From an uncultured Campylobacterales bacterium (lineage in GTDB: Bacteria > Campylobacterota > Campylobacteria > Campylobacterales > Arcobacteraceae), in assembly GCA_938084175.1 (NCBI GenBank), contig CALKDR010000007.1:1-60605 (forward strand): a stretch of 60,605 nt of DNA, read 5' to 3'. Positions 1-60,605 of the stretch are shown here, one piece after another. The position numbers were made by a program, and so were the translations under genes. Positions within the stretch are counted from its first letter, which is position 1; each line of letters opens with the position of its first letter. The notes below the pieces were generated by a model. It was not told the DNA's origin. It did not search any database and saw nothing but the letters and a program-made list of their open reading frames with translations.

Positions 1-405
1 GGTAAGTTTAATGAATTATATAAAAAATACGGTGTTGAAGATATGCCACTTTTAGTATCAGATAGTGTAGTAACATCAAATGGCAAGCTTTTAAGAAAAG
101 CAAAAGATGAAAAAGATGCAAGAAGAATGTTAGAGTTACAAAGTGGAAATAAAACTTCAGTAATTACATGTATGATTTATAAATCAAAAAATAAAGAGTT
201 AATTGATATTTCAATAACAACTTATGAGTTTGAGAAGTTTAAAAAAGATGCTGTTGAAGAATATATAAAATCAGGCGAATGCTTTGGAAAAGCAGGTGCT
301 ATAATGGTTGAAGGCTTTTGTAAACCTTATATAAAAAGTGTAAAAGGATACGAAAGTACAGCTATGGGACTTTGTGTTGAAAAATTAAAGATTTTTATGG
401 ATTAA
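1..405 (+). CDS. maf: Maf family nucleotide pyrophosphatase, 5' end cut by window
   Basis: Only the C-terminal 134 residues are visible; the frame is open to base 1, so the true start lies upstream. Maf/YhdE proteins hydrolyse non-canonical nucleoside triphosphates in the cytoplasm and have been linked to septum formation. The segment SDSVVTSNGKLLRKA matches the Maf core where an Asp-Thr/Ser-Val-Val strand precedes a short turn and the K(P/A)xxxxDA helix; ARRMLELQSG follows as in the family. The C-terminal stretch AGAIMVEGFCKPYIKSVKGY corresponds to the usual G..G.. region before the conserved Gly-Tyr. The N-terminal SxSPRR motif cannot be checked. The next gene follows after nine bases, so the two are probably cotranscribed. 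Confidence 0.82.
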   Translation, partial: GKFNELYKKYGVEDMPLLVSDSVVTSNGKLLRKAKDEKDARRMLELQSGNKTSVITCMIYKSKNKELIDISITTYEFEKFKKDAVEEYIKSGECFGKAGAIMVEGFCKPYIKSVKGYESTAMGLCVEKLKIFMD

Positions 406-414
406 AGGATATTT

Positions 415-759
415 ATGGATACTTATTTATATATATTAAAAGAGAAAGCTAAAAAAATTAATGCAAATATTCAAGATTGTGGAAATGACAAAGATTGCAT
501 AAAAGATGTCTTAGCTTTAAAAGTTAGAGAAAACATGCAAGATGAAGATATAAAAACAATACAAGAAAAAGCACTTCAAATTAAAGCTGATATTTCAAAA
601 TGCAGTGATGATAAAAACTGCATTTTGAATATAATTGAGCAAAGAGTTAAAGAAGTTTTAGAAGAAGAAAATGAACTTATTTTAAGTATAAATTCACAAG
701 ATAATTTCAAGCCTTTATATCTTGATGGAAATCCTCACGCACTTTCTGATTTAGGATAA
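415..759 (+). CDS. Small protein with duplicated Cys-x6-Cys helix repeat
   Basis: I do not recognise this 114-residue protein. It carries two similar units: residues about 10-35 (KAKKINANIQDCGNDKDC) and about 48-75 (KALQIKADISKCSDDKNC), each ending in a Cys-six-residue-Cys pair followed by a hydrophobic run and an Arg/Glu-rich helix. This looks like an internal duplication of a helical hairpin that could be closed by a disulfide or bind a metal. No signal peptide or membrane segment is visible. AGGAT lies four bases before the ATG. The gene follows maf by nine bases, and its last 25 bases overlap the convergent glycohydrolase gene. Confidence 0.6.
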   Translation: MDTYLYILKEKAKKINANIQDCGNDKDCIKDVLALKVRENMQDEDIKTIQEKALQIKADISKCSDDKNCILNIIEQRVKEVLEEENELILSINSQDNFKPLYLDGNPHALSDLG

Positions 760-1877
760 AATAAATCAAGATATTCATTAATTTGCTTATCTAATGATGT
801 GTGTTGTTCTAATTGCTTATATAAATCTTCATCAAAACTATTTGATGCTAATCCTACAATTGTTCCTAAAACAGAACCTCTATGAGCATTTTCCCCTCCT
901 AAATTTGTATTAGTTAATAAGGCTTTTTTAGGATCTTTAAAATACTTACAAGCTAAATAACAAACACTAGGCCATGAATCAGTAATATAACAAGCAAGAG
1001 AATAAGTTCGTCCAACTACATATGAGTCTTCTTTATCTTTTTCAAGAAGCTTTTTCAATTTTGTACCAGGAATTACACTTGAAGCTTTTATAATTTCATC
1101 TTCAACACATTCTTTGCTATCACGATTAAGTAAAATATACAAAAGATTTACATAAGCATCAACTACAAACATCAAACCTTTATCAGGATGAGTTAAAAAT
1201 ACATGCTTTTTACACTGCTCTTGCGTTTGCTCTAAAGACATTATGGTAAATAAAGCCAAGGCTAGTGGTGTTACACTAACTAATGCTCCCATGGAAGGTG
1301 TGTCATGAGTTACAGCTCCACATTTTTCTAAATCTTTTCCTAATATATAGTTTGAAAAGAATTCTCTATGACAACTTTCTGCATAAGTATCAGGATGATT
1401 AGGTTTTTCATCTGTAATAAGGCTCACATACTCTTTTATCCAAACTTTTGAATCATAGCTTTTATATCGTATTAGGCTATTCATAAGCCATCTAGCACAC
1501 CATGCATTTAGTGTATTTTCACCAGCTTGAAGTCCATGATGATAATGTCCATTTGAAATACCCCATAAATGAGCTTTACCTTTTAGAATAACATCACCTA
1601 CAATCTCTTTTTCATTTAAGTTTTTTTTACTCTTTCTTCCTCCACTTGAAGTAGAATGAAGATTCATAATAGAACTAGGATGATGTTTTGGTGCTGCTTG
1701 CATTTTTGTAATTCCATTAGAAGGAAAAGCTTTTATAATGTCAAAAGGATTGTAAAACCAATGAACAGGCATTGATAATGCATCGCCTATGAAAAGATTT
1801 GTTAATGCAGCTTTTACTCTGGATCTTTTTTCTTCATTTGATATAAAATTTGTTTGATTTTTATTTATTGTACTCAT
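735..1877 (-). CDS. ADP-ribosylglycohydrolase family protein
   Basis: A cytoplasmic protein of 380 residues in the ADP-ribosylglycohydrolase (DraG/ARH-like) family, which uses a binuclear Mg centre to remove ADP-ribose from proteins or small molecules. The N-terminal helix with GDALSMPVHW (about residues 31-40) matches the family's GDALG.P opening. The C-terminal NLGGENAHRGSVLGTIVGLA (about residues 325-345) matches the conserved N..G.D.D..GA..GAI..A signature, though the second Asp of the usual D-x-D pair is Asn-Ala-His here. That makes metal binding less certain, and the substrate is unknown. It is convergent with the upstream small gene and divergent from the L,D-transpeptidase. Confidence 0.75.
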   Translation of the reverse strand: MSTINKNQTNFISNEEKRSRVKAALTNLFIGDALSMPVHWFYNPFDIIKAFPSNGITKMQAAPKHHPSSIMNLHSTSSGGRKSKKNLNEKEIVGDVILKGKAHLWGISNGHYHHGLQAGENTLNAWCARWLMNSLIRYKSYDSKVWIKEYVSLITDEKPNHPDTYAESCHREFFSNYILGKDLEKCGAVTHDTPSMGALVSVTPLALALFTIMSLEQTQEQCKKHVFLTHPDKGLMFVVDAYVNLLYILLNRDSKECVEDEIIKASSVIPGTKLKKLLEKDKEDSYVVGRTYSLACYITDSWPSVCYLACKYFKDPKKALLTNTNLGGENAHRGSVLGTIVGLASNSFDEDLYKQLEQHTSLDKQINEYLDLFYPKSESA

Positions 1878-2018
1878 AAAATTTGCCTTAAATATTTTTT
1901 TAATTAATTACAATATTTTAACTAAAATATACAATTAACACTAACAATTTTATAAAATAAGAAAACTGTTTACTATTTTATTATATACTCTCAATAAAAT
2001 AATCTATATGGATTAATA

Positions 2019-3377
2019 ATGAAAATAACAAATATCATCAGCTCAATAACTCTACTTATACTAATAAGTGGATGTGCTAGTAAAAGTGTAGAAGAAAATA
2101 AAACGCTTATAAATAAAAATAATAACATATTAAATACTTCGCCAAAAGTTCAAAATATAAAAATAAAAAAACAAATTGAAATAAAAGAAGTAAAAAAATT
2201 AAGTTCAAATGAAGAGGAATTTTTAAATATACTTAAAAATGATAAATATGCATCTTTATGTGCTCAAAAAAATGCATATCTAAATATCTTAAATTTAGAA
2301 AATAGTGATGATATGTCAGAAAAAATTGAAGAACTATTTTATAACTATACAAAAAATTTAAGTAATTCATGTATTAATCAAAGCGCTTTTAAAAAGAAAC
2401 TAAAACAAAGAAAATATATAGATGCTAATCAAGATTATGAGGTATATAATGTAGATATTGATAAAGAAAAACTATTAAATAAATTTTCTTTAAATAAACA
2501 AAGTGTAGATTCAATATTAGAAACTTATACACCAAAACACCCACAATTTTTTGCACTTATTAAAGAGCTTAAAAACACTTCTTTATCAGAAAAAAAACTT
2601 TTTAAATTAAGACTAAATATTGAAAGACTAAAACTTCTTAAATATGCGAATAATTACAATTTTATCCAATTAAATATACCTACATATAATTTTGCTTTTT
2701 ATGAAAGTGGTAAAAAAACTAAAAGTTTTGGAACTGTTGTTGGTGCTGTTGATGCACAAACTCCAATACTATCTAGTAAATTATCATATTTCATAGTAAA
2801 TCCAACGTGGAATATTCCTGATTCTATTGTAAAAAGTAGTATTATTCCAAAAGCTTTAAAAGATAAAAACTATTTAAGAAAAAAGAATATAGTAATCAGA
2901 AAAAACTACAAATTTGATTCTAAAAAAATTAAATTCAATGATGTTAAGTGGAAAAAGTATTTAAAGAAAAATGCAAAATATATTCCATACAAATTTACCC
3001 AACTTCCTTCAAATAGAAATGGAATGGGAAGAATGAAATTTATTTTTCCAAATGATTATACAGTTTATATGCATGATACAATTGGTACTTGGAGATTTAA
3101 ATCAAATAGACAAAAAATTAGATTTGTAAGTCATGGTTGTATAAGATTAGAGCATCCTGTTAGTTTAATGAAATACTTATCAACAAACTATACTAAATAT
3201 TCTTATAAAAAAATAAGAGGTATATATGATAGTCAAAGAACAAGTACCGTAAGACTTAATAAAAAGTTAGCTATTCATTTAACATATCAAACAATACAAG
3301 TTAATAATGGTAAATTATCATTTTATAATGATATTTATGGATATGATAAAATTCAGAAACTAAACTTTACATTCTAG
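2019..3377 (+). CDS. L,D-transpeptidase lipoprotein (YkuD domain)
   Basis: A 452-residue envelope protein. The N-terminus is a lipoprotein signal ending in LISGCAS, so the mature protein should be lipidated at Cys of about residue 19. The YkuD catalytic motif SHGCIRL is at about residues 371-377, with the supporting YMHDTIGTWRF shortly before it. L,D-transpeptidases form 3-3 crosslinks in peptidoglycan or trim stem peptides. The roughly 200-residue N-terminal helical region resembles the long LdtD/YcbB-type or the Campylobacterota Csd6/Pgp2-related architecture; which of these, and crosslinking versus carboxypeptidase activity, cannot be settled by eye. It is divergent from the glycohydrolase and converges on dxs. 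Confidence 0.85.
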   Translation: MKITNIISSITLLILISGCASKSVEENKTLINKNNNILNTSPKVQNIKIKKQIEIKEVKKLSSNEEEFLNILKNDKYASLCAQKNAYLNILNLENSDDMSEKIEELFYNYTKNLSNSCINQSAFKKKLKQRKYIDANQDYEVYNVDIDKEKLLNKFSLNKQSVDSILETYTPKHPQFFALIKELKNTSLSEKKLFKLRLNIERLKLLKYANNYNFIQLNIPTYNFAFYESGKKTKSFGTVVGAVDAQTPILSSKLSYFIVNPTWNIPDSIVKSSIIPKALKDKNYLRKKNIVIRKNYKFDSKKIKFNDVKWKKYLKKNAKYIPYKFTQLPSNRNGMGRMKFIFPNDYTVYMHDTIGTWRFKSNRQKIRFVSHGCIRLEHPVSLMKYLSTNYTKYSYKKIRGIYDSQRTSTVRLNKKLAIHLTYQTIQVNNGKLSFYNDIYGYDKIQKLNFTF

Positions 3378-3386
3378 TTCTGAATT
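3350..3386. terminator. Possible bidirectional terminator between LDT and dxs
   Basis: A perfect nine-base inverted repeat (aattcagaa / ttctgaatt, 3350-3358 and 3378-3386) spans the 3' end of the transpeptidase gene and the 11-base gap to the convergent dxs stop. The loop is long (19 bases) and there is no strong T-run, so this is tentative. Confidence 0.3.
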
Positions 3387-3388
3387 AT

Positions 3389-5194
3389 TTATCTTATTTT
3401 TTCTACTAATTGACTTGGTAATAAACCTAAACTTTCTTCAATAAGTTTTGTATCACCGTGTTCAATAAAAGCATCTTCATATTCAAAAGATGTAAGTTTC
3501 ACATTTGATATATTTTCTTCACTTAAAAATTCTAAAATAGCAGATCCAACTCCAGCTTGTTTTTGTGAATCAGAAAAAATATACCATTCATCATATTTTG
3601 AAGATAATTGTTTTAAACATTTAGTATCTAAAGGTTTTACAAATCTTAAATCAACAACTGCAATATCGTCTTTATGTAATTTTGCAGTTTCACAAGCTCG
3701 ACCAACAGCAGAACCGTAAGCTATAAATACTTTTGAAGATGTACCCTCTTTTAATACTTCAGCTTTCCCCAATTCAAATGGACTTGAAGGAAAATCAATA
3801 GCAGTAAAAGCACCTCTTGGATACCTAATAGCACTAGGACTTGTTAGTGTATATGCAAACTCTAAACCATACTCTAATGTTTCATTATCTCTTGGAGCAA
3901 ATACAATCATATTAGGAATAAATCTTAAATAAGAAATGTCAAAAGCACCTTGATGTGTTTCTCCATCATTTCCTACAGTTCCTGCTCTATCTATTGCGAA
4001 AACAACAGGTAAATCCATAATACAAACATCGTGTATTATTTGGTCATACCCTCGTTGTAAAAATGTTGAATAAATTGTAATAAAGGGTTTAAAACCTTCT
4101 TTTGCCATAGCTGCCATTGAAGTAACTGCATGTTGTTCAGCAATTGCTACATCCCAAAATCTTGTTGGGAATTTTTCCATAAGTTTGTTAATTCCTGTTC
4201 CACTTGGCATTGCAGCTGTAACGCCAACCACATTTTCATGCTTGCTTGCAAGTTTTATTAAAGCATCAGCAAATACTGCAGTCGCAGCTTTTGGAGCATC
4301 TTTTTTAACAAAAACACCATCCTTAACATTAAAAGGACCTACTCCATGCCAACATTCGTGTTGACCTTCAGCTATTTCATAACCCTTACCTTTTACAGTT
4401 CGTGCATGAACAATTACAGGTTTACCCATATCTTTTGCAAGTTGTAAAGTATCAATTACTTCTTTTAAATTATGCCCATCAATTGGTCCAATATAGTCAA
4501 TACCCATTTCTTCAAATAAAATTCCTGGAGTTATAAGCTTTAATGCTTCTTCCATTCTTTTTGCTATATAAGTAGTACCTTCTGGCATATTTTTTTCTAT
4601 AAATGTACTAACTTTTCCTTTGAAACCTTGATAAGTTTTACCAGCAAGAAGTTTTGATAAATGCTTTGAAATTGCTCCAATTGGTTTTGCAATTGACATT
4701 TCATTATCATTTAAAATAATTACAATAGGAAGTTTTATATCGCCTAATTCATTTAAAGCTTCATAAACCATTCCAGCAGTCATAGAACCATCGCCTATCA
4801 TAACAACAGGAACTCTATCTTCTTCTCTTAATTTTATAGCCTTAGCAGCTCCAACAGCTAATGAAATAGAAGTTGAGCTATGTCCTGCTATAAAATAATC
4901 AGCATCAGATTCATTTGGTTTTGTGAAACCACTTAATCCACCAAATTGTCTGATTGTTTCAAATTCATCCCATCTTCCTGTAAGCAATTTATGAGGGTAA
5001 CATTGATGAGAAACATCGAATATAAAAGGGTCACTATATGCATCAAAAATTTTATGCATACCTACAGTTAATTCAACAGCACCCAAAGTTGAAGAAAAGT
5101 GTCCACCTTTTCTTGATACAACATCGATAATTCTATCTCTGATATCTTGAGATACTTTTTCTAACTCTTCTAGTGATTTATCTTTTATATTCAT
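3389..5194 (-). CDS. dxs: 1-deoxy-D-xylulose-5-phosphate synthase
   Basis: Condenses pyruvate and glyceraldehyde 3-phosphate to DXP, the first step of the MEP isoprenoid pathway, using thiamine diphosphate. The N-terminal third has GHSSTSISLAVGAA and the ThDP/Mg motif GDGSMTAG followed about 30 residues on by NDNEMSI. The middle carries the transketolase-type pyrimidine domain (DVAIAEQHAVTSMA) and the C-terminus the transketolase C domain. The length of about 600 residues is normal. I chose the ATG at 5194, preceded by GGAAA seven bases upstream; a TTG at 5206 is in frame and would add four residues. It is last in the lysA-pheA-hisC-dxs run, three bases after hisC if the TTG is used. Confidence 0.95.
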   Translation of the reverse strand: MNIKDKSLEELEKVSQDIRDRIIDVVSRKGGHFSSTLGAVELTVGMHKIFDAYSDPFIFDVSHQCYPHKLLTGRWDEFETIRQFGGLSGFTKPNESDADYFIAGHSSTSISLAVGAAKAIKLREEDRVPVVMIGDGSMTAGMVYEALNELGDIKLPIVIILNDNEMSIAKPIGAISKHLSKLLAGKTYQGFKGKVSTFIEKNMPEGTTYIAKRMEEALKLITPGILFEEMGIDYIGPIDGHNLKEVIDTLQLAKDMGKPVIVHARTVKGKGYEIAEGQHECWHGVGPFNVKDGVFVKKDAPKAATAVFADALIKLASKHENVVGVTAAMPSGTGINKLMEKFPTRFWDVAIAEQHAVTSMAAMAKEGFKPFITIYSTFLQRGYDQIIHDVCIMDLPVVFAIDRAGTVGNDGETHQGAFDISYLRFIPNMIVFAPRDNETLEYGLEFAYTLTSPSAIRYPRGAFTAIDFPSSPFELGKAEVLKEGTSSKVFIAYGSAVGRACETAKLHKDDIAVVDLRFVKPLDTKCLKQLSSKYDEWYIFSDSQKQAGVGSAILEFLSEENISNVKLTSFEYEDAFIEHGDTKLIEESLGLLPSQLVEKIR

Positions 5195-5209
5195 GTTATT
5201 TTCCAAAGT

Positions 5210-6316
5210 TTATTTTAACTTTTCTAATACTTCATCTAATACTTTAAAAACTTTTGTATTTTGTTCTTTTGAACCAATAGTAATTCTTATAGCATTTACT
5301 CCATATCCTGTTAAATCTCTCACAATTACACCACGCTGTAATAACTCTTGAGCTACAGCTTTTGATGAATATGAATCTCCAACTTTTAATGTAATAAAAT
5401 TAGTATATGAATCAATATAATCAAAGCCTTTTTGCTTTGCATACTCTTCATATCTTCTCATTTCTTCAAAGTTTAAAGCAATACAAGAATCAACAAATTC
5501 TTCATCTTTAAGTGCTTCAATAGCGGCTGCAAGTGTTAAAGTAGTGATATTAAAAGGTGCTCGAAGTTTATATAAAGCCTCAATAATACCATCTTGAGCA
5601 ATTCCATAACCAACTCTCATACCACCTAAGGCATAAGCTTTTGAAAATGTTCCTAAATAAATACAATTAGGAAAAGTATCAATTAAATCTTTTGGATTAA
5701 TTTTTTTCTTAGGATCTTTAAAAGATGCATATTCTTGATAAGCACCATCTACAATTACTAAAGTGTCTTTGTCAACTGTTTCTAAAAAAGCATAAACATC
5801 ATCTTTATTTAAACATTCACCTAAAGGATTATTAGGTAAACAAAGAAAGATAATATCAGCTCCATGTTCTTTATACATTTCAGAGAACTGCTCTAAGTTA
5901 TGTTCATCGTCAACTGTTTTAATAATTGTAGAACCTGTTTGTTTTGCATAAATTTCATACATTGCAAATGTAGTTTTACTCATTAATACTTTTGAATTAT
6001 CATCACATTTTGCATGTACACAAAATTCTAAAACTTGATCACTTCCTGAACCTACTATAATATTTGAAGGTTTTACTTCAAATTTTGAAGCTAAAGCATC
6101 TTTTAATTCATACATTGAATCATCAGGATATACAAACATATTTCCTGCAATTTCTTGTATTTTTTTTGTAACTTTTGGTGAAGTTCCATAAGGGTTTTCA
6201 TTTGATGCTAATTTTATAATATCTTTTGGATTAATTCCATATTCTCGAACTACTAATTCGATTGGTTTACCTGCTTCATAAATTGAAACATTGTCTAATA
6301 CTTTATTAAAATTCAT
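5210..6316 (-). CDS. hisC: Histidinol-phosphate aminotransferase
   Basis: A PLP-dependent class I/II aminotransferase of 368 residues that converts imidazole-acetol phosphate and glutamate to histidinol phosphate. In Campylobacterota the same enzyme family can also serve aromatic amino acid synthesis. Visible signatures are [14 protein letters not shown] near residue 40, the cofactor region NNPLGECL and the Schiff-base lysine in [15 protein letters not shown] (about residue 227). It sits directly downstream of pheA, which makes phenylpyruvate. That placement fits a role as the phenylalanine/tyrosine transaminase as well as in histidine synthesis; the dual role is inference. Confidence 0.92.
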
Positions 6317-6342
6317 TTTTTTTCCTGTATTTATATAATCTA

Positions 6343-7410
6343 TTAAATATCATTTATTTCTTTAACGTATGAACCTAAAATTTTTACGTTATCTTTATAT
6401 TTTTCTAATACATCTTTAACATTATCATCATCTTTATGTCCATCAAAATCAATAAAAAAGATTGAATTTCCTTCAACAATATGTGATTTAATCTTTGTTA
6501 AATTAATATTTACTTTATTAAAATCTGTTAAAAATTCTACTAATGCTCCTTGTTTATCTGAAAGCGTAACTAAAATAGAAGTTTTGTCATTTCCACTTTG
6601 TGCATTTTCGAAGTTACTTATTATAAAGAATCTTGTTTTATTATTGTCTTTATCTTCAATATTTTCAAACAAAATTGGAAGATTATGCAGTTTTGCACCA
6701 ACATGAGGACAAATTGCTGCACTTCCTGCTTCATTAAATGCAATTTTTGCAGCTTTAGTAGTTGATTCAATTGGAATATGTTCAATTTCATCTAGTCCAA
6801 AATTTGTTAAAAATTTTCTACATTGTTCAAAAGCAATATCTTTTGAATAAATTCTTTTTATATCTTCAATTTTATCACAAGTTGATGCTAATGTATGATG
6901 AATATCAAGAACAACTTCTGCAATAATTTTTAAATTATATGTATTTAAACAATTAATTGTATCTGTTACTATACCATTTGATGAGTTTTCAATAGGAACA
7001 ACTCCAAATCTAGCTTTTTTAGTATCAACTTCTCTAAAAATACCTTTTATAGAAGAAATAGAAACATATGAACTCATTGCACCAAATCTAGCTTCAGCTG
7101 CTTGATGTGTGAAACTTCCTTCAGGTCCTAAATATGCTACATTTTCAGGTAATTCAAGGTTTCTAGAAATAGCAAATATTTCTAGAAAAAGTGCTTCAAT
7201 TGCTGCTCTATTTAATTTACCTGTATTTAAAGATTCAAGTCTATCAATAATAGATTTTTCTCTCTCAGGTCTATATATTGCACCACCACTATGAGCTTTT
7301 ACAACTCCTACTTGGTGTACAATTTCCATTCTTTCATTGATTAATTTTAATACTTCATTATCAATATTGTCAAGTTTTTCTCTTAAAGCGTCTAATCCTA
7401 CTTCATTCAT
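6343..7410 (-). CDS. pheA: Bifunctional chorismate mutase/prephenate dehydratase
   Basis: A 355-residue fusion with three parts: an AroQ-type chorismate mutase at residues 1-90 ([20 protein letters not shown]), the prephenate dehydratase domain at about 93-270 ([31 protein letters not shown]), and a C-terminal ACT domain ([18 protein letters not shown]). It converts chorismate through prephenate to phenylpyruvate; the ACT domain is the expected site of phenylalanine feedback inhibition. The gene lies 22 bases after lysA and 26 bases before hisC on the same strand, a biosynthetic operon. Confidence 0.95.
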
Positions 7411-7432
7411 ACTAATCCTTTTTTGATAATGC

Positions 7433-8641
7433 TTATTTAATAAATTCTTCTTCTAAAGCAATTATATCTTCAAAAGTTTCTCTTTTTCTAATTAATCTAT
7501 CTTGTCCATTTTCTACAGCAATTTCAGCAACTTTTCCTCTTGTATTATAGTTACTAGCCATTGTAAAACAATATGCACCTGCACTATATAAAACAACTAA
7601 ATCATTATGTTGTGTTTGTGGTAAATCAATATTTTTAGCAAAGAAATCTCCACTTTCACAAATTGGACCAACTAAGTTACAATCTGTAAATTCTTGATTA
7701 TCATTTAACACTTCAACTTTATGAGATGCATTATAAAGTGCTGGTCTAATTAAATCATTCATAGCTCCATCAACAATTACAAACCTTTTTGAACCATTTA
7801 CTTTTTCATATAATACTCTACTTACAAAAGCTCCACTATTCCCAACTAATGAACGTCCAGGCTCACATACAATTGTAATATCAAGTCCAAACATTGTTTC
7901 TAATACACTTTGAGCATATTCATTTACATCGATTAAAACTTCATCATCATAAACAATACCTAAACCACCACCAATATCAATAAATGATAAATCAATATTA
8001 ATAGCTGCAAGATTTCTTACTAAATCAGCAACAATCTTTACTGATTCTTTAATAGGATTAAGTTCAGTTAACTGTGAACCTATATGACAATGAACTCCAA
8101 CAGGGTCTAAGTTATCAGAGTTTTTACATTGAATATACATTCTTTTTGCAGTATCTAAATCTACTCCAAATTTATTTTCATGTAAACCTGTTGAAATATA
8201 TGGATGCGTTTTAGGATCAATATTTGGATTTACTCTTATTGAAATTCTAGCTTTCTTATCAAGCTCTTTTGCAATTGTTTCAACTCTACTTAACTCAGCT
8301 GCACTCTCTACATTTATCATTAAAATATCTAATTCTAATGCTTCATGAATTTCTGAATCAATTTTTCCAACACCCGAAAAAATGATTTTATAAGGAGCAA
8401 TTCCAACTTTTAATGCACGTTTAACTTCACCAATTGATACACAATCAGCCCCAGCTCCAAGTTGTGCTAAATGCTTAATAACTGAAAGGTTTGAGTTTGC
8501 TTTAACTGCATATGCAATAAGTGATTTTCTTGCTTTAAAAGCACCCTTTAAAGATTCATATTGTTCTGTAATATGATCAAAATCATATACATAGTACGGT
8601 GTTTGATATTTGTTTGCTAATTCTTTAAAATTAATGTTCAT
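7433..8641 (-). CDS. lysA: Diaminopimelate decarboxylase
   Basis: The last step of lysine synthesis, decarboxylating meso-diaminopimelate with PLP. The 402-residue protein has the alanine-racemase-type barrel with the cofactor lysine in YAVKANSN (about residue 47), the phosphate-binding IDIGGGLGI, the substrate motif CEPGRSLV and the second-subunit CESGDFF with the later GAYCFTMASNYN. The length is normal. It is the first gene of the lysA-pheA-hisC-dxs run. About 215 bases holding a large palindrome separate it from fabI upstream, which suggests its own promoter in that gap. Confidence 0.95.
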   Translation of the reverse strand: MNINFKELANKYQTPYYVYDFDHITEQYESLKGAFKARKSLIAYAVKANSNLSVIKHLAQLGAGADCVSIGEVKRALKVGIAPYKIIFSGVGKIDSEIHEALELDILMINVESAAELSRVETIAKELDKKARISIRVNPNIDPKTHPYISTGLHENKFGVDLDTAKRMYIQCKNSDNLDPVGVHCHIGSQLTELNPIKESVKIVADLVRNLAAINIDLSFIDIGGGLGIVYDDEVLIDVNEYAQSVLETMFGLDITIVCEPGRSLVGNSGAFVSRVLYEKVNGSKRFVIVDGAMNDLIRPALYNASHKVEVLNDNQEFTDCNLVGPICESGDFFAKNIDLPQTQHNDLVVLYSAGAYCFTMASNYNTRGKVAEIAVENGQDRLIRKRETFEDIIALEEEFIK

Positions 8642-8723
8642 TTTTATAATTTTCCTATTTTCTTTTTAATTAAAATTTTAATTTAAAATTCTAAAAATTC
8701 TAAATTAAAACTTCCACTTTATA

Positions 8724-8866
8724 AATAAGTATTTAGAAAGTGTAAGATTTTGTACAAGACCAAGGCGGAGAGAAAATTCAAAGCAAGAGCATACTAAAGT
8801 ATGTGACTGTTTTGAATTTTCTAGACAACGTAGGTATTGTGCGAAAGCTTAGGCTTTCTACTTATT
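8724..8866. repeat. 143-base imperfect palindrome between fabI and lysA
   Basis: A nested inverted repeat centred near 8795. The tip is catac/gtatg (8790-8794 and 8799-8803). An inner arm is a perfect twelve-base match, agaaaattcaaa (8771-8782) with tttgaattttct (8811-8822). The outer arms pair roughly 8735-8761 with 8833-8859, with three mismatches and three G-U type pairs. The outermost bases aataagta and tacttatt add a bulged end. The right edge runs over the fabI stop codon. The G-U compensated positions favour folding of a plus-strand RNA, antisense to the flanking genes. It could be a dispersed intergenic palindrome family, a terminator or a structured RNA. Confidence 0.75.
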
Positions 8867-9682
8867 TCCGTCCCAGGCAATTGTCTGTTTACCTTCTTCA
8901 TCAAAAGAAACAGCAGGCATACCCATAATATTGTAACCACAATCAACATAGTGAATTTCACCTGTTACTGCTGAACTTAAATCTGAAAGTAAATACATTC
9001 CAGAGTTTCCAACTTCAGTAGTTGTTACATTTTTCTTTAAAGGAGAATGAGCTTCATTCCATTTAAGCATAAATCTAAACTCACCAATTCCAGCTGCTGC
9101 TAGAGTTTTAATTGGACCTGCAGAAATAGCATTTACTCTAATTCCATCACGACCTAAATCTTCTGCTAAATATTTTGTAGTCATTTCTAAAGCTGCTTTT
9201 GCAACACCCATTAAATTATAGTTTGGAATATATTTAACTCCACCATAATAAGATAATGTTAATACAGAACAGTTATCACTCATAATTGGTTTTAATTCTC
9301 GAACTACTTCAATTAATGAGTAAACAGAAACATCCATTGCAATATCAAATGAAGCTTTTGGAATATCATAAAATCTTCCTGTTAATCCATCTTTTGGAGC
9401 AAATGCAATTGAGTGAACAATAAAATCAATTTGACCCATATCTTTTTCTAAAGATTCTTTTAAAGCTTTGATTTCATCTGGATTTGATACATCACATGGA
9501 TATACTAAATCAGAACTTCCAAACTCACTAGCAATTGGTTCAACTCTTTTCTTTAAAGAATCATTCAAATAAGTAAATGCAATTTGCGCACCTTGATCAG
9601 CACATGCTTTTGCAATTCCATAAGCTATTGACTTATTATTTGCAACTCCTAAAATTACACCTTTTTTACCTTTCATAAACAT
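8858..9682 (-). CDS. fabI: Enoyl-ACP reductase (NADH), FabI
   Basis: Catalyses the final reduction of each fatty-acid elongation cycle in the cytoplasm. This 274-residue divergent SDR shows the N-terminal cofactor site GVANNKSIAYGIAKA, the FabI-type SIAFAPKDGL, and the active site with Tyr and Lys in YNLMGVAKAALE (about residues 155-166). The start ATG at 9682 abuts the tpiA stop and has AAAGGA seven bases upstream; a second ATG two codons later is possible. It is last in gap-pgk-tpiA-fabI, the same arrangement as in Campylobacter. The adjacent palindrome reaches into its stop codon. Confidence 0.95.
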   Translation of the reverse strand: MFMKGKKGVILGVANNKSIAYGIAKACADQGAQIAFTYLNDSLKKRVEPIASEFGSSDLVYPCDVSNPDEIKALKESLEKDMGQIDFIVHSIAFAPKDGLTGRFYDIPKASFDIAMDVSVYSLIEVVRELKPIMSDNCSVLTLSYYGGVKYIPNYNLMGVAKAALEMTTKYLAEDLGRDGIRVNAISAGPIKTLAAAGIGEFRFMLKWNEAHSPLKKNVTTTEVGNSGMYLLSDLSSAVTGEIHYVDCGYNIMGMPAVSFDEEGKQTIAWDGNK

Positions 9683-10393
9683 CTATAAATCCTTTGTATT
9701 TTCAATAATTTGTTTAAAATCTTCTACTTTCCAAGAAGCAGTTCCAATTAATGCACCATCAACACCATCTAAGGCACAAATTTCAGCAACATTTGCTACT
9801 TTAACACTTCCACCGTATAAAAGTGGTTTTGATATTTTAGACTTAATAACTGAATGAATAGATGTAATATCAGTGTTACTTGCAGTAACTCCCGTACCAA
9901 TTGCCCAAACAGGTTCATAAGCTAAAATTAAATTTTCATAATTTGTATCAATTCCTACAAACTGCTCATAAACATACTCTAAAGTTTGTTCAATTCCTTG
10001 TTGTTTTACTTCTAAAGGCTCACCAATACAATAAATTATTTTATATCCAAGTTCACTATAAAAAGTAAACTTTTTTGCTGTTTCTTCTTGAGATTCACCT
10101 AAAACATGGCGTCTCTCGCTGTGACCTATTAAAATAGTTTTAATAGCAAATTCATCTAATTGTTCTGTTCCAATTTCACCTGTAAAAGAGCCTTTTGCTG
10201 TTGCATAAGCATTTTGAGCTCCAAGTGTTAAATTAGAAACAGTATTAAAACTATCAAAAGATGTAGATGAAGGGAAAACATATACTTCACTTTTAATAGC
10301 ACTTGAATTTAAGTAATCATTTACATTATTTATAAAACTAGCAGTTGATTTTCTAGTATGATTTGTTTTAAAATTAGAAGCAATAATTGCCAT
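9683..10393 (-). CDS. tpiA: Triosephosphate isomerase
   Basis: Interconverts dihydroxyacetone phosphate and glyceraldehyde 3-phosphate. At 236 residues it is a little shorter than the usual 250, as is common in Campylobacterota. The N-terminal lysine lies in SNFKTN (replacing the usual GNWKMN), the electrophilic His is in IGHSERR (about residue 90), the catalytic Glu is in AYEPVWAIGTG, and the phosphate loop is LLYGGSVK. It abuts fabI and follows pgk by two bases, so translation is probably coupled. Confidence 0.95.
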   Translation of the reverse strand: MAIIASNFKTNHTRKSTASFINNVNDYLNSSAIKSEVYVFPSSTSFDSFNTVSNLTLGAQNAYATAKGSFTGEIGTEQLDEFAIKTILIGHSERRHVLGESQEETAKKFTFYSELGYKIIYCIGEPLEVKQQGIEQTLEYVYEQFVGIDTNYENLILAYEPVWAIGTGVTASNTDITSIHSVIKSKISKPLLYGGSVKVANVAEICALDGVDGALIGTASWKVEDFKQIIENTKDL

Positions 10394-10395
10394 AA

Positions 10396-11592
10396 TTATT
10401 CCTCAATTACAAGTGCTTTAACACCTGGTAATATTTTTCCTTCTATTAATTCTAAAGAAGCTCCACCACCAGTTGAAATAAAAGTCATTTCATCTTCATC
10501 ACCTGTAACTCTAACTAAGTCAGCAGTATCACCACCACCAACTACAGTAGTTGCAAATGAAGATGCAACTGCATGAGAAAGTTTAGTACTTCCTTTTGCA
10601 AATTTGTCCATTTCATAAACACCCATTGGACCATTCCATAAAATAGTATTTGCATCTCTTAGTGCAAGTGAGAAAAGTTGAGCAGTAGCAGGTCCAATAT
10701 CAAGCCCCATCCAATTTTTTGGTATTTCTTGAACTGTTACATGCTTAGCAATTGCTTCTGCATCAAAAGCTTCAGCTGCTACAACGTCTACAGGAAGGTA
10801 TAATTTAACACCTAGTTTTTTTGCTTCTTCCATGATTCTTAGTGCTTCAGGAATTAAATTCTCTTCAACTAATGAATTTCCAACTTCATGTCCTAGTGCT
10901 TTTAAGAAAGTAAAAGCCATTCCTCCACCAATTAAAATCTTATCAACTTTTGGAACTAAATTATATAAGGCTTCAAGTTTTCCTGATACCTTTGAACCAC
11001 CTACAATAGAAACAAATGGACGTTTTGGTTCATGAACAATATGATGGAAGAATTTAATCTCTTTAGCTAGTAAAAAACCTGCTGCTTTATGCTCAATATC
11101 AAAATGTTTTGCAATACCTTCAACTGATGCATGAGCTCTGTGTGAAACACCAAAAGCGTCATTTACAAATACATCTGCCATTGAAGCTAATTTTCCAGCA
11201 AATTCAGGATCATTTGTTTTTTCACCATCGTTGTATCTAAGATTTTCTAATAATAATATTTCACCTGGTTTAAGAGCTTTTGCCATATCAAGAGTTTCTT
11301 GTCTCACAATATGCTCGGCCATTTTAATGTCTTGTTTTAAAAGTGTATGTAATCTTTTTGCAACAGGCTTTAATGAAAACTCAGGGTCAAACTTTTCTTT
11401 TGGTCTACCAAAATGTGATGCTAAAATAATTGAACAGTCATTGTCAATACAATATCTAATTGTGTTTAATGCAGATCTGATTCTTCTATCATCAGTTATG
11501 TTGTTGTATTCATCCATTGGTACGTTAAAGTCACATCTAATAAATACTCTTTTTCCTGATATATCAATATTTTTAAGCTCTTGTAATTTCAT
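10396..11592 (-). CDS. pgk: Phosphoglycerate kinase
   Basis: Transfers the acyl phosphate of 1,3-bisphosphoglycerate to ADP in glycolysis, or works in reverse for gluconeogenesis. The 398-residue two-domain protein shows [12 protein letters not shown] near residue 18, SHFGRPKE, the hinge-region [18 protein letters not shown] and the C-terminal nucleotide loop [10 protein letters not shown]. It sits between gap (29 bases upstream) and tpiA (2 bases downstream). Confidence 0.96.
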
Positions 11593-11621
11593 TTATATTT
11601 TCCCTTTATTAAAATTTCTTA

Positions 11622-12617
11622 TTAGTTACTTGCTACGTGTACACCCATGTCTACAAGTCTAGTTGAATAACCCCACTCATTGTCATACCATGAAAGAACT
11701 TTTACCATATTTCCATCAATTACTTGAATCGTATCTAAAGGAACTACAGTTGATAAAGATTCGCCAATGAAATCTGAACTAACTCTACACTCTTCATCAA
11801 TTCCTAAAATTCCTTTTAAAGAACCCTTGGCTGCACTTGAGAACTTTTCACATACTTCTTCTAAACTTGTATCTTTTTTAAGAGTAACTGTTAAATCTAC
11901 CATTGAAACATTTGGAGTTGGAATTCTAATTGCTTGACCATTTAATTTACCTTTTAAATGTGGCATTACTTTTGCAATGGCTTTTGCAGCTCCTGTTGAT
12001 GCAGGAATTAAGTTTGTAGCTCCTGCTCTTCCTTTTCTTGGATCTTTTTTATCTTTACCATCTAAAATTGGTTGAGATGAAGTGTATGAGTGAATTGTAG
12101 TCATTAAACCTTTTTCAATTCCAAAAGCATCATCTAATACTCGTGCAACTGGTGCTAAACCATTTGTAGTACAAGAAGCATTTGAAACAATAGCTTCACC
12201 TGCATAAGTATTTTCATTTGCTCCCATTACAAAAGTTGGTGTATCATCTTTTGCAGGTGCGCTCATAACTACTTTTTTTACACCATTATCTATGTATGCT
12301 TGAACTGATTCTTGTGTTAAAAATGCACCAGTACATTCTAAAACTACATCTGCACCATAAGCTGCAAAATCTAATTTTGCAGGATCTCTTTGAGCAAGAA
12401 GTTTAGCTTTGTCATTTCCAATAGTAATAAAACCATCTTCAACTTTTATATCTTGGTTATTTCCATGAACTGTGTCATATCTTAGGTTGTATTGAATCAT
12501 TTCTTCACTACCACTAGCATTAACTGCCACTAATTCAACATCATTTCTTGAAGCAACTATCTTTGCTACACATCTTCCAATTCTTCCTAATCCATTAATT
12601 GCAACTTTAACAGCCAT
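11622..12617 (-). CDS. gap: Glyceraldehyde-3-phosphate dehydrogenase
   Basis: NAD(P)-linked oxidation and phosphorylation of glyceraldehyde 3-phosphate. The 331 residues contain the Rossmann opening INGLGRIGRCVAK, the active-site cysteine in SNASCTTNGLAP (about residue 152), the substrate loop NLIPASTGAA and the C-terminal SWYDNEWGYS. It is the first gene of the gap-pgk-tpiA-fabI operon and is transcribed away from nadD. The 89-base gap to nadD must hold both promoters. Confidence 0.96.
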   Translation of the reverse strand: MAVKVAINGLGRIGRCVAKIVASRNDVELVAVNASGSEEMIQYNLRYDTVHGNNQDIKVEDGFITIGNDKAKLLAQRDPAKLDFAAYGADVVLECTGAFLTQESVQAYIDNGVKKVVMSAPAKDDTPTFVMGANENTYAGEAIVSNASCTTNGLAPVARVLDDAFGIEKGLMTTIHSYTSSQPILDGKDKKDPRKGRAGATNLIPASTGAAKAIAKVMPHLKGKLNGQAIRIPTPNVSMVDLTVTLKKDTSLEEVCEKFSSAAKGSLKGILGIDEECRVSSDFIGESLSTVVPLDTIQVIDGNMVKVLSWYDNEWGYSTRLVDMGVHVASN

Positions 12618-12706
12618 AATTTCCCTTTATATAAATCTTAATTGTAGATATTTTATCCAAAAATTGCTATAATGTTATTTAAGTATATAAAAAAGGTATT
12701 AATTAG

Positions 12707-13252
12707 GTGCAACTTGCAATATTTGGTGGTAGTTTTGACCCTGTTCATATAGGACATGAAGCGATTGTACACAATGCATTAAATAAATTAGATATTGATA
12801 AACTAGTTGTAGTTCCTACATATTTAAATCCCTTTAAAAATAGCTTTCATTTAGAACCAAATTTAAGATATGAATTATTAAAAAAAGTTTTTGATAATTT
12901 AGAAAAAGTCGAAATTTGTGATTATGAAATAAAACAAGCAAAACCTGTATATTCAATCCAAACAGTTAAGTATTTGAAAAACTTATATAATGCATCTAAA
13001 ATTTATTTGATTATTGGTGCTGATAATTTTGAAAACTTGCATAAATGGTACAAAATTGATGAGCTTGATTCGCTAGTAGAATTTGTAATTGCCTCAAGAG
13101 ATGGTTATGTTAATAAACAACTTCAAGGTTTTAAAACATTGAAAGTAGATATTGATATTAGTTCTTCGCAACTAAGAAATGAAATTGACTTAAATTTTAT
13201 ACCAATAAAAATAAAAGAAGATATTAAAAACTTCAAAAAGGTAAATTCTTGA
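12707..13252 (+). CDS. nadD: Nicotinate-nucleotide adenylyltransferase
   Basis: Adenylates nicotinate mononucleotide to deamido-NAD in NAD synthesis. The 181-residue nucleotidyltransferase has GGSFDPVHIGHEAIV at the N-terminus (the T/HIGH-type nucleotide site), the NaMN-side IIGADNFENLHKWY, and DISSSQLRNEI near the C-terminus, matching the ISST.(I/V)R motif. It begins with GTG. It is divergent from gap and overlaps rsfS by four bases. Confidence 0.93.
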   Translation: MQLAIFGGSFDPVHIGHEAIVHNALNKLDIDKLVVVPTYLNPFKNSFHLEPNLRYELLKKVFDNLEKVEICDYEIKQAKPVYSIQTVKYLKNLYNASKIYLIIGADNFENLHKWYKIDELDSLVEFVIASRDGYVNKQLQGFKTLKVDIDISSSQLRNEIDLNFIPIKIKEDIKNFKKVNS

Positions 13253-13572
13253 ATAGATTAGAAACTATTAAATCGCTTTTAGATGAGAAAAAAGCAGAAG
13301 ATATTGAGGTTATTGATTTAACATCAAAAGATTATATTGTTGATTATGTAGTAATTGCAACTACTTTAAATTCAAAACATGCTTATGCACTATTAAACTA
13401 CTTAAAAGAAGTTTTAAAGCCAATGGGTGAAGAATTTTTAAGAGCTAATGAAGATGACAACTGGACTGTTATTGATTTAGGCGATATGTTTATTCACTTA
13501 ATGAGTGATGAATATAGAAAAAAATATACAATGGAAGATTTCTTAAATAAATTAGATAATAAAGAAGTATAA
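13249..13572 (+). CDS. rsfS: Ribosome silencing factor
   Basis: RsfS (Iojap family) binds ribosomal protein uL14 and blocks joining of the subunits during starvation. The 107 residues include the core KDYIVDYVVIATTLNSKHA and the C-terminal DWTVIDLGD-like segment NWTVIDLGDMFIHLM, which is conserved across the family. Translation starts at a TTG that overlaps the nadD stop (TTGA), so the two are coupled. Confidence 0.93.
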   Translation: MNRLETIKSLLDEKKAEDIEVIDLTSKDYIVDYVVIATTLNSKHAYALLNYLKEVLKPMGEEFLRANEDDNWTVIDLGDMFIHLMSDEYRKKYTMEDFLNKLDNKEV

Positions 13573-13586
13573 ATCTAGGTATAAAA

Positions 13587-13613
13587 ATAAGTAAAGAAAA
13601 TTTCTTTACTTAT
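13587..13613 (-). terminator. Terminator of the tatA-argS-small-ORF run
   Basis: A 13-base perfect inverted repeat (ataagtaaagaaa and tttctttacttat) around one central base lies between rsfS and the small gene after argS. Read on the minus strand it is followed by TTTTTAT, as in a Rho-independent terminator. It may also serve rsfS in the other direction. Confidence 0.6.
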
Positions 13614-13623
13614 CTTAAGAACT

Positions 13624-13743
13624 TTATTGAGCTGGTCTCATAACCTTGTTATAATTTCCCGTAGCTTTTGAAGCTCCACCCATATTTCCTGTGTAAATAG
13701 CAATTCCAACTACAACCGCTAATATAATTAAAAACCATTTAAT
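13624..13743 (-). CDS. 39-residue membrane protein with an apparent ATT start
   Basis: A small ORF directly after argS. From an ATT codon at 13743-13741 it encodes a Lys-Trp start, a hydrophobic segment of about 16 residues (FLIILAVVVGIAIYTG) and a short polar tail ending MRPAQ. There is no ATG, GTG or TTG in frame ahead of the hydrophobic segment. The argS stop TAA overlaps the ATT by one base (TAATT), mirroring the common TAATG coupling, and AAGGA lies nine bases upstream. The composition looks like a real single-pass inner-membrane peptide with its tail outside. I do not recognise a family, and the function is unknown. Confidence 0.6.
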   Translation of the reverse strand: MKWFLIILAVVVGIAIYTGNMGGASKATGNYNKVMRPAQ

Positions 13744-15332
13744 TACATTTTATCCTTAGCTTTTATTCCTAATAAACTTAATCCAACTCTTATACTAAGA
13801 GCGGACATACTTAAAGCTTTTAGGTACATATTTTGTTCATCACTTCCTACTACTTTATGATCGTTATAAAACTTATGTATAGAAGCAGCAAGTGAAGTTA
13901 AATATTCAGTAATTTTTTGCATTTCTCTTTTTGCAAATGCTTCATTAAGTACTGAACCTAATAATAAAGATTCATATATTAAATTTAATCCATCTTGATT
14001 TAAATTATCAAAGCTTTCATCTTTAATATCATTAAAAGTAAGCTCAGCTTTTTTAAATACTTGATTAATTCTTGCATGTGCATAATTAATATAAAAAATT
14101 GGGTTTGAGCTATCTTGATTAGTTAATCTATCTAAATCAAACTCCAAATGAGTATCACTTTTTTTAGTTAAAAATACAAATCTTAATGCATCAGAACCGA
14201 TTTCATTTGTTATATCTGACATTAAGATTACATTTCCAGCACGCTTAGACATTTTATATGGTTCCCCACCTTTTAAAAGTGAAACCATTTGAGATAAAAG
14301 TACTTCAAGTTTAGAAGAATCATTTCCTAAAAACTCAATAGCTGCTTTTACTCTTTTAATATACCCATGATGATCAGCGCCCCAAATATTAATATATTCG
14401 TCAAAACCTCTATCATACTTATTTTTATGGTAAATAATATCACCTGCAAGATATGTAGGAATTCCATTATCTCTTACAACTACTCTATCAACATCATCAC
14501 CAATATTAGTAGAACGAATCCAAACTTTATCATCTTTTGTATAAAGTGAATCATTATTTTCAAGCACTTTTCTAGTATCATCCCAAGCAGAATAAAGAGA
14601 TTTTTCAGATACAAAAGTATCAAATTCAATACCTAAATCTTTTAAATCACTAGTGATAATATTCATAACTAAATCTTTTGCAAAAAAAGCTATTTCTTTG
14701 TATTTACTTTCATCATAAATAGTATCTTTCCCAAACTTTTCAATTACAAGAGGTGCAATATCTAATAAATAATCACCTCTGTAATATGTTTCAGGATATT
14801 CAACATCTTCTTTATAAATAAATTCACGTGCGGCTAAACAAATAGAAAGACCTAACATATCCATTTGTGAACCTGCATCATTTATGTAATACTCAGTTGT
14901 AATATCAAAACCTAAGTATCTTCCAACTCGGGCAATTGTATCACCTTGAATAGCTCCACGTGCATGACCTATATGTAAAGGACCAGTAGGATTTGCAGAA
15001 ACGTATTCTAAAAGAATTTTTTCATCTTTTTTGTTTTCTTTTGCAAACTCTTGTGTTCCGCTTAATGCATCATCAACAAGATTTTGTAAGAATTTTGTTG
15101 AAAGTTTAAAGTTTATAAAACCTTTTATAGCTTCAACACTTTCAAACATTTCTGAATCATCAAATTTAGATGCTAAATCATCTGCTATTATCATAGGTGA
15201 TTTTCTTAGCTCTTTTGCAAGAGAAAAAGCAACAGGCGTTGCATAGTGACCAAAAGAAATATCTTTTGGTTTTTCTAGTACCACACTAGTTTCTAGTATG
15301 TCTTCAATATATTTTTTTACTAAATTTTGCAA
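13743..15332 (-). CDS. argS: Arginyl-tRNA synthetase
   Basis: Class I synthetase charging tRNA-Arg. The 529 residues show ANPTGPLHIGHARGAIQGD (HIGH signature, about residue 115), the INDAGSQ substrate segment, KMSKRAGN for the KMSKS loop, and a C-terminal DALR anticodon-binding domain (YINYAHARINQV). It lies nine bases after tatA on the same strand, the same pair as in Campylobacter, and overlaps a small membrane gene at its stop. Confidence 0.96.
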   Translation of the reverse strand: MQNLVKKYIEDILETSVVLEKPKDISFGHYATPVAFSLAKELRKSPMIIADDLASKFDDSEMFESVEAIKGFINFKLSTKFLQNLVDDALSGTQEFAKENKKDEKILLEYVSANPTGPLHIGHARGAIQGDTIARVGRYLGFDITTEYYINDAGSQMDMLGLSICLAAREFIYKEDVEYPETYYRGDYLLDIAPLVIEKFGKDTIYDESKYKEIAFFAKDLVMNIITSDLKDLGIEFDTFVSEKSLYSAWDDTRKVLENNDSLYTKDDKVWIRSTNIGDDVDRVVVRDNGIPTYLAGDIIYHKNKYDRGFDEYINIWGADHHGYIKRVKAAIEFLGNDSSKLEVLLSQMVSLLKGGEPYKMSKRAGNVILMSDITNEIGSDALRFVFLTKKSDTHLEFDLDRLTNQDSSNPIFYINYAHARINQVFKKAELTFNDIKDESFDNLNQDGLNLIYESLLLGSVLNEAFAKREMQKITEYLTSLAASIHKFYNDHKVVGSDEQNMYLKALSMSALSIRVGLSLLGIKAKDKM

Positions 15333-15341
15333 TATCTACTC

Positions 15342-15572
15342 TTATACTGTTTTAGTTTCGTTTTTGTCTTCTACTTTAGCATCAGCTTTTTTTTCGATTT
15401 CATCATTTTTGTTTTCAGCAACATCATTTACTTCATCATCTTTAACAGCTTTTTTGAAGTTTTTAATTCCAGAACCAAGACCTTTAGCCAATTCAGGTAT
15501 TTTTTTACCTCCAAATAATAGTAATACTACTAAAGCTATTAATATCCATTCCATTCCGCCAGGCATTCCCAT
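15342..15572 (-). CDS. tatA: Twin-arginine translocase subunit TatA/E
   Basis: A 76-residue Tat pore-forming subunit. An N-terminal membrane helix (residues about 8-20, [14 protein letters not shown]) is followed by the hinge and amphipathic helix [20 protein letters not shown], with the conserved Phe-Gly and Leu-Gly. A highly charged Asp/Glu/Lys tail ends the protein. TatB and TatC are not in the window. Confidence 0.93.
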
Positions 15573-15635
15573 GACTAATCCTTGTGTTAATTTGTGATTA
15601 TTATAACTTTTTAATGCTTAAAAATTTTGTGTAAT

Positions 15636-16022
15636 TTATTTTAAAAAAAATTGAACTAGTCTGTAACCTGAACCTGCAGCTATTATTGTTCCAAATACAT
15701 TTAAAAATACATTAGTAATAGCAAGATATATAGAAGTTCCAAAGAGTAAATATGATTCAATAGCAAAAGTTGAATAGGTAGTTAAAGCACCTAAAAAGCC
15801 TGTAGTTAAAAAAGCTTTTACTGTATCAGAGACTGTAATATGTGCAAAATAAGCAAAAAGTAAACCTATTATAAATGAACCAATAATATTTACTATTAAT
15901 ATTCCAACAGGAATATCAAAAGGAATATATTTGTTGGATAAATGAACACTATAAGCTCTTGCAATTGCACCTAGAAAACCTCCAGCTCCAATTGCTAAAA
16001 TAGTTTGCCAACTAAGAGACAT
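15636..16022 (-). CDS. crcB: Fluoride channel FluC/CrcB
   Basis: A 128-residue four-helix membrane protein that exports fluoride as an antiparallel dimer. Family motifs are GGFLGAIARAY (residues 14-24), NIIGSFIIGLLFA (polar Asn lining the pore) and TTGFLGALTTYSTFAIES with the Phe-box and central Na site residues. It overlaps plsC by 11 bases. No fluoride riboswitch can be placed, because the gene is inside an operon. Confidence 0.93.
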   Translation of the reverse strand: MSLSWQTILAIGAGGFLGAIARAYSVHLSNKYIPFDIPVGILIVNIIGSFIIGLLFAYFAHITVSDTVKAFLTTGFLGALTTYSTFAIESYLLFGTSIYLAITNVFLNVFGTIIAAGSGYRLVQFFLK

Positions 16023-16698
16023 GATTTTTCATTTCTTTATTAAATGTTTCTTTCATAGCTATTTCTGTATCTTCAAACCAAGAAGTTGTTTTATCAGCTT
16101 GAACTGCATCTAAATATATGATTTTAACAGTTCCTGGATTTGCAGTTAATTTTTTAGAGTCAACTATATTTCTAGTATTTATTAAAATAACAGGCTGCAC
16201 TTTTAATTTAAATTTATTAGCTACCATTTTTGCACCTGCTTTAAATTTAAGTATTTTTGTACCATCAGATCTTGTACCTTCAGGGAACATTGCAATTGGT
16301 CGATCTTTTGATAATCTGTCTTTTACTTCTTTAAATAAATGTATAAGACCAGCTTTATTTTCTCTATCAATAGATATCATTCTTGGAGCTTTTATAATAT
16401 GTCCAAAAAAGAATAAATCTGAAATTTCTTTTTTTGCAACCCATGCTAAATCTCTATGATGCATATGTTCCATTACAATTATATCTAGTAAAGATTGGTG
16501 ATTCATTAAAATTAAATTACAAGACCCATCTATTTTTCCAACAGTTTGTATATTTATACCTAAAAGTTTTATTTGTATTTTCATCCAAATTTTTATAACT
16601 TTATGTGTATGATTTCTAAATAAATACATAGCACAAACTGTAATAGCAACAGTTATTGTAAACTGTAATAAAAGTATTATTCCTCTAATTCTTCCCAA
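16012..16698 (-). CDS. plsC: 1-acyl-sn-glycerol-3-phosphate acyltransferase
   Basis: Converts lysophosphatidate to phosphatidate at the inner membrane. The 228 residues begin with a membrane segment (residues about 5-25). The catalytic HX4D is in LMNHQSLLDIIV (about residues 66-77), and the substrate motif is FPEGTRSDG with a downstream PVILINT. It overlaps the upstream BatD-like gene by 14 bases and crcB by 11, so the three form a tight unit. Confidence 0.92.
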   Translation of the reverse strand: MGRIRGIILLLQFTITVAITVCAMYLFRNHTHKVIKIWMKIQIKLLGINIQTVGKIDGSCNLILMNHQSLLDIIVMEHMHHRDLAWVAKKEISDLFFFGHIIKAPRMISIDRENKAGLIHLFKEVKDRLSKDRPIAMFPEGTRSDGTKILKFKAGAKMVANKFKLKVQPVILINTRNIVDSKKLTANPGTVKIIYLDAVQADKTTSWFEDTEIAMKETFNKEMKNHVS

Positions 16699-17755
16699 GA
16701 TTCTCTTCCTTTATCCAACCTATAAATTTATTTTCAATTCCCATTACTTTAATAAATTCTCTTTTTTGATTTAAGATTTCAACTCTCTCTTCATTTTTTA
16801 ATTTAAAGAAAATAGTAGATTTATCAGTTGGTAATATATAAATATATGAATCTTTTTTTACTATTCCTATTTTATTTGGCATTAAATAAATAATAGAAAT
16901 TATTAGTAATACTATTGAAATAGCAAGATAAATTTTATTTCTTTTCCAAATATAAACTAGTACGAATAATATTAACAATACTACTAGTGCCATTTTTTTA
17001 TATTTCTCAAAACTAGAATCGTTAGGATTCAAATCAGTTTGAGTACTTACTAATTCATTTTGTAAAATTAAAGGAACTGTAATATTTACAAAGCTTTTTG
17101 ATAAAGTATTGTAATAAGTGAATTCTATTTTCTTTTTATGTATAGGTAATACAAGATAATATATTAAATTTTGATTTGTATAGTTATCATTTAGTTTTGA
17201 AGAACCCTGCTCTTTTATATCATGAATATAAAAATCTTCTAGGTTGGATTTTTTTGCGTCTATATCTATAATTGTTAAAGATTCTTTATTATTATACTGT
17301 TTTGTTTTATAAGCTTTTAGTTTAAAATCTTCTGCAATAACATTTGAGAATCTTTTATTACCACTTGCAATATCTGAATAACTTATATTTTCTGAAGCTA
17401 AAACACTAGTTTCAATAACATTATTTGAAGAATGAAGTTTTACAGAAAAGCTTGGTAGTTTAAAACTTCCATTATCAGCTTTAAATAAAAATTTTACTTC
17501 ATAATGAGCATTTGCACTTTTAATCCATTCGCTATTAGGGTTTAATACCTTTATATTTTTTGAATTAGAAAATGATGTTGAAATATAATCGAAGTTTTTA
17601 GTTGTAACTAATGCTTTTAGTGTAATTTCGAATTTTTGATTTTTGTAGACTTTTTTTGGAATATCTTTATAAGAAACATACAGATTTTTTGCAGCAAATA
17701 AATTTACTGATAGTAAAATACTTACTAAAATTATTAGAGATAATATCTTTTTCAT
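16685..17755 (-). CDS. BatD-like membrane protein with C-terminal SH3-like domain
   Basis: A 356-residue envelope protein with a cleavable signal peptide (residues 1-21, ending LFAA). The beta-rich periplasmic region of about 220 residues resembles the BatD/oxygen-tolerance family in its repeated pattern of strand-forming segments. Two adjacent membrane helices follow (about residues 254-292), and then a 60-residue C-terminal segment with GWIKEENLG, typical of bacterial SH3 domains. It is first in the run with plsC and crcB. No MoxR, BatA or BatB gene is nearby, so the family call is tentative and the role unknown. Confidence 0.55.
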   Translation of the reverse strand: MKKILSLIILVSILLSVNLFAAKNLYVSYKDIPKKVYKNQKFEITLKALVTTKNFDYISTSFSNSKNIKVLNPNSEWIKSANAHYEVKFLFKADNGSFKLPSFSVKLHSSNNVIETSVLASENISYSDIASGNKRFSNVIAEDFKLKAYKTKQYNNKESLTIIDIDAKKSNLEDFYIHDIKEQGSSKLNDNYTNQNLIYYLVLPIHKKKIEFTYYNTLSKSFVNITVPLILQNELVSTQTDLNPNDSSFEKYKKMALVVLLILFVLVYIWKRNKIYLAISIVLLIISIIYLMPNKIGIVKKDSYIYILPTDKSTIFFKLKNEERVEILNQKREFIKVMGIENKFIGWIKEENLGKN

Positions 17756-17773
17756 AATTTGCTTTTAATTAGT

Positions 17774-17793
17774 AAAAACATAGCCGAAGCTAT
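17774..17793 (-). terminator. Terminator after purQ
   Basis: On the minus strand, ATAGC-TTCG-GCTAT (17793 to 17780) forms a five-base stem capped by a UUCG tetraloop and is followed by G and five Ts. It lies just after the purQ stop and before the next minus-strand gene. Confidence 0.75.
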
Positions 17794-17797
17794 ATTT

Positions 17798-18469
17798 TTA
17801 TTGTAAAAAACCCTTAAGCATTCTAACTCCATCATCACCGCCAAGTAAATCTTCCATAGCACGTTCAGGATGAGGCATTAAACCAAATACATTTTTTTCT
17901 TTATTACAAATTCCTGCAATATTAGAAACAGAACCGTTAATATTTTCAAAGTTTCCATTTTCATCACAGTATTTTAATAAAATTTGATTATTCTGCTCAA
18001 GTTCTTTTAAACCTTGATCATCAATAAAGTAATTACCATCATGATGAGCAACAGGAATATTTACAAGTTCATCTTTTTTTAATAATGAAAGGAATGTGTT
18101 ATCATTATTAACTGTTCTTAAATTATGGAATTTTGATATGAAATGTAATGAATCATTTCTTTTCATAGCTCCTGGTAATAAACCGGCTTCTAGTAAAATC
18201 TGGAAACCATTACAAATTCCTAAAATCTTACCACCTTTTGCAGCATAAGCTTGAACAGAATCCATAATATTAGCAAATCTAGCAATTGCTCCTGATCTTA
18301 AGTAATCTCCATAAGAAAATCCACCAGGAATTACTAAAAGATCTGTATCTTCTGGAATATTCTTCTCTTTATGCCAAACAATCTCAACGCTAGCACCTAA
18401 TTTTTCAAAAGCATATTGTGTGTCATACTCACAATTTGTTCCTGGAAATTGTAATACTGAAACTTTCAT
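17798..18469 (-). CDS. purQ: FGAM synthase, glutaminase subunit
   Basis: Supplies ammonia to PurL for formylglycinamidine ribonucleotide synthesis, in complex with PurS. The 223-residue class I glutamine amidotransferase shows the oxyanion strand VIPGGFSYGDYLR, the nucleophile in GICNGFQILLEAGLL (Cys about 87), and the catalytic His-x-Glu in MPHPERAMED near the C-terminus. It follows purS after one base. PurL is not in the window. Confidence 0.95.
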   Translation of the reverse strand: MKVSVLQFPGTNCEYDTQYAFEKLGASVEIVWHKEKNIPEDTDLLVIPGGFSYGDYLRSGAIARFANIMDSVQAYAAKGGKILGICNGFQILLEAGLLPGAMKRNDSLHFISKFHNLRTVNNDNTFLSLLKKDELVNIPVAHHDGNYFIDDQGLKELEQNNQILLKYCDENGNFENINGSVSNIAGICNKEKNVFGLMPHPERAMEDLLGGDDGVRMLKGFLQ

Positions 18470-18470
18470 A

Positions 18471-18716
18471 CTAACCTACTATTTCGATATCGTAATCTTC
18501 AATAACAGTATTAGCAAGAAGTTTTTCACACATTTTTACAACTTCTGCTTTTGCATCTGTTTCATTAGAAGAGTTAAGTTCAATAATAATTTGTTTACCA
18601 ATTCTTACATCTTTTACGGTTTCTTTAAATCCTAAAGTATCTAATGCATGATGAGTTGCTTTACCTTGATCGTCAAGAACACCTTGTTTTAATGCTACGT
18701 TTACAATTGCTTTCAT
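18471..18716 (-). CDS. purS: FGAM synthase subunit PurS
   Basis: An 81-residue bridging subunit of the PurLQS complex. The sequence shows the family's N-terminal strand (KAIVNVALKQGVLDDQGKA), then THHALDTLGF and a C-terminal KLLANTVIEDYDIEI. The order purC-purS-purQ on one strand is the usual Campylobacterota arrangement. Confidence 0.93.
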   Translation of the reverse strand: MKAIVNVALKQGVLDDQGKATHHALDTLGFKETVKDVRIGKQIIIELNSSNETDAKAEVVKMCEKLLANTVIEDYDIEIVG

Positions 18717-18778
18717 TTATTACCTTTTTAATTTATATTTTGCGATTATATCTAAAATTATCTTATATGAGTTATTTC

Positions 18779-19732
18779 TTATTTACTTAAACTTTTATAT
18801 ATTCTACTATAACCATCTAAAATTGTCTTTTTAATAGAATCTGGAACATTAACTTCTAGTTTTTCACTAGCTTTTAATTCTTTAGCTTTTTCTTTCCAAT
18901 TATCTTCTTTACCGAAGTTTCTAAGGATTTGTTTATCCATTGAAATAAATGCACCCTTGTCAAAATCTTCACTAGCTATAAATCTTGAACTCTCTGGAGT
19001 TAAAATTTCATCACCTAAAATCCATTCACCTTTTGCATTTACAAATGCTTCAAATTTTGTATCAACAATAATGATTCCATTATCACTTGCAAATTTTGTA
19101 TAGTCTTTAAATAAATTTTCTAAGCTTGTAATAATATCAGGGAAAATTTCTCTTACTTTTTGAGTATTTAAAGGAATATCTTTTGTACCTTTTGTAGTTG
19201 GTGTAAAAATCGGAGTTTCAAATTTATGCCATTGCTCTAAATCTTTTCCTAAGTCTAAACCATATGGATCATTTCCATTTTGACAAGCTTCATAAAGTGA
19301 ACCTGTTAAATAATTTCTAAAAATAAATTCAAATTGAACTAATTCTCCATCAATTGATGCTTCTAATGGCTTACATAATTCCATAAGCTGACATCTTGGA
19401 GCTATTTCTAAAGATTGATCAATTTGTTCTTCTAGAATTGCAGTAGAAATTCCAGCTTTTCTTGCAAATGCAGCACCTGAATTTGAGATAGCAGTTTGAG
19501 AAACACCTTTTCCTTCAATTTCAAGATTCAATGGAATATCAAAAACTGAACATCTATCACTTCTTACTAATAATACTTTTGCATCTTTTCCAGGACAAGT
19601 GTAAAGGTCTGCATTTTTACCAATATAAAATAAGTTATATCCTAGGTCTTCAAGTTCAGAAAGACCTTTTTGTGATGTTGTTTTTTTTGATTGTGGCCAT
19701 AGACCAAGTGCTGTAATCTCACTTATATTCAT
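18779..19732 (-). CDS. purC: SAICAR synthetase
   Basis: Adds aspartate to CAIR in purine synthesis. At 317 residues it is of the longer form found in Campylobacterota and eukaryote-like branches rather than the 240-residue E. coli form. Visible segments include LYTCPGKDAKVLLVRSDRCS near residue 62, the substrate loop FEFIFRNYLTGS, and the conserved LGDEILTPESSRF, matching the family's DEI.TPDSSR motif. It lies upstream of purS with a 62-base gap. Confidence 0.93.
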   Translation of the reverse strand: MNISEITALGLWPQSKKTTSQKGLSELEDLGYNLFYIGKNADLYTCPGKDAKVLLVRSDRCSVFDIPLNLEIEGKGVSQTAISNSGAAFARKAGISTAILEEQIDQSLEIAPRCQLMELCKPLEASIDGELVQFEFIFRNYLTGSLYEACQNGNDPYGLDLGKDLEQWHKFETPIFTPTTKGTKDIPLNTQKVREIFPDIITSLENLFKDYTKFASDNGIIIVDTKFEAFVNAKGEWILGDEILTPESSRFIASEDFDKGAFISMDKQILRNFGKEDNWKEKAKELKASEKLEVNVPDSIKKTILDGYSRIYKSLSK

Positions 19733-19757
19733 TTATTCTCCTACTGTTTATTTAAAC

Positions 19758-21050
19758 TTATTTAACATTATTTATGATGATTAATGATTTTAAAATACCA
19801 ACTGATGTGTTTAGTTGATTATCTTTTAAAATATCTTCATTTGAAATAATTTTCTTATTTTCTTCTTCTTTTTCTTCTTTTTTAACTTTTTTATCAACTT
19901 TTTCTAATTCACCTTTTAAGTGTTTTTTTAAGTCAGCTTCTTTTATTTTAAATTCAGACTCTTCACCTGCAGTTACTTTCCCAGCAAAAGCAGTAACATC
20001 AGGAGTAACTCCTGTAGCTTGAATAGTTCTTCCACTTGGTAAATAGTATTTTGCAATTGTAAGTTTAATAGTTTCTGATCTATCTTGAGTTATTGGTAAA
20101 ATAGCTTGAACAGAACCTTTTCCAAAAGTCTTTTCACCAATTATAATTGCTCTTTTGTGATCTTGAAGTGCACCACTTACAATTTCAGAAGCAGATGCTG
20201 AACCACCATTTACAAGTACAACCATTGGAAGTTTTGAAACAGTGTTTGAAGATGTAGCTTCAAATTTTTCTTCATCTTGAACATCTCTCCCTTTTTGAGA
20301 AACAATTACACCTTCGTCAACGAAAAGATCAACAACTCCAATTGCTTGAGAAAGTAATCCACCTGGATTATTTCTTAAATCAAGAACTAAACCTTTTACT
20401 TTTGGATTTTCTTTAATTGCTTTTTCTAAACCATCTACTACTTTTCTATCAAAGCTTGAAACTCTTAAATATAATAAATCTTCTTTTTCAAAAGTTTTTG
20501 AAAATACTGATTGTATTTTAATAATATCTCTAGTAATAGTTATCTTAACTGGTTTATTCTCACCTTTTCTAACAACTGTGATTAAAATATCAGTTTTTGG
20601 TTTACCACGCATTAAAGAAACTGCTTCATCTAGTGTCATATTTAATGTTGATTTATCATCTATTTTTAGAATAATATCTGAAGCTTTTACACCTGCTTTA
20701 AAAGCTGGAGTATCATCAATTGGAGAGATTACTGTCAAAGCTCCATCTCTCATTCCAACAGTGATTCCTAAACCGCCAAACTCACCTTTTGTTTGGATAT
20801 TCATCTCTTTTGAAGACTTAGTATCTAAAAAAGTTGAATGTGCATCAAGCTCTTGCATAAGGCCTTTGAGTGCTTTATTTACAATCTCTTCTAGCTCTAT
20901 ATCATCTACATAATATTTTTCAACAGTGCCAATTACTTTAGTTAATTTTGATAATGATTCGAATCTTGTTTTTTCACTAACTTCTTCTTTTGCAAAAACT
21001 GATTGAGTTAATAATAATGCAATAGATGAAGCGATTAATAATTTCTTCAT
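19758..21050 (-). CDS. ctpA: Carboxyl-terminal processing protease (S41)
   Basis: A periplasmic serine protease of 430 residues. Residues 1-20 are a signal peptide. A PDZ domain (GLGITVGMRDGALTVISPID through SIDEAVSLMRG-like sequence) is followed by the S41 core with LDLRNNPGGLLSQAI, the catalytic Ser in NGGSASASEI and the catalytic Lys in GEKTFGKGSVQA. The C-terminal 50 residues are unusually Lys/Glu-rich before a final hydrophobic end. Such proteases trim envelope proteins and, in related bacteria, peptidoglycan hydrolases. It is 25 bases upstream of purC. Confidence 0.92.
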   Translation of the reverse strand: MKKLLIASSIALLLTQSVFAKEEVSEKTRFESLSKLTKVIGTVEKYYVDDIELEEIVNKALKGLMQELDAHSTFLDTKSSKEMNIQTKGEFGGLGITVGMRDGALTVISPIDDTPAFKAGVKASDIILKIDDKSTLNMTLDEAVSLMRGKPKTDILITVVRKGENKPVKITITRDIIKIQSVFSKTFEKEDLLYLRVSSFDRKVVDGLEKAIKENPKVKGLVLDLRNNPGGLLSQAIGVVDLFVDEGVIVSQKGRDVQDEEKFEATSSNTVSKLPMVVLVNGGSASASEIVSGALQDHKRAIIIGEKTFGKGSVQAILPITQDRSETIKLTIAKYYLPSGRTIQATGVTPDVTAFAGKVTAGEESEFKIKEADLKKHLKGELEKVDKKVKKEEKEEENKKIISNEDILKDNQLNTSVGILKSLIIINNVK

Positions 21051-21164
21051 ATGTATATAACCTTTAAAATTTATAAAGATAAATTATACAAAAAAGTTTA
21101 TAAAAGTAAGGTTTTATCAAAAGTTTTGTACTATATCATCTAGTTTTAAAAAAGGTTTATAAAT

Positions 21165-21746
21165 ATGAGTATGAAAGAAAATGTAGATTTTGTAAAAGAA
21201 GAATTAAACAGTGAAGAAAAATTCTTAGAAGGTACAGTAAAAGTTGAAAGATTTTTTAAAAAATTCAAGGCTTTAATCTTAGGACTTGGTACAATTTTAA
21301 TAGTTGCACTAATTGCTTATAATGTAAATAATTATAATAATGAGCAAAATGCAATAGCTGCTAATATCGCTTTTGACAAAGTAATTGCAGATCCAAGCGA
21401 TAAAGATGCTCTTAATACTTTAAAAGAATCAAATAACAAACTTTATGAAGTTGCTTTATATTTACAAGCAAAGAAAGATGGAGTTTATCCTGAAACAAAT
21501 ATTCCTTATTTAAAGGAATTAACACAATACCAAAAAGCATTATCAAGTAGTAATGTTGAGCAATTGAATACTTTATCAATGCAAAATGATTTTTTATTAA
21601 AAGAGTTTGCAATATTTAATAAAGCATTAATTTTAGTTAATCAAGGTAAATACAAAGAAGCAAAAATTGCACTTAATTTAATTCAAAAGTCATCAAAAGC
21701 AGCCGAATTATCAAATTTATTACAACATCATTTACTTACAAAATAA
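21165..21746 (+). CDS. YfgM-like TPR membrane protein
   Basis: A 193-residue protein with a cytoplasmic N-terminus of about 40 residues, one membrane helix (LILGLGTILIVALIAYNV) and a periplasmic helical region with TPR-like pairs ending KYKEAKIALNLIQKSSK. This matches the shape of YfgM, which works with the SecYEG translocon and periplasmic chaperones. The next gene, nine bases on, is a beta-propeller lipoprotein like BamB. In E. coli yfgM and bamB are also adjacent, which supports the call. Sequence identity to YfgM is too low to be sure by eye. Confidence 0.6.
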   Translation: MSMKENVDFVKEELNSEEKFLEGTVKVERFFKKFKALILGLGTILIVALIAYNVNNYNNEQNAIAANIAFDKVIADPSDKDALNTLKESNNKLYEVALYLQAKKDGVYPETNIPYLKELTQYQKALSSSNVEQLNTLSMQNDFLLKEFAIFNKALILVNQGKYKEAKIALNLIQKSSKAAELSNLLQHHLLTK

Positions 21747-21755
21747 GGAAATACA

Positions 21756-22739
21756 ATGAAGCACTTATTAATTTTATTAGCAACTTTGTTTTTATTAACA
21801 GCTTGTGGAAGTAAAAAATATTTTGAACCAGAGGATGTAAAAAATTCTCTAAGTGTTGAAGAATCTTCTTTACCCTCAGCTATTGTTTCTATGAATAGAG
21901 ATGGTGCAACACTTGAAGATGGAACTATTATTACAAGAGATGGTGTTTCAAAATTTAAACTTCCTGAAAACTTTCAATTTTTAAATGTTAGTAACACAGG
22001 AAAAGTTCTTGCTACAAATTATAAAGATAAATTATTAATTGGAAATGAAGAACTTGATGTTAAAAATATTGTTGTAGCTGCTTCTTTAAAAGATAATAAA
22101 CTTGCATTAGTTTATTCAGATAATTCAATTGAATTATTTGATGCTAATACAAAGAAAACTTTATTTAAAGAGTATTTATCAATATCTTTGGCAAATGATA
22201 CAAGAATAGCAAATCCACACTTTATGGGTAATCTAATATTATTTCCTACATTAAATGGAAAAGTTGTTATTATTTCTACTAAAACAAACAAGTCAGTAAA
22301 AAATATATCTGTTGATTTAGACAGTCAATTTAACAATATCATATTTTTAAAAGTAATTGAAGATAAACAAACTTTAATAGCGGCAACTGCAAATAAGATT
22401 GTTACTATTTCTACAAAAAATATTCTTTCAAAAGATTATGAAATAAGAGATATCATAAGTAGCGGTGAAAACATTTACCTTGCTACAATTGATGGTAGAT
22501 TAATCAAATTAGACTTAGCTCTAGAAGAGATTGCTAGTAAAAAATATAAATATTCAAAAATACATGCTTTAGCATTTACTGATTCTTTATATGCAATTGA
22601 ATCTCAAAGCTTTATTATTAATATAAATAATGACTTTACAGAAGATAGAGTTTATGATTTTGATTTTGACAATGAAGAAAGATTAATTGTTATTGATAAC
22701 AAAATCTATACTAATTCAAGAGAAATAACACTTCCATAA
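21756..22739 (+). CDS. BamB-like beta-propeller lipoprotein
   Basis: A 327-residue protein with a lipoprotein signal (LLILLATLFLLTACGSKK; lipidated Cys about residue 17). The mature part is a run of beta-strand repeats with the KLALVYSDNSIELFDANTKK type of blade typical of PQQ/WD-like propellers. BamB is the propeller lipoprotein of the outer-membrane beta-barrel assembly machine. Pairing with a YfgM-like gene supports the assignment, but individual PQQ motifs are degenerate. A strong terminator follows. Confidence 0.62.
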   Translation: MKHLLILLATLFLLTACGSKKYFEPEDVKNSLSVEESSLPSAIVSMNRDGATLEDGTIITRDGVSKFKLPENFQFLNVSNTGKVLATNYKDKLLIGNEELDVKNIVVAASLKDNKLALVYSDNSIELFDANTKKTLFKEYLSISLANDTRIANPHFMGNLILFPTLNGKVVIISTKTNKSVKNISVDLDSQFNNIIFLKVIEDKQTLIAATANKIVTISTKNILSKDYEIRDIISSGENIYLATIDGRLIKLDLALEEIASKKYKYSKIHALAFTDSLYAIESQSFIININNDFTEDRVYDFDFDNEERLIVIDNKIYTNSREITLP

Positions 22740-22760
22740 TAATATAAAAGTAATAAAATA

Positions 22761-22793
22761 AAAGCTATTAGATATTTCTAATAGCTTTTTTTT
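22761..22793. terminator. Bidirectional Rho-independent terminator
   Basis: A twelve-base perfect stem (aaagctattaga at 22761-22772, tctaatagcttt at 22777-22788) with loop tatt and a run of eight Ts on the plus strand. It lies between convergent bamB-like and truD genes. A-rich sequence on the left gives a broken T-run for the minus strand. Confidence 0.85.
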
Positions 22794-22800
22794 ATACTAC

Positions 22801-23799
22801 TTAATTTAGATTCTTATTTCCTAATTTCTCAATTAATACTGTTGCGTAAGAACCTTTTGGCAATGAAAACTCTAAGGTACAAGTTTTATCAGCACTATTA
22901 TATTTACAAGTAATATCTTTTGGGAATACAATAGCTTCTCTTCTATAGCCTTTTTCTTGAATATACATATCATCATACATCTCTTCAATAACTCTTGCTT
23001 CACCAATGGCTCTGAATACTTTACGACCTGGTAAAAGTCCTGTAGGAGATACTTTTTGATTTTGAAAATCTTTTAAGATTTGATCTGTTATTTTTTTAGG
23101 AGTAAAAAGTTTTTCTCTTTTAAATTCATTAAATATATCGCCATCAAATAATTTGAAATCTTCTTCATTAGACTTAATTCTATTTGCTAGCCATTCATTA
23201 AAAAAACTACTTTGATAAGCAGCTATTAGCATTTTCGATAATTTTTTATCTTTAATAATTGTCTCACCATAAACAAGGTCTTTTGCTTTTTGAAAATTTT
23301 CTTCAACTTCTTTACCAAAACGTTGATAACCAAAATAATTAGGCATACCTTTTTTTGATATTTGTTTTATTACTTTTTGAATCTGATTAAGCTCAATTAT
23401 TTCTACATTATGAAGATTAATTTTAAATCTATTACCTTCTAAATCACCAATATTTAATTTTTGATTATGTAAAGTAGAATTAAGAATCTTAATTTTTGAA
23501 CTTTTAAAAGCTTTCATTTCTTTTGAGTATTTTTTTGGGATTGAGATATATTGGCTAGTTGTAGCTCTTTTATCTTTTAGTCCAGCATAACCAATTTCAT
23601 TAGAATAAACTCCTAAATAATCTGAGAATCTTTCTATTAATTCCCAAGTATCCATATTTGACTTTTCTACTTGGAAAATAATAAAGTTACCATGACCAGA
23701 AAATTTTAAAGGTAACTCTGTAACAATAAAATCTTCATCATTTTGAACAAATTTAAAGTTTAATTTTTCATTTGATGAAGAGTAAAATCTTTCAATCAC
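22801..23799 (-). CDS. truD: tRNA pseudouridine(13) synthase
   Basis: Makes pseudouridine at position 13 of tRNA-Glu. The 332-residue protein shows the catalytic Asp in IGYAGLKDKRATTSQYISI (about residue 80), the PNYFGYQRFG motif about 70 residues later, and GLLPGRKVF. The TruD insertion domain lies between. It abuts the upstream zinc-finger gene with no gap, suggesting coupled translation. Confidence 0.94.
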   Translation of the reverse strand: MIERFYSSSNEKLNFKFVQNDEDFIVTELPLKFSGHGNFIIFQVEKSNMDTWELIERFSDYLGVYSNEIGYAGLKDKRATTSQYISIPKKYSKEMKAFKSSKIKILNSTLHNQKLNIGDLEGNRFKINLHNVEIIELNQIQKVIKQISKKGMPNYFGYQRFGKEVEENFQKAKDLVYGETIIKDKKLSKMLIAAYQSSFFNEWLANRIKSNEEDFKLFDGDIFNEFKREKLFTPKKITDQILKDFQNQKVSPTGLLPGRKVFRAIGEARVIEEMYDDMYIQEKGYRREAIVFPKDITCKYNSADKTCTLEFSLPKGSYATVLIEKLGNKNLN

Positions 23800-24168
23800 T
23801 TATAAGCTCTTTTTACTTTGTTCATTTTCATAAACTTCTCTACATTCTGTACAAAATTTTGCAAATGGTTTTGCTTTTAATCTTCCAATTGGAATAGTCA
23901 CAGAACACATTGCACAAGTTCCATATGAACCATCTTCTATTTTTTTGATAGCTTCTTCTATTTGTTTTAATTCATCTAATTGATGATTAGCAATCATACC
24001 TTCTGTAAAAGAATCACTAACAAGCTCTGCGTAATCTAGATCATCTTTAATTTCTTGATCTTTTAATTGATCAATATTATCTCTACTTCCATTTATATTT
24101 TTTAGAATAGTTTCTTTTCTTAGAATTAATATAGTCTTTAATTCATCAATTTGTTGTCTATTTGGCAT
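23800..24168 (-). CDS. DksA/TraR-family zinc-finger transcription factor
   Basis: A 122-residue protein with an N-terminal coiled coil (about residues 5-70, with acidic DDLDYAELV at the tip) and a C-terminal four-Cys zinc finger, CAMC-x17-CTEC. DksA-family proteins bind in the RNA polymerase secondary channel and modulate stringent-response promoters. The acidic tip pattern DYAELVSD supports a DksA-like role. GGAG lies seven bases before the start. It is cotranscribed with truD. Confidence 0.88.
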   Translation of the reverse strand: MPNRQQIDELKTILILRKETILKNINGSRDNIDQLKDQEIKDDLDYAELVSDSFTEGMIANHQLDELKQIEEAIKKIEDGSYGTCAMCSVTIPIGRLKAKPFAKFCTECREVYENEQSKKSL

Positions 24169-24346
24169 TAAGTGCTCCTTATTTCTGCGTGATTATATAC
24201 TTTTTAATATATAAATTATATAAGAGTTCTTATACTAGCTATTCCTAGGCACTTACTAAGATAAATAAATAGTTTCAAATATTGAAATTTAACACTTATT
24301 TAATGAATAAAAGATAAAATACTTCTATATTAAATAGGAGTTTTAC

Positions 24347-24607
24347 ATCACAAAGCTATCTAGAAATTTTTCAATAATTATTACTATAATATTTTCTATA
24401 TTTATATTTTTTTTATTCATTCATTCAAAAATAAATAGTGAATATTATACTTTTACAAAAACAGTTTCAAGTATTACAACTTTGCCAGGACTTACAAATT
24501 CAAACTCAATTTTTGAGCCAAGAATTAGGTTTTATAAAGATTATTCACATACTTTCTACCCCGAACAAAAAAAAATAGATTATCAGGATTTTGTATATGA
24601 GAAATAG
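24347..24607 (+). CDS. 86-residue membrane-anchored protein with an apparent ATC start
   Basis: The reading frame begins just behind a strong TAGGAG (24335-24340), and the codon at optimal six-base spacing is ATC, not ATG. No ATG, GTG or TTG occurs in frame until well past the membrane segment. The product is one N-terminal membrane helix (about residues 7-25) and a roughly 60-residue outer part containing LPGLTNSNS, FEPRIRFYKDYSH and a Tyr-rich C-terminus. Its stop overlaps the start of the permease gene by 11 bases, so the two are probably coupled. I do not recognise the family. It is likely a partner of the following ABC exporter. Confidence 0.6.
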   Translation: MTKLSRNFSIIITIIFSIFIFFLFIHSKINSEYYTFTKTVSSITTLPGLTNSNSIFEPRIRFYKDYSHTFYPEQKKIDYQDFVYEK

Positions 24608-25775
24608 TACTTTTTTAAATTTTTTATTTTTATTAATTTATAAACATAAATCAAAGCATATTGCGATTTCTTTAATATCAATACTTATTGTATTTTTGAT
24701 ATCTTCAGTACTTTTTATCTCATCTTCTATACAAAAAGAATTGTTTCAAACCTTAGATGCTCAAAGTGATTTTGTAATTCAAAGAATGAATCAAGGTAAG
24801 ATAGTAAACACACCAAACTCTTGGATAGAAGACTTCTCTTCAATAAATGGAATTAAAAATATTCAACAAAGAGTTTATGGTCAATACTACTTTGAACCTT
24901 CTAATAAATACTTTACTATTGTTGGTGTTGATTTATTTGAAGAGGCTGTAAATGAAAATATTAAAAAACTTTTATCACAAATGAATATTTCAAGTTTTCT
25001 AGAAAAAGATTCAATGATTATAGGAAATGGCGTTAGAAAAGTTCTAGATGAGCTTTATTATTCTGATACTTATTCTTTTAAACTATATAATAGAGAAAGT
25101 AAAAAAGTATCTATTTTCAAAGATTTACCCAAATCTTCTAACTTAATAGCAAATGACTTAATCATAATGGATATTTCATTAGCAAAACAAATACTAAATA
25201 TAAATGAAGATGAATCAACAGATATAATTCTTAATGTTCCAAATGATTTAGAGCGTTCAAATATAAAAGTAGAATTGATTTTAAAACATTTAGATATAAG
25301 AGTTATTCAAAAAGAAGATATTAAAAAAGCCTATGAAAACTTATATAACTACAAAGGTGGAATATTTTTAATTTTATTTATTATAGTTATGATTACATTT
25401 GTTTTAATTTTATACCAAAGATATACAATGGTAAGTTCTTCTGATAAAAAAGAAATTGGAATTTTAAAAGCAGTTGGATGGAGTATAAAAGATATTATAA
25501 AACTAAAAATTTCTGAGACTTTTATAGTAGCTTTATTAGCATTTTTAATAGGAATAATTTTTGCTTATATATTTGTATTTATTTTAAATGCTCCATTTTT
25601 AAACAATATTTTTTTAGGATTTAACAATATGGAAAATAGTGTTATATTAAGTGCTAATATTAGTTTTTCAAATATTGTAACTCTGTTTATATTTTTTATA
25701 ATTCCTTTTATATCTGCGGTTTTAATTCCTGTTTGGAAAATTGCAGTAATTGATGCAAGTGAGAGTATGAAATGA
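24597..25775 (+). CDS. FtsX-like ABC transporter permease
   Basis: A 392-residue permease of the LolC/E-MacB type. One N-terminal membrane helix (about residues 18-38) is followed by a roughly 200-residue periplasmic domain, then three C-terminal helices in the FtsX domain with IGILKAVGWSIKDIIKLKI between the first two. I chose the ATG at 24597, with AGGA eight bases upstream, over a TTG two codons earlier. It overlaps the small membrane gene upstream and the ATPase gene by four bases. The transported substrate is not evident; such systems usually act on lipids, lipoproteins or envelope processes rather than bulk import. Confidence 0.83.
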   Translation: MRNSTFLNFLFLLIYKHKSKHIAISLISILIVFLISSVLFISSSIQKELFQTLDAQSDFVIQRMNQGKIVNTPNSWIEDFSSINGIKNIQQRVYGQYYFEPSNKYFTIVGVDLFEEAVNENIKKLLSQMNISSFLEKDSMIIGNGVRKVLDELYYSDTYSFKLYNRESKKVSIFKDLPKSSNLIANDLIIMDISLAKQILNINEDESTDIILNVPNDLERSNIKVELILKHLDIRVIQKEDIKKAYENLYNYKGGIFLILFIIVMITFVLILYQRYTMVSSSDKKEIGILKAVGWSIKDIIKLKISETFIVALLAFLIGIIFAYIFVFILNAPFLNNIFLGFNNMENSVILSANISFSNIVTLFIFFIIPFISAVLIPVWKIAVIDASESMK

Positions 25776-26440
25776 TAAAAATCAACAAATTAAACAAAAT
25801 ATTTAATCAAAATAGCAAAAAAGAGTTTCACGCACTTAAAGATATAAATATTCAAATACAAAGATCATCTTGTGTGATTCTAAAAGGTGTAAGTGGTAGT
25901 GGAAAATCAACCCTGCTTTCAATTTTAGGAACTCTTTCTAAACCTTCTAGTGGTGATATTATTGTAAACGATGATAGCATTGCTAAGTTACCTGATTTAC
26001 ATGCTTCAGAATATAGAGCAAGAAACTTAGGATTTATTTTCCAATCATATAATCTTTTTAATGAATTAGATGTAGCTCAAAATGTATCTATTCCTTTAAT
26101 TCCTTTAGGATTTACTCAAAAGCAAATAGATGAAAAAGTTATGATTGCTTTAAAATTAGCAAATATTGAACATAAAAAATATGAAACTGTTTCGAATCTT
26201 TCAGGAGGAGAGAAACAAAGAACTGCAATTGCAAGAGCTTTGGTTAATAATCCTGATATTATTCTATGTGATGAACCTACTGCAAACTTAGATACGGATA
26301 ATTCACTAAAATTTATACAAGCAATGAGAGAATTAAAAGTTTTAAATAAAACAATCATAATAGCAACTCATGATCCGATTTTTGATAATCTTGATTTTGT
26401 AGATGATATTATAAATATAAAAGATGGAGAAATTGCGTGA
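25772..26440 (+). CDS. ABC transporter ATPase, LolD/MacB type
   Basis: A 222-residue ATPase with Walker A GVSGSGKST (about residues 39-47), the Q-loop FIFQSYNLFNELDV, signature LSGGEKQRTAIARAL, Walker B IILCDEPTANLD and switch His in ATHDP. The sequence around the Q-loop is of the FtsE/LolD class, matching the FtsX-type permease encoded immediately upstream with a four-base overlap. It also overlaps the next membrane-protein gene by four bases, so all three are translationally coupled. Confidence 0.92.
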   Translation: MIKINKLNKIFNQNSKKEFHALKDINIQIQRSSCVILKGVSGSGKSTLLSILGTLSKPSSGDIIVNDDSIAKLPDLHASEYRARNLGFIFQSYNLFNELDVAQNVSIPLIPLGFTQKQIDEKVMIALKLANIEHKKYETVSNLSGGEKQRTAIARALVNNPDIILCDEPTANLDTDNSLKFIQAMRELKVLNKTIIIATHDPIFDNLDFVDDIINIKDGEIA

Positions 26441-27405
26441 ATAATGTACTTTTATCAAATGAAATCATTGTATTTTTATTTACTCAAGTAACACTTCTAA
26501 TTTTATTATGTATCTCTTTTTTTTATTCTATTTTTATTATAAAAAATTGGGATTATTCAAAAACAACACAAACACAATATAAGCTAGAAAAACGTTCGTA
26601 TTTGGTGATTTTAATCATTACATTTACAATGATTATCAAAATATTTCTCATGCCCTATTTTGCTTATAGTGTTGATATTCTCTCTAACATTGTTCCAGGT
26701 GCTATGTGTGCTGCTGGAGTAATTGATGCAAATAAATATGGTCAGCCTCTTTTAGCTTTTAAAGTTTTTTTACTGTTTTTTATAGGAATTTGGATGATTT
26801 TAAATACTCTTGATTTAAAAGAGAAAACCTATCCATATACAAAGAAAAAGTTTTGGTTTTTTATATTTATTTTCTTGCTTGTAATTATTGAAATAAGTTT
26901 AGATATTTTATATCTAACAAATATTTCCACACAAGAACCTGTTTTATGTTGTTCTGTGATTTTTGGAGCTAGTTCTACGGGTGGACAAATACCATTTAAT
27001 CTTGATATTCCTATGCTTTTAGTGATTTTTTACTTACTTTATTTTTTAACAATATTTGTAAATATTCAAAAAAATGCTTATTTAAATGTTCTTGTAAATA
27101 TACTATTTTTATATATTTCTTATTATGCAGTTACATACTTTTTTGGAACATATATTTATGAACTTCCTACACATCAGTGTCCATTTTGTATGTTACAGCA
27201 TGAGTATTTTTATATTGGATATTTTATATGGGGAACTTTGTTTTTAGGAGTATTTTTTGCATTTGCTAATTCAGCTTTAAAGCTTTTAGTAAATAGACCT
27301 CTTGAATATACTTTAAAATATTCTCTTATTTTTAATGCATTATTTGTATTTATTTGTACTTTTTATGTACTTAAGTATTATTTAGTAAATGGAGTTTTAC
27401 TATAA
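26437..27405 (+). CDS. Polytopic membrane protein with CxxC and clustered cysteines
   Basis: A 322-residue integral membrane protein with about eight predicted helices. Cysteines sit at membrane-edge positions: VPGAMCAAG (about residue 89), LCCSVIFGASS (about 168) and QCPFCMLQHEY (about 248). The last has a CxxC resembling redox-active or metal-handling membrane proteins such as DsbB/VKOR-like enzymes, but I cannot assign it to these. It is coupled to the ABC exporter genes, so it probably works with them. A role in thiol redox or metal (for example copper) handling is inference from the cysteines only. Confidence 0.65.
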   Translation: MNNVLLSNEIIVFLFTQVTLLILLCISFFYSIFIIKNWDYSKTTQTQYKLEKRSYLVILIITFTMIIKIFLMPYFAYSVDILSNIVPGAMCAAGVIDANKYGQPLLAFKVFLLFFIGIWMILNTLDLKEKTYPYTKKKFWFFIFIFLLVIIEISLDILYLTNISTQEPVLCCSVIFGASSTGGQIPFNLDIPMLLVIFYLLYFLTIFVNIQKNAYLNVLVNILFLYISYYAVTYFFGTYIYELPTHQCPFCMLQHEYFYIGYFIWGTLFLGVFFAFANSALKLLVNRPLEYTLKYSLIFNALFVFICTFYVLKYYLVNGVLL

Positions 27406-27420
27406 ATAGTAAAACTCTTT
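27392..27420 (+). terminator. Terminator of the ABC exporter unit
   Basis: An eleven-base perfect stem (gagttttacta, 27392-27402; tagtaaaactc, 27407-27417) with loop taaa containing the stop codon of the last gene, followed by TTT. Confidence 0.65.
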
Positions 27421-27495
27421 AAGTACTTTTTGATCTCTTATAAATTTTTGTACCCAAATATCTATTGCAATTTGTCTTGAAGCTATTTTAAAGAT
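27400..27495 (-). pseudogene. Possible C-terminal remnant of a lost gene
   Basis: On the minus strand an open stretch of 31 codons after a stop encodes a protein-like segment (IASRQIAIDIWVQKF followed by IRDQKVLKEF) ending at a stop inside the terminator. It has no start signal, and its composition looks more like a coding tail than random AT-rich sequence. I cannot name the parent gene. Confidence 0.25.
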
Positions 27496-27564
27496 TTACT
27501 CTTAAATTTTCAAGAACTATATGTTTTAACTCCTTACTAACATAGAAAAAAGTATTAAACTAAA

Positions 27565-30369
27565 CTAATTCACAATCTTAGTAAACTCCTCATATAACTT
27601 ATCATCAAGAGGAACTTCTAATTTTAAAGTAGTTGATATTGGTTTGTTTCCTTCATATTTTATAGTATTTGCTAAGCCTAAATATATAAAGCCTTGAGTT
27701 TTTTTATCAACTTGTACATATTTTCTCACAAAGATATGTAGTTTTACATTTAGTTTTTTATTGTTTATTAGTTTATTTCCATCAACACTTATTTGTGCAG
27801 TACTTGGTTTACTTTGGTAAGTAAAGGTGTCTTTTGATAAAAAGGCATTATCATAATATGAAGCTTTTGAAAACTTCTCTTTTTCTAGGTTTATAAATAA
27901 GAAAAAATCATCTTGATACTTTAAAAAACCACTTCCTCTAAAAGATGAATGTATTTTATTAAAGTTACAAAGTTGTGCTATGTTTAGCATATTGTATTTT
28001 TGATATATTTTTAAAAATGGTAGTCCATAATCGTAAACTCCAAACTGTTTTTCATAGTGAATAACTCCATAATCAATACTATCTTCAAAAACTTCTTTGT
28101 ATTTTTCATTTTTTAAAAGAGCTTCAAACTCTTTTGTTTTTACTAGTTTTTTATCTTCAAAACTTACAAGTTTTTGATATCTTGAAATCTGTCCTTTATC
28201 AAAATAGTTTTGATTTAAAAAGTTAAAACTATGAGTAATTGTTTCTTTGTTTATTTTGTCTAAATATTTATTTAGTATTTTAAAAGCTATTTTTTCATTT
28301 ATACTTTCATTTGTAAGTAAATACTTTAAAATCACAAACTCATAAACTCTTTTTACAGGAAGTAAATAATCTATAAACCTAATAGCCTTTATAAATACCT
28401 CATCATTGCACATTTCTTTTAACTCTTTTTCTTCTTCAACTATTGCTAAAAATTCAATATATGACTTAGAATGGCTTATAAAACTCAAAGGAGAAATACT
28501 CTGCTCATAATGTAGAAAATCTAGTAACTTAGGTTTTTTCTTACCTAATATGTCTTTAAACTTATAGTATTGTTCTTTTAAATATTTTACGTGATTAAAG
28601 TTTTCACTATTGATTTGTTCTAATATTCTTTGCTTTGAGATTTCATCCATTTTAATAAATACATTTTGCATATTTGCAAAGTTATTCTCTACAGATATTT
28701 TGATACTCTCTTTATCAATAGCTTTTTGTCCTACTAAAGCAAGAGCAATTAAATAAGCCTTATTATGATTACCAATAAAATCTAAAACTGTTAAAAACTC
28801 TTTGTTTTTGTATTTACGTAATCCACGTCCAAGTTGCTGTATAAAAATAATTGGTGAAGATGTAGGACGAAGCATTAAAACGGTATTTATAGAAGGGATA
28901 TCAATACCTTCATTGAAAATATCAACTGTGAAAATCACTTCTAAAGAGTTTGTATCATCTTCTAAGTTTTTAATTGCTTCTTCTCTTTGCGTAATTGTAT
29001 TATTACTTACAAGATATGTTGAGTTTATTCCTTTTTTATTAAACTGCTCACTCATATAAATACAATGCTCTTTTGAAACACAAAACGCTATTACTTTTCT
29101 TTTTAATCCACTGTGAGAGTAAAAGTTCATTTTTTCTATTATGTATTCAACTCTTTTATTTACTTTTAAAATTTTACTTACTTCATCTATCTTTGATATA
29201 TCAATATTTGAATAATCAATACTATTAATATCTGTAATTCCAAAATAATGAAAGGGAGCAACTAGTTTATTTTGTAAAGCATCATCAAGTGTTATATCAC
29301 AAGCAATATTTTCATCAAAGACTTTATAAATTGAAGCTCCGTCCATTCTACTTGAAGTTGCAGTTAAACCTAGTAAAAATTTGCTTTTAAAATAGTTTAT
29401 TACTTTCATATAAGAGTTTGAAACAACATGATGTGCTTCATCAACTATGATATAATCAAAGTCATCTTTTCTAAAGTTTTCATAGTTTAAACTAATAGTT
29501 TGAATAGTTGAGAAAAGATAGTTTTTATCTAATTCTTTTTTGTTTCCTGTATATAAACCACATGAGAACTTTTTATCAATTATTTCTTCAAAACTTTGCT
29601 TTGCTTTTATTAGAATATTTTCTCTATGAACTATAAAAAGCAATCTTTTGGGTTTTACTTTTTTTACATCAAAAGCTGCTAAATATGTTTTTCCTGTACC
29701 TGTTGCTGCTAAAACTAAAGCTTTGTTTTCATCTTTTTCTCTTAAGTTTTCTAGTCTTTCAAGTGCTTGATTTTGCATATGATTGGTATTTAGTTTGTTT
29801 GTGTTGTTTGACTTGCTTGGATTAAAACTTTTTACAAATTCTTGATTTTTCAAACTTTGCTTAAACTCTTTATACTCTTGTAGAAACTGATTGTTCACAT
29901 CATATGATTTATTCCATAAAGACTTAAATTCATTTAACACATCATTTAAAAACCTATCTTCATGCTTTGATATAGTTTTTATATTCCATTCAATATTTGT
30001 TTTAAAAGCACTTGCTGTTATATTTGATGAGCCTAATAAAACTTCATAATCTTCGTCAAACTCAAAAATATATGCTTTACTATGAAAGCCTATATTTGTT
30101 TGTGAGCTATCATATATTTTAAGCTCGATATTTTTAAACTCTTTTATTTTTTCTAAAGCTTCTACTTGTGTAAAATTTAGATATGTTGAAGTTAAAATCT
30201 TTCCTTTGATACCTTTTTTCTCTAAGTGTTTAAAAGTATCTAAAAGTAATTGTAATCCAGAGAAGTTAATAAATGCAACATTAAAAATAAAACTATTGCA
30301 AGTATTAAGAGCTTGTTCTAAATGATTATAAAAGTTTGTTGTTTGATTGTTTGTAATTAGTGTATTCAA
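27565..30369 (-). CDS. PLD-nuclease-like/DEAD helicase/DUF3427 protein
   Basis: A 934-residue cytoplasmic protein with three parts. The N-terminal phospholipase-D-like domain has HSKAYIF near residue 96 and the following LLGSSNITASAF, the H-K-x(n)-GSSN arrangement of PLD nucleases. The superfamily 2 helicase has Walker A ATGTGKTY (about residues 221-228), DEAHH, and a C-terminal helicase domain with QQLGRGLRKYKNK. The roughly 330-residue C-terminus matches DUF3427. The architecture resembles helicase-nuclease restriction effectors, so a defence role is plausible but unproven. It is a single gene flanked by gene remnants, with no methylase beside it. Confidence 0.82.
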   Translation of the reverse strand: MNTLITNNQTTNFYNHLEQALNTCNSFIFNVAFINFSGLQLLLDTFKHLEKKGIKGKILTSTYLNFTQVEALEKIKEFKNIELKIYDSSQTNIGFHSKAYIFEFDEDYEVLLGSSNITASAFKTNIEWNIKTISKHEDRFLNDVLNEFKSLWNKSYDVNNQFLQEYKEFKQSLKNQEFVKSFNPSKSNNTNKLNTNHMQNQALERLENLREKDENKALVLAATGTGKTYLAAFDVKKVKPKRLLFIVHRENILIKAKQSFEEIIDKKFSCGLYTGNKKELDKNYLFSTIQTISLNYENFRKDDFDYIIVDEAHHVVSNSYMKVINYFKSKFLLGLTATSSRMDGASIYKVFDENIACDITLDDALQNKLVAPFHYFGITDINSIDYSNIDISKIDEVSKILKVNKRVEYIIEKMNFYSHSGLKRKVIAFCVSKEHCIYMSEQFNKKGINSTYLVSNNTITQREEAIKNLEDDTNSLEVIFTVDIFNEGIDIPSINTVLMLRPTSSPIIFIQQLGRGLRKYKNKEFLTVLDFIGNHNKAYLIALALVGQKAIDKESIKISVENNFANMQNVFIKMDEISKQRILEQINSENFNHVKYLKEQYYKFKDILGKKKPKLLDFLHYEQSISPLSFISHSKSYIEFLAIVEEEKELKEMCNDEVFIKAIRFIDYLLPVKRVYEFVILKYLLTNESINEKIAFKILNKYLDKINKETITHSFNFLNQNYFDKGQISRYQKLVSFEDKKLVKTKEFEALLKNEKYKEVFEDSIDYGVIHYEKQFGVYDYGLPFLKIYQKYNMLNIAQLCNFNKIHSSFRGSGFLKYQDDFFLFINLEKEKFSKASYYDNAFLSKDTFTYQSKPSTAQISVDGNKLINNKKLNVKLHIFVRKYVQVDKKTQGFIYLGLANTIKYEGNKPISTTLKLEVPLDDKLYEEFTKIVN

Positions 30370-30436
30370 AAAAAGCCTTATGATTATTGTTTATTATAAT
30401 TAAACGAAACGTAATATATGCTAAAATCCTTTATTA

Positions 30437-30729
30437 TTGAAAGCTTTTGAGCTTGATAGAGCAACAGGTATTGAAGAAAGAAATAATATCAAAACCTTAA
30501 GCACTTATGATTTAACAGAAGATTATCCATTATTAATTTAAGAAATGTAGATTTAATACTCGACAATGAAATAGAAGCTTTATTTATAGAAAATTATTCT
30601 ATGGAATTAAAAGTATTAGATAGCACAGATAATTATAAATGGGTGAAAACATTCTGTACAGGTGTCAAAGATGAAGAAACAGGACAAGTTAGAAAAATAA
30701 TAAACACAATTGTAGATATAGAGAAGTAG
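30437..30729 (+). pseudogene. Decayed PAS-domain sensory gene
   Basis: Two reading-frame pieces join by a frameshift near 30540. The first (from TTG 30437) encodes a segment with AFELDRATGIEERN and ends at 30541; the second, in a different frame, runs to a stop at 30727-30729. It carries a PAS-type ending with KWVKTFCTGVKDEETGQ followed by a strand and DIEK. No signal-output domain remains. This is probably a leftover of a chemoreceptor, histidine kinase or diguanylate cyclase. The 452-base gap holds this remnant and the promoter of the next operon. Confidence 0.55.
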
Positions 30730-30754
30730 TATATAGACAAATAATAAATCAATT

Positions 30755-30796
30755 AACATTTTATCTATACTAAAAAACAAAAAAGCTTTGTATAAT
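30755..30796 (+). promoter_or_regulatory. Island promoter (site a) for ybgA-phr-lytTR unit
   Basis: AACATTTTATCTATACTA (30755-30772) is followed after 18 bases by a perfect TATAAT (30791-30796), 25 bases before the ybgA start. The same 18-base element with the same geometry precedes four other units of the island. Confidence 0.6.
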
Positions 30797-30821
30797 CAAG
30801 GATTAAAATTAAGGATTTATT

Positions 30822-31775
30822 ATGAAACTAGGTATTTCTTCTTGCCTTCTAGGTACAATGTGTAGATATGATGGGGGACACTCAAAAGATAAGTTTATCT
30901 TAGACCAACTAGGAAAATATTTTGACTTTGTTCCTTTTTGTCCTGAAAAAATGATTTTTACAACTCCTCGAGAAACAATAAGACTTACAACAAAAGATTC
31001 ACAAATTAGAGTAACAACTTCAAATACAAATGTTGATGTTACTGATAAATTAGAAAACATCTCTCAAGAACTAGTAGATGATATTCAAGAAAAACAATTA
31101 TGTGGATTCATTTTCAAGTCAAAATCACCAACTTGTGGAATGTCTAGAGTAAAAATATATCCTGAAAAAAGAGGTGGTCAGAGTGAAAACTCTGGTGTTG
31201 GTATTTTTGCAAATAAAGTAATGCAAAAACACCCTCTTCTTCCAACAGAAGAAGAAGGAAGACTAAACGACGCCTGGCTTCGAGAAAACTTTCTTATGCA
31301 AATTTTTGCATATAAGCATATGTATAAATTTTTAGATACAAATCCATCTTTTAATGAACTAGTTGCATTCCATACTTCTTATAAATACCTAATTTATGCA
31401 AAATCACATGAAGCATATAAAGAATTGGGACATATTGTTGCAAATCATGATAAAAAAGATTTAGAAGTAGTTTTAAATCAATATAAATACTGTTTTTTAA
31501 AAGCAATTTCAAAAAGAGGAACAATCTCAAATACATATAATGTAGTTTTACATATTTATGGATATTTTAAAAAACTTATTACAACTGAAGAAAAAGAAGA
31601 ATTATTAGAAGCATTTCAAGAGTTTAAAGATGAAATAATTCCTTTTATTGCAATAATCAAACTATTAAATCTTTATACAAAAAGATTTAATATTGAGTAT
31701 TTAAAATCACAAAAGTTCTTAAATCCTTACCCAAAAGAGCTTGCTTTAAGATCAACAGTATTGGCTTATAAATGA
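30822..31775 (+). CDS. YbgA-like DUF523/DUF1722 protein
   Basis: A 317-residue two-domain protein. The N-terminal DUF523 has ISSCLLGTMCRYDGG and later CGFIFKSKSPTCG. The C-terminal DUF1722 (YbgA) covers about residues 170-310 with AFHTSYKYLIYAKS. The biochemical role is unknown, but in E. coli ybgA is the upstream partner of phrB, and here too the photolyase gene follows with a four-base overlap. DUF523 cysteines (CxxxxxC near the N-terminus and CG further on) suggest metal or Fe-S binding; that is inference. A strong AAGGA precedes the ATG. Confidence 0.85.
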   Translation: MKLGISSCLLGTMCRYDGGHSKDKFILDQLGKYFDFVPFCPEKMIFTTPRETIRLTTKDSQIRVTTSNTNVDVTDKLENISQELVDDIQEKQLCGFIFKSKSPTCGMSRVKIYPEKRGGQSENSGVGIFANKVMQKHPLLPTEEEGRLNDAWLRENFLMQIFAYKHMYKFLDTNPSFNELVAFHTSYKYLIYAKSHEAYKELGHIVANHDKKDLEVVLNQYKYCFLKAISKRGTISNTYNVVLHIYGYFKKLITTEEKEELLEAFQEFKDEIIPFIAIIKLLNLYTKRFNIEYLKSQKFLNPYPKELALRSTVLAYK

Positions 31776-33118
31776 GTCAAATACTCTGGTTTAGAAGAGA
31801 TTTAAGAATAAGCGATAATGCAATACTTTGTAATGCTAAAGAAAAAGTATTGCCTATTTTTATTTTTGATAAAAATATTTTACAATCACTTCCAAAAGAT
31901 GATACAAGAGTTACTTTTCTTTATAAATCTGTATTAAAACTAAAAAATCAATTAAAAAGTATTGGCTTAGATTTAGCAATATTTTATGATGAACCTTTAA
32001 ATGTATTTAAAGATTTAAAACAAAAAGGTTTTGATGAAGTTTTATGTTCTGTTGATTTTGATTCTTATGCAAAAAAAAGAGATGAGCAAATTGAACAAGT
32101 ATTGCCTTTAAGAAGATTTCTTGATTCTTTTATTTTAAATCCAAACGAGCACTTGAAAAAAGATGGAACTCCTTATAAAGTGTTTACGCCTTTTTATAAA
32201 TCACTAAAAATGATTACAAGTTCAAGTAGTATAGAAGCTTTGAAAACAAATGAGAAATTAGAAAAAGTAGCTTTTGATTATGAGAAAACTCCAAGTTTAG
32301 AACAAATAGGATTTGAAGCTCAAAATCTTCCTGATTTTTTAAAAAAAGATGCTTTTGATTTATTAGATGATTTTAAGAAAAAAATTCATAATTATAAAGT
32401 AGATAGAGATTTTTTTCATATAAATGCAACATCAAATATATCAACTCACTTAAGATTTGGTTTAATATCACCAAAGCAAATATTTAACTATTTTAAAGCT
32501 TTTAATGACGAAAATAGTGAATTTTTTATAAGAGAAATATTTTGGAGAGAGTTTTATAATTATATTTTAGTTCATTATCCATACTCACAAACATCAAATT
32601 TTAACAAACTTGAAATGACATGGAATGAAAATGAAGATGATTTCCAAAAATGGTGTGAGGGAAAAACAGGTGTTCCTATTATTGATGCTGCTATGATTCA
32701 CTTAAATAACACAGGAACTATGCATAATAGATTAAGAATGGTAGTAGCTTCTTTTTTAACAAAAAACCTTTTTGTTGATTGGAAAAAAGGGGAGAAATAC
32801 TTTGCATTAAAACTTCTAGATTATGAAGCTTCTTCAAATATTGGAGGTTGGCAATGGGGTGCTAGTACAGGAGCTGATGCAAGCCCATACTTTAGAGTTT
32901 TTAATCCATATATTCAATCTAAAAAATTTGATAAAGATGGAATATTTATAAAAAGCGTTCTTCCTCAATTAAAAGAAATGGATGCAAAACTTTTTCATAT
33001 AGAAAATGGTGCATCTTCAAATTTATTTGTAGATTATCCAAAAAGTATTGTTGATATTTCACAATCAAGAAAACAAGCAATTGAAAAATTCAAAAGAGCA
33101 AAAAATGAAAACATCTGA
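31772..33118 (+). CDS. phrB: Deoxyribodipyrimidine photolyase (class I)
   Basis: A light-dependent repair enzyme for cyclobutane pyrimidine dimers, using FAD. The 448 residues begin with the antenna-domain motif LWFRRDLRISDNAIL. The FAD domain shows HLRFGLISPKQI, FWREFYNYIL, the sequence MIHLNNTGTMHNRLRM and NIGGWQWGASTGADA, with the Trp residues of the electron path. It is coupled to ybgA upstream, and the flavin desaturase gene starts inside its last codons. Confidence 0.94.
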   Translation: MSQILWFRRDLRISDNAILCNAKEKVLPIFIFDKNILQSLPKDDTRVTFLYKSVLKLKNQLKSIGLDLAIFYDEPLNVFKDLKQKGFDEVLCSVDFDSYAKKRDEQIEQVLPLRRFLDSFILNPNEHLKKDGTPYKVFTPFYKSLKMITSSSSIEALKTNEKLEKVAFDYEKTPSLEQIGFEAQNLPDFLKKDAFDLLDDFKKKIHNYKVDRDFFHINATSNISTHLRFGLISPKQIFNYFKAFNDENSEFFIREIFWREFYNYILVHYPYSQTSNFNKLEMTWNENEDDFQKWCEGKTGVPIIDAAMIHLNNTGTMHNRLRMVVASFLTKNLFVDWKKGEKYFALKLLDYEASSNIGGWQWGASTGADASPYFRVFNPYIQSKKFDKDGIFIKSVLPQLKEMDAKLFHIENGASSNLFVDYPKSIVDISQSRKQAIEKFKRAKNENI

Positions 33119-34544
33119 AATTAGAGATATAGCAGTTATTGGTTCAGGAATTGGTGGATCGTTAATAAGTGCATTAAATAAAGATAAAAATATAATACTT
33201 TTTGAAAAAGACAAAAACCTTGGTGGATGTGCAAGTACTTTTAAAAAGAATGGAAGATATTACAACGCAGGAGCTACAACTTTTGTAGGATATGAAGAAA
33301 ATCACCCTATAAAAAAGATATTTGATCACGCTGGATATATTCCTGATATCAAAAAAAGCGAAGTAGCTATTAGAATAATCCAAAACAATAAAGTCCTAGA
33401 TAGAGTGAAAGACTTTGATGCTTTCTTAGAAAACCTAAATGAAGTACATCCTCATAAAAATAACAAGATTTTTTGGAATAAAATAAGAGATATGGATGCA
33501 AGATTTTGGGAATTTAAAAATCTATATTTTGCAAAACATTCCTTAGATGCTTATATCAAAACAATTACTTCTAATATGCAACTTTTCACTATTTTTGGTT
33601 TTGATATTATTAAAAATGCAGACTCATACATAAATGAAGTTTTAACAGATATTTCACAAGATTATAAGAACTTTATTAATTCTCAGTTATTAATAACACT
33701 ACAAACTACATCAAATAATGTTTCTTTAATATCTTTAGCACTTGGATTATCTTATCCATTTCATGATGTATTTTATGTAAATGGCGGAATGGGAAGCTTA
33801 TTTGATGGTTTGTTAAAAGATATTGATGTTAAAGCTAAGGAAGAGATATTAAACATTAAAAAAGAGAAAGATTTTTTTAGAATCATTTCAAATAAAAATG
33901 AATACAAATCAAAAAAAGTGATTTTAAATAGTTCTACTTATGATAGTGCTGCTTTATTTGATGATGAAAGAATTAAAAAATATTATAATAGTTTTTCTTT
34001 TTCAGATCAAAGTGCTTTTGTAATTTATCTAAGCTTAGATAAAAAAAGTTTAAAAGAAGACTTTTTGCACCATTACCAAATAATATTAAATGAAAATATT
34101 CCAAATAGTATTTCAAACTCCTTTTTCATATCTTTTTCAAGTTTAAATGATGAAAAAATGACAAATGATTGTTATAGTATTACAATTTCAACACATTCAA
34201 AAGCTCTTTTTTGGAAAAATCTTCCACAAGAAAGTTATGAAAAACAAAAGAAAATCACTGAAGACTATATAATAAATGAGTTTTTAAAAAACTTCCAAAG
34301 TATTCAAAAAGAAGATATAAAAACTTGTATGAGTGGTACATCTAAAACCTTTAAAAGATATATAAATAGATATAATTGCGGTGGAAAAGCAATAACTATA
34401 AAAAATATTCTTCAAACAGCTTCTTGTAACACACCTTTTGAAGGTTTACATAATATTGGAGATACAGTATTTGCAGGTCAAGGATGGCCTGGAATTGCTT
34501 TAGGTGTTGAAGTTTTAAATAAGGAATTAAATGACAAGTGTTAA
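33105..34544 (+). CDS. FAD-dependent desaturase, phytoene dehydrogenase/CrtISO-like
   Basis: A 479-residue flavoprotein beginning with the dinucleotide fold IAVIGSGIGGSLI and ending with GDTVFAGQGWPGIALGVEV, the C-terminal FAD motif of the carotenoid desaturase/isomerase family. I chose the ATG at 33105, which overlaps the photolyase stop by 14 bases; an upstream TTG would only add residues overlapping the photolyase. No phytoene synthase is in the window, so a carotenoid substrate is not shown. A lipid or polyprenoid substrate under light stress is an alternative. Confidence 0.82.
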   Translation: MKTSEIRDIAVIGSGIGGSLISALNKDKNIILFEKDKNLGGCASTFKKNGRYYNAGATTFVGYEENHPIKKIFDHAGYIPDIKKSEVAIRIIQNNKVLDRVKDFDAFLENLNEVHPHKNNKIFWNKIRDMDARFWEFKNLYFAKHSLDAYIKTITSNMQLFTIFGFDIIKNADSYINEVLTDISQDYKNFINSQLLITLQTTSNNVSLISLALGLSYPFHDVFYVNGGMGSLFDGLLKDIDVKAKEEILNIKKEKDFFRIISNKNEYKSKKVILNSSTYDSAALFDDERIKKYYNSFSFSDQSAFVIYLSLDKKSLKEDFLHHYQIILNENIPNSISNSFFISFSSLNDEKMTNDCYSITISTHSKALFWKNLPQESYEKQKKITEDYIINEFLKNFQSIQKEDIKTCMSGTSKTFKRYINRYNCGGKAITIKNILQTASCNTPFEGLHNIGDTVFAGQGWPGIALGVEVLNKELNDKC

Positions 34545-35520
34545 ATTAAAAATATCAAAACTTGATTGGTTATATATTATAATAATTGGTGCATTTTTTG
34601 GTTTTTTCATTTCTTTGTTTTTATTTTTAATAAATAGTAATTTAAAAGAATTTTCAACAATATTTTATGGAACAAGCAGTGCTATATGTATATCTCTTAG
34701 TGCTTTTATTTTTATTACTATTTCAAACGATTTTATACTTCCAAAAATAAATGAAAAGTTTTGGTATATTATTAGTTTTACATTTTCATTTCTTTCAGGT
34801 TTTTTAGGCTTTGTAAGCTCCTACTTATTATTTTCCTTTTCAGATTATGCAATAATTGATTTTATAAGACCTATATGGTTTTATATTGCTATTATTATTG
34901 GATTTTTTACAGTTTTAATAGGACTTATTCTTCATCAGTTTATCTCAATGAAATATAAAAATGAATCAATTAAAAGTGAAGTACTTGAATCGAAAATAAA
35001 AGCTTTGGAAAATGAGCTTAATCCTCATTTTTTATTTAATGCTTTAAACTCAATTTCAGAGCTAATTTATCAAGACCAGAAAAAAGCCGAAAAAGCTACT
35101 CTTGATTTATCTGTATTTCTTAGAAATGCAATTACAAAAGATACTTTAATTACTTTAGATAGTGAAATCAAAATGGTTCAAACATATTTAACTATTGAAA
35201 ATATCAGATTTGAAGATAATATCAAAATGACTTTAGATATAAATAGCGATGATTTAAATATTATGGTTCCAAAGTTTTCTATTCAACTTTTAGTAGAAAA
35301 TGCAATAAAACATGGTTACTTACAAAAAGAATTAAATGTAAATGTCTTAGTTAAAAATAATACAATAGAAGTTAGTAACGATGGATTAATATCACAAAGT
35401 ATCAAATTTGGTACAGGTTTGAGTAATTTATCCACAAGATTAAAACTTTTAAAGATTGGATATTTGGATAAAAGAGTAGAAGATGATAAAATGATTTTCA
35501 TTATAAAATTAGAAGATTAA
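34531..35520 (+). CDS. LytS/YehU-type sensor histidine kinase
   Basis: A 329-residue membrane kinase. About four or five membrane helices fill residues 12-145 with no obvious extracellular sensor or LOV/PAS module. The kinase core has the His in ENELNPHFLFNALNSISEL (about residues 165-183), typical of the His_kinase family paired with LytTR regulators. The ATPase motifs are LLVENAIKHGY and GTGLSNLSTRL. It overlaps the desaturase gene by 14 bases and is followed after 17 bases by its likely partner regulator. Confidence 0.9.
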   Translation: MTSVKLKISKLDWLYIIIIGAFFGFFISLFLFLINSNLKEFSTIFYGTSSAICISLSAFIFITISNDFILPKINEKFWYIISFTFSFLSGFLGFVSSYLLFSFSDYAIIDFIRPIWFYIAIIIGFFTVLIGLILHQFISMKYKNESIKSEVLESKIKALENELNPHFLFNALNSISELIYQDQKKAEKATLDLSVFLRNAITKDTLITLDSEIKMVQTYLTIENIRFEDNIKMTLDINSDDLNIMVPKFSIQLLVENAIKHGYLQKELNVNVLVKNNTIEVSNDGLISQSIKFGTGLSNLSTRLKLLKIGYLDKRVEDDKMIFIIKLED

Positions 35521-35537
35521 AAAATTAAAGGATTAGA

Positions 35538-36260
35538 TTGAAAGTACTTATCGTAGATGATGAAAAACTAGCACTAAGCAGATTAAAAAGAATACTAAAT
35601 GAAGAAGGTATTTCAAATATTACAGATTGTAATAATCCAATTGATGCAGTAAAAGAAGCTACAAAAACAAAATTTGATGTAGCATTTTTAGATATTTCAA
35701 TGCCAACAATGAGTGGACTTGAACTTGCAAATATAATTTTGGAAATGAACCCAAATACTTTTATTGTATTTCAAACTGCTTTTGATGAGTATGCCTTAGA
35801 AGCTTTTAAAACAGGTGGTTTAGATTATTTATTAAAACCTATATCTAATGAAAGTATTTCTAAATCTTTACAAAAAATAGAAAAATTTATGAAAAAATCT
35901 CCACGAGAAACAAAAGAAACTTCTAAAAAAATTGTAGCAAAAAGAGGTTCAAAAATATATATGATTGATATTGACGATATTTATTATATAAAAGCTGATT
36001 TAGATGAAGTAATTATAAGAACAAAAGAAACAGATGCTTATGTAAGAAAAAAAATGCAAGATATGCAAGAGTTATTAAAAAACAAAAACTTTTTTAGAGT
36101 TCATAGATCATATATTGTAAATGTAGATAAGATTAAATCTATGAAAAGTGTTGAACAATCTAAATTAGAAATATCATTTATAAATATTGACGATATTGTA
36201 ACAAGTTCAAAAGATGGGGCAAAAGAGTTTAGAGAATATATAGAAGAGAGAACAGTTTAA
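35538..36260 (+). CDS. LytTR-family response regulator
   Basis: A 240-residue regulator. The receiver domain (1-120) has VDDEK, the phospho-acceptor Asp in DVAFLDISMP (about residue 54) and Lys in LDYLLKPIS. The C-terminal LytTR DNA-binding domain (about 135-238) has KRGSKIYMIDIDDIYYI, FFRVHRSYIVNVDKI and a final strand pair. It starts at TTG behind GGA. LytTR proteins bind direct repeats next to the -35 region. As the only DNA-binding regulator in the island it is the best candidate to act at the shared promoter element (inference). Confidence 0.92.
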   Translation: MKVLIVDDEKLALSRLKRILNEEGISNITDCNNPIDAVKEATKTKFDVAFLDISMPTMSGLELANIILEMNPNTFIVFQTAFDEYALEAFKTGGLDYLLKPISNESISKSLQKIEKFMKKSPRETKETSKKIVAKRGSKIYMIDIDDIYYIKADLDEVIIRTKETDAYVRKKMQDMQELLKNKNFFRVHRSYIVNVDKIKSMKSVEQSKLEISFINIDDIVTSSKDGAKEFREYIEERTV

Positions 36261-36296
36261 AGGCATTAACAAGATTAAATAACATTTTATATATAA

Positions 36297-36516
36297 ATGA
36301 ATTTATTAATTACAAAAAAAGAAAAACAATTAGATACAGAGTACAAAGAACACCTATTTATTGTTTTAATATCCTCACTTTTGATTACATTGATTTTTTT
36401 AATATAAGGAAAAACTTTTAGAAAAAGAAGTTATTAAATTTGAAGAAATGATGGAAGAATTAAACCTTATTTTGGATAACTTACCAATGATGATGATCTT
36501 TAAATATCTAAACTAA
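36297..36516 (+). pseudogene. Decayed membrane sensor kinase fragment
   Basis: Two short frames separated by a frameshift. 36297-36407 encodes a charged lead and one membrane helix (LFIVLISSLLITLIFLI). 36409-36516, in the next frame, encodes a coiled helix with EKEVIKFEEMMEELNLILDN and LPMMM, the classic start of a PAS domain after a sensor's second membrane helix. Everything downstream is gone. The 328-base gap between the regulator gene and the epimerase gene holds this remnant plus a promoter. Confidence 0.5.
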
Positions 36517-36555
36517 CATAAAACTACTACTAGTAATTCATACTTGTACTATACT
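36515..36555 (+). promoter_or_regulatory. Island promoter (site d) for epimerase unit
   Basis: AACATAAAACTACTACTA (36515-36532), identical to site c except for AAAA in place of TTTT, is followed after 17 bases by TATACT (36550-36555). The ATG of the epimerase gene lies 33 bases further on. Confidence 0.55.
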
Positions 36556-36588
36556 TTAACAAATAAAAATGACTTTAAGGAGTAATCC

Positions 36589-37449
36589 ATGAAAACAATA
36601 GCAATATCAGGTTCAAGTGGATTTGTTGGTACAAATTTAAAAAGAGTATTTGAATCTAAAGGTTTTAAAGTTCTTGGAATAAAAAGAGAAGAGTTACAAG
36701 ATATAAAAAAGCTAACATCAATTATGGATGAAGCGGATATTCTTATAAATCTAAGTGGTGCGAATATTATAAATAGATGGACGAATAAGTACAAAAAACT
36801 TTTAAAAAGCAGTAGATTAGATACTACAAAAGCATTAGTAAAAGCTATGCAAAATGCACAAAATAAACCTGAGCTTTTTATATCTACATCAGCTGTTGGT
36901 ATTTATAAAAATGATGCTTGCTATGATGAAGAAGATTATAAATATGAAGAAGACTTTTTATCAAATCTTTGTAAAGAATGGGAAGATGAAGCATTAAAAG
37001 CTAAGAACTCTGATATTAGAACCGTGATTTTTAGATTTGGAATTGTTTTAGGTGATGGAGGAGCAATGCAAAAAATGATGACACCATTTAAATTAGGACT
37101 TGGTGGAATTATTGGTAATGGTAAACAAGATTTTTCTTTTATACATATTGATGATTTAACAAATGCTTATGAACATGTATACAAAAATAGTGATTGTGAG
37201 GGGATTTATAACCTAACAGCTCCAAATCCTACAGATAACTATAGATTTACAAAAGCATTAGGAAAAGCACTTAAAAGACCAACTGTATTACCTATTCCTG
37301 AGTTTGTGTTTAATCTAATATTTAGTGAAGGTGCAAAAGTTTTAACACAAGGACAATGTGTTCATCCTAAAAGGTTGCAAAAAAGTGGTTTTAAATTTAA
37401 ATTTGAAACTATAAACGAAGCTGTTTTAAACATAGTAAAAAAGGACTAG
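36589..37449 (+). CDS. TIGR01777 family NAD-dependent epimerase/dehydratase (YfcH-like)
   Basis: A 286-residue extended SDR. The cofactor motif is ISGSSGFVGTNLKRVF (residues 4-19). The active-site Ser/Tyr region is FISTSAVGIYKND, where the usual YxxxK is YGN-like. IFRFGIVLGDGGAMQKM and the C-terminal DUF1731-like VHPKRLQKSGFKF are diagnostic of the YfcH/SulA-type family. AAGGAG lies seven bases before the start. It is paired with an SRPBCC gene, as in other photolyase-linked clusters. Confidence 0.88.
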   Translation: MKTIAISGSSGFVGTNLKRVFESKGFKVLGIKREELQDIKKLTSIMDEADILINLSGANIINRWTNKYKKLLKSSRLDTTKALVKAMQNAQNKPELFISTSAVGIYKNDACYDEEDYKYEEDFLSNLCKEWEDEALKAKNSDIRTVIFRFGIVLGDGGAMQKMMTPFKLGLGGIIGNGKQDFSFIHIDDLTNAYEHVYKNSDCEGIYNLTAPNPTDNYRFTKALGKALKRPTVLPIPEFVFNLIFSEGAKVLTQGQCVHPKRLQKSGFKFKFETINEAVLNIVKKD

Positions 37450-37451
37450 AT

Positions 37452-37904
37452 GTGAGAACATTTGAAAAAACTACACTTATAAATTGTGAAATACAAAAGC
37501 TTTTTGATTTTCATACAAATATGAAAAACTTAGAAGCTATAACACCTTTAAATGTAGATATAGAATTATTAAATAAAGACTTTGTTCCCCATGAAGGCGG
37601 AGTTATTAAAATAAAAACTGTTAAAAATTTTATCCCTACAACATGGGAAGTTAAGATTGAAAAATTGCAAAGTCCAAATCTTCTTGTTGATATTGCATTA
37701 AAATCTCCTTTTAAATTTTGGGAGCATTCTCATATTTTTACAAAGAAAGGTTCATTGTGTGAATTAAAGGATGTAGTAAGATATAAGTTACCTTTTGGTA
37801 AATTTGGAGAGTTATTTGATTTTCTTATACAAAAAGAGCTAAAGGGTATGTTTGATTATAGACATAAAATTACAAAAGGCCTTTTAGAAGAGAAAAAAAT
37901 ATAA
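37452..37904 (+). CDS. SRPBCC/START-like lipid-binding protein
   Basis: A 150-residue soluble protein of the polyketide cyclase/START-like fold. The opening FEKTTLINCEIQKLFDFHTN and later FKFWEHSHIFTKKG and LKDVVRYKLPFGKFG match the cyclase/dehydrase family that is often fused or adjacent to TIGR01777 epimerases. It starts at GTG two bases after the epimerase stop. Such proteins bind hydrophobic ligands; the ligand is unknown. Confidence 0.82.
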   Translation: MRTFEKTTLINCEIQKLFDFHTNMKNLEAITPLNVDIELLNKDFVPHEGGVIKIKTVKNFIPTTWEVKIEKLQSPNLLVDIALKSPFKFWEHSHIFTKKGSLCELKDVVRYKLPFGKFGELFDFLIQKELKGMFDYRHKITKGLLEEKKI

Positions 37905-37907
37905 AAC

Positions 37908-37949
37908 AACAAATTTACCATACAAACAAACTTGGTAAATAAATATAAT
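37908..37949 (+). promoter_or_regulatory. Hairpin and weak island-type promoter upstream of hemH (site f)
   Basis: ATTTACCA (37913-37920) and TGGTAAAT (37933-37940) form an eight-base stem with a 12-base loop. The same stretch carries AACAAATTTACCATACAA (37908-37925), a partial match to the island element, with TATAAT (37944-37949) 18 bases further on. It could be a terminator/attenuator, an operator or a divergent copy of the island promoter. Confidence 0.35.
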
Positions 37950-37970
37950 ACTAATAAAAAAAGGAATATT

Positions 37971-38918
37971 TTGAAAAAAGCAGTTGTACTAATGAATATG
38001 GGTGGTCCAAATAACATAGATGAAGTTGAAGTTTTTTTGAAAAATATGTTTAATGATAAATATATTATTGGTGCACCGCAACCAATTCGTGCAATGATTG
38101 GATTATTAATCACTACTCTAAGAAAAAAAGAAGCAAAAGAAGGTTACTCAGAACTTGGCGGAATGTCTCCAATTGTTGGTCATACAAAAAGATTAGTTAG
38201 ACGACTGAATAAAACTCTTGATGCAGATGTTTTTTACAAAATGAGATATACACCACCTTATGCAAAAGATGTTTTAGAAGATTTACGAGATTATGATGAG
38301 ATTTATGCAATTCCAATGTATCCTCATTATTCATTAACTACAACAAAATCATCAATTGAAGAGCTTCAAAAATGGGCTAAAAAATTAAAAATTAAAGCTA
38401 AGATTAAAACACTAGATTCTTTTTATGACAATGAAGATTTAAATAAAGCAATAGTTGAGAGAATTAAAGAGCAAATAAGTGATGTAGACAGCGAAGAATA
38501 TGAGTTATTATTTTCAGCTCACGGATTACCTCAAAGAAATATTGATAAAGGTGATCCATATAAGGATCATATTTTAAAAAATGTTGAATGTGCAAAAAAA
38601 GAGCTTGAAAAGCAAGGTATTAAATTCAAAAAAATTCATGTGGCTTACCAATCTAGACTAGGACCAGTTGAATGGATGAAACCTTATATGGATGTTACAC
38701 TTCAAGCAATGAAAGGTAAAAAAGTACTTGTTTACCCTCTTTCATTTACAGTTGATAACTCAGAGACTGAATATGAACTTTCAATTGAATATAAAGAGAT
38801 TGCTGAGGAAGTAGGAATTGCTGATTATAGAGTTGCAAAAGCTCCAAATCATGGTGAATATTTTATGAAAACAATTAAACATTTATATGAAAATGAATGT
38901 AATATAGAAGTAAGTTAA
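37971..38918 (+). CDS. hemH: Ferrochelatase
   Basis: Inserts iron into protoporphyrin (or coproporphyrin) at the end of haem synthesis. The 315 residues begin KKAVVLMNMGGPNNIDEVE. FSAHGLPQRNIDKGDPY carries the catalytic His, followed by VAYQSRLGPVEWMKPY and the conserved Glu of the second half. I chose the TTG at 37971, with AAAGGA upstream, over a TTG 13 codons earlier that lacks a binding site. Its presence inside the photolyase island is notable, because free porphyrins are photosensitisers. Confidence 0.93.
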   Translation: MKKAVVLMNMGGPNNIDEVEVFLKNMFNDKYIIGAPQPIRAMIGLLITTLRKKEAKEGYSELGGMSPIVGHTKRLVRRLNKTLDADVFYKMRYTPPYAKDVLEDLRDYDEIYAIPMYPHYSLTTTKSSIEELQKWAKKLKIKAKIKTLDSFYDNEDLNKAIVERIKEQISDVDSEEYELLFSAHGLPQRNIDKGDPYKDHILKNVECAKKELEKQGIKFKKIHVAYQSRLGPVEWMKPYMDVTLQAMKGKKVLVYPLSFTVDNSETEYELSIEYKEIAEEVGIADYRVAKAPNHGEYFMKTIKHLYENECNIEVS

Positions 38919-38935
38919 AAGTACAAAGGTATTAA

Positions 38936-39817
38936 ATGAAAAAGATTAATCTAGCTTTAGAATGGTTTTTAAATCCAGACCATTTGCCTATGATTGTAGG
39001 TTTACAAAAAGGTGAATATAAAAAAGCGAATATAGACTTAAACATAATTGTTCCAAAAGAACATTATGATGGTTTTGAAGAGTTAAGCAAATGCACAATT
39101 GATATTCACTGTAATGAACCTATTCATCTTTTTGAACACTATTTTGAGGGAATCAAATCACTTGGTTGTTTCTTTGAAACAAGAGGTGGTGTTATGATTA
39201 GAAAAACTAGTATTATGAAGTTAATTAATAATGAAAAAATAAAAATCACAACACCTGCTGCTAATGAAATAACAAATAAAATTGGCTTTGAAATACTAAA
39301 AAGATATGCAAAAAAAGAAGGCTTTGCCTTGAAAAGAGAAAATGTTGAATTTATAGAAACTGATTTCTGGCATATTCAAAATATGAAGAATAATAATAGT
39401 TTTGATGGAGCTTGGTTATGTTTTTATAATTTTGAAGGAATCGAAGCTGAGCATGAAAATTTTGAGAATCTATTTATTGATCAAAACCTTTCTCCTTATC
39501 CTAATTTCTCAGCTTTAGAATTTATTACAAGTTCTAAAATTATGGAAGAAAAAGGTGATGAACTTTCAAACTTTATAAAAATTACAGAAGAAATGTCAAA
39601 ATATTGTAAAGAAAATATTGAAGAAGCTAAAGACATATATTACGAGTATTCAAAAGAAGAAAAAAGTGAATTAATGGATAAAATCATCGAAGATACAATT
39701 CCTAGATTAAAAAATGAAATTAGTCCCAATAGAGATAAATGGTTAAAGCTATCACACTTCCTAGAAGAACTTAAAGTGATAAAATTAAACAAAGAAAACT
39801 ATAATAATATTTGGTAA
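38936..39817 (+). CDS. Soluble NMT1/THI5-like protein
   Basis: A 293-residue member of the THI5/NMT1 fold, opening INLALEWFLNPDHLPMIVGL like periplasmic pyrimidine-binding ThiY proteins and fungal/Legionella HMP-P synthases. No signal peptide is present, so it should be cytoplasmic, unlike ThiY. The Cys-rich CCCFC motif of HMP-P synthases is not seen; the nearest segment is GAWLCFYNFEG with a single Cys. It may be a ligand-binding or diverged enzyme, and the function is unproven. It sits between hemH and the CryB-like gene with gaps of 17 and 4 bases. Confidence 0.6.
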   Translation: MKKINLALEWFLNPDHLPMIVGLQKGEYKKANIDLNIIVPKEHYDGFEELSKCTIDIHCNEPIHLFEHYFEGIKSLGCFFETRGGVMIRKTSIMKLINNEKIKITTPAANEITNKIGFEILKRYAKKEGFALKRENVEFIETDFWHIQNMKNNNSFDGAWLCFYNFEGIEAEHENFENLFIDQNLSPYPNFSALEFITSSKIMEEKGDELSNFIKITEEMSKYCKENIEEAKDIYYEYSKEEKSELMDKIIEDTIPRLKNEISPNRDKWLKLSHFLEELKVIKLNKENYNNIW

Positions 39818-39821
39818 GAAT

Positions 39822-41210
39822 ATGAATATATTTATTCTTTACCCACACCAACTTTTTGAAAACATAGAAAAATTAAGAGGCTTCAAGGTTTTACTAATTG
39901 AAGAGCCTCTTTTTTTCACACAGTATAAATTCCATATTCAAAAACTAGTAATGCATAGAGCTTCTATGAAGTTTTATGTAGATTATTTAATAGAAAATAA
40001 TATTGATATTGAGTATTTTGAAGATGAATCTTATCTTGCAAAATATAAACAAAATAATATTACAATTTATGATGTAGTTGATAACTGGCTATTTAAAAAA
40101 ATCTCTAAAAACTTCGAGCATCTTACTGTTTTAGATAATCCATCTTTTTTAAATCCAAAAGATGAAAATAAATTTTTTCATAAATACTATATAAATAGAA
40201 GAAAAGACTTAAATCTTTTTATTGAAAATAATAAACCTCAAGGTGGGAAGTGGAGTTTTGATCAAGAGAATAGAAAGAAAATGCCCAAAGATGAGTTTTT
40301 ACCATTAAAACTACTATTTGAAAACAAGTATGTACTTGAAGCAAAACAATACTGTAAAAAGTTTGAAAGCTTTGGTTGTGATGAAGAGTTTTATTATCCT
40401 GTAACATTTGATGAAGCAAAAGCAAACTTTGGGTACTTCTTAGAAAACAAGTTTTCAAAATATGGAACATATCAAGATTCAATAGTAAAAGATGGAAAGT
40501 TTTTATTTCATTCAAATATTTCATCGAGTTTAAATACAGGACTTTTAGATTTATCATATGTAATAGAACAATCTTCTCAAGGAGATGTACCTTTTAATGC
40601 AAAAGAAGGCTTTATAAGACAAGTTATTGGTTGGAGAGAGTTTATGCTAACAACGTATAAATCTTCTCATGTAGGATTACGTACAACTAATTATTTTGGA
40701 TTTAATAATAAGATGCCAAAAAAGATTTTTAAAGCAAAAAGTTTAATAACTCCGCTTGATGATGCAATAAAAAAACTTGATAAAACATCATACAATCACC
40801 ATATTGAAAGACTTATGATTTTAGGAAATATTTTCTTACTTCTAGAAATACATCCTGATGAAGTATATGAATTTTTTATGAGTTCATATATTGATGCTTA
40901 TGACTGGGTTATGGTAGGAAATGTGTATGGAATGAGTGGTTTTAGTGATGGTGGAAGTATTACAACAAAACCATATATAAGTTCAAGTAACTATATAATC
41001 AAAATGTCAAATGATTATAAAAAAAGTGAGCCTTGGTGTAAAATTATGGATGGGCTTTATTGGAGATTTTTAAACAAACACAAAGAGCTTTTCAAAAGTA
41101 ATATTAGAATGAGAATGCAATTAGCAATTTTAGAAAAAATGGATGATGATAAACTCCAAAACCATATACAAACAGCTGAAATTTATTTAAAAGAGTTATA
41201 TGATGAATAA
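39822..41210 (+). CDS. CryB/FeS-BCP-type photolyase-related protein lacking cluster cysteines
   Basis: A 462-residue protein of the deoxyribodipyrimidine photolyase-related family (prokaryotic (6-4) photolyase/CryB clade). Signs are the N-terminal LYPHQLFE, the antenna-domain VMHRASMKFYVDYL, the FAD region REFMLTTYKSSH, HIERLMILGN, SSYIDAYDWVMVGNVYGMSG and TTKPYISSSNYI. In characterised members the next segment is MSDYC..C....C.FN.LYW, giving cysteines for a 4Fe-4S cluster. Here it reads MSNDYKKSEPWCKIMDGLYW, with only Cys 406 kept. The protein probably lacks the cluster. Start ATG follows AAGAAT; it overlaps cry-DASH by 11 bases. Confidence 0.85.
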   Translation: MNIFILYPHQLFENIEKLRGFKVLLIEEPLFFTQYKFHIQKLVMHRASMKFYVDYLIENNIDIEYFEDESYLAKYKQNNITIYDVVDNWLFKKISKNFEHLTVLDNPSFLNPKDENKFFHKYYINRRKDLNLFIENNKPQGGKWSFDQENRKKMPKDEFLPLKLLFENKYVLEAKQYCKKFESFGCDEEFYYPVTFDEAKANFGYFLENKFSKYGTYQDSIVKDGKFLFHSNISSSLNTGLLDLSYVIEQSSQGDVPFNAKEGFIRQVIGWREFMLTTYKSSHVGLRTTNYFGFNNKMPKKIFKAKSLITPLDDAIKKLDKTSYNHHIERLMILGNIFLLLEIHPDEVYEFFMSSYIDAYDWVMVGNVYGMSGFSDGGSITTKPYISSSNYIIKMSNDYKKSEPWCKIMDGLYWRFLNKHKELFKSNIRMRMQLAILEKMDDDKLQNHIQTAEIYLKELYDE

Positions 41211-42513
41211 TGAAAAATTAAATATAGTAGTTTTTAGAAATAATCTTAGAATTGATGATAATTATGCTTTATTTAATGCTTTAGAAAACAAAGAAAATGT
41301 ACTTTGTCTTTACCCTTTAGAGATCTTAGAAGGTACAAACTTAGGTTTTAAAAGATGTGGTAATTTTAGAAAAAAACTAATATTTCAAGCAATAACGCAA
41401 CTAAAAGAATCACTAAATGAAAAAAATATTCCGTTTTATTGTGTAAAAGATATAAGTTCAAGTTTAAAAGCACTTTTTTCTGATTATTCTATTAAAATAT
41501 TTTATGAAAAAGAAGTAGGTACGCAAGAGTTGCAGTTTGAGCAAAAACTTGAAAACTTTCATTATGAATCTTTTTATAAGCAAACAATGATTGAAGCGTT
41601 TGATATTGATGTTAGTAAAAGTTTTAGTAACTTTAGAAACAAAGTTGAAAAAGCGTTGAAAACAAATAAAATGCAAATACAAAATCCTTTAGAGTTTGAA
41701 ATACAAGAACAAAAAGAAACACTAAACCTTAAGATTGACGATGAAAAACTAGAAGTCTTAAGTGAAAACTTAATACTAAATGGTGGAGAAAAAGAAGCTT
41801 TTAAAAGAGTAGATGAGTATTTATCAAAATATATTCATAAATATTTTGATACAAGAAGTTTAGTTGATGGTTTTGATAACTCTACGAAGTTTTCTATTTA
41901 TTTAAGTATAGGTTGTATTAGTGCAAGAAGAGTATATCAAAAGTTAAAAGAGTATGAAAGCAAAAGTTATGAGTCAAAGTCTTCTTATTGGATATTCTTT
42001 GAGCTTTTATGGCGTGATTATTTTCATTTAATTATGAAACAAAGTTCTAATAAACTGTTTTTAAAAACAGGTCTTATGGAAAATGAAAGCTATGATTTTA
42101 GTACAAACAAACAAAAACTACAAGAGTTTTTTGATGCAAAAACAGGTATTGATATTATTGATGCGGGTGTAGTTGAACTTAAGACTACAGGATGGGTTTC
42201 AAATAGATTAAGACAATTATTAGCAAGCTATTTTGTAAAAAACTTAGGCTTAGATTTCAGATACGGAGCTGCTTTTTTTCAAGAATATTTATTAGATTTT
42301 TCATGTGCATCAAACTATGGAAATTGGGCATATCAAGCTGGTGTTGGAAATGATAAAAAATATAGAGTTTTTGATCCTGTTAAGCAATCAAAAGTATATA
42401 AAGGAAAAGTTTATATCAAAAATTTTTTAAATAAAGAAGAAACTCTTCCTAGTTTTGATTATGCTAAAATGGCTTTAAAAGTTAAAGAAGAAATATTTAA
42501 AAACAAGGACTAA
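41200..42513 (+). CDS. Cryptochrome DASH-like photolyase
   Basis: A 437-residue FAD/antenna flavoprotein related to cry-DASH, which repairs dimers in single-stranded DNA and may signal. Motifs are VVFRNNLRIDDNYALFNAL at the N-terminus, then YFDTRSLVDGFDNSTKFSIY, LSIGCISARRVYQKLKEY, ELLWRDYFHLIM and WVSNRLRQLLASYFVKNLGL, with the C-terminal NYGNWAYQAGVGND. Two in-frame ATGs stand at the start. It is coupled to the CryB-like gene and precedes a lipocalin by one base. Confidence 0.88.
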   Translation: MMNNEKLNIVVFRNNLRIDDNYALFNALENKENVLCLYPLEILEGTNLGFKRCGNFRKKLIFQAITQLKESLNEKNIPFYCVKDISSSLKALFSDYSIKIFYEKEVGTQELQFEQKLENFHYESFYKQTMIEAFDIDVSKSFSNFRNKVEKALKTNKMQIQNPLEFEIQEQKETLNLKIDDEKLEVLSENLILNGGEKEAFKRVDEYLSKYIHKYFDTRSLVDGFDNSTKFSIYLSIGCISARRVYQKLKEYESKSYESKSSYWIFFELLWRDYFHLIMKQSSNKLFLKTGLMENESYDFSTNKQKLQEFFDAKTGIDIIDAGVVELKTTGWVSNRLRQLLASYFVKNLGLDFRYGAAFFQEYLLDFSCASNYGNWAYQAGVGNDKKYRVFDPVKQSKVYKGKVYIKNFLNKEETLPSFDYAKMALKVKEEIFKNKD

Positions 42514-42514
42514 G

Positions 42515-43054
42515 ATGAGAAAAACTATTATAAATAAATCTATTCTAAAAAGTGTATTATTTTCAACAGCAGTGTTATTTACAGTTGGTTGTAGCACGAA
42601 GCATGCAAATCTTCCTACAAGTAATAGTGTTGATTTAAATAGCTATAAAGGTACTTGGTATGAAGTTGCTAGGTTTGAGCACTTCTTTGAAAAGGGATGT
42701 AAAAATGTTAGTGCTACATATAACATTTTAAAAGACGACAAAATCCAAGTTATTAACAGATGTACTAAAATAGACACAAATAAAAGTTCAAGCGTAACAG
42801 GTGTTGCTTATGCTACTGATGATACAAACTCAAAGTTAAAGGTGAGTTTTTTTAGACCTTTTTATGGTGATTATTGGATAATTGATGTTGATAAGGATTA
42901 TAAAACTGCACTTGTTGGAGCACCTTCGCGTGAGTATTTATGGATTTTAAGTAGAAGCAAAACTATTGATGAGAAAACAAAACAAAGATTACTTTTAAAA
43001 GCCTCTTCTTTTGGCTTTGATACAAATAAATTTGTTTGGACTATTCAAGACTAA
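42515..43054 (+). CDS. Lipocalin lipoprotein (Blc-like)
   Basis: A 179-residue envelope protein with a lipoprotein signal ending LFTVGCSTK (lipidated Cys about residue 26). The lipocalin signature is YKGTWYEVARFEHFFEKGC, followed by the beta-barrel strands with VTGVAYATDD and YLWILSRSKTI. Blc-type lipocalins bind fatty acids or lysophospholipids at the outer membrane. A second, non-lipidated paralogue lies at 50791-51336. It is the last gene of the operon. Confidence 0.92.
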   Translation: MRKTIINKSILKSVLFSTAVLFTVGCSTKHANLPTSNSVDLNSYKGTWYEVARFEHFFEKGCKNVSATYNILKDDKIQVINRCTKIDTNKSSSVTGVAYATDDTNSKLKVSFFRPFYGDYWIIDVDKDYKTALVGAPSREYLWILSRSKTIDEKTKQRLLLKASSFGFDTNKFVWTIQD

Positions 43055-43072
43055 GTTTTTTTAAACCTAAAA

Positions 43073-43099
43073 AACCTTGGTAATATATTTTACCAAGGT
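43073..43099. terminator. Bidirectional terminator, lipocalin/DUF2805
   Basis: A ten-base stem accttggtaa/ttaccaaggt (43074-43083 and 43090-43099) with a six-base loop lies between convergent genes and overlaps the DUF2805 stop. Minus-strand reading gives a run of Ts from 43073 to 43068. Confidence 0.7.
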
Positions 43100-43341
43100 C
43101 CTTGAAATCTAATTGGTTTGTAATCAACTTTCTTTGCATGTTTTGTTTTCCTATTATGAACTCTTTTTCTCCATCTGTTGTAAGCAGGTTTTGTAATCAA
43201 AGTTCTCATAATATTTTTTACTTGATTTTCACTCAAGCCAAACTCTTTTTGTATTGCATCAAAAGTAGTTCTATCTTGCCATGCCATTTGTATTAATCTG
43301 TTTCTATCATCTTCGTTTAATTCTAATTTTAATTTTTTCAT
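43090..43341 (-). CDS. DUF2805/TIGR03643 family protein
   Basis: An 83-residue basic protein with a helix-turn-helix-like middle, FDAIQKEFGLSENQVKNIMR, and a conserved basic tail with RKTKHAKK and a final PIRFQGPW. Both ends fit the TIGR03643 (DUF2805) family, which is often near photolyase/cryptochrome genes. DNA binding is plausible from the HTH pattern but not demonstrated. Its ATG overlaps the UbiB-like stop (ATGA). Confidence 0.82.
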   Translation of the reverse strand: MKKLKLELNEDDRNRLIQMAWQDRTTFDAIQKEFGLSENQVKNIMRTLITKPAYNRWRKRVHNRKTKHAKKVDYKPIRFQGPW

Positions 43342-44876
43342 CTATAAAGCAACCTTCCAAATCCTAATAAGAAAAGAACAATCGACACTTCTTTTGGTTC
43401 AAATCCATATAATAAGTAAAAAATAGAAGAAAATATTAGTCCCAAAGATATTGCATATGATTTTGCAAGTTTTTTTGCACTATTTGTTATAAACTCCAAT
43501 TGATTACTAGATAACTCAACTTCAAGAGTACCTTCACTAGCTTTTCTAATAACTGTTTTTAAATCTTTTACTATAAAGGGTAAATCTTTCATTTCATCAA
43601 CAATTGTTTCAGATATTGACTCTTTAGCACCAAGTGCTTTAGGAAGATTTTTTGTTAATATTGGCAAAATATCCTTTACTCCATTAAAGTTTTCAATATA
43701 AGTAGTACCTAAACCTTCTATAATTGCACTCACCCTTAAAATATAAATAGCATCACTTGGAAGTTTAAAAGGTAAATCTCTTGTACTTTCTAAAACTTCA
43801 AATGCAAGTTTTTGCATTGATTCACTATCAAGATTGTTATTTGAAAAGATATCAAACATCTTTGCTGTAAATTGTGCTAATTCACTCGTTGGAGCTTCAT
43901 AAGCAATTGTTCCTAGTCTTTTACTTGCACTGATATAAGTTTCATAATCTTGCTCATTAGCAGCCTTTATAAGCTCAATAATTGCTATTCTTTTATCATT
44001 TGGAACTGTCTTAACCATCCCAAAGTCAAGTAAGATAAGCTCACCTTTTTTATTAACTAATAAATTACCAGGATGTGGGTCTGCATGGAAATACCCATTT
44101 ATCAACATTTGAGTAGTATAAAAATCTACAAGGTTTGCAATAATGGCTTTAAAATCAATATTATTCCCTAAAATATTTTCTTTATCATCAAATCTAAAAC
44201 CCTCTTCAAAACTCATAATCAAAGCATCATCACAAGAGTGTTTTGCATATCCTTTTGGAAATCTAATATTTTGATCTTTATATGTTTTTTTGAATGTTTT
44301 TAGATTTGTCATTTCTTGATTTAAACTAACTTCTTCAACAATCATTTTTGAAAATTCTGAAATTACGGCTTCAATTGAGTTTTTAGTATAAGAAGAAAAC
44401 AAAGGTTTAAAAAGTGCATTGAAAAAACTGATAATTTTAATATCTGCTAAAACCTGTTCTTTTATTCCTTTTCTTCTTATTTTAACTGCAACTTTTTTGC
44501 CATTTTTTAAATAGGCTTTATGCACTTGCCCAATAGACGCAGATGCAATAGGAGTATCATCAAAACTTGAGAAAATATCTTTATCTTTAAAAGCTATGTT
44601 ATAAATTTCTTTGAAATCTTTTTGCTGCATTGCTGGAATTTGATCATGAAGACCTTTTAATTCATCTAAGTAATCTTCTGAAAAAAAATCCGACCTTGTA
44701 GCTAGTACTTGAGCCAATTTAATAAAACTAGCTCCAAGTTTAACAATAGTGCTTTTAAGTTTTTTAGGCTTAAGAGGTGTAATAAAAAGAAAACTGTTTT
44801 TTTTCTTGATAACCAAATAAATAGTTAATAAAAAAGTGAAAACTCTATAAACTCTTAATAGTGAATAATATTTAAT
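43338..44876 (-). CDS. UbiB/AarF (ABC1) family kinase-like protein, apparent ATT start
   Basis: A UbiB-family atypical kinase. The KxGQ-type motif is in KLGASFIKLAQVLATRSD, the ATP-site segments follow with ASIGQVHKAYLKNGKKVAVKI-type sequence, HADPHPGNLLVN is the catalytic loop and LLDFGMV the metal motif. Two membrane helices end the protein. A TTG at 44816 would give 492 residues, but the frame stays open and clearly coding upstream (YYSLLRVYRVFTFLLTIY) to a stop at 44882-44880. AAGGA stands six bases before an ATT at 44876, giving 512 residues. UbiB-like proteins handle quinones or other lipids. Confidence 0.85.
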   Translation of the reverse strand: MKYYSLLRVYRVFTFLLTIYLVIKKKNSFLFITPLKPKKLKSTIVKLGASFIKLAQVLATRSDFFSEDYLDELKGLHDQIPAMQQKDFKEIYNIAFKDKDIFSSFDDTPIASASIGQVHKAYLKNGKKVAVKIRRKGIKEQVLADIKIISFFNALFKPLFSSYTKNSIEAVISEFSKMIVEEVSLNQEMTNLKTFKKTYKDQNIRFPKGYAKHSCDDALIMSFEEGFRFDDKENILGNNIDFKAIIANLVDFYTTQMLINGYFHADPHPGNLLVNKKGELILLDFGMVKTVPNDKRIAIIELIKAANEQDYETYISASKRLGTIAYEAPTSELAQFTAKMFDIFSNNNLDSESMQKLAFEVLESTRDLPFKLPSDAIYILRVSAIIEGLGTTYIENFNGVKDILPILTKNLPKALGAKESISETIVDEMKDLPFIVKDLKTVIRKASEGTLEVELSSNQLEFITNSAKKLAKSYAISLGLIFSSIFYLLYGFEPKEVSIVLFLLGFGRLLYR

Positions 44877-44905
44877 AATTTATCCTTTTTGCTTTTTGGG
44901 CTTTT

Positions 44906-45184
44906 CTAGTTTTTGTGTGCTTTTGTAAGTTTTTTTTCTAATCTTTTTAAATCTTTTTTACTAACAATTCCTAGCTCGTTTACAATTTGCTTCATCATTG
45001 ATCTTATATGTTTTTTAAGCTCTTTGTGTTCTTCTTCACCTTTTTTTTCTAAGGCTTTGATATGTTTTTTAACATCACACTTTTTCATCTTGCCATCTTT
45101 GTGTAATTTCTTCATATCTTCTTTCATTTTCTCTTTTGCCATTGCTTTTGCACCAAGTACTGTGTTCATTAATTCTGTTAACAT
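44906..45184 (-). CDS. Phasin-like coiled-coil protein
   Basis: A 92-residue, Lys-rich, nearly all-helical protein. The N-terminus LTELMNTVLGAKAMAKEKM and the C-terminus IVNELGIVSKKDLKRLEKKL match the layout of small PHA-granule/phasin-like (TIGR01837) proteins, whose end reads LG..T..D...LE.RL. Its neighbour is a UbiB-like gene; in proteobacteria UbiB has a small coiled-coil accessory factor (UbiK), which is an alternative reading. It overlaps the flavoprotein gene upstream by seven bases. Confidence 0.6.
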   Translation of the reverse strand: MLTELMNTVLGAKAMAKEKMKEDMKKLHKDGKMKKCDVKKHIKALEKKGEEEHKELKKHIRSMMKQIVNELGIVSKKDLKRLEKKLTKAHKN

Positions 45185-46116
45185 TTTTTATCCTTTTTAT
45201 AAATTGAATTTATTTCATCTGCTGTTTCTTTTGAGCTTTTATACGCAGCTTCTAAATTAACAGCATTGAAATAATCGCCACAAATCGCATATGCTTTATT
45301 TTCATTTATTATAAAATCTTTTTTTATAAAATCTTTTACAAAAGCATATTTCCATAAATGCTCAATCACAACAAAGTCATCTTTTAAATCAAGGTTAAAC
45401 TCTTGTTTGATTTTTTTATGAACAAGTTTGAAAATTTCATCCTTACACAAAGAAATATTTTCTTGAACAAAATCTTTATTTAAATGAAAAACATAACTTT
45501 TAAACTCTTCATATTTATATTTAGATGAATTATTTATAACTTTAAAAAACATATCATTTTTTTCAAACTCTGAAAAGGAGAAAGTACATTTCTTTTCTCT
45601 ATGACAAATTAAAGTTGCCATTGCATCATAAGTTACATTTTTCAAATCTTCTTTTGTTTGTTCTTCTAAGTCAAAATCATTTTCTAAAATTTGAGTAGCT
45701 GGAATTGTGTAAACAATAAAATCAAAACCTTCATAAGTTTTATTATTTTCGTCAAACAATGTCCATGAATTATTTATAAATTTTGTTTTTATGATTCTTG
45801 TATTTTTCACTAAATCTTCTTTATTTATTAAAGAAGAACATAGTTTATTAATACCATTTGTAGGATAGTAATTATTGTTAATTTTACTCAGAATATTTTC
45901 ATTTGATTTATCATCTAAAAATTTTGATAAAGCAGAGTTATTTGTATTTATATATGGCGTTCCATGATCTATGAACTTATCACCTATATATTTTGTACTA
46001 AGACGGCCGCCTGTTCCTCTGGCTTTTTCAAAGATAGTTATTTGGAACTTTTCTTTGTTTAAATTTTTGTAAAGATTACAAGAACTTAAACCAGCTCCAA
46101 TAATTGCTATTTTCAT
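45178..46116 (-). CDS. FAD-dependent oxidoreductase, renalase-like (COG3380)
   Basis: A 312-residue flavoprotein opening IAIIGAGLSSCNLYKNL, with FEKARGTGGRLSTKYI, the FAD motif typical of the COG3380/renalase-like group, and ending with a predicted second FAD motif around AYAICGDYFNAVNLEAAY. It is the first gene of a four-gene minus-strand unit (flavoprotein, phasin-like, UbiB-like, DUF2805) and is preceded by island element c. The substrate is unknown. Confidence 0.82.
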   Translation of the reverse strand: MKIAIIGAGLSSCNLYKNLNKEKFQITIFEKARGTGGRLSTKYIGDKFIDHGTPYINTNNSALSKFLDDKSNENILSKINNNYYPTNGINKLCSSLINKEDLVKNTRIIKTKFINNSWTLFDENNKTYEGFDFIVYTIPATQILENDFDLEEQTKEDLKNVTYDAMATLICHREKKCTFSFSEFEKNDMFFKVINNSSKYKYEEFKSYVFHLNKDFVQENISLCKDEIFKLVHKKIKQEFNLDLKDDFVVIEHLWKYAFVKDFIKKDFIINENKAYAICGDYFNAVNLEAAYKSSKETADEINSIYKKDKKC

Positions 46117-46137
46117 TTTCCTACTTTTTTATTTTAT

Positions 46138-46177
46138 TTTATAACTTTTCTTTGAAAGTTAGTAGTAGAAAAATGTT
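46138..46177 (-). promoter_or_regulatory. Island promoter (site c) for COG3380 unit
   Basis: On the minus strand AACATTTTTCTACTACTA (46177-46160) is followed after 16 bases by TATAAA (46143-46138), 21 bases before the start codon. It matches site b at 13 or more of 18 positions with identical spacing. Confidence 0.6.
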
Positions 46178-46206
46178 AGTTTGTAAGATATTACTTAGAT
46201 AAAAGT

Positions 46207-46992
46207 TTAAATACTCAAAGTTTCAAATCCAGTTTTATGTGCTATTGGACCTTTACCTTTTCCTAAATTAGGGGCATTTTTAATAGCTTTATAAATAAAT
46301 TCATTTGAAATACTTATTGATTCTTCTAAACTCTTTCCTAAAGCTAAGTTTGCAGCAATCGCACTACTAAAACTACAACCTGTTCCATGAGTATTTCGAG
46401 ATTCTAAATATGGTGTTTCGTATATTTTTATTTCGTTATTTGAGTATAAAATGTCAATACTTTTGTCAAAACTAATATTGTTTTTGATAATTGTTGCACA
46501 TTTTAATTTTTTGATGCTTTCAATAGCTTCATCATTTTCATTATTTTCATTCTCTTTATAATTAAATAAAGCTTTTGCTTCAAATTGGTTTGGAGTTAGT
46601 ATAGTTGCGTAAGGAAATAGTGTTTTCATATTAGTAATTGCATCATCGCTTAAAAGCATAGAACCAGCTTTGGAAATAAAAACAGGATCCAATACAATAG
46701 GAATATTCAAATTTTTTATAAATTCTCTAACTGTATCAATTATTTCATTTGAAAAAAGCATACCAATTTTAATAACACAAACATCAAAATCTTCAAATAC
46801 CATTTCAAGTTGTTCTTTCACAAAAGAAGCATCTATTTCTCTAATACTTTTTACACCTGTGGTATTTTGTGCTGTTAAAACAGTTAAAACAGAACATCCA
46901 AAAACTCCAAATGCTTCAAATGTTTTTAAATCAGCCTGAATTCCTGCACCACCACTACTATCACTTCCTGCAATACTTAAAACTACTTTCAT
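46207..46992 (-). CDS. thiD: Hydroxymethylpyrimidine (phosphate) kinase
   Basis: Phosphorylates HMP and HMP-P for thiamine synthesis or salvage. The 261-residue ribokinase-fold protein opens with VLSIAGSDSSGGAGIQADLK, has KIGMLFSNEIID and VLDPVFISKAG, and the C-terminal anion hole in RNTHGTGCSFSSAIAANLALG. It lies 43 bases after the DUF3833 gene on the same strand, so it may read through from the lipid operon or have its own start. It may be functionally connected to the THI5-like gene seven kilobases away (inference). Confidence 0.93.
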   Translation of the reverse strand: MKVVLSIAGSDSSGGAGIQADLKTFEAFGVFGCSVLTVLTAQNTTGVKSIREIDASFVKEQLEMVFEDFDVCVIKIGMLFSNEIIDTVREFIKNLNIPIVLDPVFISKAGSMLLSDDAITNMKTLFPYATILTPNQFEAKALFNYKENENNENDEAIESIKKLKCATIIKNNISFDKSIDILYSNNEIKIYETPYLESRNTHGTGCSFSSAIAANLALGKSLEESISISNEFIYKAIKNAPNLGKGKGPIAHKTGFETLSI

Positions 46993-47035
46993 TTAATACC
47001 TTTGTTAAACTTTTATAATCAACACTTTAGTATTT

Positions 47036-47566
47036 TTAATCTTTAATTATAGTAATAACAAGCTCACCCACAGTAAATCCAAACTTTTTCATTTTTGAGT
47101 GGTTAATTATTACTCCATCTTCCTGTAAATGAAGCCAATCTTTTACTGAAATATTTATAGTGCTATCATTATATGGTACTTCCATTACATAGTCAATCAT
47201 TACAGTATTCCCATTTGCTTGCATTTTTGCAGTGCCAACTATATCACCCGCGCTTGCATCAAAAGTTTTCTTTCCTGTTGGTTTTAACTTCCACACTCTA
47301 GTTAATTTTTCACCATCATCATAAACAAACTTTTCATCTAAAGTTCCAATACCATTTTCGTCCCATGAACCAACTAGTTCACCTTTGAATGTTCTGATTA
47401 TTTTTCCACTTCTATCTTTCACTAAGCCATAAGCTCGTAAGCTTCCATTGAAATATTCTTGTGGAATAAATTCTGGACCTTTATTTTCGAAATCTTCTAT
47501 TTGCATTTTTGAACATCCTGTAAAAATTAAAAATATAAAGCTTAAAAGTAGAAGTTTTACACTCAT
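47036..47566 (-). CDS. DUF3833 lipoprotein
   Basis: A 176-residue lipoprotein (signal ending LIFTGCSKM, lipidated Cys about residue 18). The mature part has YFNGSLRAYGLVKDRSGKII and RVWKLKPTGKKTFDASAGD, characteristic of DUF3833. Members are regularly next to CFA-type methyltransferase, DUF1365 and COG2907 genes. The gene overlaps the methyltransferase by four bases. The function is unknown; an envelope role connected with lipid modification is inferred from the operon. Confidence 0.85.
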   Translation of the reverse strand: MSVKLLLLSFIFLIFTGCSKMQIEDFENKGPEFIPQEYFNGSLRAYGLVKDRSGKIIRTFKGELVGSWDENGIGTLDEKFVYDDGEKLTRVWKLKPTGKKTFDASAGDIVGTAKMQANGNTVMIDYVMEVPYNDSTINISVKDWLHLQEDGVIINHSKMKKFGFTVGELVITIIKD

Positions 47567-48789
47567 GCTACTAAACCAGAGTTTAATGCCGTGTTTTGGT
47601 ATCTTGTAAATGCAACTTGAACAAGGTTTATATTTCTTGTTAAAAATGCTGCTTCACAATAACAAAGGTACATTTTCCACATTCTAATAAAATAGTCATC
47701 AAAACCTAAGTTTTTAACATGTTCTATTTTTGCATTAAAGTTTTCATGCCAAATATTTAATGTTTTTGCATAATGCTCTGTAAACTCCTCCATATGAAGA
47801 AGATTTAATTTTGTATTTTTGCTTGTAACATCTAGAATTTTTCCAACACTAGGAAGGTGTCCACCTGGGAAAATATACTTTTGAATAAAATCTGTTCCCT
47901 TACAATATGCACTATATCTTTGGTCTGGCATTGTGATTATTTGCATTACTAAAACTCCACTTGGCTTTAGTAACTCCTCACATTTTTTAAAGAATACATC
48001 AAAATACTCACGTCCAACAGCTTCAAACATTTCAACTGCAATTACTGCATCAAACTGTCCTTGCATATCTCTATAATCTTTCAATAAAACATTTACAGAT
48101 TCTTCAATATTATGCTCTTTAAATCTACCTTCACAAAGCTTCTTTTGCTCTTTTGATAGTGTTAAAGTAGTAACTTCACATCCATATTCTTTTACTAAAT
48201 GCATAGCCATAGCACCCCAACCTGAGCCAATTTCAAGTACTTTTGAACCTTTTTTAAGATTTAGTTTTTTTGCTAAGATATCTATTTTTCTTTTTTGAGC
48301 TTCATATAAAGGCTCATCTGGATTTTCAAATACAGCTGAAGAGTACATCATTGTATCATCTAAAAATAATTCGAAGAAATCATTTGATAAATCATAATGT
48401 TCTTGAATATTTTTTTGTGAACGAGTTTTTGAATTTTTTCGCAAAGAGTGCTTTAATTTATTGGCCATTGGAAATAAATTATGTAAAGAGAACTTTTTAG
48501 CATCTTCACTTTTTGTTTCTAAAGCTTGAGAGTTCATAATTCCTATTTTGATTAATGCAGTTAAATCATCACATTCAAAATCTTTATCCATATAAGATTC
48601 AGCAAATCCAATATCACCGTATAATGTTAATCTTCTAAACAAATCTGCATTATTTAATACAAGCTTTGCCTTTGGTTCTTGATTATTTCCATATACTTTT
48701 TTTGTGCCATCACTAAAAGTTACGTCCAATGTTCCTTCTGTGATTTTTGATAAATATTGATCACCTAATTTATTCCATAAAGTCTTCAT
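47563..48789 (-). CDS. Cyclopropane-fatty-acyl-phospholipid synthase family methyltransferase
   Basis: A 408-residue SAM-dependent enzyme that methylates unsaturated acyl chains of membrane lipids. The N-terminal domain (1-110) is followed by the SAM site VLEIGSGWGAMAMHLVKEYG (about residues 180-200), then VEMFEAVGREYFD and the lipid-site motif DFIQKYIFPGGHLPS. The family includes true CFA synthases and the Ufa-type enzymes that add a plain methyl group en route to furan fatty acids. With COG2907 and DUF1365 in the same operon, the second role is possible. It lies two bases after DUF1365. Confidence 0.9.
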   Translation of the reverse strand: MKTLWNKLGDQYLSKITEGTLDVTFSDGTKKVYGNNQEPKAKLVLNNADLFRRLTLYGDIGFAESYMDKDFECDDLTALIKIGIMNSQALETKSEDAKKFSLHNLFPMANKLKHSLRKNSKTRSQKNIQEHYDLSNDFFELFLDDTMMYSSAVFENPDEPLYEAQKRKIDILAKKLNLKKGSKVLEIGSGWGAMAMHLVKEYGCEVTTLTLSKEQKKLCEGRFKEHNIEESVNVLLKDYRDMQGQFDAVIAVEMFEAVGREYFDVFFKKCEELLKPSGVLVMQIITMPDQRYSAYCKGTDFIQKYIFPGGHLPSVGKILDVTSKNTKLNLLHMEEFTEHYAKTLNIWHENFNAKIEHVKNLGFDDYFIRMWKMYLCYCEAAFLTRNINLVQVAFTRYQNTALNSGLVA

Positions 48790-48791
48790 AA

Positions 48792-49532
48792 TTATGCCCT
48801 CCTTACTTGGTCTTGCTCTGTTGGCTTATTCCATTTTAAGCCTTTTAATTTAAGTTTTAAACTTTGCCATATTGTTCTTGTAACCACTAATATTGTTAAT
48901 AAAAAATGTCTAAAAAACAGTCTTTGTACATTTGATTCATTAAATTCCAATGACTTTCCAACTAGTGTTGTTGTTAACATTTTTATATCTTTTTCAAAAA
49001 GAACAATTCCTAATGAAAAATTATCTTCTTCATATTTTAGTGAAAAATCGTATCTTCCAACAGATTCGAAAAAAGGTGAAACATACATATCTTTTTCGCC
49101 TATTCCTTTATAATGTATATTGTCTTTTGTTTCCAATTTCACACAATAAACAATTCTTCCTCCATTATAATTATGAACCTCAGCTAACATATAATTAGGC
49201 TTGCCTTCTTTAAAAAGAATCAACATACTAATAGGGTTAAATACAAAACCTACAATACTAGGTAGTGTGATAAATCTCGTTTTATTTGTTTCTTCTATTT
49301 CATACTTTTTTAGTAAGTCTTTTATATTTTTCCTAAAGTCCCTACTCTCTCCAAAATGATCTTTTGTATTAAAAGAAAAAAGATTAAAACTATTTTTTGA
49401 AAAGTACTTATTTTCAAGTTCCTCAAATGAATTCATATCAATATCGAGCATAAAAAATTTATATTTGAAATCGTGCTTTTTAGGGCTTACTCTTTTGTGA
49501 TATATCATTCCTTCTTGGAACTTATGACTCAC
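48792..49532 (-). CDS. DUF1365 family protein
   Basis: A 246-residue protein opening GMIYHKRVSPKKHDFKYKFF with FMLDID and later LPSIVGFVFNPISMLILF, diagnostic for DUF1365. It overlaps the COG2907 gene by four bases and precedes the methyltransferase gene by two. These three genes form a recurring cassette in light- and singlet-oxygen-induced loci of other proteobacteria. The biochemical activity is not established. Confidence 0.88.
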   Translation of the reverse strand: MSHKFQEGMIYHKRVSPKKHDFKYKFFMLDIDMNSFEELENKYFSKNSFNLFSFNTKDHFGESRDFRKNIKDLLKKYEIEETNKTRFITLPSIVGFVFNPISMLILFKEGKPNYMLAEVHNYNGGRIVYCVKLETKDNIHYKGIGEKDMYVSPFFESVGRYDFSLKYEEDNFSLGIVLFEKDIKMLTTTLVGKSLEFNESNVQRLFFRHFLLTILVVTRTIWQSLKLKLKGLKWNKPTEQDQVRRA

Positions 49533-50794
49533 AATTCACATCCAAACTCTTGTGCAATTGTATTTGCAGAATATAGTCCATCTTCATGAAAACCATATCT
49601 CCAATAAGCGCCTGCAAAATATGTGTTATTTTTTCCATTTATAACAGATCTTTTGCTTTGTGCTTCAATTGCCTTCCTATCAAACTGTGGATGCTCATAT
49701 GAAATTTTTTCTATTACTTCATTTACTTCTTGCGTTTCATTTAAAGAGACAAAATAGTCTTTTTGTGATTTTAAATTTTGTAATCTATTAATCCAATAAG
49801 ACAAAGTTACATTTTCATCGTTTTTATTATCATTAGAATTAGTTTTATAATTCCAAGCTGCATATACATCTTTATCTGGATATAAAGCATTTTTATCTGT
49901 GTGCAATAGTGCTTTGTTTTCTTTATATTCAAAATTTGATAATATATTTAATTCATCAATTGTTGGTTCATCAAGTAGTTGTAAAGCATCAGGTGCATGC
50001 ATGGCAAAAATAACTTTGTCATAAATAGTTCTAGTATTGTCATTATGTACTAACATAACTTTATCATCTTCTCTCTCTACATTTATAACATCACTATTTT
50101 TTATAATATTACCTGAAATTCTCTTTGATATTTTATTAACATAGTTTATTGAACCACCGCTTACTGTTAACCATTGGTGTTGTGTATCAATTCCTAATAA
50201 TCCATGATTTTTAAAAAAGTGTAAGAATGTACGTGCGGGAAAATCATTCATTTTATCACTAGGAGTTGACCATATAGAAGCACCCATTGGAATAATATAT
50301 CTTTGTATAAAGTAAGACGAATAGTCTTTTAAATATTCACCCAAAGATAAATCTAAATCTGTGCTGTTTGTATCTAAATCGTTATTTGCTTTTTTATTAA
50401 ATTTTAAAATATCACTAATCATTTTCAGATGAGAATAAGATAATAGATTTTTCTTTTGAAAAAACATCCCTTTTAAAGATTCTCCATTATAAGCTAGATT
50501 TGTTTTTTGGTTCCAAAAAGCAAAACTCATATCACTATTTTCTATTTTTACATTAAGTTCTTCAAAAAGTTTTGTCAATAGTGGATATGTTTCATGATTA
50601 AAAACTAGGAAGCCTGTGTCTACTCCAAAAGTATTATTATTTTCTGTAATTTGAGTAGTTCTTGCATGGCCACCTAGTCTGTTTTCTTTTTCGTATAAAT
50701 CAACATCATGTTTTTTACTCAATAAGTAAGCTGAACCTAATCCGCTTATTCCTGCGCCTAAAACAGCAATTTTCAATTTTTTCTCATTTTTCAT
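49529..50794 (-). CDS. FAD-dependent oxidoreductase, COG2907
   Basis: A 421-residue flavin amine-oxidase-like protein. KIAVLGAGISGLGSAYLLS is the nucleotide fold, followed by YEKENRLGGHARTT and GVDTGFLVFNHETYPLL, diagnostic of COG2907. The C-terminus GAYWRYGFHEDGLYSA holds the second FAD contact. In related loci the enzyme acts with the CFA-like methyltransferase on phospholipid acyl chains. It is coupled to lipocalin upstream and DUF1365 downstream by four-base overlaps. Confidence 0.9.
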   Translation of the reverse strand: MKNEKKLKIAVLGAGISGLGSAYLLSKKHDVDLYEKENRLGGHARTTQITENNNTFGVDTGFLVFNHETYPLLTKLFEELNVKIENSDMSFAFWNQKTNLAYNGESLKGMFFQKKNLLSYSHLKMISDILKFNKKANNDLDTNSTDLDLSLGEYLKDYSSYFIQRYIIPMGASIWSTPSDKMNDFPARTFLHFFKNHGLLGIDTQHQWLTVSGGSINYVNKISKRISGNIIKNSDVINVEREDDKVMLVHNDNTRTIYDKVIFAMHAPDALQLLDEPTIDELNILSNFEYKENKALLHTDKNALYPDKDVYAAWNYKTNSNDNKNDENVTLSYWINRLQNLKSQKDYFVSLNETQEVNEVIEKISYEHPQFDRKAIEAQSKRSVINGKNNTYFAGAYWRYGFHEDGLYSANTIAQEFGCEL

Positions 50795-51336
50795 TTATAT
50801 ATTCCTTGCTTATCTTGTGGCGTGTAAATTAATTTTGATGTATCCATGTATTTTTTTAAAAACACAACAATGTTATCAAGCTTTTCTTTTTTCATAAAAG
50901 GTTTTCTGTGCATGATCCAAACTGTCTCAAAGTTTGTATCAACTAACACTGCTGTTTCGTATTGTTCATTTTGTTCATCTAAATAAATTATTTTATATTC
51001 TTTTGTAAATATCCAGAAATATGTCATATCAAGTTCTGACATGTTATTTCCATTTGATGCTATGGCTGTACCATTAAACTGGATTAATTTGCCATCCATC
51101 GTTTTATCAAAACATCTGTTCTTGATGTCATACTTGAAAGGTTCTATAAGTGTGTATTCAACACTTGCTGCTACACAGTCTTTTTCAAAACTGTTATATG
51201 TTCTTGCAATTTCATACCATAAGCCACTAAATTTTTTAGCATTTGTATAATCAACGGGCTTAGGTGATGAAGCGTATACAAGAGAAGTTTGAGCTATAAC
51301 CATGGTAATAAAAAAAGATAGTATATTTAATTTCAT
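50791..51336 (-). CDS. Periplasmic lipocalin family protein
   Basis: A 181-residue lipocalin with a cleavable signal (residues 1-22, ending VYASS) and no lipobox. The signature is FSGLWYEIARTYNSFEKDC, followed by VEYTLIEPFKYDIKNRC and YETAVLVDTNFETVWIMHR. It is clearly paralogous to the lipoprotein lipocalin at 42515-43054. It is the first gene of the COG2907-DUF1365-CFA-DUF3833 operon, fitting a lipid-carrying role. Confidence 0.9.
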   Translation of the reverse strand: MKLNILSFFITMVIAQTSLVYASSPKPVDYTNAKKFSGLWYEIARTYNSFEKDCVAASVEYTLIEPFKYDIKNRCFDKTMDGKLIQFNGTAIASNGNNMSELDMTYFWIFTKEYKIIYLDEQNEQYETAVLVDTNFETVWIMHRKPFMKKEKLDNIVVFLKKYMDTSKLIYTPQDKQGIYK

Positions 51337-51358
51337 CTCAAACTCCTTCTAATGTCAT

Positions 51359-51398
51359 TTTATATTTATTTGAAGAATTTTAGTAGGATAAAAATGTT
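51359..51398 (-). promoter_or_regulatory. Island promoter (site b) for lipocalin-CFA operon
   Basis: On the minus strand AACATTTTTATCCTACTA (51398-51381) is followed after 16 bases by TATAAA (51364-51359), 22 bases before the lipocalin start, with AGAAGGAG as ribosome binding site. Confidence 0.6.
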
Positions 51399-51423
51399 GC
51401 TTTATCAAAAAAACATAAGAAGT

Positions 51424-52689
51424 TTATGATTTTTGGTCTTTATATTTGTTAATAAAATATATAGAAACAATCTTTAGACAAACAGGGATAAAGCCATAAA
51501 ATAACGATAATACAAATAAGGAGCTAGAACTTGGATTAGAAACCTCAAAATCAAAAACTCCAAGAATTATAAAACTAAAAGCAACAGCTATTGCTAGGGT
51601 GAATTTTGTAATCATTGTCCAAATACCAAAAAGTAAACCTGATATATTAATATTAAGACTTTTTGTTTTTTGAACTAAATCACTTTGTATTGCTGTAGGT
51701 AGCGCCATATCAGCACCTAGTGAGAAGCCTGATATTATGCTAATAACTATAAAAGCATTTAAATCACCTTCTTGTAAAAAAGGAACAAAAGCAAAAGCAC
51801 TTGATGCTAAAAGTATTGATGATATCCAAGCTTTTTTCTTTCCAATTTTATTAGAAAGTTTATACCAAAAAGGAAGAGCAAGCACTCCTGATAAAAAATA
51901 TAATATTAATACCATTCCACTTGATTGCTTTTCTTGTATTACTAATTCTACAAAAAGTAAAAATAAAGTTGCAGGAAGTGCGTTAGCTAGATTATTCAAA
52001 AAGTAGCCAATTTGTAAGAATTTTAAATCGCCAAAATTCTTATAAACCTCTTTGATACTTTTAAAACTAAACTTTGTACTTTTAACTTTTGTAGTAATTT
52101 TTATAGTATTCATACTAAGTAAAAATAAGGGGATGAAAAGTATTAGAAAAGAAATATATAGGATATTCAAAGTTTCTTGTGGGTTTTGGGATACATTATA
52201 AATAAAAGGAACAAGCAAGGCTATTAAAACTCCTACAATAGCAAGCAACTCTCTTGAACTATTTAAAATTGTTTTATCTTCGTATTTTTCACTGATTTCA
52301 CTACTCCATGTTAAATATGGGATATTAATCATACTCCAAGCTGCGTATATTAAAACAGAAAAAACAAAAAGCCAAATTTTTGCATATTGTAAATTTGGAT
52401 TTATAAGAGCATAAAAACTTAGTATTAAAATTATAGAACCTATAATCATTATAGGTTTTCTACTTGAAAAAACCTCAAGACTTTTATCACTTAAATATCC
52501 AAAAAATGGATCAGTGAATACATCTGTTAATCTTGCTATAAATAGTATCAAACCTACAAGTGCTACATTTATTCCTACATCACTTACATAAAAAGTTGGC
52601 AAATAAATATATAAAGGAAGTCCAACAATTGCCAAAGGAATTGCTAATAAACTATAATAAATTATTGTCTTTTTATTTAATGCTTTCAT
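51424..52689 (-). CDS. MFS/GPH-type membrane transporter
   Basis: A 421-residue transporter with twelve predicted helices. Segments such as VGLPLYIYLPTFYVSDVG near the N-terminus, RLTDVFTDPFFGYLSD (the GPH-type D.xDP..G.L.D motif) and INIPYLTWSSEIS resemble the glycoside-pentoside-hexuronide:cation symporter family. Homologues occur in the light-stress lipid cassettes of other bacteria, where a lipid or lipid-linked substrate has been suggested; that is inference. It follows the NTF2-like gene by one base and lies next to the lipocalin promoter. Confidence 0.85.
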   Translation of the reverse strand: MKALNKKTIIYYSLLAIPLAIVGLPLYIYLPTFYVSDVGINVALVGLILFIARLTDVFTDPFFGYLSDKSLEVFSSRKPIMIIGSIILILSFYALINPNLQYAKIWLFVFSVLIYAAWSMINIPYLTWSSEISEKYEDKTILNSSRELLAIVGVLIALLVPFIYNVSQNPQETLNILYISFLILFIPLFLLSMNTIKITTKVKSTKFSFKSIKEVYKNFGDLKFLQIGYFLNNLANALPATLFLLFVELVIQEKQSSGMVLILYFLSGVLALPFWYKLSNKIGKKKAWISSILLASSAFAFVPFLQEGDLNAFIVISIISGFSLGADMALPTAIQSDLVQKTKSLNINISGLLFGIWTMITKFTLAIAVAFSFIILGVFDFEVSNPSSSSLFVLSLFYGFIPVCLKIVSIYFINKYKDQKS

Positions 52690-52690
52690 T

Positions 52691-53110
52691 TTAATTTTTG
52701 ATTTTTCTTTTAATTAGTTTTATGAAAAAAGAAAGAATAGGTATTTTTTCATATACATTTTCTCCTGCATCCCAATAATCTATATGAGATATAGCTTTTT
52801 TATTTTTATCAAATTCAACCCTACTAAGACCTTCAAATGAGTTTTCTAATGAGTCGTTTTTAAAATTATATTTAAAAGTCCATTTTAAATATGCAATACT
52901 ATTTTGCTCTATTATTTCAATAACTTTAAATCTAGGATTATCAAGCTTTTCATACATATCTTGAAATATCTCATATATTTCTTCTATTCCTACAACTTCA
53001 TTAAAAGGATCTTTGAATCTTGCATTTAAATCAAATATTTCTTTATACTCTTCTATTGGCGTTTCTTTTTTAATATTTTCAAAAAATAAGGCATATTTTT
53101 TTGTACTCAT
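52691..53110 (-). CDS. NTF2/SnoaL-like protein
   Basis: A 139-residue protein with the cone-shaped NTF2-like pattern: an N-terminal helix, LNARFKDPFNEVVG and IEEIYEIFQDMYEKL, then strands with WTFKYNFKND and FEGLSRVEFD, ending HIDYWDAGENVYEKIP. The typical active-site-like His-Ile-Asp-Tyr-Trp near the end is seen in SnoaL-like members of photolyase clusters. Substrate and activity are unknown. It overlaps the SDR gene by four bases. Confidence 0.8.
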   Translation of the reverse strand: MSTKKYALFFENIKKETPIEEYKEIFDLNARFKDPFNEVVGIEEIYEIFQDMYEKLDNPRFKVIEIIEQNSIAYLKWTFKYNFKNDSLENSFEGLSRVEFDKNKKAISHIDYWDAGENVYEKIPILSFFIKLIKRKIKN

Positions 53111-53868
53111 GGAATCATCCTTTTTGTAAGATATAAAGACATTTTATAAGGCATGATTTTTAACATGCTTAAAAATGAAGCAAGTAAAAATGGAAATCTT
53201 ATTTCAAAGGACTTTGGGTTTTGAATTCCTTCAAAAATCTTTTCTGCTGTAAACTTTGGCTGCATTAGTTGTGGCATTTCAAATTTATTTTTATCTGTTA
53301 ATCTTGTTTTTACAAAACCATGATTTATAATTTGAAGGTCAATTTTCAATAAGTCTAATTCAGGTTGAATTGATTGTGCAAGATTAACTAAAGCAGCTTT
53401 TGGTGCAGAATACCCACCACCTTGTGGTAAACCAAAAGAAGATGATAAACTAGAGTTCCAAACCCAGTGACCTCTTTTTTGTTTTTTAAAATAAGGTAGA
53501 AGCTCACTCATTAATCTTATAACACCTAAATAATTAACTTCATTCATTTCTTCAAACTTTTCAATATTCCATTCATTTATACTCATAACCTCATAAGCAC
53601 CTGCATTATAAAACCAAATATCTAAACCTTCATATGTATTCCAAGCCTCATTTACACAATTATGAATCTTTTCTTTTGAAGAAACATCTATATCAATTAA
53701 TTTAATTTTTTCTTGGTATTCATCTTTTAGCATTAGTAATGAATCATTTTTTGTAGCATTTCTAGAACTAGCAATTACATAATAATTTGACTCAAGGCAT
53801 AGTTGTACTAACTCTAAACCAATACCAGTGCTGCCACCTACTATCCAAATTCTTTTATTTTCTTGCAC
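53107..53868 (-). CDS. Short-chain dehydrogenase/reductase
   Basis: A 253-residue SDR. The cofactor motif is WIVGGSTGIGLELVQL (residues 8-23), followed by the NAG motif FYNAGAYEV, the catalytic Ser in WNSSLSSSFGLP and YSAPKAALV with catalytic Tyr and Lys. The hydrophobic C-terminal region (about residues 215-245) may associate with the membrane. It heads the SDR-NTF2-MFS unit. Element e and a TATTAT -10 lie just upstream. Confidence 0.88.
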   Translation of the reverse strand: MQENKRIWIVGGSTGIGLELVQLCLESNYYVIASSRNATKNDSLLMLKDEYQEKIKLIDIDVSSKEKIHNCVNEAWNTYEGLDIWFYNAGAYEVMSINEWNIEKFEEMNEVNYLGVIRLMSELLPYFKKQKRGHWVWNSSLSSSFGLPQGGGYSAPKAALVNLAQSIQPELDLLKIDLQIINHGFVKTRLTDKNKFEMPQLMQPKFTAEKIFEGIQNPKSFEIRFPFLLASFLSMLKIMPYKMSLYLTKRMIP

Positions 53869-53888
53869 ATTCTTGCCTTTTTATTTAT

Positions 53889-53929
53889 ATAATAGTTATT
53901 TTATATATTTTTTGTAGAAGAATACTGTC
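53889..53929 (-). promoter_or_regulatory. Island promoter (site e) for SDR-NTF2-MFS unit
   Basis: On the minus strand GACAGTATTCTTCTACAA (53929-53912) is a weaker copy of the island element (13 of 18 positions as in site c), followed after 17 bases by TATTAT (53894-53889), 20 bases before the start. A conventional reading (TTGACA at 53931 with TATATA 18 bases on) is also possible. Confidence 0.45.
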
Positions 53930-54023
53930 AATTAATATTTTTTACTTGAGTATATTTTCAAGCTTTTAAAAGTAAAATCAAAGTATAATCGCGATTATAT
54001 AGATTATCTTAGGAAATTAATTA

Positions 54024-55025
54024 ATGAATATAGACATAATACTTCAAAATATTTTAAACCCGCCAATACTATTCTTTTTTCTTGGTATGCTTGCTGTTTT
54101 TTTTAAATCAGATTTATCTATACCACAACCTTTACCAAAGCTTTTTTCACTTTATCTTCTAATTGCTATTGGACTTCATGGAGGATATGAACTTTCACAA
54201 AGTGGTATTGATCTTTATATTTTCAAATCTTTAGGTTTAGCTGTATTTATGGCTACTTTAGTACCAATATATAGCTATTTTATTTTGCGTATGAAGCTAA
54301 ACACCTATGATGCAGTAGCAGTTGCTGCTACATATGGTTCAATTTCTGCTGTTACGTTTATAACAGGAATTACATATCTTCAAACAATTGGTGTTGAATA
54401 TGGTGGATATATGGTTGCAGCTATGACACTTATGGAATCTCCTGCAATTGTTATAGGGCTTGTTTTTGCTACAATTTTTGCAAAAAATTCTAATAATGAA
54501 AACTCAAATGAAAAATCAGATGAAAAAAAATCTACTGATTGGAAAGAGATTTTAAGAGAAGCTTTTTTAAACCCATCTGTATATTTACTTGTTGGTGCTT
54601 TAATAATAGGAATTTTAACAGGACAAAAAGGTTGGGATTCTATGGAGCCACTTTTTGGTACACTGTTTAAAGGAATGTTAGCATTCTTTTTACTTGATAT
54701 GGGAATAGTTGCAGCAAAAAGAATTTATGAATTAAAAAAACTTGGTGTATTTTTAATCATCTTTGCAATAGCAATGCCTATATTTAATGCAGGTGTAGCA
54801 ATGTCATTAGCTTATTTCTTTGATTTATCAAAAGGTGATGCTTTCTTACTTGCACTATTAAGTGGAAGTGCATCTTATATTGCCGTTCCTGCAGCTATGC
54901 GGTTATCAGTTCCTGAAGCAAATCCTGGTATTTATTTACCATTGAGTTTAGCAATAACATTCCCTTTTAATATTTCATTGGGAATACCGTTGTATTATTA
55001 TTTTATAAACATTCTGTGGGGTTAA
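54024..55025 (+). CDS. sbtA: SbtA-type sodium-dependent bicarbonate transporter
   Basis: A 333-residue membrane protein with about ten helices in two inverted halves. The first half opens ILNPPILFFFLGMLAVFFKSDLSIPQPLP and includes YGSISAVTFITGITYLQTIG; the second half has SGSASYIAVPAAMRLSVPEANPG, the conserved Na/bicarbonate site pattern. The central loop of about 25 polar residues separates the halves. It raises internal inorganic carbon. The PII-like partner gene follows after one base, which supports the call. Confidence 0.9.
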   Translation: MNIDIILQNILNPPILFFFLGMLAVFFKSDLSIPQPLPKLFSLYLLIAIGLHGGYELSQSGIDLYIFKSLGLAVFMATLVPIYSYFILRMKLNTYDAVAVAATYGSISAVTFITGITYLQTIGVEYGGYMVAAMTLMESPAIVIGLVFATIFAKNSNNENSNEKSDEKKSTDWKEILREAFLNPSVYLLVGALIIGILTGQKGWDSMEPLFGTLFKGMLAFFLLDMGIVAAKRIYELKKLGVFLIIFAIAMPIFNAGVAMSLAYFFDLSKGDAFLLALLSGSASYIAVPAAMRLSVPEANPGIYLPLSLAITFPFNISLGIPLYYYFINILWG

Positions 55026-55026
55026 T

Positions 55027-55317
55027 ATGAAAAAAATGAAAAAAATCGAGATCATAATCGAATCAATTTATTTAAATAAATTATTAGATTTATTTAAAAA
55101 TAGAGATATTTCTGGATATACAATAATCAAAGATATACAAGGTTCTGGTGGTCATGGCTTAAAAATGGCAGATCAATTTAGTGATATTCAAAGTAATAAT
55201 TATATCTTTATTGTTTGTGAAGATAAAAAATTTGAAGAAATAAAAGAAGAAATAAGATCTTTTACTAAAAGATATGGTGGGAAATGTATTGTTAGTGATT
55301 CCCTAATGTTGTTATAA
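55027..55317 (+). CDS. sbtB: SbtB-like PII signalling protein
   Basis: A 96-residue protein of the PII superfamily. KIEIIIESIYLNKLLDLFK is the first strand-helix, SGYTIIKDIQGSGGHGLKMAD corresponds to the GxGxxG-type T-loop base, and NNYIFIVCEDKKFEEI the second half. The T-loop is short and there is no uridylylation Tyr, as in SbtB. SbtB proteins bind adenine nucleotides and gate SbtA. Coupled to sbtA with a one-base gap. Confidence 0.88.
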   Translation: MKKMKKIEIIIESIYLNKLLDLFKNRDISGYTIIKDIQGSGGHGLKMADQFSDIQSNNYIFIVCEDKKFEEIKEEIRSFTKRYGGKCIVSDSLMLL

Positions 55318-55336
55318 ATTAATACAGGAAATATAT

Positions 55337-56488
55337 ATGAACAAAGACTTTAATTACTCTGGGTTAAAAATAGGAATTATTGGTGGTGGACAACTTGGTA
55401 AAATCATGTCACAAAAAGCAAAAAAAATGGGCTTTCATGTAACAATTTTAGACCCAACTGTTAATTGTCCTGCGGCTCAAGTTTCAGATAAACATATAGT
55501 TGGTGGTTTTTACGATAAAGAGAAATTAGAGCAATTAGTTCAAGAAACAGATGTTACTACTTTTGAATTAGAACATATTGATACTTCAATTTTAAAAGAA
55601 TTATATGATAATGGACATAATATTCATCCATCTCCATATGTTATGGAATTAATACAAAATAAATATGAACAAAAGAAGCTTTTAGATGAAAAAGGTATTC
55701 CTGTACCTTTATATAAAGATGTTAAAAGTGATGAAGATTTAGCTGCTTTTGGTTTTCCTGTAATTCAAAAAGTGAAACTTGGTGGATATGATGGGAAAGG
55801 TGTTCAAATGCTTAAATCTCAAGCTGACATCAAAAACTGTCTTGAAACAGAATCTTTTATTGAAGAATTAGTAGATATTGATAAAGAATTAGCAGTAATC
55901 GTAGCAAGAAATATGGAAGGTGAAATCAAGTGTTATCCTGTTGTTGAAATGTTATTTGACGAAAGAGTTAATATCTGTGATAGCGTAATGGCACCTGCTA
56001 GAATTTCAAAAGAAATTGAAGAAAAATGTATTGAAATTTGTACTAAATCTATTCAAGTTTTAGGTGGAGTTGGTATTTTTGGAGTTGAATTATTTTTAAC
56101 TAAAAAAGGTGAAATTCTAGTAAATGAAATTGCACCACGACCACATAATTCTGGTCATTATACAGTTGAAGCTTGTGCAACATCACAGTTTGAACAAATC
56201 ATTAGAGCAGTTACAAACCTACCTTTAGGTTCAACTAAACTTATTTCGCCATCTGTTATGGTAAATATTTTAGGTGAAGAAGGATATGAAGGAGAACCAT
56301 TTATTGATGGTATTCACGAAGCTTTAGAAATTCCTGAACTTTCATTTCACTTTTATGGAAAAAGTTATACAAAACCATTTAGAAAAATGGGGCATATAAC
56401 TGTACTTGATGATGATATTGATAAAGCTTTAGAAAAAGCTATGAAAGCAAAAGATGTATTAAAAATTAAAGGGAGTAAGAAAATATGA
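55337..56488 (+). CDS. purK: 5-(carboxyamino)imidazole ribonucleotide synthase
   Basis: An ATP-grasp enzyme that attaches bicarbonate to AIR. The 383 residues show [19 protein letters not shown] at the N-terminus, [37 protein letters not shown] and the C-terminal catalytic [17 protein letters not shown]. It overlaps purE by four bases. The sbtA-sbtB pair 20 bases upstream is intriguing, because PurK consumes bicarbonate. Confidence 0.95.
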
Positions 56489-57012
56489 ATAAGCCATTAG
56501 TTGGAATTATTATGGGAAGCGATTCAGACTTACCAATTATGCAAGCAGCAGCTGCAATTTGCGAAGAGTTTGGAATTGAGTATGAAGTTACAATTGTATC
56601 AGCACATAGAACACCCCAACGTTTAGTAAAGTATTCAAAAAGTGCAGAAAAAAGAGGTCTTAGAGTTATAATTGCAGGTGCTGGTGGGGCTGCTCATTTA
56701 CCTGGTATGGTTGCATCGTTAACTGCTCTTCCTGTTATTGGAGTTCCTGTTAAAGGCTCTTCTTTAGAAGGTATGGATTCATTATTATCAATTGTTCAAA
56801 TGCCAGGAGGAGTTCCTGTAGCTACTGTTGCAATAAACGGTGCTAAAAATGCGGGTATTTTAAGTGCTCAAATTTTAGGTGTTAAAAGTAAAAAAATCAG
56901 AAAAAAAGTATCAGCATATAAAGAACAAATGTTAAATGAAGTTCAAACAAAGATTGATAAACTTGAAGATATCAAGTATGAAGAATATTTAAAAACAATG
57001 AAAAAGAAATAA
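56485..57012 (+). CDS. purE: N5-CAIR mutase
   Basis: Moves the carboxylate of N5-CAIR to C4 in purine synthesis. The 175-residue class I PurE has [18 protein letters not shown], the active-site [32 protein letters not shown] and [14 protein letters not shown]. It is coupled to purK, and a strong hairpin terminator covers its stop. Confidence 0.96.
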
Positions 57013-57030
57013 ACTTAGGTTTATTTCTTT
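57003..57030. terminator. Bidirectional terminator, purE/small membrane gene
   Basis: A perfect twelve-base stem (aaagaaataaac, 57003-57014; gtttatttcttt, 57019-57030) with loop ttag covers the stop codons of both convergent genes and is flanked by T/A runs. Confidence 0.7.
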
Positions 57031-57173
57031 TCATATCTCTTTTTCTTAATTTCATCCCACTTATCTTTTACAGCTTCACTATTTTTTTTATCTTGTGTTG
57101 CAGACATTTTACTACCTGAAAAAAATAGTAAACCTGCAATTGATACAAGAATAAGAGTAACAATCCATTCCAT
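57021..57173 (-). CDS. 50-residue single-pass membrane protein
   Basis: An ATG at 57173 with AAGGA nine bases upstream opens a 50-codon frame. The product starts MEWIVTLILVSIAGLLFFSG, a membrane helix, then a charged helix rich in Lys, Glu and Asp ending KKKRYEKK. The charged C-terminus is probably cytoplasmic. I do not recognise a family. It lies downstream of a decayed diguanylate cyclase on the same strand. Confidence 0.55.
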   Translation of the reverse strand: MEWIVTLILVSIAGLLFFSGSKMSATQDKKNSEAVKDKWDEIKKKRYEKK

Positions 57174-57220
57174 TTTATAATCCTTATTGTAATTGCGAGT
57201 AGTATAACTAAAAAAAGAAT

Positions 57221-57655
57221 TTTTAGCCTAAGAAAGTCATAAAAAACTATAGTATTCCTACCATTCTGTTTTGATACGTAAAGTTTTTCATCTGCTTTTT
57301 TATATAAGTCTTCGATTGTAGTACTTTCATTATTCAAACAAGATATACCAATACTAACTGTTATATTTATTTTCTTTTCTTCATAAAAGAAAATATGATT
57401 TTCTATGTGTTTTCTTATTTTTTTAGCAATAATACCAGCACCTTCAATAGAAATATTATCAAGTAAATTAGATAAGCTTTATATAGTGAAGACATTGATA
57501 ATGCAGCTGCTGTGATTATTCCAATAATCAAAACAAAACTTACTAATTCAAAAGCTTGTGGAGCATAGATAATTGATGAAGCAGTCCACATACAAGCTTG
57601 GAATATATTAGAAAATGTGAAATAGATTTGATTTTTACGTATTTTTTCTTGTTAG
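57221..57655 (-). pseudogene. Decayed membrane-bound diguanylate cyclase
   Basis: The upstream piece (about 57655-57480) encodes a membrane-sensor segment (SSIIYAPQAFELVSFVLIIG and more hydrophobic residues). Near 57480 it shifts frame and jumps straight into the C-terminal half of a GGDEF domain: NLLDNISIEGAGIIAKKIRK, ITVSIGIS, LYKKADEKLYVSKQNGRN and TIVF. The segment that would hold the GG(D/E)EF active site is missing, so the gene has lost activity by an internal deletion plus frameshift. The 617-base gap before the ABC transporter gene holds this remnant. Confidence 0.65.
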
Positions 57656-57790
57656 TTTTACCTTAGTATCGAAATAAAGTTTTTATCTTCACTTCTTAAA
57701 ATACCAATTTTTAAGTAATAAAAATATACAATTATTTATAAAATTATTAAAGCTAAAAGCTAACAATAAATTCAATCCAAGGAATTCTTT

Positions 57791-58750
57791 ATGAAACTAA
57801 GTTCTATTTTTAAAAATGCAATCATATCAACATTAATCATGAGTGCTACACTTCAAGCAAAACCTATTTATGTGGCAACTACTGCAATTGTTGAACATCC
57901 AGCACTTGATGCAGTAAGAGATGGAATCAAGCAAACACTAAATGATAATGGTTATAATGGCAAAAAACTTAAGTTTACTTATGAAAGTGCGCAAGGAAAA
58001 CCTGATATTGCTGCACAAATAGCACGAAAAATGGTAGGAGATAATCCCGATATTATTGTTGCTATTGCAACACCATCTGCACAAGCAGCAGTTACAACTA
58101 GTTCTTCAATTCCTGTTGTATTTTCAGCAGTGACAGATCCCCTTGCTGCAAAGCTTGTTACAAGTTTAGAAAAACCAGGTGGTAATGTAACTGGTTTATC
58201 AGATATGGCAAATGTTAAAGAACACCTTGAGTTAATAAAAGAATTTATACCAAATTTAAAAGCTATTGGTATTCCATATAACCCAGGTGAAACAAACTCA
58301 GTTTCAATGCTTGCATCAATTCAAATAGAAGCGAATAAAATGGGAATAAAAATAGTAAAATCTGCAGCTCCAAAATCATCAGATGTAATGATTGCAGCTA
58401 AGCAATTAGTTGGAAAAGTAGATGCTATATATTGTCCAATTGATAATACTATTATTTCAGCTGTTGAATCTGTTGTAAAAGTTGGTATGGATGCACAGGT
58501 TCCCGTATTTGCAGGTGATACAGATACTGTTTCTAGAGGAGCTGTTGCTGCTGTTGGTTATGACTATTTTGATTTAGGACGTCAAACAGGTGATATTATT
58601 GTTCGTATTTTAAAAGGTGAAAAACCTGGTTCAATTGATGTAAAAATGGCTAAAGGTACTAATTTATTTGTCAATCCAAAAATGGCTAGAAAAATGGGTA
58701 TTAAAATTCCTGAGGCAGTACTATCACGTGCTACAAAAATCGTTGATTAA
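57791..58750 (+). CDS. ABC transporter substrate-binding protein, TrpX-like
   Basis: A 319-residue periplasmic binding protein with a signal peptide (residues 1-23, ending LQAKP). Motifs such as KLKFTYESAQGKPDIAAQIA, IPVVFSAVTDPLAAKLV and YDYFDLGRQTGDIIVRIL match the DUF534/ABC_sub_bind family that includes TrpX. Related systems import tryptophan or other aromatic or small ligands; the ligand is not evident here. A permease and ATPase gene follow in an operon. Confidence 0.9.
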   Translation: MKLSSIFKNAIISTLIMSATLQAKPIYVATTAIVEHPALDAVRDGIKQTLNDNGYNGKKLKFTYESAQGKPDIAAQIARKMVGDNPDIIVAIATPSAQAAVTTSSSIPVVFSAVTDPLAAKLVTSLEKPGGNVTGLSDMANVKEHLELIKEFIPNLKAIGIPYNPGETNSVSMLASIQIEANKMGIKIVKSAAPKSSDVMIAAKQLVGKVDAIYCPIDNTIISAVESVVKVGMDAQVPVFAGDTDTVSRGAVAAVGYDYFDLGRQTGDIIVRILKGEKPGSIDVKMAKGTNLFVNPKMARKMGIKIPEAVLSRATKIVD

Positions 58751-58764
58751 GTAGAGTTGGTAAA

Positions 58765-59667
58765 TTGTCACTTTATGCTTTTTTAGGAACACTTGAAATT
58801 GGTTTTATTTATGGCTTAGTAGCTATGGGAGTTTATCTTACATTTCGTATTTTAGACTTTCCAGACCTTACTGTTGATGGGAGTTTTACACTTGGAGCAG
58901 CAGTTACAGCTACATTAATCGTAACAGGTATTAATCCTTATTTATCTACATTATGTGGAACACTCGCAGCTGCAAGTGCGGGAATAGTAACCGCTTGGTT
59001 AAATCTTCGTTTTAATATTCTTCATTTATTAGCTAGTATTCTTACTATGACAGCTTTATACACAATAAACCTTCGTGTGATGGGAAAACCTAATGTTGCT
59101 TTAATAATGGAAGACACTATGTTAACTCCATTTGAAGGCTTAGGAATTCCTGCTATGTACATGAAGGTTATTTTTGTAGCTGTTTGTACGATTATTGGTG
59201 GATTATTACTAGCCTGGTTTTTATATACTCAATATGGATTAGCAATGAGAGCAGTTGGTTCAAATAAACGTATGGCACGAGCAAATGGTATTGTTGTAAG
59301 TGAAAAAGTATATGTAGGTCTTGCTTTATCTAATGGATTAGTTGGTCTTGCTGGAGCTTTATTTGCACAAACAAATGGCTTTGCTGATTCAACTATGGGA
59401 ATAGGAACAATTGTTGTAGGACTTGCTGCTGTTATTATTGGAGAATCATTATTTGGTACTCGCTCATTACTAATAATTGTAATGAGTTGTATCCTTGGAT
59501 CTATTTTATACAGAGTTGCAGTTTCTATGTCACTTAATGCAGATTTTTTAGGTTTTCAAGCATCAGACTTGAATCTTTTAACTGCCATACTTGTAACATT
59601 AGCATTAATCTTTCCTAAACTACGTAGTGAATGGAAAGCAAAAAAAGCAAGAAGGAGTAATCAATGA
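58765..59667 (+). CDS. ABC transporter permease, TrpY-like
   Basis: A 300-residue permease of the branched-chain amino-acid/ribose-type (BPD_transp_2) class with about eight to nine helices. Recognisable are FIYGLVAMGVYLTFRILDF, DLTVDGSFTLGAAV, the EAA-like AMRAVGSNKRMARANGI and GLAAVIIGESLFG. It starts at TTG, with only a weak purine-rich site ahead. It overlaps the ATPase gene by four bases. Confidence 0.9.
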   Translation: MSLYAFLGTLEIGFIYGLVAMGVYLTFRILDFPDLTVDGSFTLGAAVTATLIVTGINPYLSTLCGTLAAASAGIVTAWLNLRFNILHLLASILTMTALYTINLRVMGKPNVALIMEDTMLTPFEGLGIPAMYMKVIFVAVCTIIGGLLLAWFLYTQYGLAMRAVGSNKRMARANGIVVSEKVYVGLALSNGLVGLAGALFAQTNGFADSTMGIGTIVVGLAAVIIGESLFGTRSLLIIVMSCILGSILYRVAVSMSLNADFLGFQASDLNLLTAILVTLALIFPKLRSEWKAKKARRSNQ

Positions 59668-60467
59668 TCATTTGTAAAAATTTACATGTTACTTTTAATC
59701 ATGGTTTAGCAACTGAGAAATTAGCTCTTAAAGGAATTGATTTAACAATTCCAAGCGGTGAATTTGTAACAGTAATTGGCTCAAATGGTGCAGGAAAATC
59801 AACTCTACTTAATACAATTGCAGGTGATATTCAAACAACGAATGGTAACATTTTCTTTAATGATAAAGAGGTAACAAATTTATCAGCAACTGGACGAACT
59901 AAAGATATTGCACGTGTATTTCAAGACCCACTTGCAGGTACTTGTGGTGATTTAACAGTTGAAGAAAATATGGCATTAGCATATGGTCGAGGAAAACGTG
60001 GTTATTTATCTTTTGCATTAAATAACAAATTACGTAAAATATTTCAAGAGCAGTTATCTAGACTTAATCTTGGACTTGAGGATAGACTGGGTTCTCAAAT
60101 GGGACTATTATCAGGTGGTCAACGTCAATCTGTTTCTTTATTAATGTCTGCATTACAACCGAGTACTATTTTATTACTTGATGAACACACTGCTGCTCTT
60201 GATCCTAAAACTGCAGCACTTATAATGGATATTTCAGCGCAAATTATTAAAGAAAAGTCCTTAACCGTAATGATGGTAACACACTCAATGCGTCAAGCAC
60301 TTGATTATGGATCAAGAACTATCATGTTACATGAGGGCAAAATTATTTTTGATTTAACAGGTGAAGAGCGTGCAGGATATAAAGTAAAAGACTTACTTAA
60401 CTTATTTGCACTAGCACGAGAAGATGGTGAAGAATTGGATGATGATAAACTATTATTAGATACTTAA
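59664..60467 (+). CDS. ABC transporter ATPase, TrpZ-like
   Basis: A 267-residue ATPase with Walker A IGSNGAGKSTLLN (about residues 39-51), Q-loop ARVFQDPLAGTCGDLTVEEN, signature LLSGGQRQSVSLLM, Walker B ILLLDEHTAALDP (the usual Glu-Pro is Glu-His here) and the switch His in VTHSMRQAL. It completes the binding protein-permease-ATPase operon. Confidence 0.92.
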   Translation: MIICKNLHVTFNHGLATEKLALKGIDLTIPSGEFVTVIGSNGAGKSTLLNTIAGDIQTTNGNIFFNDKEVTNLSATGRTKDIARVFQDPLAGTCGDLTVEENMALAYGRGKRGYLSFALNNKLRKIFQEQLSRLNLGLEDRLGSQMGLLSGGQRQSVSLLMSALQPSTILLLDEHTAALDPKTAALIMDISAQIIKEKSLTVMMVTHSMRQALDYGSRTIMLHEGKIIFDLTGEERAGYKVKDLLNLFALAREDGEELDDDKLLLDT

Positions 60468-60477
60468 GTACTTTTTA

Positions 60478-60491
60478 GTATATCGATATAC
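60478..60491. repeat. 14-base perfect palindrome after ABC operon
   Basis: gtatatcgatatac reads the same on both strands and lies 10 bases after the ATPase stop. It may be an operator for something downstream or chance in AT-rich DNA. Confidence 0.3.
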
Positions 60492-60579
60492 ATACTGGTA
60501 TATTAACTAAATATGATTTTATTAAGATAAGTAAGAATTGTTTGCTGTATTAAATTTTAAATATGAGTTAGTAAAATCA

Positions 60580-60600
60580 CTATAGGTAATGAGCCTATAG
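60580..60600. terminator. Possible hairpin terminator at window end
   Basis: ctatagg (60580-60586) and cctatag (60594-60600) form a seven-base stem with a seven-base loop, followed by aattt before the window ends. The T-run cannot be seen in full. The 138 bases after the ATPase gene hold no gene I can support. Confidence 0.3.
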
Positions 60601-60605
60601 AATTT

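Follow-up and report, generated by a model that had tools for sequence, protein, structure and literature searches.

Six promoters of a photolyase and lipid gene island carry a common element, which has nearly the same layout at each of them, is enriched in front of the same gene families in related genomes and co-occurs with the gene of a LytTR response regulator. The island lies in a 60,605 nucleotide long stretch of DNA from an uncultured Arcobacteraceae bacterium, which was analysed as a whole and is called the window in the following. Judged from its sequence, the element is probably the operator-promoter of one regulon with a sigma-70-type promoter, and binding of a regulator to it is predicted. 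The likely reader is the histidine kinase/LytTR pair encoded in the first unit of the island, and we assign a probability of roughly 0.73 to the reading that this pair recognizes the element and activates the regulon. A first-pass annotation had proposed that a shared element joins five transcription units of the island. The enrichment in relatives bears out the shared element, while the number of promoters has to be raised to six (Table 1).

The full element is about 33 bp long and reads as an imperfect 12-bp unit, TAYnAAnnRACA, that occurs twice in direct orientation with a period of 21 bp. The second repeat covers the -35 position, and a TATAAT-like box lies 16–18 bp past the 18-mer by which the first-pass annotation had described the element. 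Since this 18-mer runs from the end of the first repeat into the second, its AACAT half does not constitute a separate activator box, a possibility raised in the first-pass annotation. Its final CTACTA is indeed located at the -35 position but represents the beginning of the second repeat. Outside this repeat, no sequence resembling a -35 is conserved, and TATAAT is the sole recognisable promoter box. Such a box, with 5 or 6 of 6 positions matching, was found 16–18 bp past the element at 59 of 79 non-redundant sites, with ties resolved towards 17. For the five sites described before, the distances to the start codon (67, 74, 61, 62 and 61 bp) and the spacers to the -10-like box (18, 17, 16, 16 and 17) were confirmed, the fifth -10 being merely TATTAT.

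The best direct-repeat offset was 21 in both data sets. For offsets within 20–24 we obtained p = 0.015 and 0.008, a range that was known beforehand from a part of PMC4847170 but was picked as test, just as the 12-bp unit and the wider columns were adopted, only after a first, weak test across all offsets (p = 0.11, best offset already 21). Across all offsets the signal was modest (p = 0.07 and 0.04), and without L112 the first data set gave p = 0.017 within 20–24 and 0.08 for all offsets. A division into 9+12+9 is possible, although what is conserved is a 12-bp unit, with 9 bp between the two copies. A reading of the element as inverted repeat found no support (p = 0.84).

Table 1. Elements, -10-like boxes and genes of the island. 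Scores are from the position weight matrix; sites are those of the first-pass annotation.
Feature	Position	Strand	Remarks
Element 1	30747..30779	+	before rudS-phr-crtI-HK-RR; site 30755; 23.8 bits
-10-like TATAAT of element 1	30791..30796	+	spacer 18
Element 2	36507..36539	+	before epimerase/SRPBCC unit; site 36515; 23.5 bits
-10-like TATACT of element 2	36550..36555	+	spacer 17
Element 3	37900..37932	+	before hemH; at 37899, missed in the first-pass annotation; 23.9 bits, best of the window
-10-like TATAAT of element 3	37944..37949	+	spacer 18
Element 4	46153..46185	-	before 46116-43338 unit; site 46177; 22.6 bits
-10-like TATAAA of element 4	46138..46143	-	spacer 16
Element 5	51374..51406	-	before lipocalin-COG2907-DUF1365-cfa-DUF3833; site 51398; 21.6 bits
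-10-like TATAAA of element 5	51359..51364	-	spacer 16
Element 6	53905..53937	-	before SDR-SnoaL-MFS; site 53929; 19.8 bits, weakest
-10-like TATTAT of element 6	53889..53894	-	spacer 17; ambiguous
DUF523 + DUF1722 protein	30822..31775	+	Pfam PF04463 + PF08349; RudS domain make-up
DNA photolyase	31772..33118	+	Pfam; NCBIfam photolyase models below cut-offs
CrtD/CrtI-like flavin oxidoreductase	33048..34544	+	Pfam; NCBIfam below cut-off
His_kinase-family histidine kinase	34531..35520	+	PF06580 2e-23
LytTR response regulator	35538..36260	+	PF00072 2.4e-24, PF04397 2.7e-23
Epimerase, SRPBCC, ferrochelatase (hemH), NMT1/THI5-like, DPRP, DASH cryptochrome, lipocalin	36589..43054	+
NAD_binding_8 protein, phasin-like small protein (weak match), ABC1 kinase-like protein	43338..46116	-
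Lipocalin, amine-oxidase-type protein, DUF1365, cfa-type methyltransferase, DUF3833	47036..51336	-
SDR, SnoaL-like, MFS transporter	51424..53868	-

The window was scored with a position weight matrix (PWM) trained on 79 sites, all from other genomes. Six sites reached 19.8–23.9 bits, and these six best places are all starts of units. Nothing else in the window exceeded 8.9 bits, in agreement with the earlier claim that the neighbouring operons are free of the element. The best scores of Markov-simulated windows (n = 20) had a mean of 13.8 and a maximum of 19.8 bits, such that the weakest site merely equals the best simulated score while the other five exceed all of them. When its own gene family was omitted from the PWM, each site still ranked 3rd to 6th in the window; element 3, which overlaps the stop codon of the gene upstream, scored 22.6 bits without the hemH sites and element 6 scored 19.6 bits without the SDR sites. 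Dropping two training sites from another family left the six window sites unchanged. In its short form AACATN9ACTA, the original formula matches exactly at 30755+, 36515+, 46177- and 51398- but fails at 53929-. This site reads GACAGTATTCTTCTACAA and is recovered by the fuller motif. The short form has six matches in the window (1.37 expected), of which those at 31056+ and 55310- do not qualify as element sites in the PWM scoring.

A scan of the 1.74-Mb assembly, which is 85% complete, with AACATN7CTACTA gave three exact matches, every one of them inside the window, whereas the version with one mismatch remained at chance level (69 matches vs 62 for the reversed control), such that only exact or PWM scoring is informative. 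The strict pattern AACTRACAN9TACWAA is exact in one of the six window sites (element 4, its sole exact match in this genome), and counts based on it are therefore too low; when one mismatch was allowed, it matched 11 times in this genome (4 in the window) vs 12 times in the control. Outside the window, locus L020 of this genome scored 15.5 bits, with no visible -10. The chance-level count of the one-mismatch 18-mer is what one would expect if the element were a chance similarity in AT-rich intergenic DNA. We regard this as extremely improbable in view of the PWM ranking in the window, the held-out enrichment in relatives and the co-occurrence of exact matches with the regulator, and also because the sites are retained in loci of 44–45% GC (L212, L215).

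In the relatives, which are the same genomes that had supplied the PWM with sites of other gene families, the element stands in front of island genes located behind a gap in 82 of 107 cases, compared to 5 of 154 for non-island genes in this position and 1 of 247 for genes internal to the island (threshold 14 bits; the family under test was omitted from the PWM). A regulon encoded at one locus, as suggested in the first-pass annotation, applies to this genome as far as can be judged from exact patterns, whereas relatives also carry the element before regulon-type genes elsewhere, e.g. in the draft assemblies G004-G007, where it precedes homologues of the 45178-46116 gene that lie on separate contigs. 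The element was also found in MAGs labelled Sulfurovum and Sulfurospirillum. Loci not titled Arcobacteraceae that were retrieved via the regulator protein reached 15 bits in 9 of 13 cases. L206 was among the misses, though its genome gave two PWM sites and its lipid genes and crtI-kinase-regulator genes are present; it belongs to the 5 of 45 regulator-anchored loci without a 15-bit site.

Among family genomes, exact element matches occurred in 51 of the 72 that encode the regulator (21 had none) vs 3 of the 32 that do not, or in 11 of 12 vs 1 of 8 when counted by genus, related genomes not being independent in these counts. Altogether there were 97 matches in regulator genomes and 3 in regulator-less ones (reversed control: 29 vs 28); since the regulator gene belongs to the island, element and regulator may have been inherited together with the island as a whole. 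The three matches in regulator-less genomes were L163 and those of G127 and G138, the latter being the sole regulator-less genome of genus g19. Matches inside coding frames, found in 6 of 20 off-island stretches (L145, L157, L159, L160, L161, L163), were read as chance. Photolyase is present in 6 of the 32 regulator-less genomes, where its loci score 8.0 at most; near hemH, the highest scores in genomes of this kind are 14.6 and 12.4.

The gene set of the island looks photo-oxidative, with photolyase, cryptochrome, RudS, furan/cyclopropane-type lipid enzymes, ferrochelatase and lipocalins, and this content would fit a photo-oxidative stress regulon that responds to light or singlet oxygen. One protein of the 36589..43054 stretch, for which no Pfam family matched, we presume to be of the SRPBCC type. 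The combination of DUF523 and DUF1722 is the make-up of RudS, a tRNA s4U desulfidase, as stated in a section of PMC11417400. The true start of the CrtD/CrtI-like gene may be near 33108, and in relatives the CrtI-like gene adjoins HK-RR. COG2907 is the name given in the first-pass annotation to the amine-oxidase-type protein. The unit behind element 5 is followed by thiD.

The kinase/LytTR pair is proposed as reader because the repeat period would suit LytTR and the element co-occurs with the regulator. LytTR sites consist of two repeats of 9–11 nt with a separation of 11–13, as given in a part of PMC4847170. CrtI-like, kinase and regulator genes were found together in 23 of 23 loci. In the structural model of the kinase (mean pLDDT 83.8, pTM 0.57) four long N-terminal helices appear by eye to be membrane helices, and no soluble sensor domain was found in this protein. 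A structural search with the model returned kinase matches among the best 50 of 561, with no clue to the signal. For the regulator the best NCBIfam model was BtsR, below cut-off, and the best 60 of 194 matches to PDB sequences were mostly to receiver domains. The link of the element to the LytTR protein is correlative and the regulator gene sits inside a regulated operon, which would also be in agreement with a genuine operator whose reader is encoded elsewhere, be it a global regulator or a different response regulator, the kinase/LytTR pair being a mere member of the regulon. We consider this quite unlikely, since the element follows the LytTR regulator from genus to genus. It also does so in G018, G019, G035 and G010, which yielded no close homologue of COG2907. 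Furthermore, the repeat period would fit LytTR, and the island proteins that were scanned showed no DNA-binding regulator besides it.

With the kinase/LytTR pair as reader, the kinase would phosphorylate the regulator, which would then bind the two repeats and recruit RNA polymerase to promoters without a usable -35, the output being the photo-oxidative-looking gene set. As the element also stands at the head of the rudS-phr-crtI-kinase-regulator unit, the system would increase its own production. That the regulator binds, that it activates and does not repress, and that it acts on its own unit are predictions from sequence; the signal may be light, singlet oxygen or damage to lipids. As a rule, LytTR repeats end upstream of the -35 (PMC6193735), which counts against the proposed reading, and a LytTR site over the -35 has been described for a repressor, CoxC (in part of PMC11347149). 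A variant, compatible with the first part of our main reading, is that the regulator represses from the -35 region and is relieved by light or oxidative damage. The overlap of the second repeat with the -35 position, the precedent of CoxC and the repression of comparable genes by LitR in the dark (a passage of PMC9758184) speak for it. We nevertheless hold repression to be rather unlikely: the nearly fixed distance to the TATAAT suits an activator contacting the polymerase, and without a conserved -35-like sequence beyond the repeat the promoters would be weak unaided, though neither point is decisive.

Similar gene sets in Proteobacteria are under ECF11-ChrR or LitR control, as parts of PMC6852236, PMC9758184 and PMC5241685 describe. 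The ECF11 sigma-E/ChrR singlet-oxygen regulon of Rhodobacter, Vibrio and Shewanella shares photolyase, cfa-type/furan lipid genes and ferrochelatase with the island (sections of PMC6852236, PMC5241685, PMC6664582), and the LitR/MerR light regulon of Pseudomonas comprises PhrB, UfaM, CryB and RudS genes under LitR-type regulators (sections of PMC9758184, PMC11417400). The element could accordingly be an ECF sigma promoter or a MerR/LitR operator, and some element-bearing genomes have further Sigma70_r2 proteins (congener G009: 4) or MerR proteins of 213–242 aa (e.g. G006, G009, G027). ECF11-ChrR and LitR control is, however, unlikely here, since a single RpoD-sized Sigma70_r2 match each was found in this 85%-complete genome (640 aa frame) and in the complete congeners G001, G002, G003, G004 and G006 (frames 622–644 aa overall), and since G014, with regulator and element, has no MerR_1 match and one Sigma70_r2 match. 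Furthermore, the two MerR_1 proteins of this genome are frames of only 134 and 117 aa, the -10 is of sigma-70 type, and the element is a direct repeat without inverted symmetry and not of the TGTACA type. An ECF or MerR/LitR element is thus very improbable.

E. coli BtsSR and S. aureus AgrCA are LytS/LytTR two-component pairings. Like LytS/LytTR regulons, e.g. E. coli YpdAB, the present system has a His_kinase-type kinase next to a LytTR-domain response regulator, and the two direct repeats near its promoters, which recur after about 21 bp, would be a further similarity. In contrast to these regulons, its proteins are distinct (the BtsR model matched below cut-off), its repeats are read as 12 bp long with a conserved ACA end and a promoter-near copy over the -35, and its targets look like photoprotection genes. 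The CoxC/RcoM regulators of CO oxidation share the LytTR protein and direct repeats over the -35 box, but there three 8-bp repeats serve a repressor, a single protein with its own sensor domain (from part of PMC11347149). Among the listed titles and abstract openings of the open-licence literature on LytTR with photolyase or singlet oxygen and on Arcobacter with LytTR, photolyase, light or singlet oxygen, we found no account of such a system.

Tentatively, Campylobacterota may have rewired the photo-oxidative protection regulon, which is under ECF11-ChrR or LitR control in Proteobacteria, onto a LytS-type kinase embedded in the membrane and a LytTR regulator. Together with the tightly linked CrtI-like enzyme, these would sense membrane or carotenoid/lipid photodamage directly and act on all targets via a class-II direct-repeat promoter from which the genes of the sensor are expressed as well. 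If the kinase senses membrane photodamage, the pair would be a simple two-protein sensor for such damage. If our reading is true, one could test how genes resembling a light and singlet-oxygen defence are controlled apparently without ECF sigma factor or LitR. The LytTR family would then gain a new job, a gene island so far uncharacterised would become a regulon of defined extent, whose six promoters are named, and the motif would be able to find further regulon members in many genomes.

We searched for the COG2907-type protein in 100 genomes, the source genome among them, and for the LytTR response regulator of the island in 61 genomes. Island homologues were mapped on 40 stretches of 6.7-20 kb taken from other genomes. 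EM without a starting motif returned a single motif, TTATnAACtRACA-N8-cTACwAAA, which 95 of the 236 sequences taken from upstream of island-type genes contain. Removal of near-identical copies left 79 sites, two of them from locus L112, whose genome does not belong to the family. At 59 of the 79 sites, a box agreeing with TATAAT at 5 or 6 bases lay 16-18 bp past the TACwA part, ties being resolved towards 17. On the window, the 79-site PWM scored six places at 19.8-23.9 bits, the next best reaching 8.9; with the L112 pair dropped from the matrix, these six places again came out on top (19.7-24.1, next 8.6). The best score per simulated window (n = 20) had a mean of 13.8 and a maximum of 19.8; this maximum equals the weakest real site, and the remaining five lie above every simulated window.

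The 18-base element described in the first-pass annotation was found at its five sites within this motif, with the reported spacings to start codons and -10-like boxes. AACATN9ACTA is exact at four of them but not at 53929. As a full set the five were incomplete: all are among the six best PWM places, but the sixth, before hemH, had gone unmentioned. AACATN7CTACTA has three exact matches in the 1.74-Mb, 85%-complete assembly, all inside the 60-kb window; with one mismatch allowed, its count over the whole assembly was no better than that of the reversed control. In the part of the source genome scanned outside the window the PWM gave 15.5 bits at L020, without a visible -10, and 14.1 at L134.

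Coordinates of element sites and genes in the window, and of motif matches at loci of relatives
Feature	Position	Strand
Element site	30755	+
Element site	36515	+
Element site, before hemH	37899	+
Element site	46177	-
Element site	51398	-
Element site	53929	-
CrtI/CrtD-like oxidoreductase	33048-34544	
Kinase	34531-35520	
LytTR response regulator	35538-36260	
Ferrochelatase of the island	37971-38918	
NMT1/THI5-like gene	38936-39817	
Unit with ABC1 kinase-like, phasin-like and NAD_binding_8 proteins	46116-43338	-
Gene with off-contig homologues	45178-46116	
thiD	46207-46992	
Matches within the kinase gene, relatives	L193:8822, L195:8827, L210:8827, L197:2936, L199:1449	
Off-island elements, relatives	L153:3194, L144:3291, L147:2874, L158:3372	

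The expected enrichment before island-type genes was borne out in relatives, in the same loci that had supplied the PWM, with each judged gene family left out of its matrix. At a threshold of 14 bits, a site preceded 82 of 107 island-type genes following a gap of at least 50 bp and 1 of 247 inside operons, compared with 5/154 non-island genes after a gap and 3/177 internal ones. Among the island-type families, ABC1 genes after a gap had no element (0/7) and thiD genes had it in three of eight cases. Three of the five element-bearing non-island genes encode a small phasin-like protein, whose homologue here lies within the ABC1-containing unit; of the other two, one encodes an EAL protein and one, located close to the regulator gene, a glutathione peroxidase. 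Homologues of the 45178-46116 gene (43-46% identical) lie on other contigs in the relatives G004-G007 with the element still present, so that it seems to travel with the gene. The proposed regulon encoded at one locus thus describes the exact AACATN7CTACTA matches here, but in relatives the regulon is not confined to a single place. The genes behind the off-island elements resemble, on inspection by eye, a pyridoxamine phosphate oxidase, the phasin-like gene and a CbiX-like gene. In the window, island units contain or adjoin thiamine-type genes (NMT1/THI5-like, thiD); in some relatives (L107, L127, L128, L162, L204) thiD is preceded by an element of its own.

Occurrence of the element followed that of the regulator, whose receiver and LytTR domains are clear and whose best NCBIfam model, BtsR, scores well below cut-off. 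Among 104 family genomes, with regulator presence set at E of 1e-40 or better, the exact pattern AACTRACAN9TACWAA occurred in 51 of 72 regulator-bearing vs 3 of 32 regulator-less genomes (Fisher 2.8e-9, relatedness ignored). This corresponds to 97 vs 3 matches, control matches being 29 vs 28. By genus the pattern was found in 11/12 with and 1/8 without the regulator. Within mixed genera the fractions with vs without regulator were 16/27 vs 0/4 (g10), 2/3 vs 1/5 (g6), 2/2 vs 0/2 (g2) and 2/2 vs 0/2 (g11); g19, counted separately, gave 13/15 vs 1/1. None of 36 loci from regulator-less genomes, whose gene sets differ from those of the positive loci, reached 15 bits. Six of the 32 regulator-less genomes have a photolyase, with a top motif score of 8.0 in these loci. 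An island-type hemH (67-69% identical) persists in three of the regulator-less genomes, all of the same genus, with locus scores of 14.6, 8.9 and 12.4, perhaps decayed sites. The island ferrochelatase is a distinct type: copies in relatives are 66-90% identical, while the best match in the 32 regulator-less genomes is mostly 39-49% identical, the same three excepted.

A regulator-alignment scan of named genomes yielded 45 loci, many labelled as Arcobacteraceae (Poseidonibacter, Halarcobacter, Arcobacter, Aliarcobacter, Malaciobacter) and several from MAGs labelled Sulfurovum or Sulfurospirillum; L224 and L225 are partial matches. A site of at least 15 bits was present in 40 of the 45, several being genomes that supplied the PWM. 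Of the 13 loci not labelled Arcobacteraceae, a harder set from which L224 was left out, nine had such a site (L201, L203, L204, L207, L208, L212, L214, L215, L222). The L222 match is not before an island gene; the others precede rudS, phr, crtI, kinase, thiD, epimerase or hemH, two of the loci having 44-45% GC. No 15-bit site was seen in L206 (from the same genome as the L112 pair), L213, L217 or L219 (truncated), nor in Malaciobacter halophilus L221. In several Aliarcobacter-type loci a further match of 16.7-19.7 bits falls within the kinase gene, about 170-315 bp upstream of the regulator gene, and could either mark an internal promoter or reflect conserved coding sequence.

Self-alignment of the element gave a best offset of 21 bp for the 79 sites and likewise for a second set of 19 sites, drawn from 10 other loci, with the layout TAYnAAnnRACA, 9 bp, TAYnAAnnRACA. 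The ACA end is less complete in the second copy, above all in the 79-site set. LytTR sites, by a passage in PMC4847170, consist of 9-11-nt repeats with 11-13 nt between, from which offsets of 20-24 were chosen; the repeat p within these is 0.015 (79 sites) and 0.008 (19 sites), and over all offsets 0.07 and 0.04. If transcription starts 7 bp past the -10 box, the second repeat would span about -35 to -22. The phosphorylated regulator is predicted to bind both repeats and would thereby activate the element promoters, its own unit included; repression instead is a live alternative.

Known regulators of similar gene sets, ECF11-ChrR or LitR/MerR, might read the element instead. Sigma70_r2 and MerR_1 searches in 61 genomes each argue against this: the source genome and its congeners G001-G004 and G006 have one RpoD-sized Sigma70_r2 protein each, and G014, with regulator and element, has no MerR_1 match, although Sigma70_r2 gave four matches in the congener G009 and several element-bearing genomes encode MerR proteins of 213-242 aa. 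Eight Sigma70_r2 matches set the complete, regulator-less, photolyase-bearing genome G034 apart from most element-bearing relatives, so that an ECF sigma factor may control its photolyase.

For the LytTR regulator, the partner kinase is modelled with four long N-terminal helices, the fourth running into the kinase core; the listed matches to solved structures are kinases and related proteins. Homologues of the CrtI-like gene, kinase and regulator occur together in 23 of 23 regulator loci; in a later locus, L217, no CrtI-like gene is in view. The CrtI/CrtD-like oxidoreductase accompanies kinase and regulator more often than photolyase does, and may make or destroy the signal.

Studied counterparts of island genes are linked to light or to related regulons in passages of the respective papers: RudS genes often lie within light-responsive operons (PMC11417400), UfaM is one of the light-induced genes in Pseudomonas (PMC9758184), the ECF11 core regulon contains furan lipid genes (PMC6852236) and Shewanella hemH2 is RpoE2-linked (PMC6664582). 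By analogy, the island homologues would share these functions. The gene content, with photolyase, DASH cryptochrome, DPRP, RudS-type domains, cfa-type and neighbouring lipid genes and ferrochelatase, points to photo-oxidative defence.
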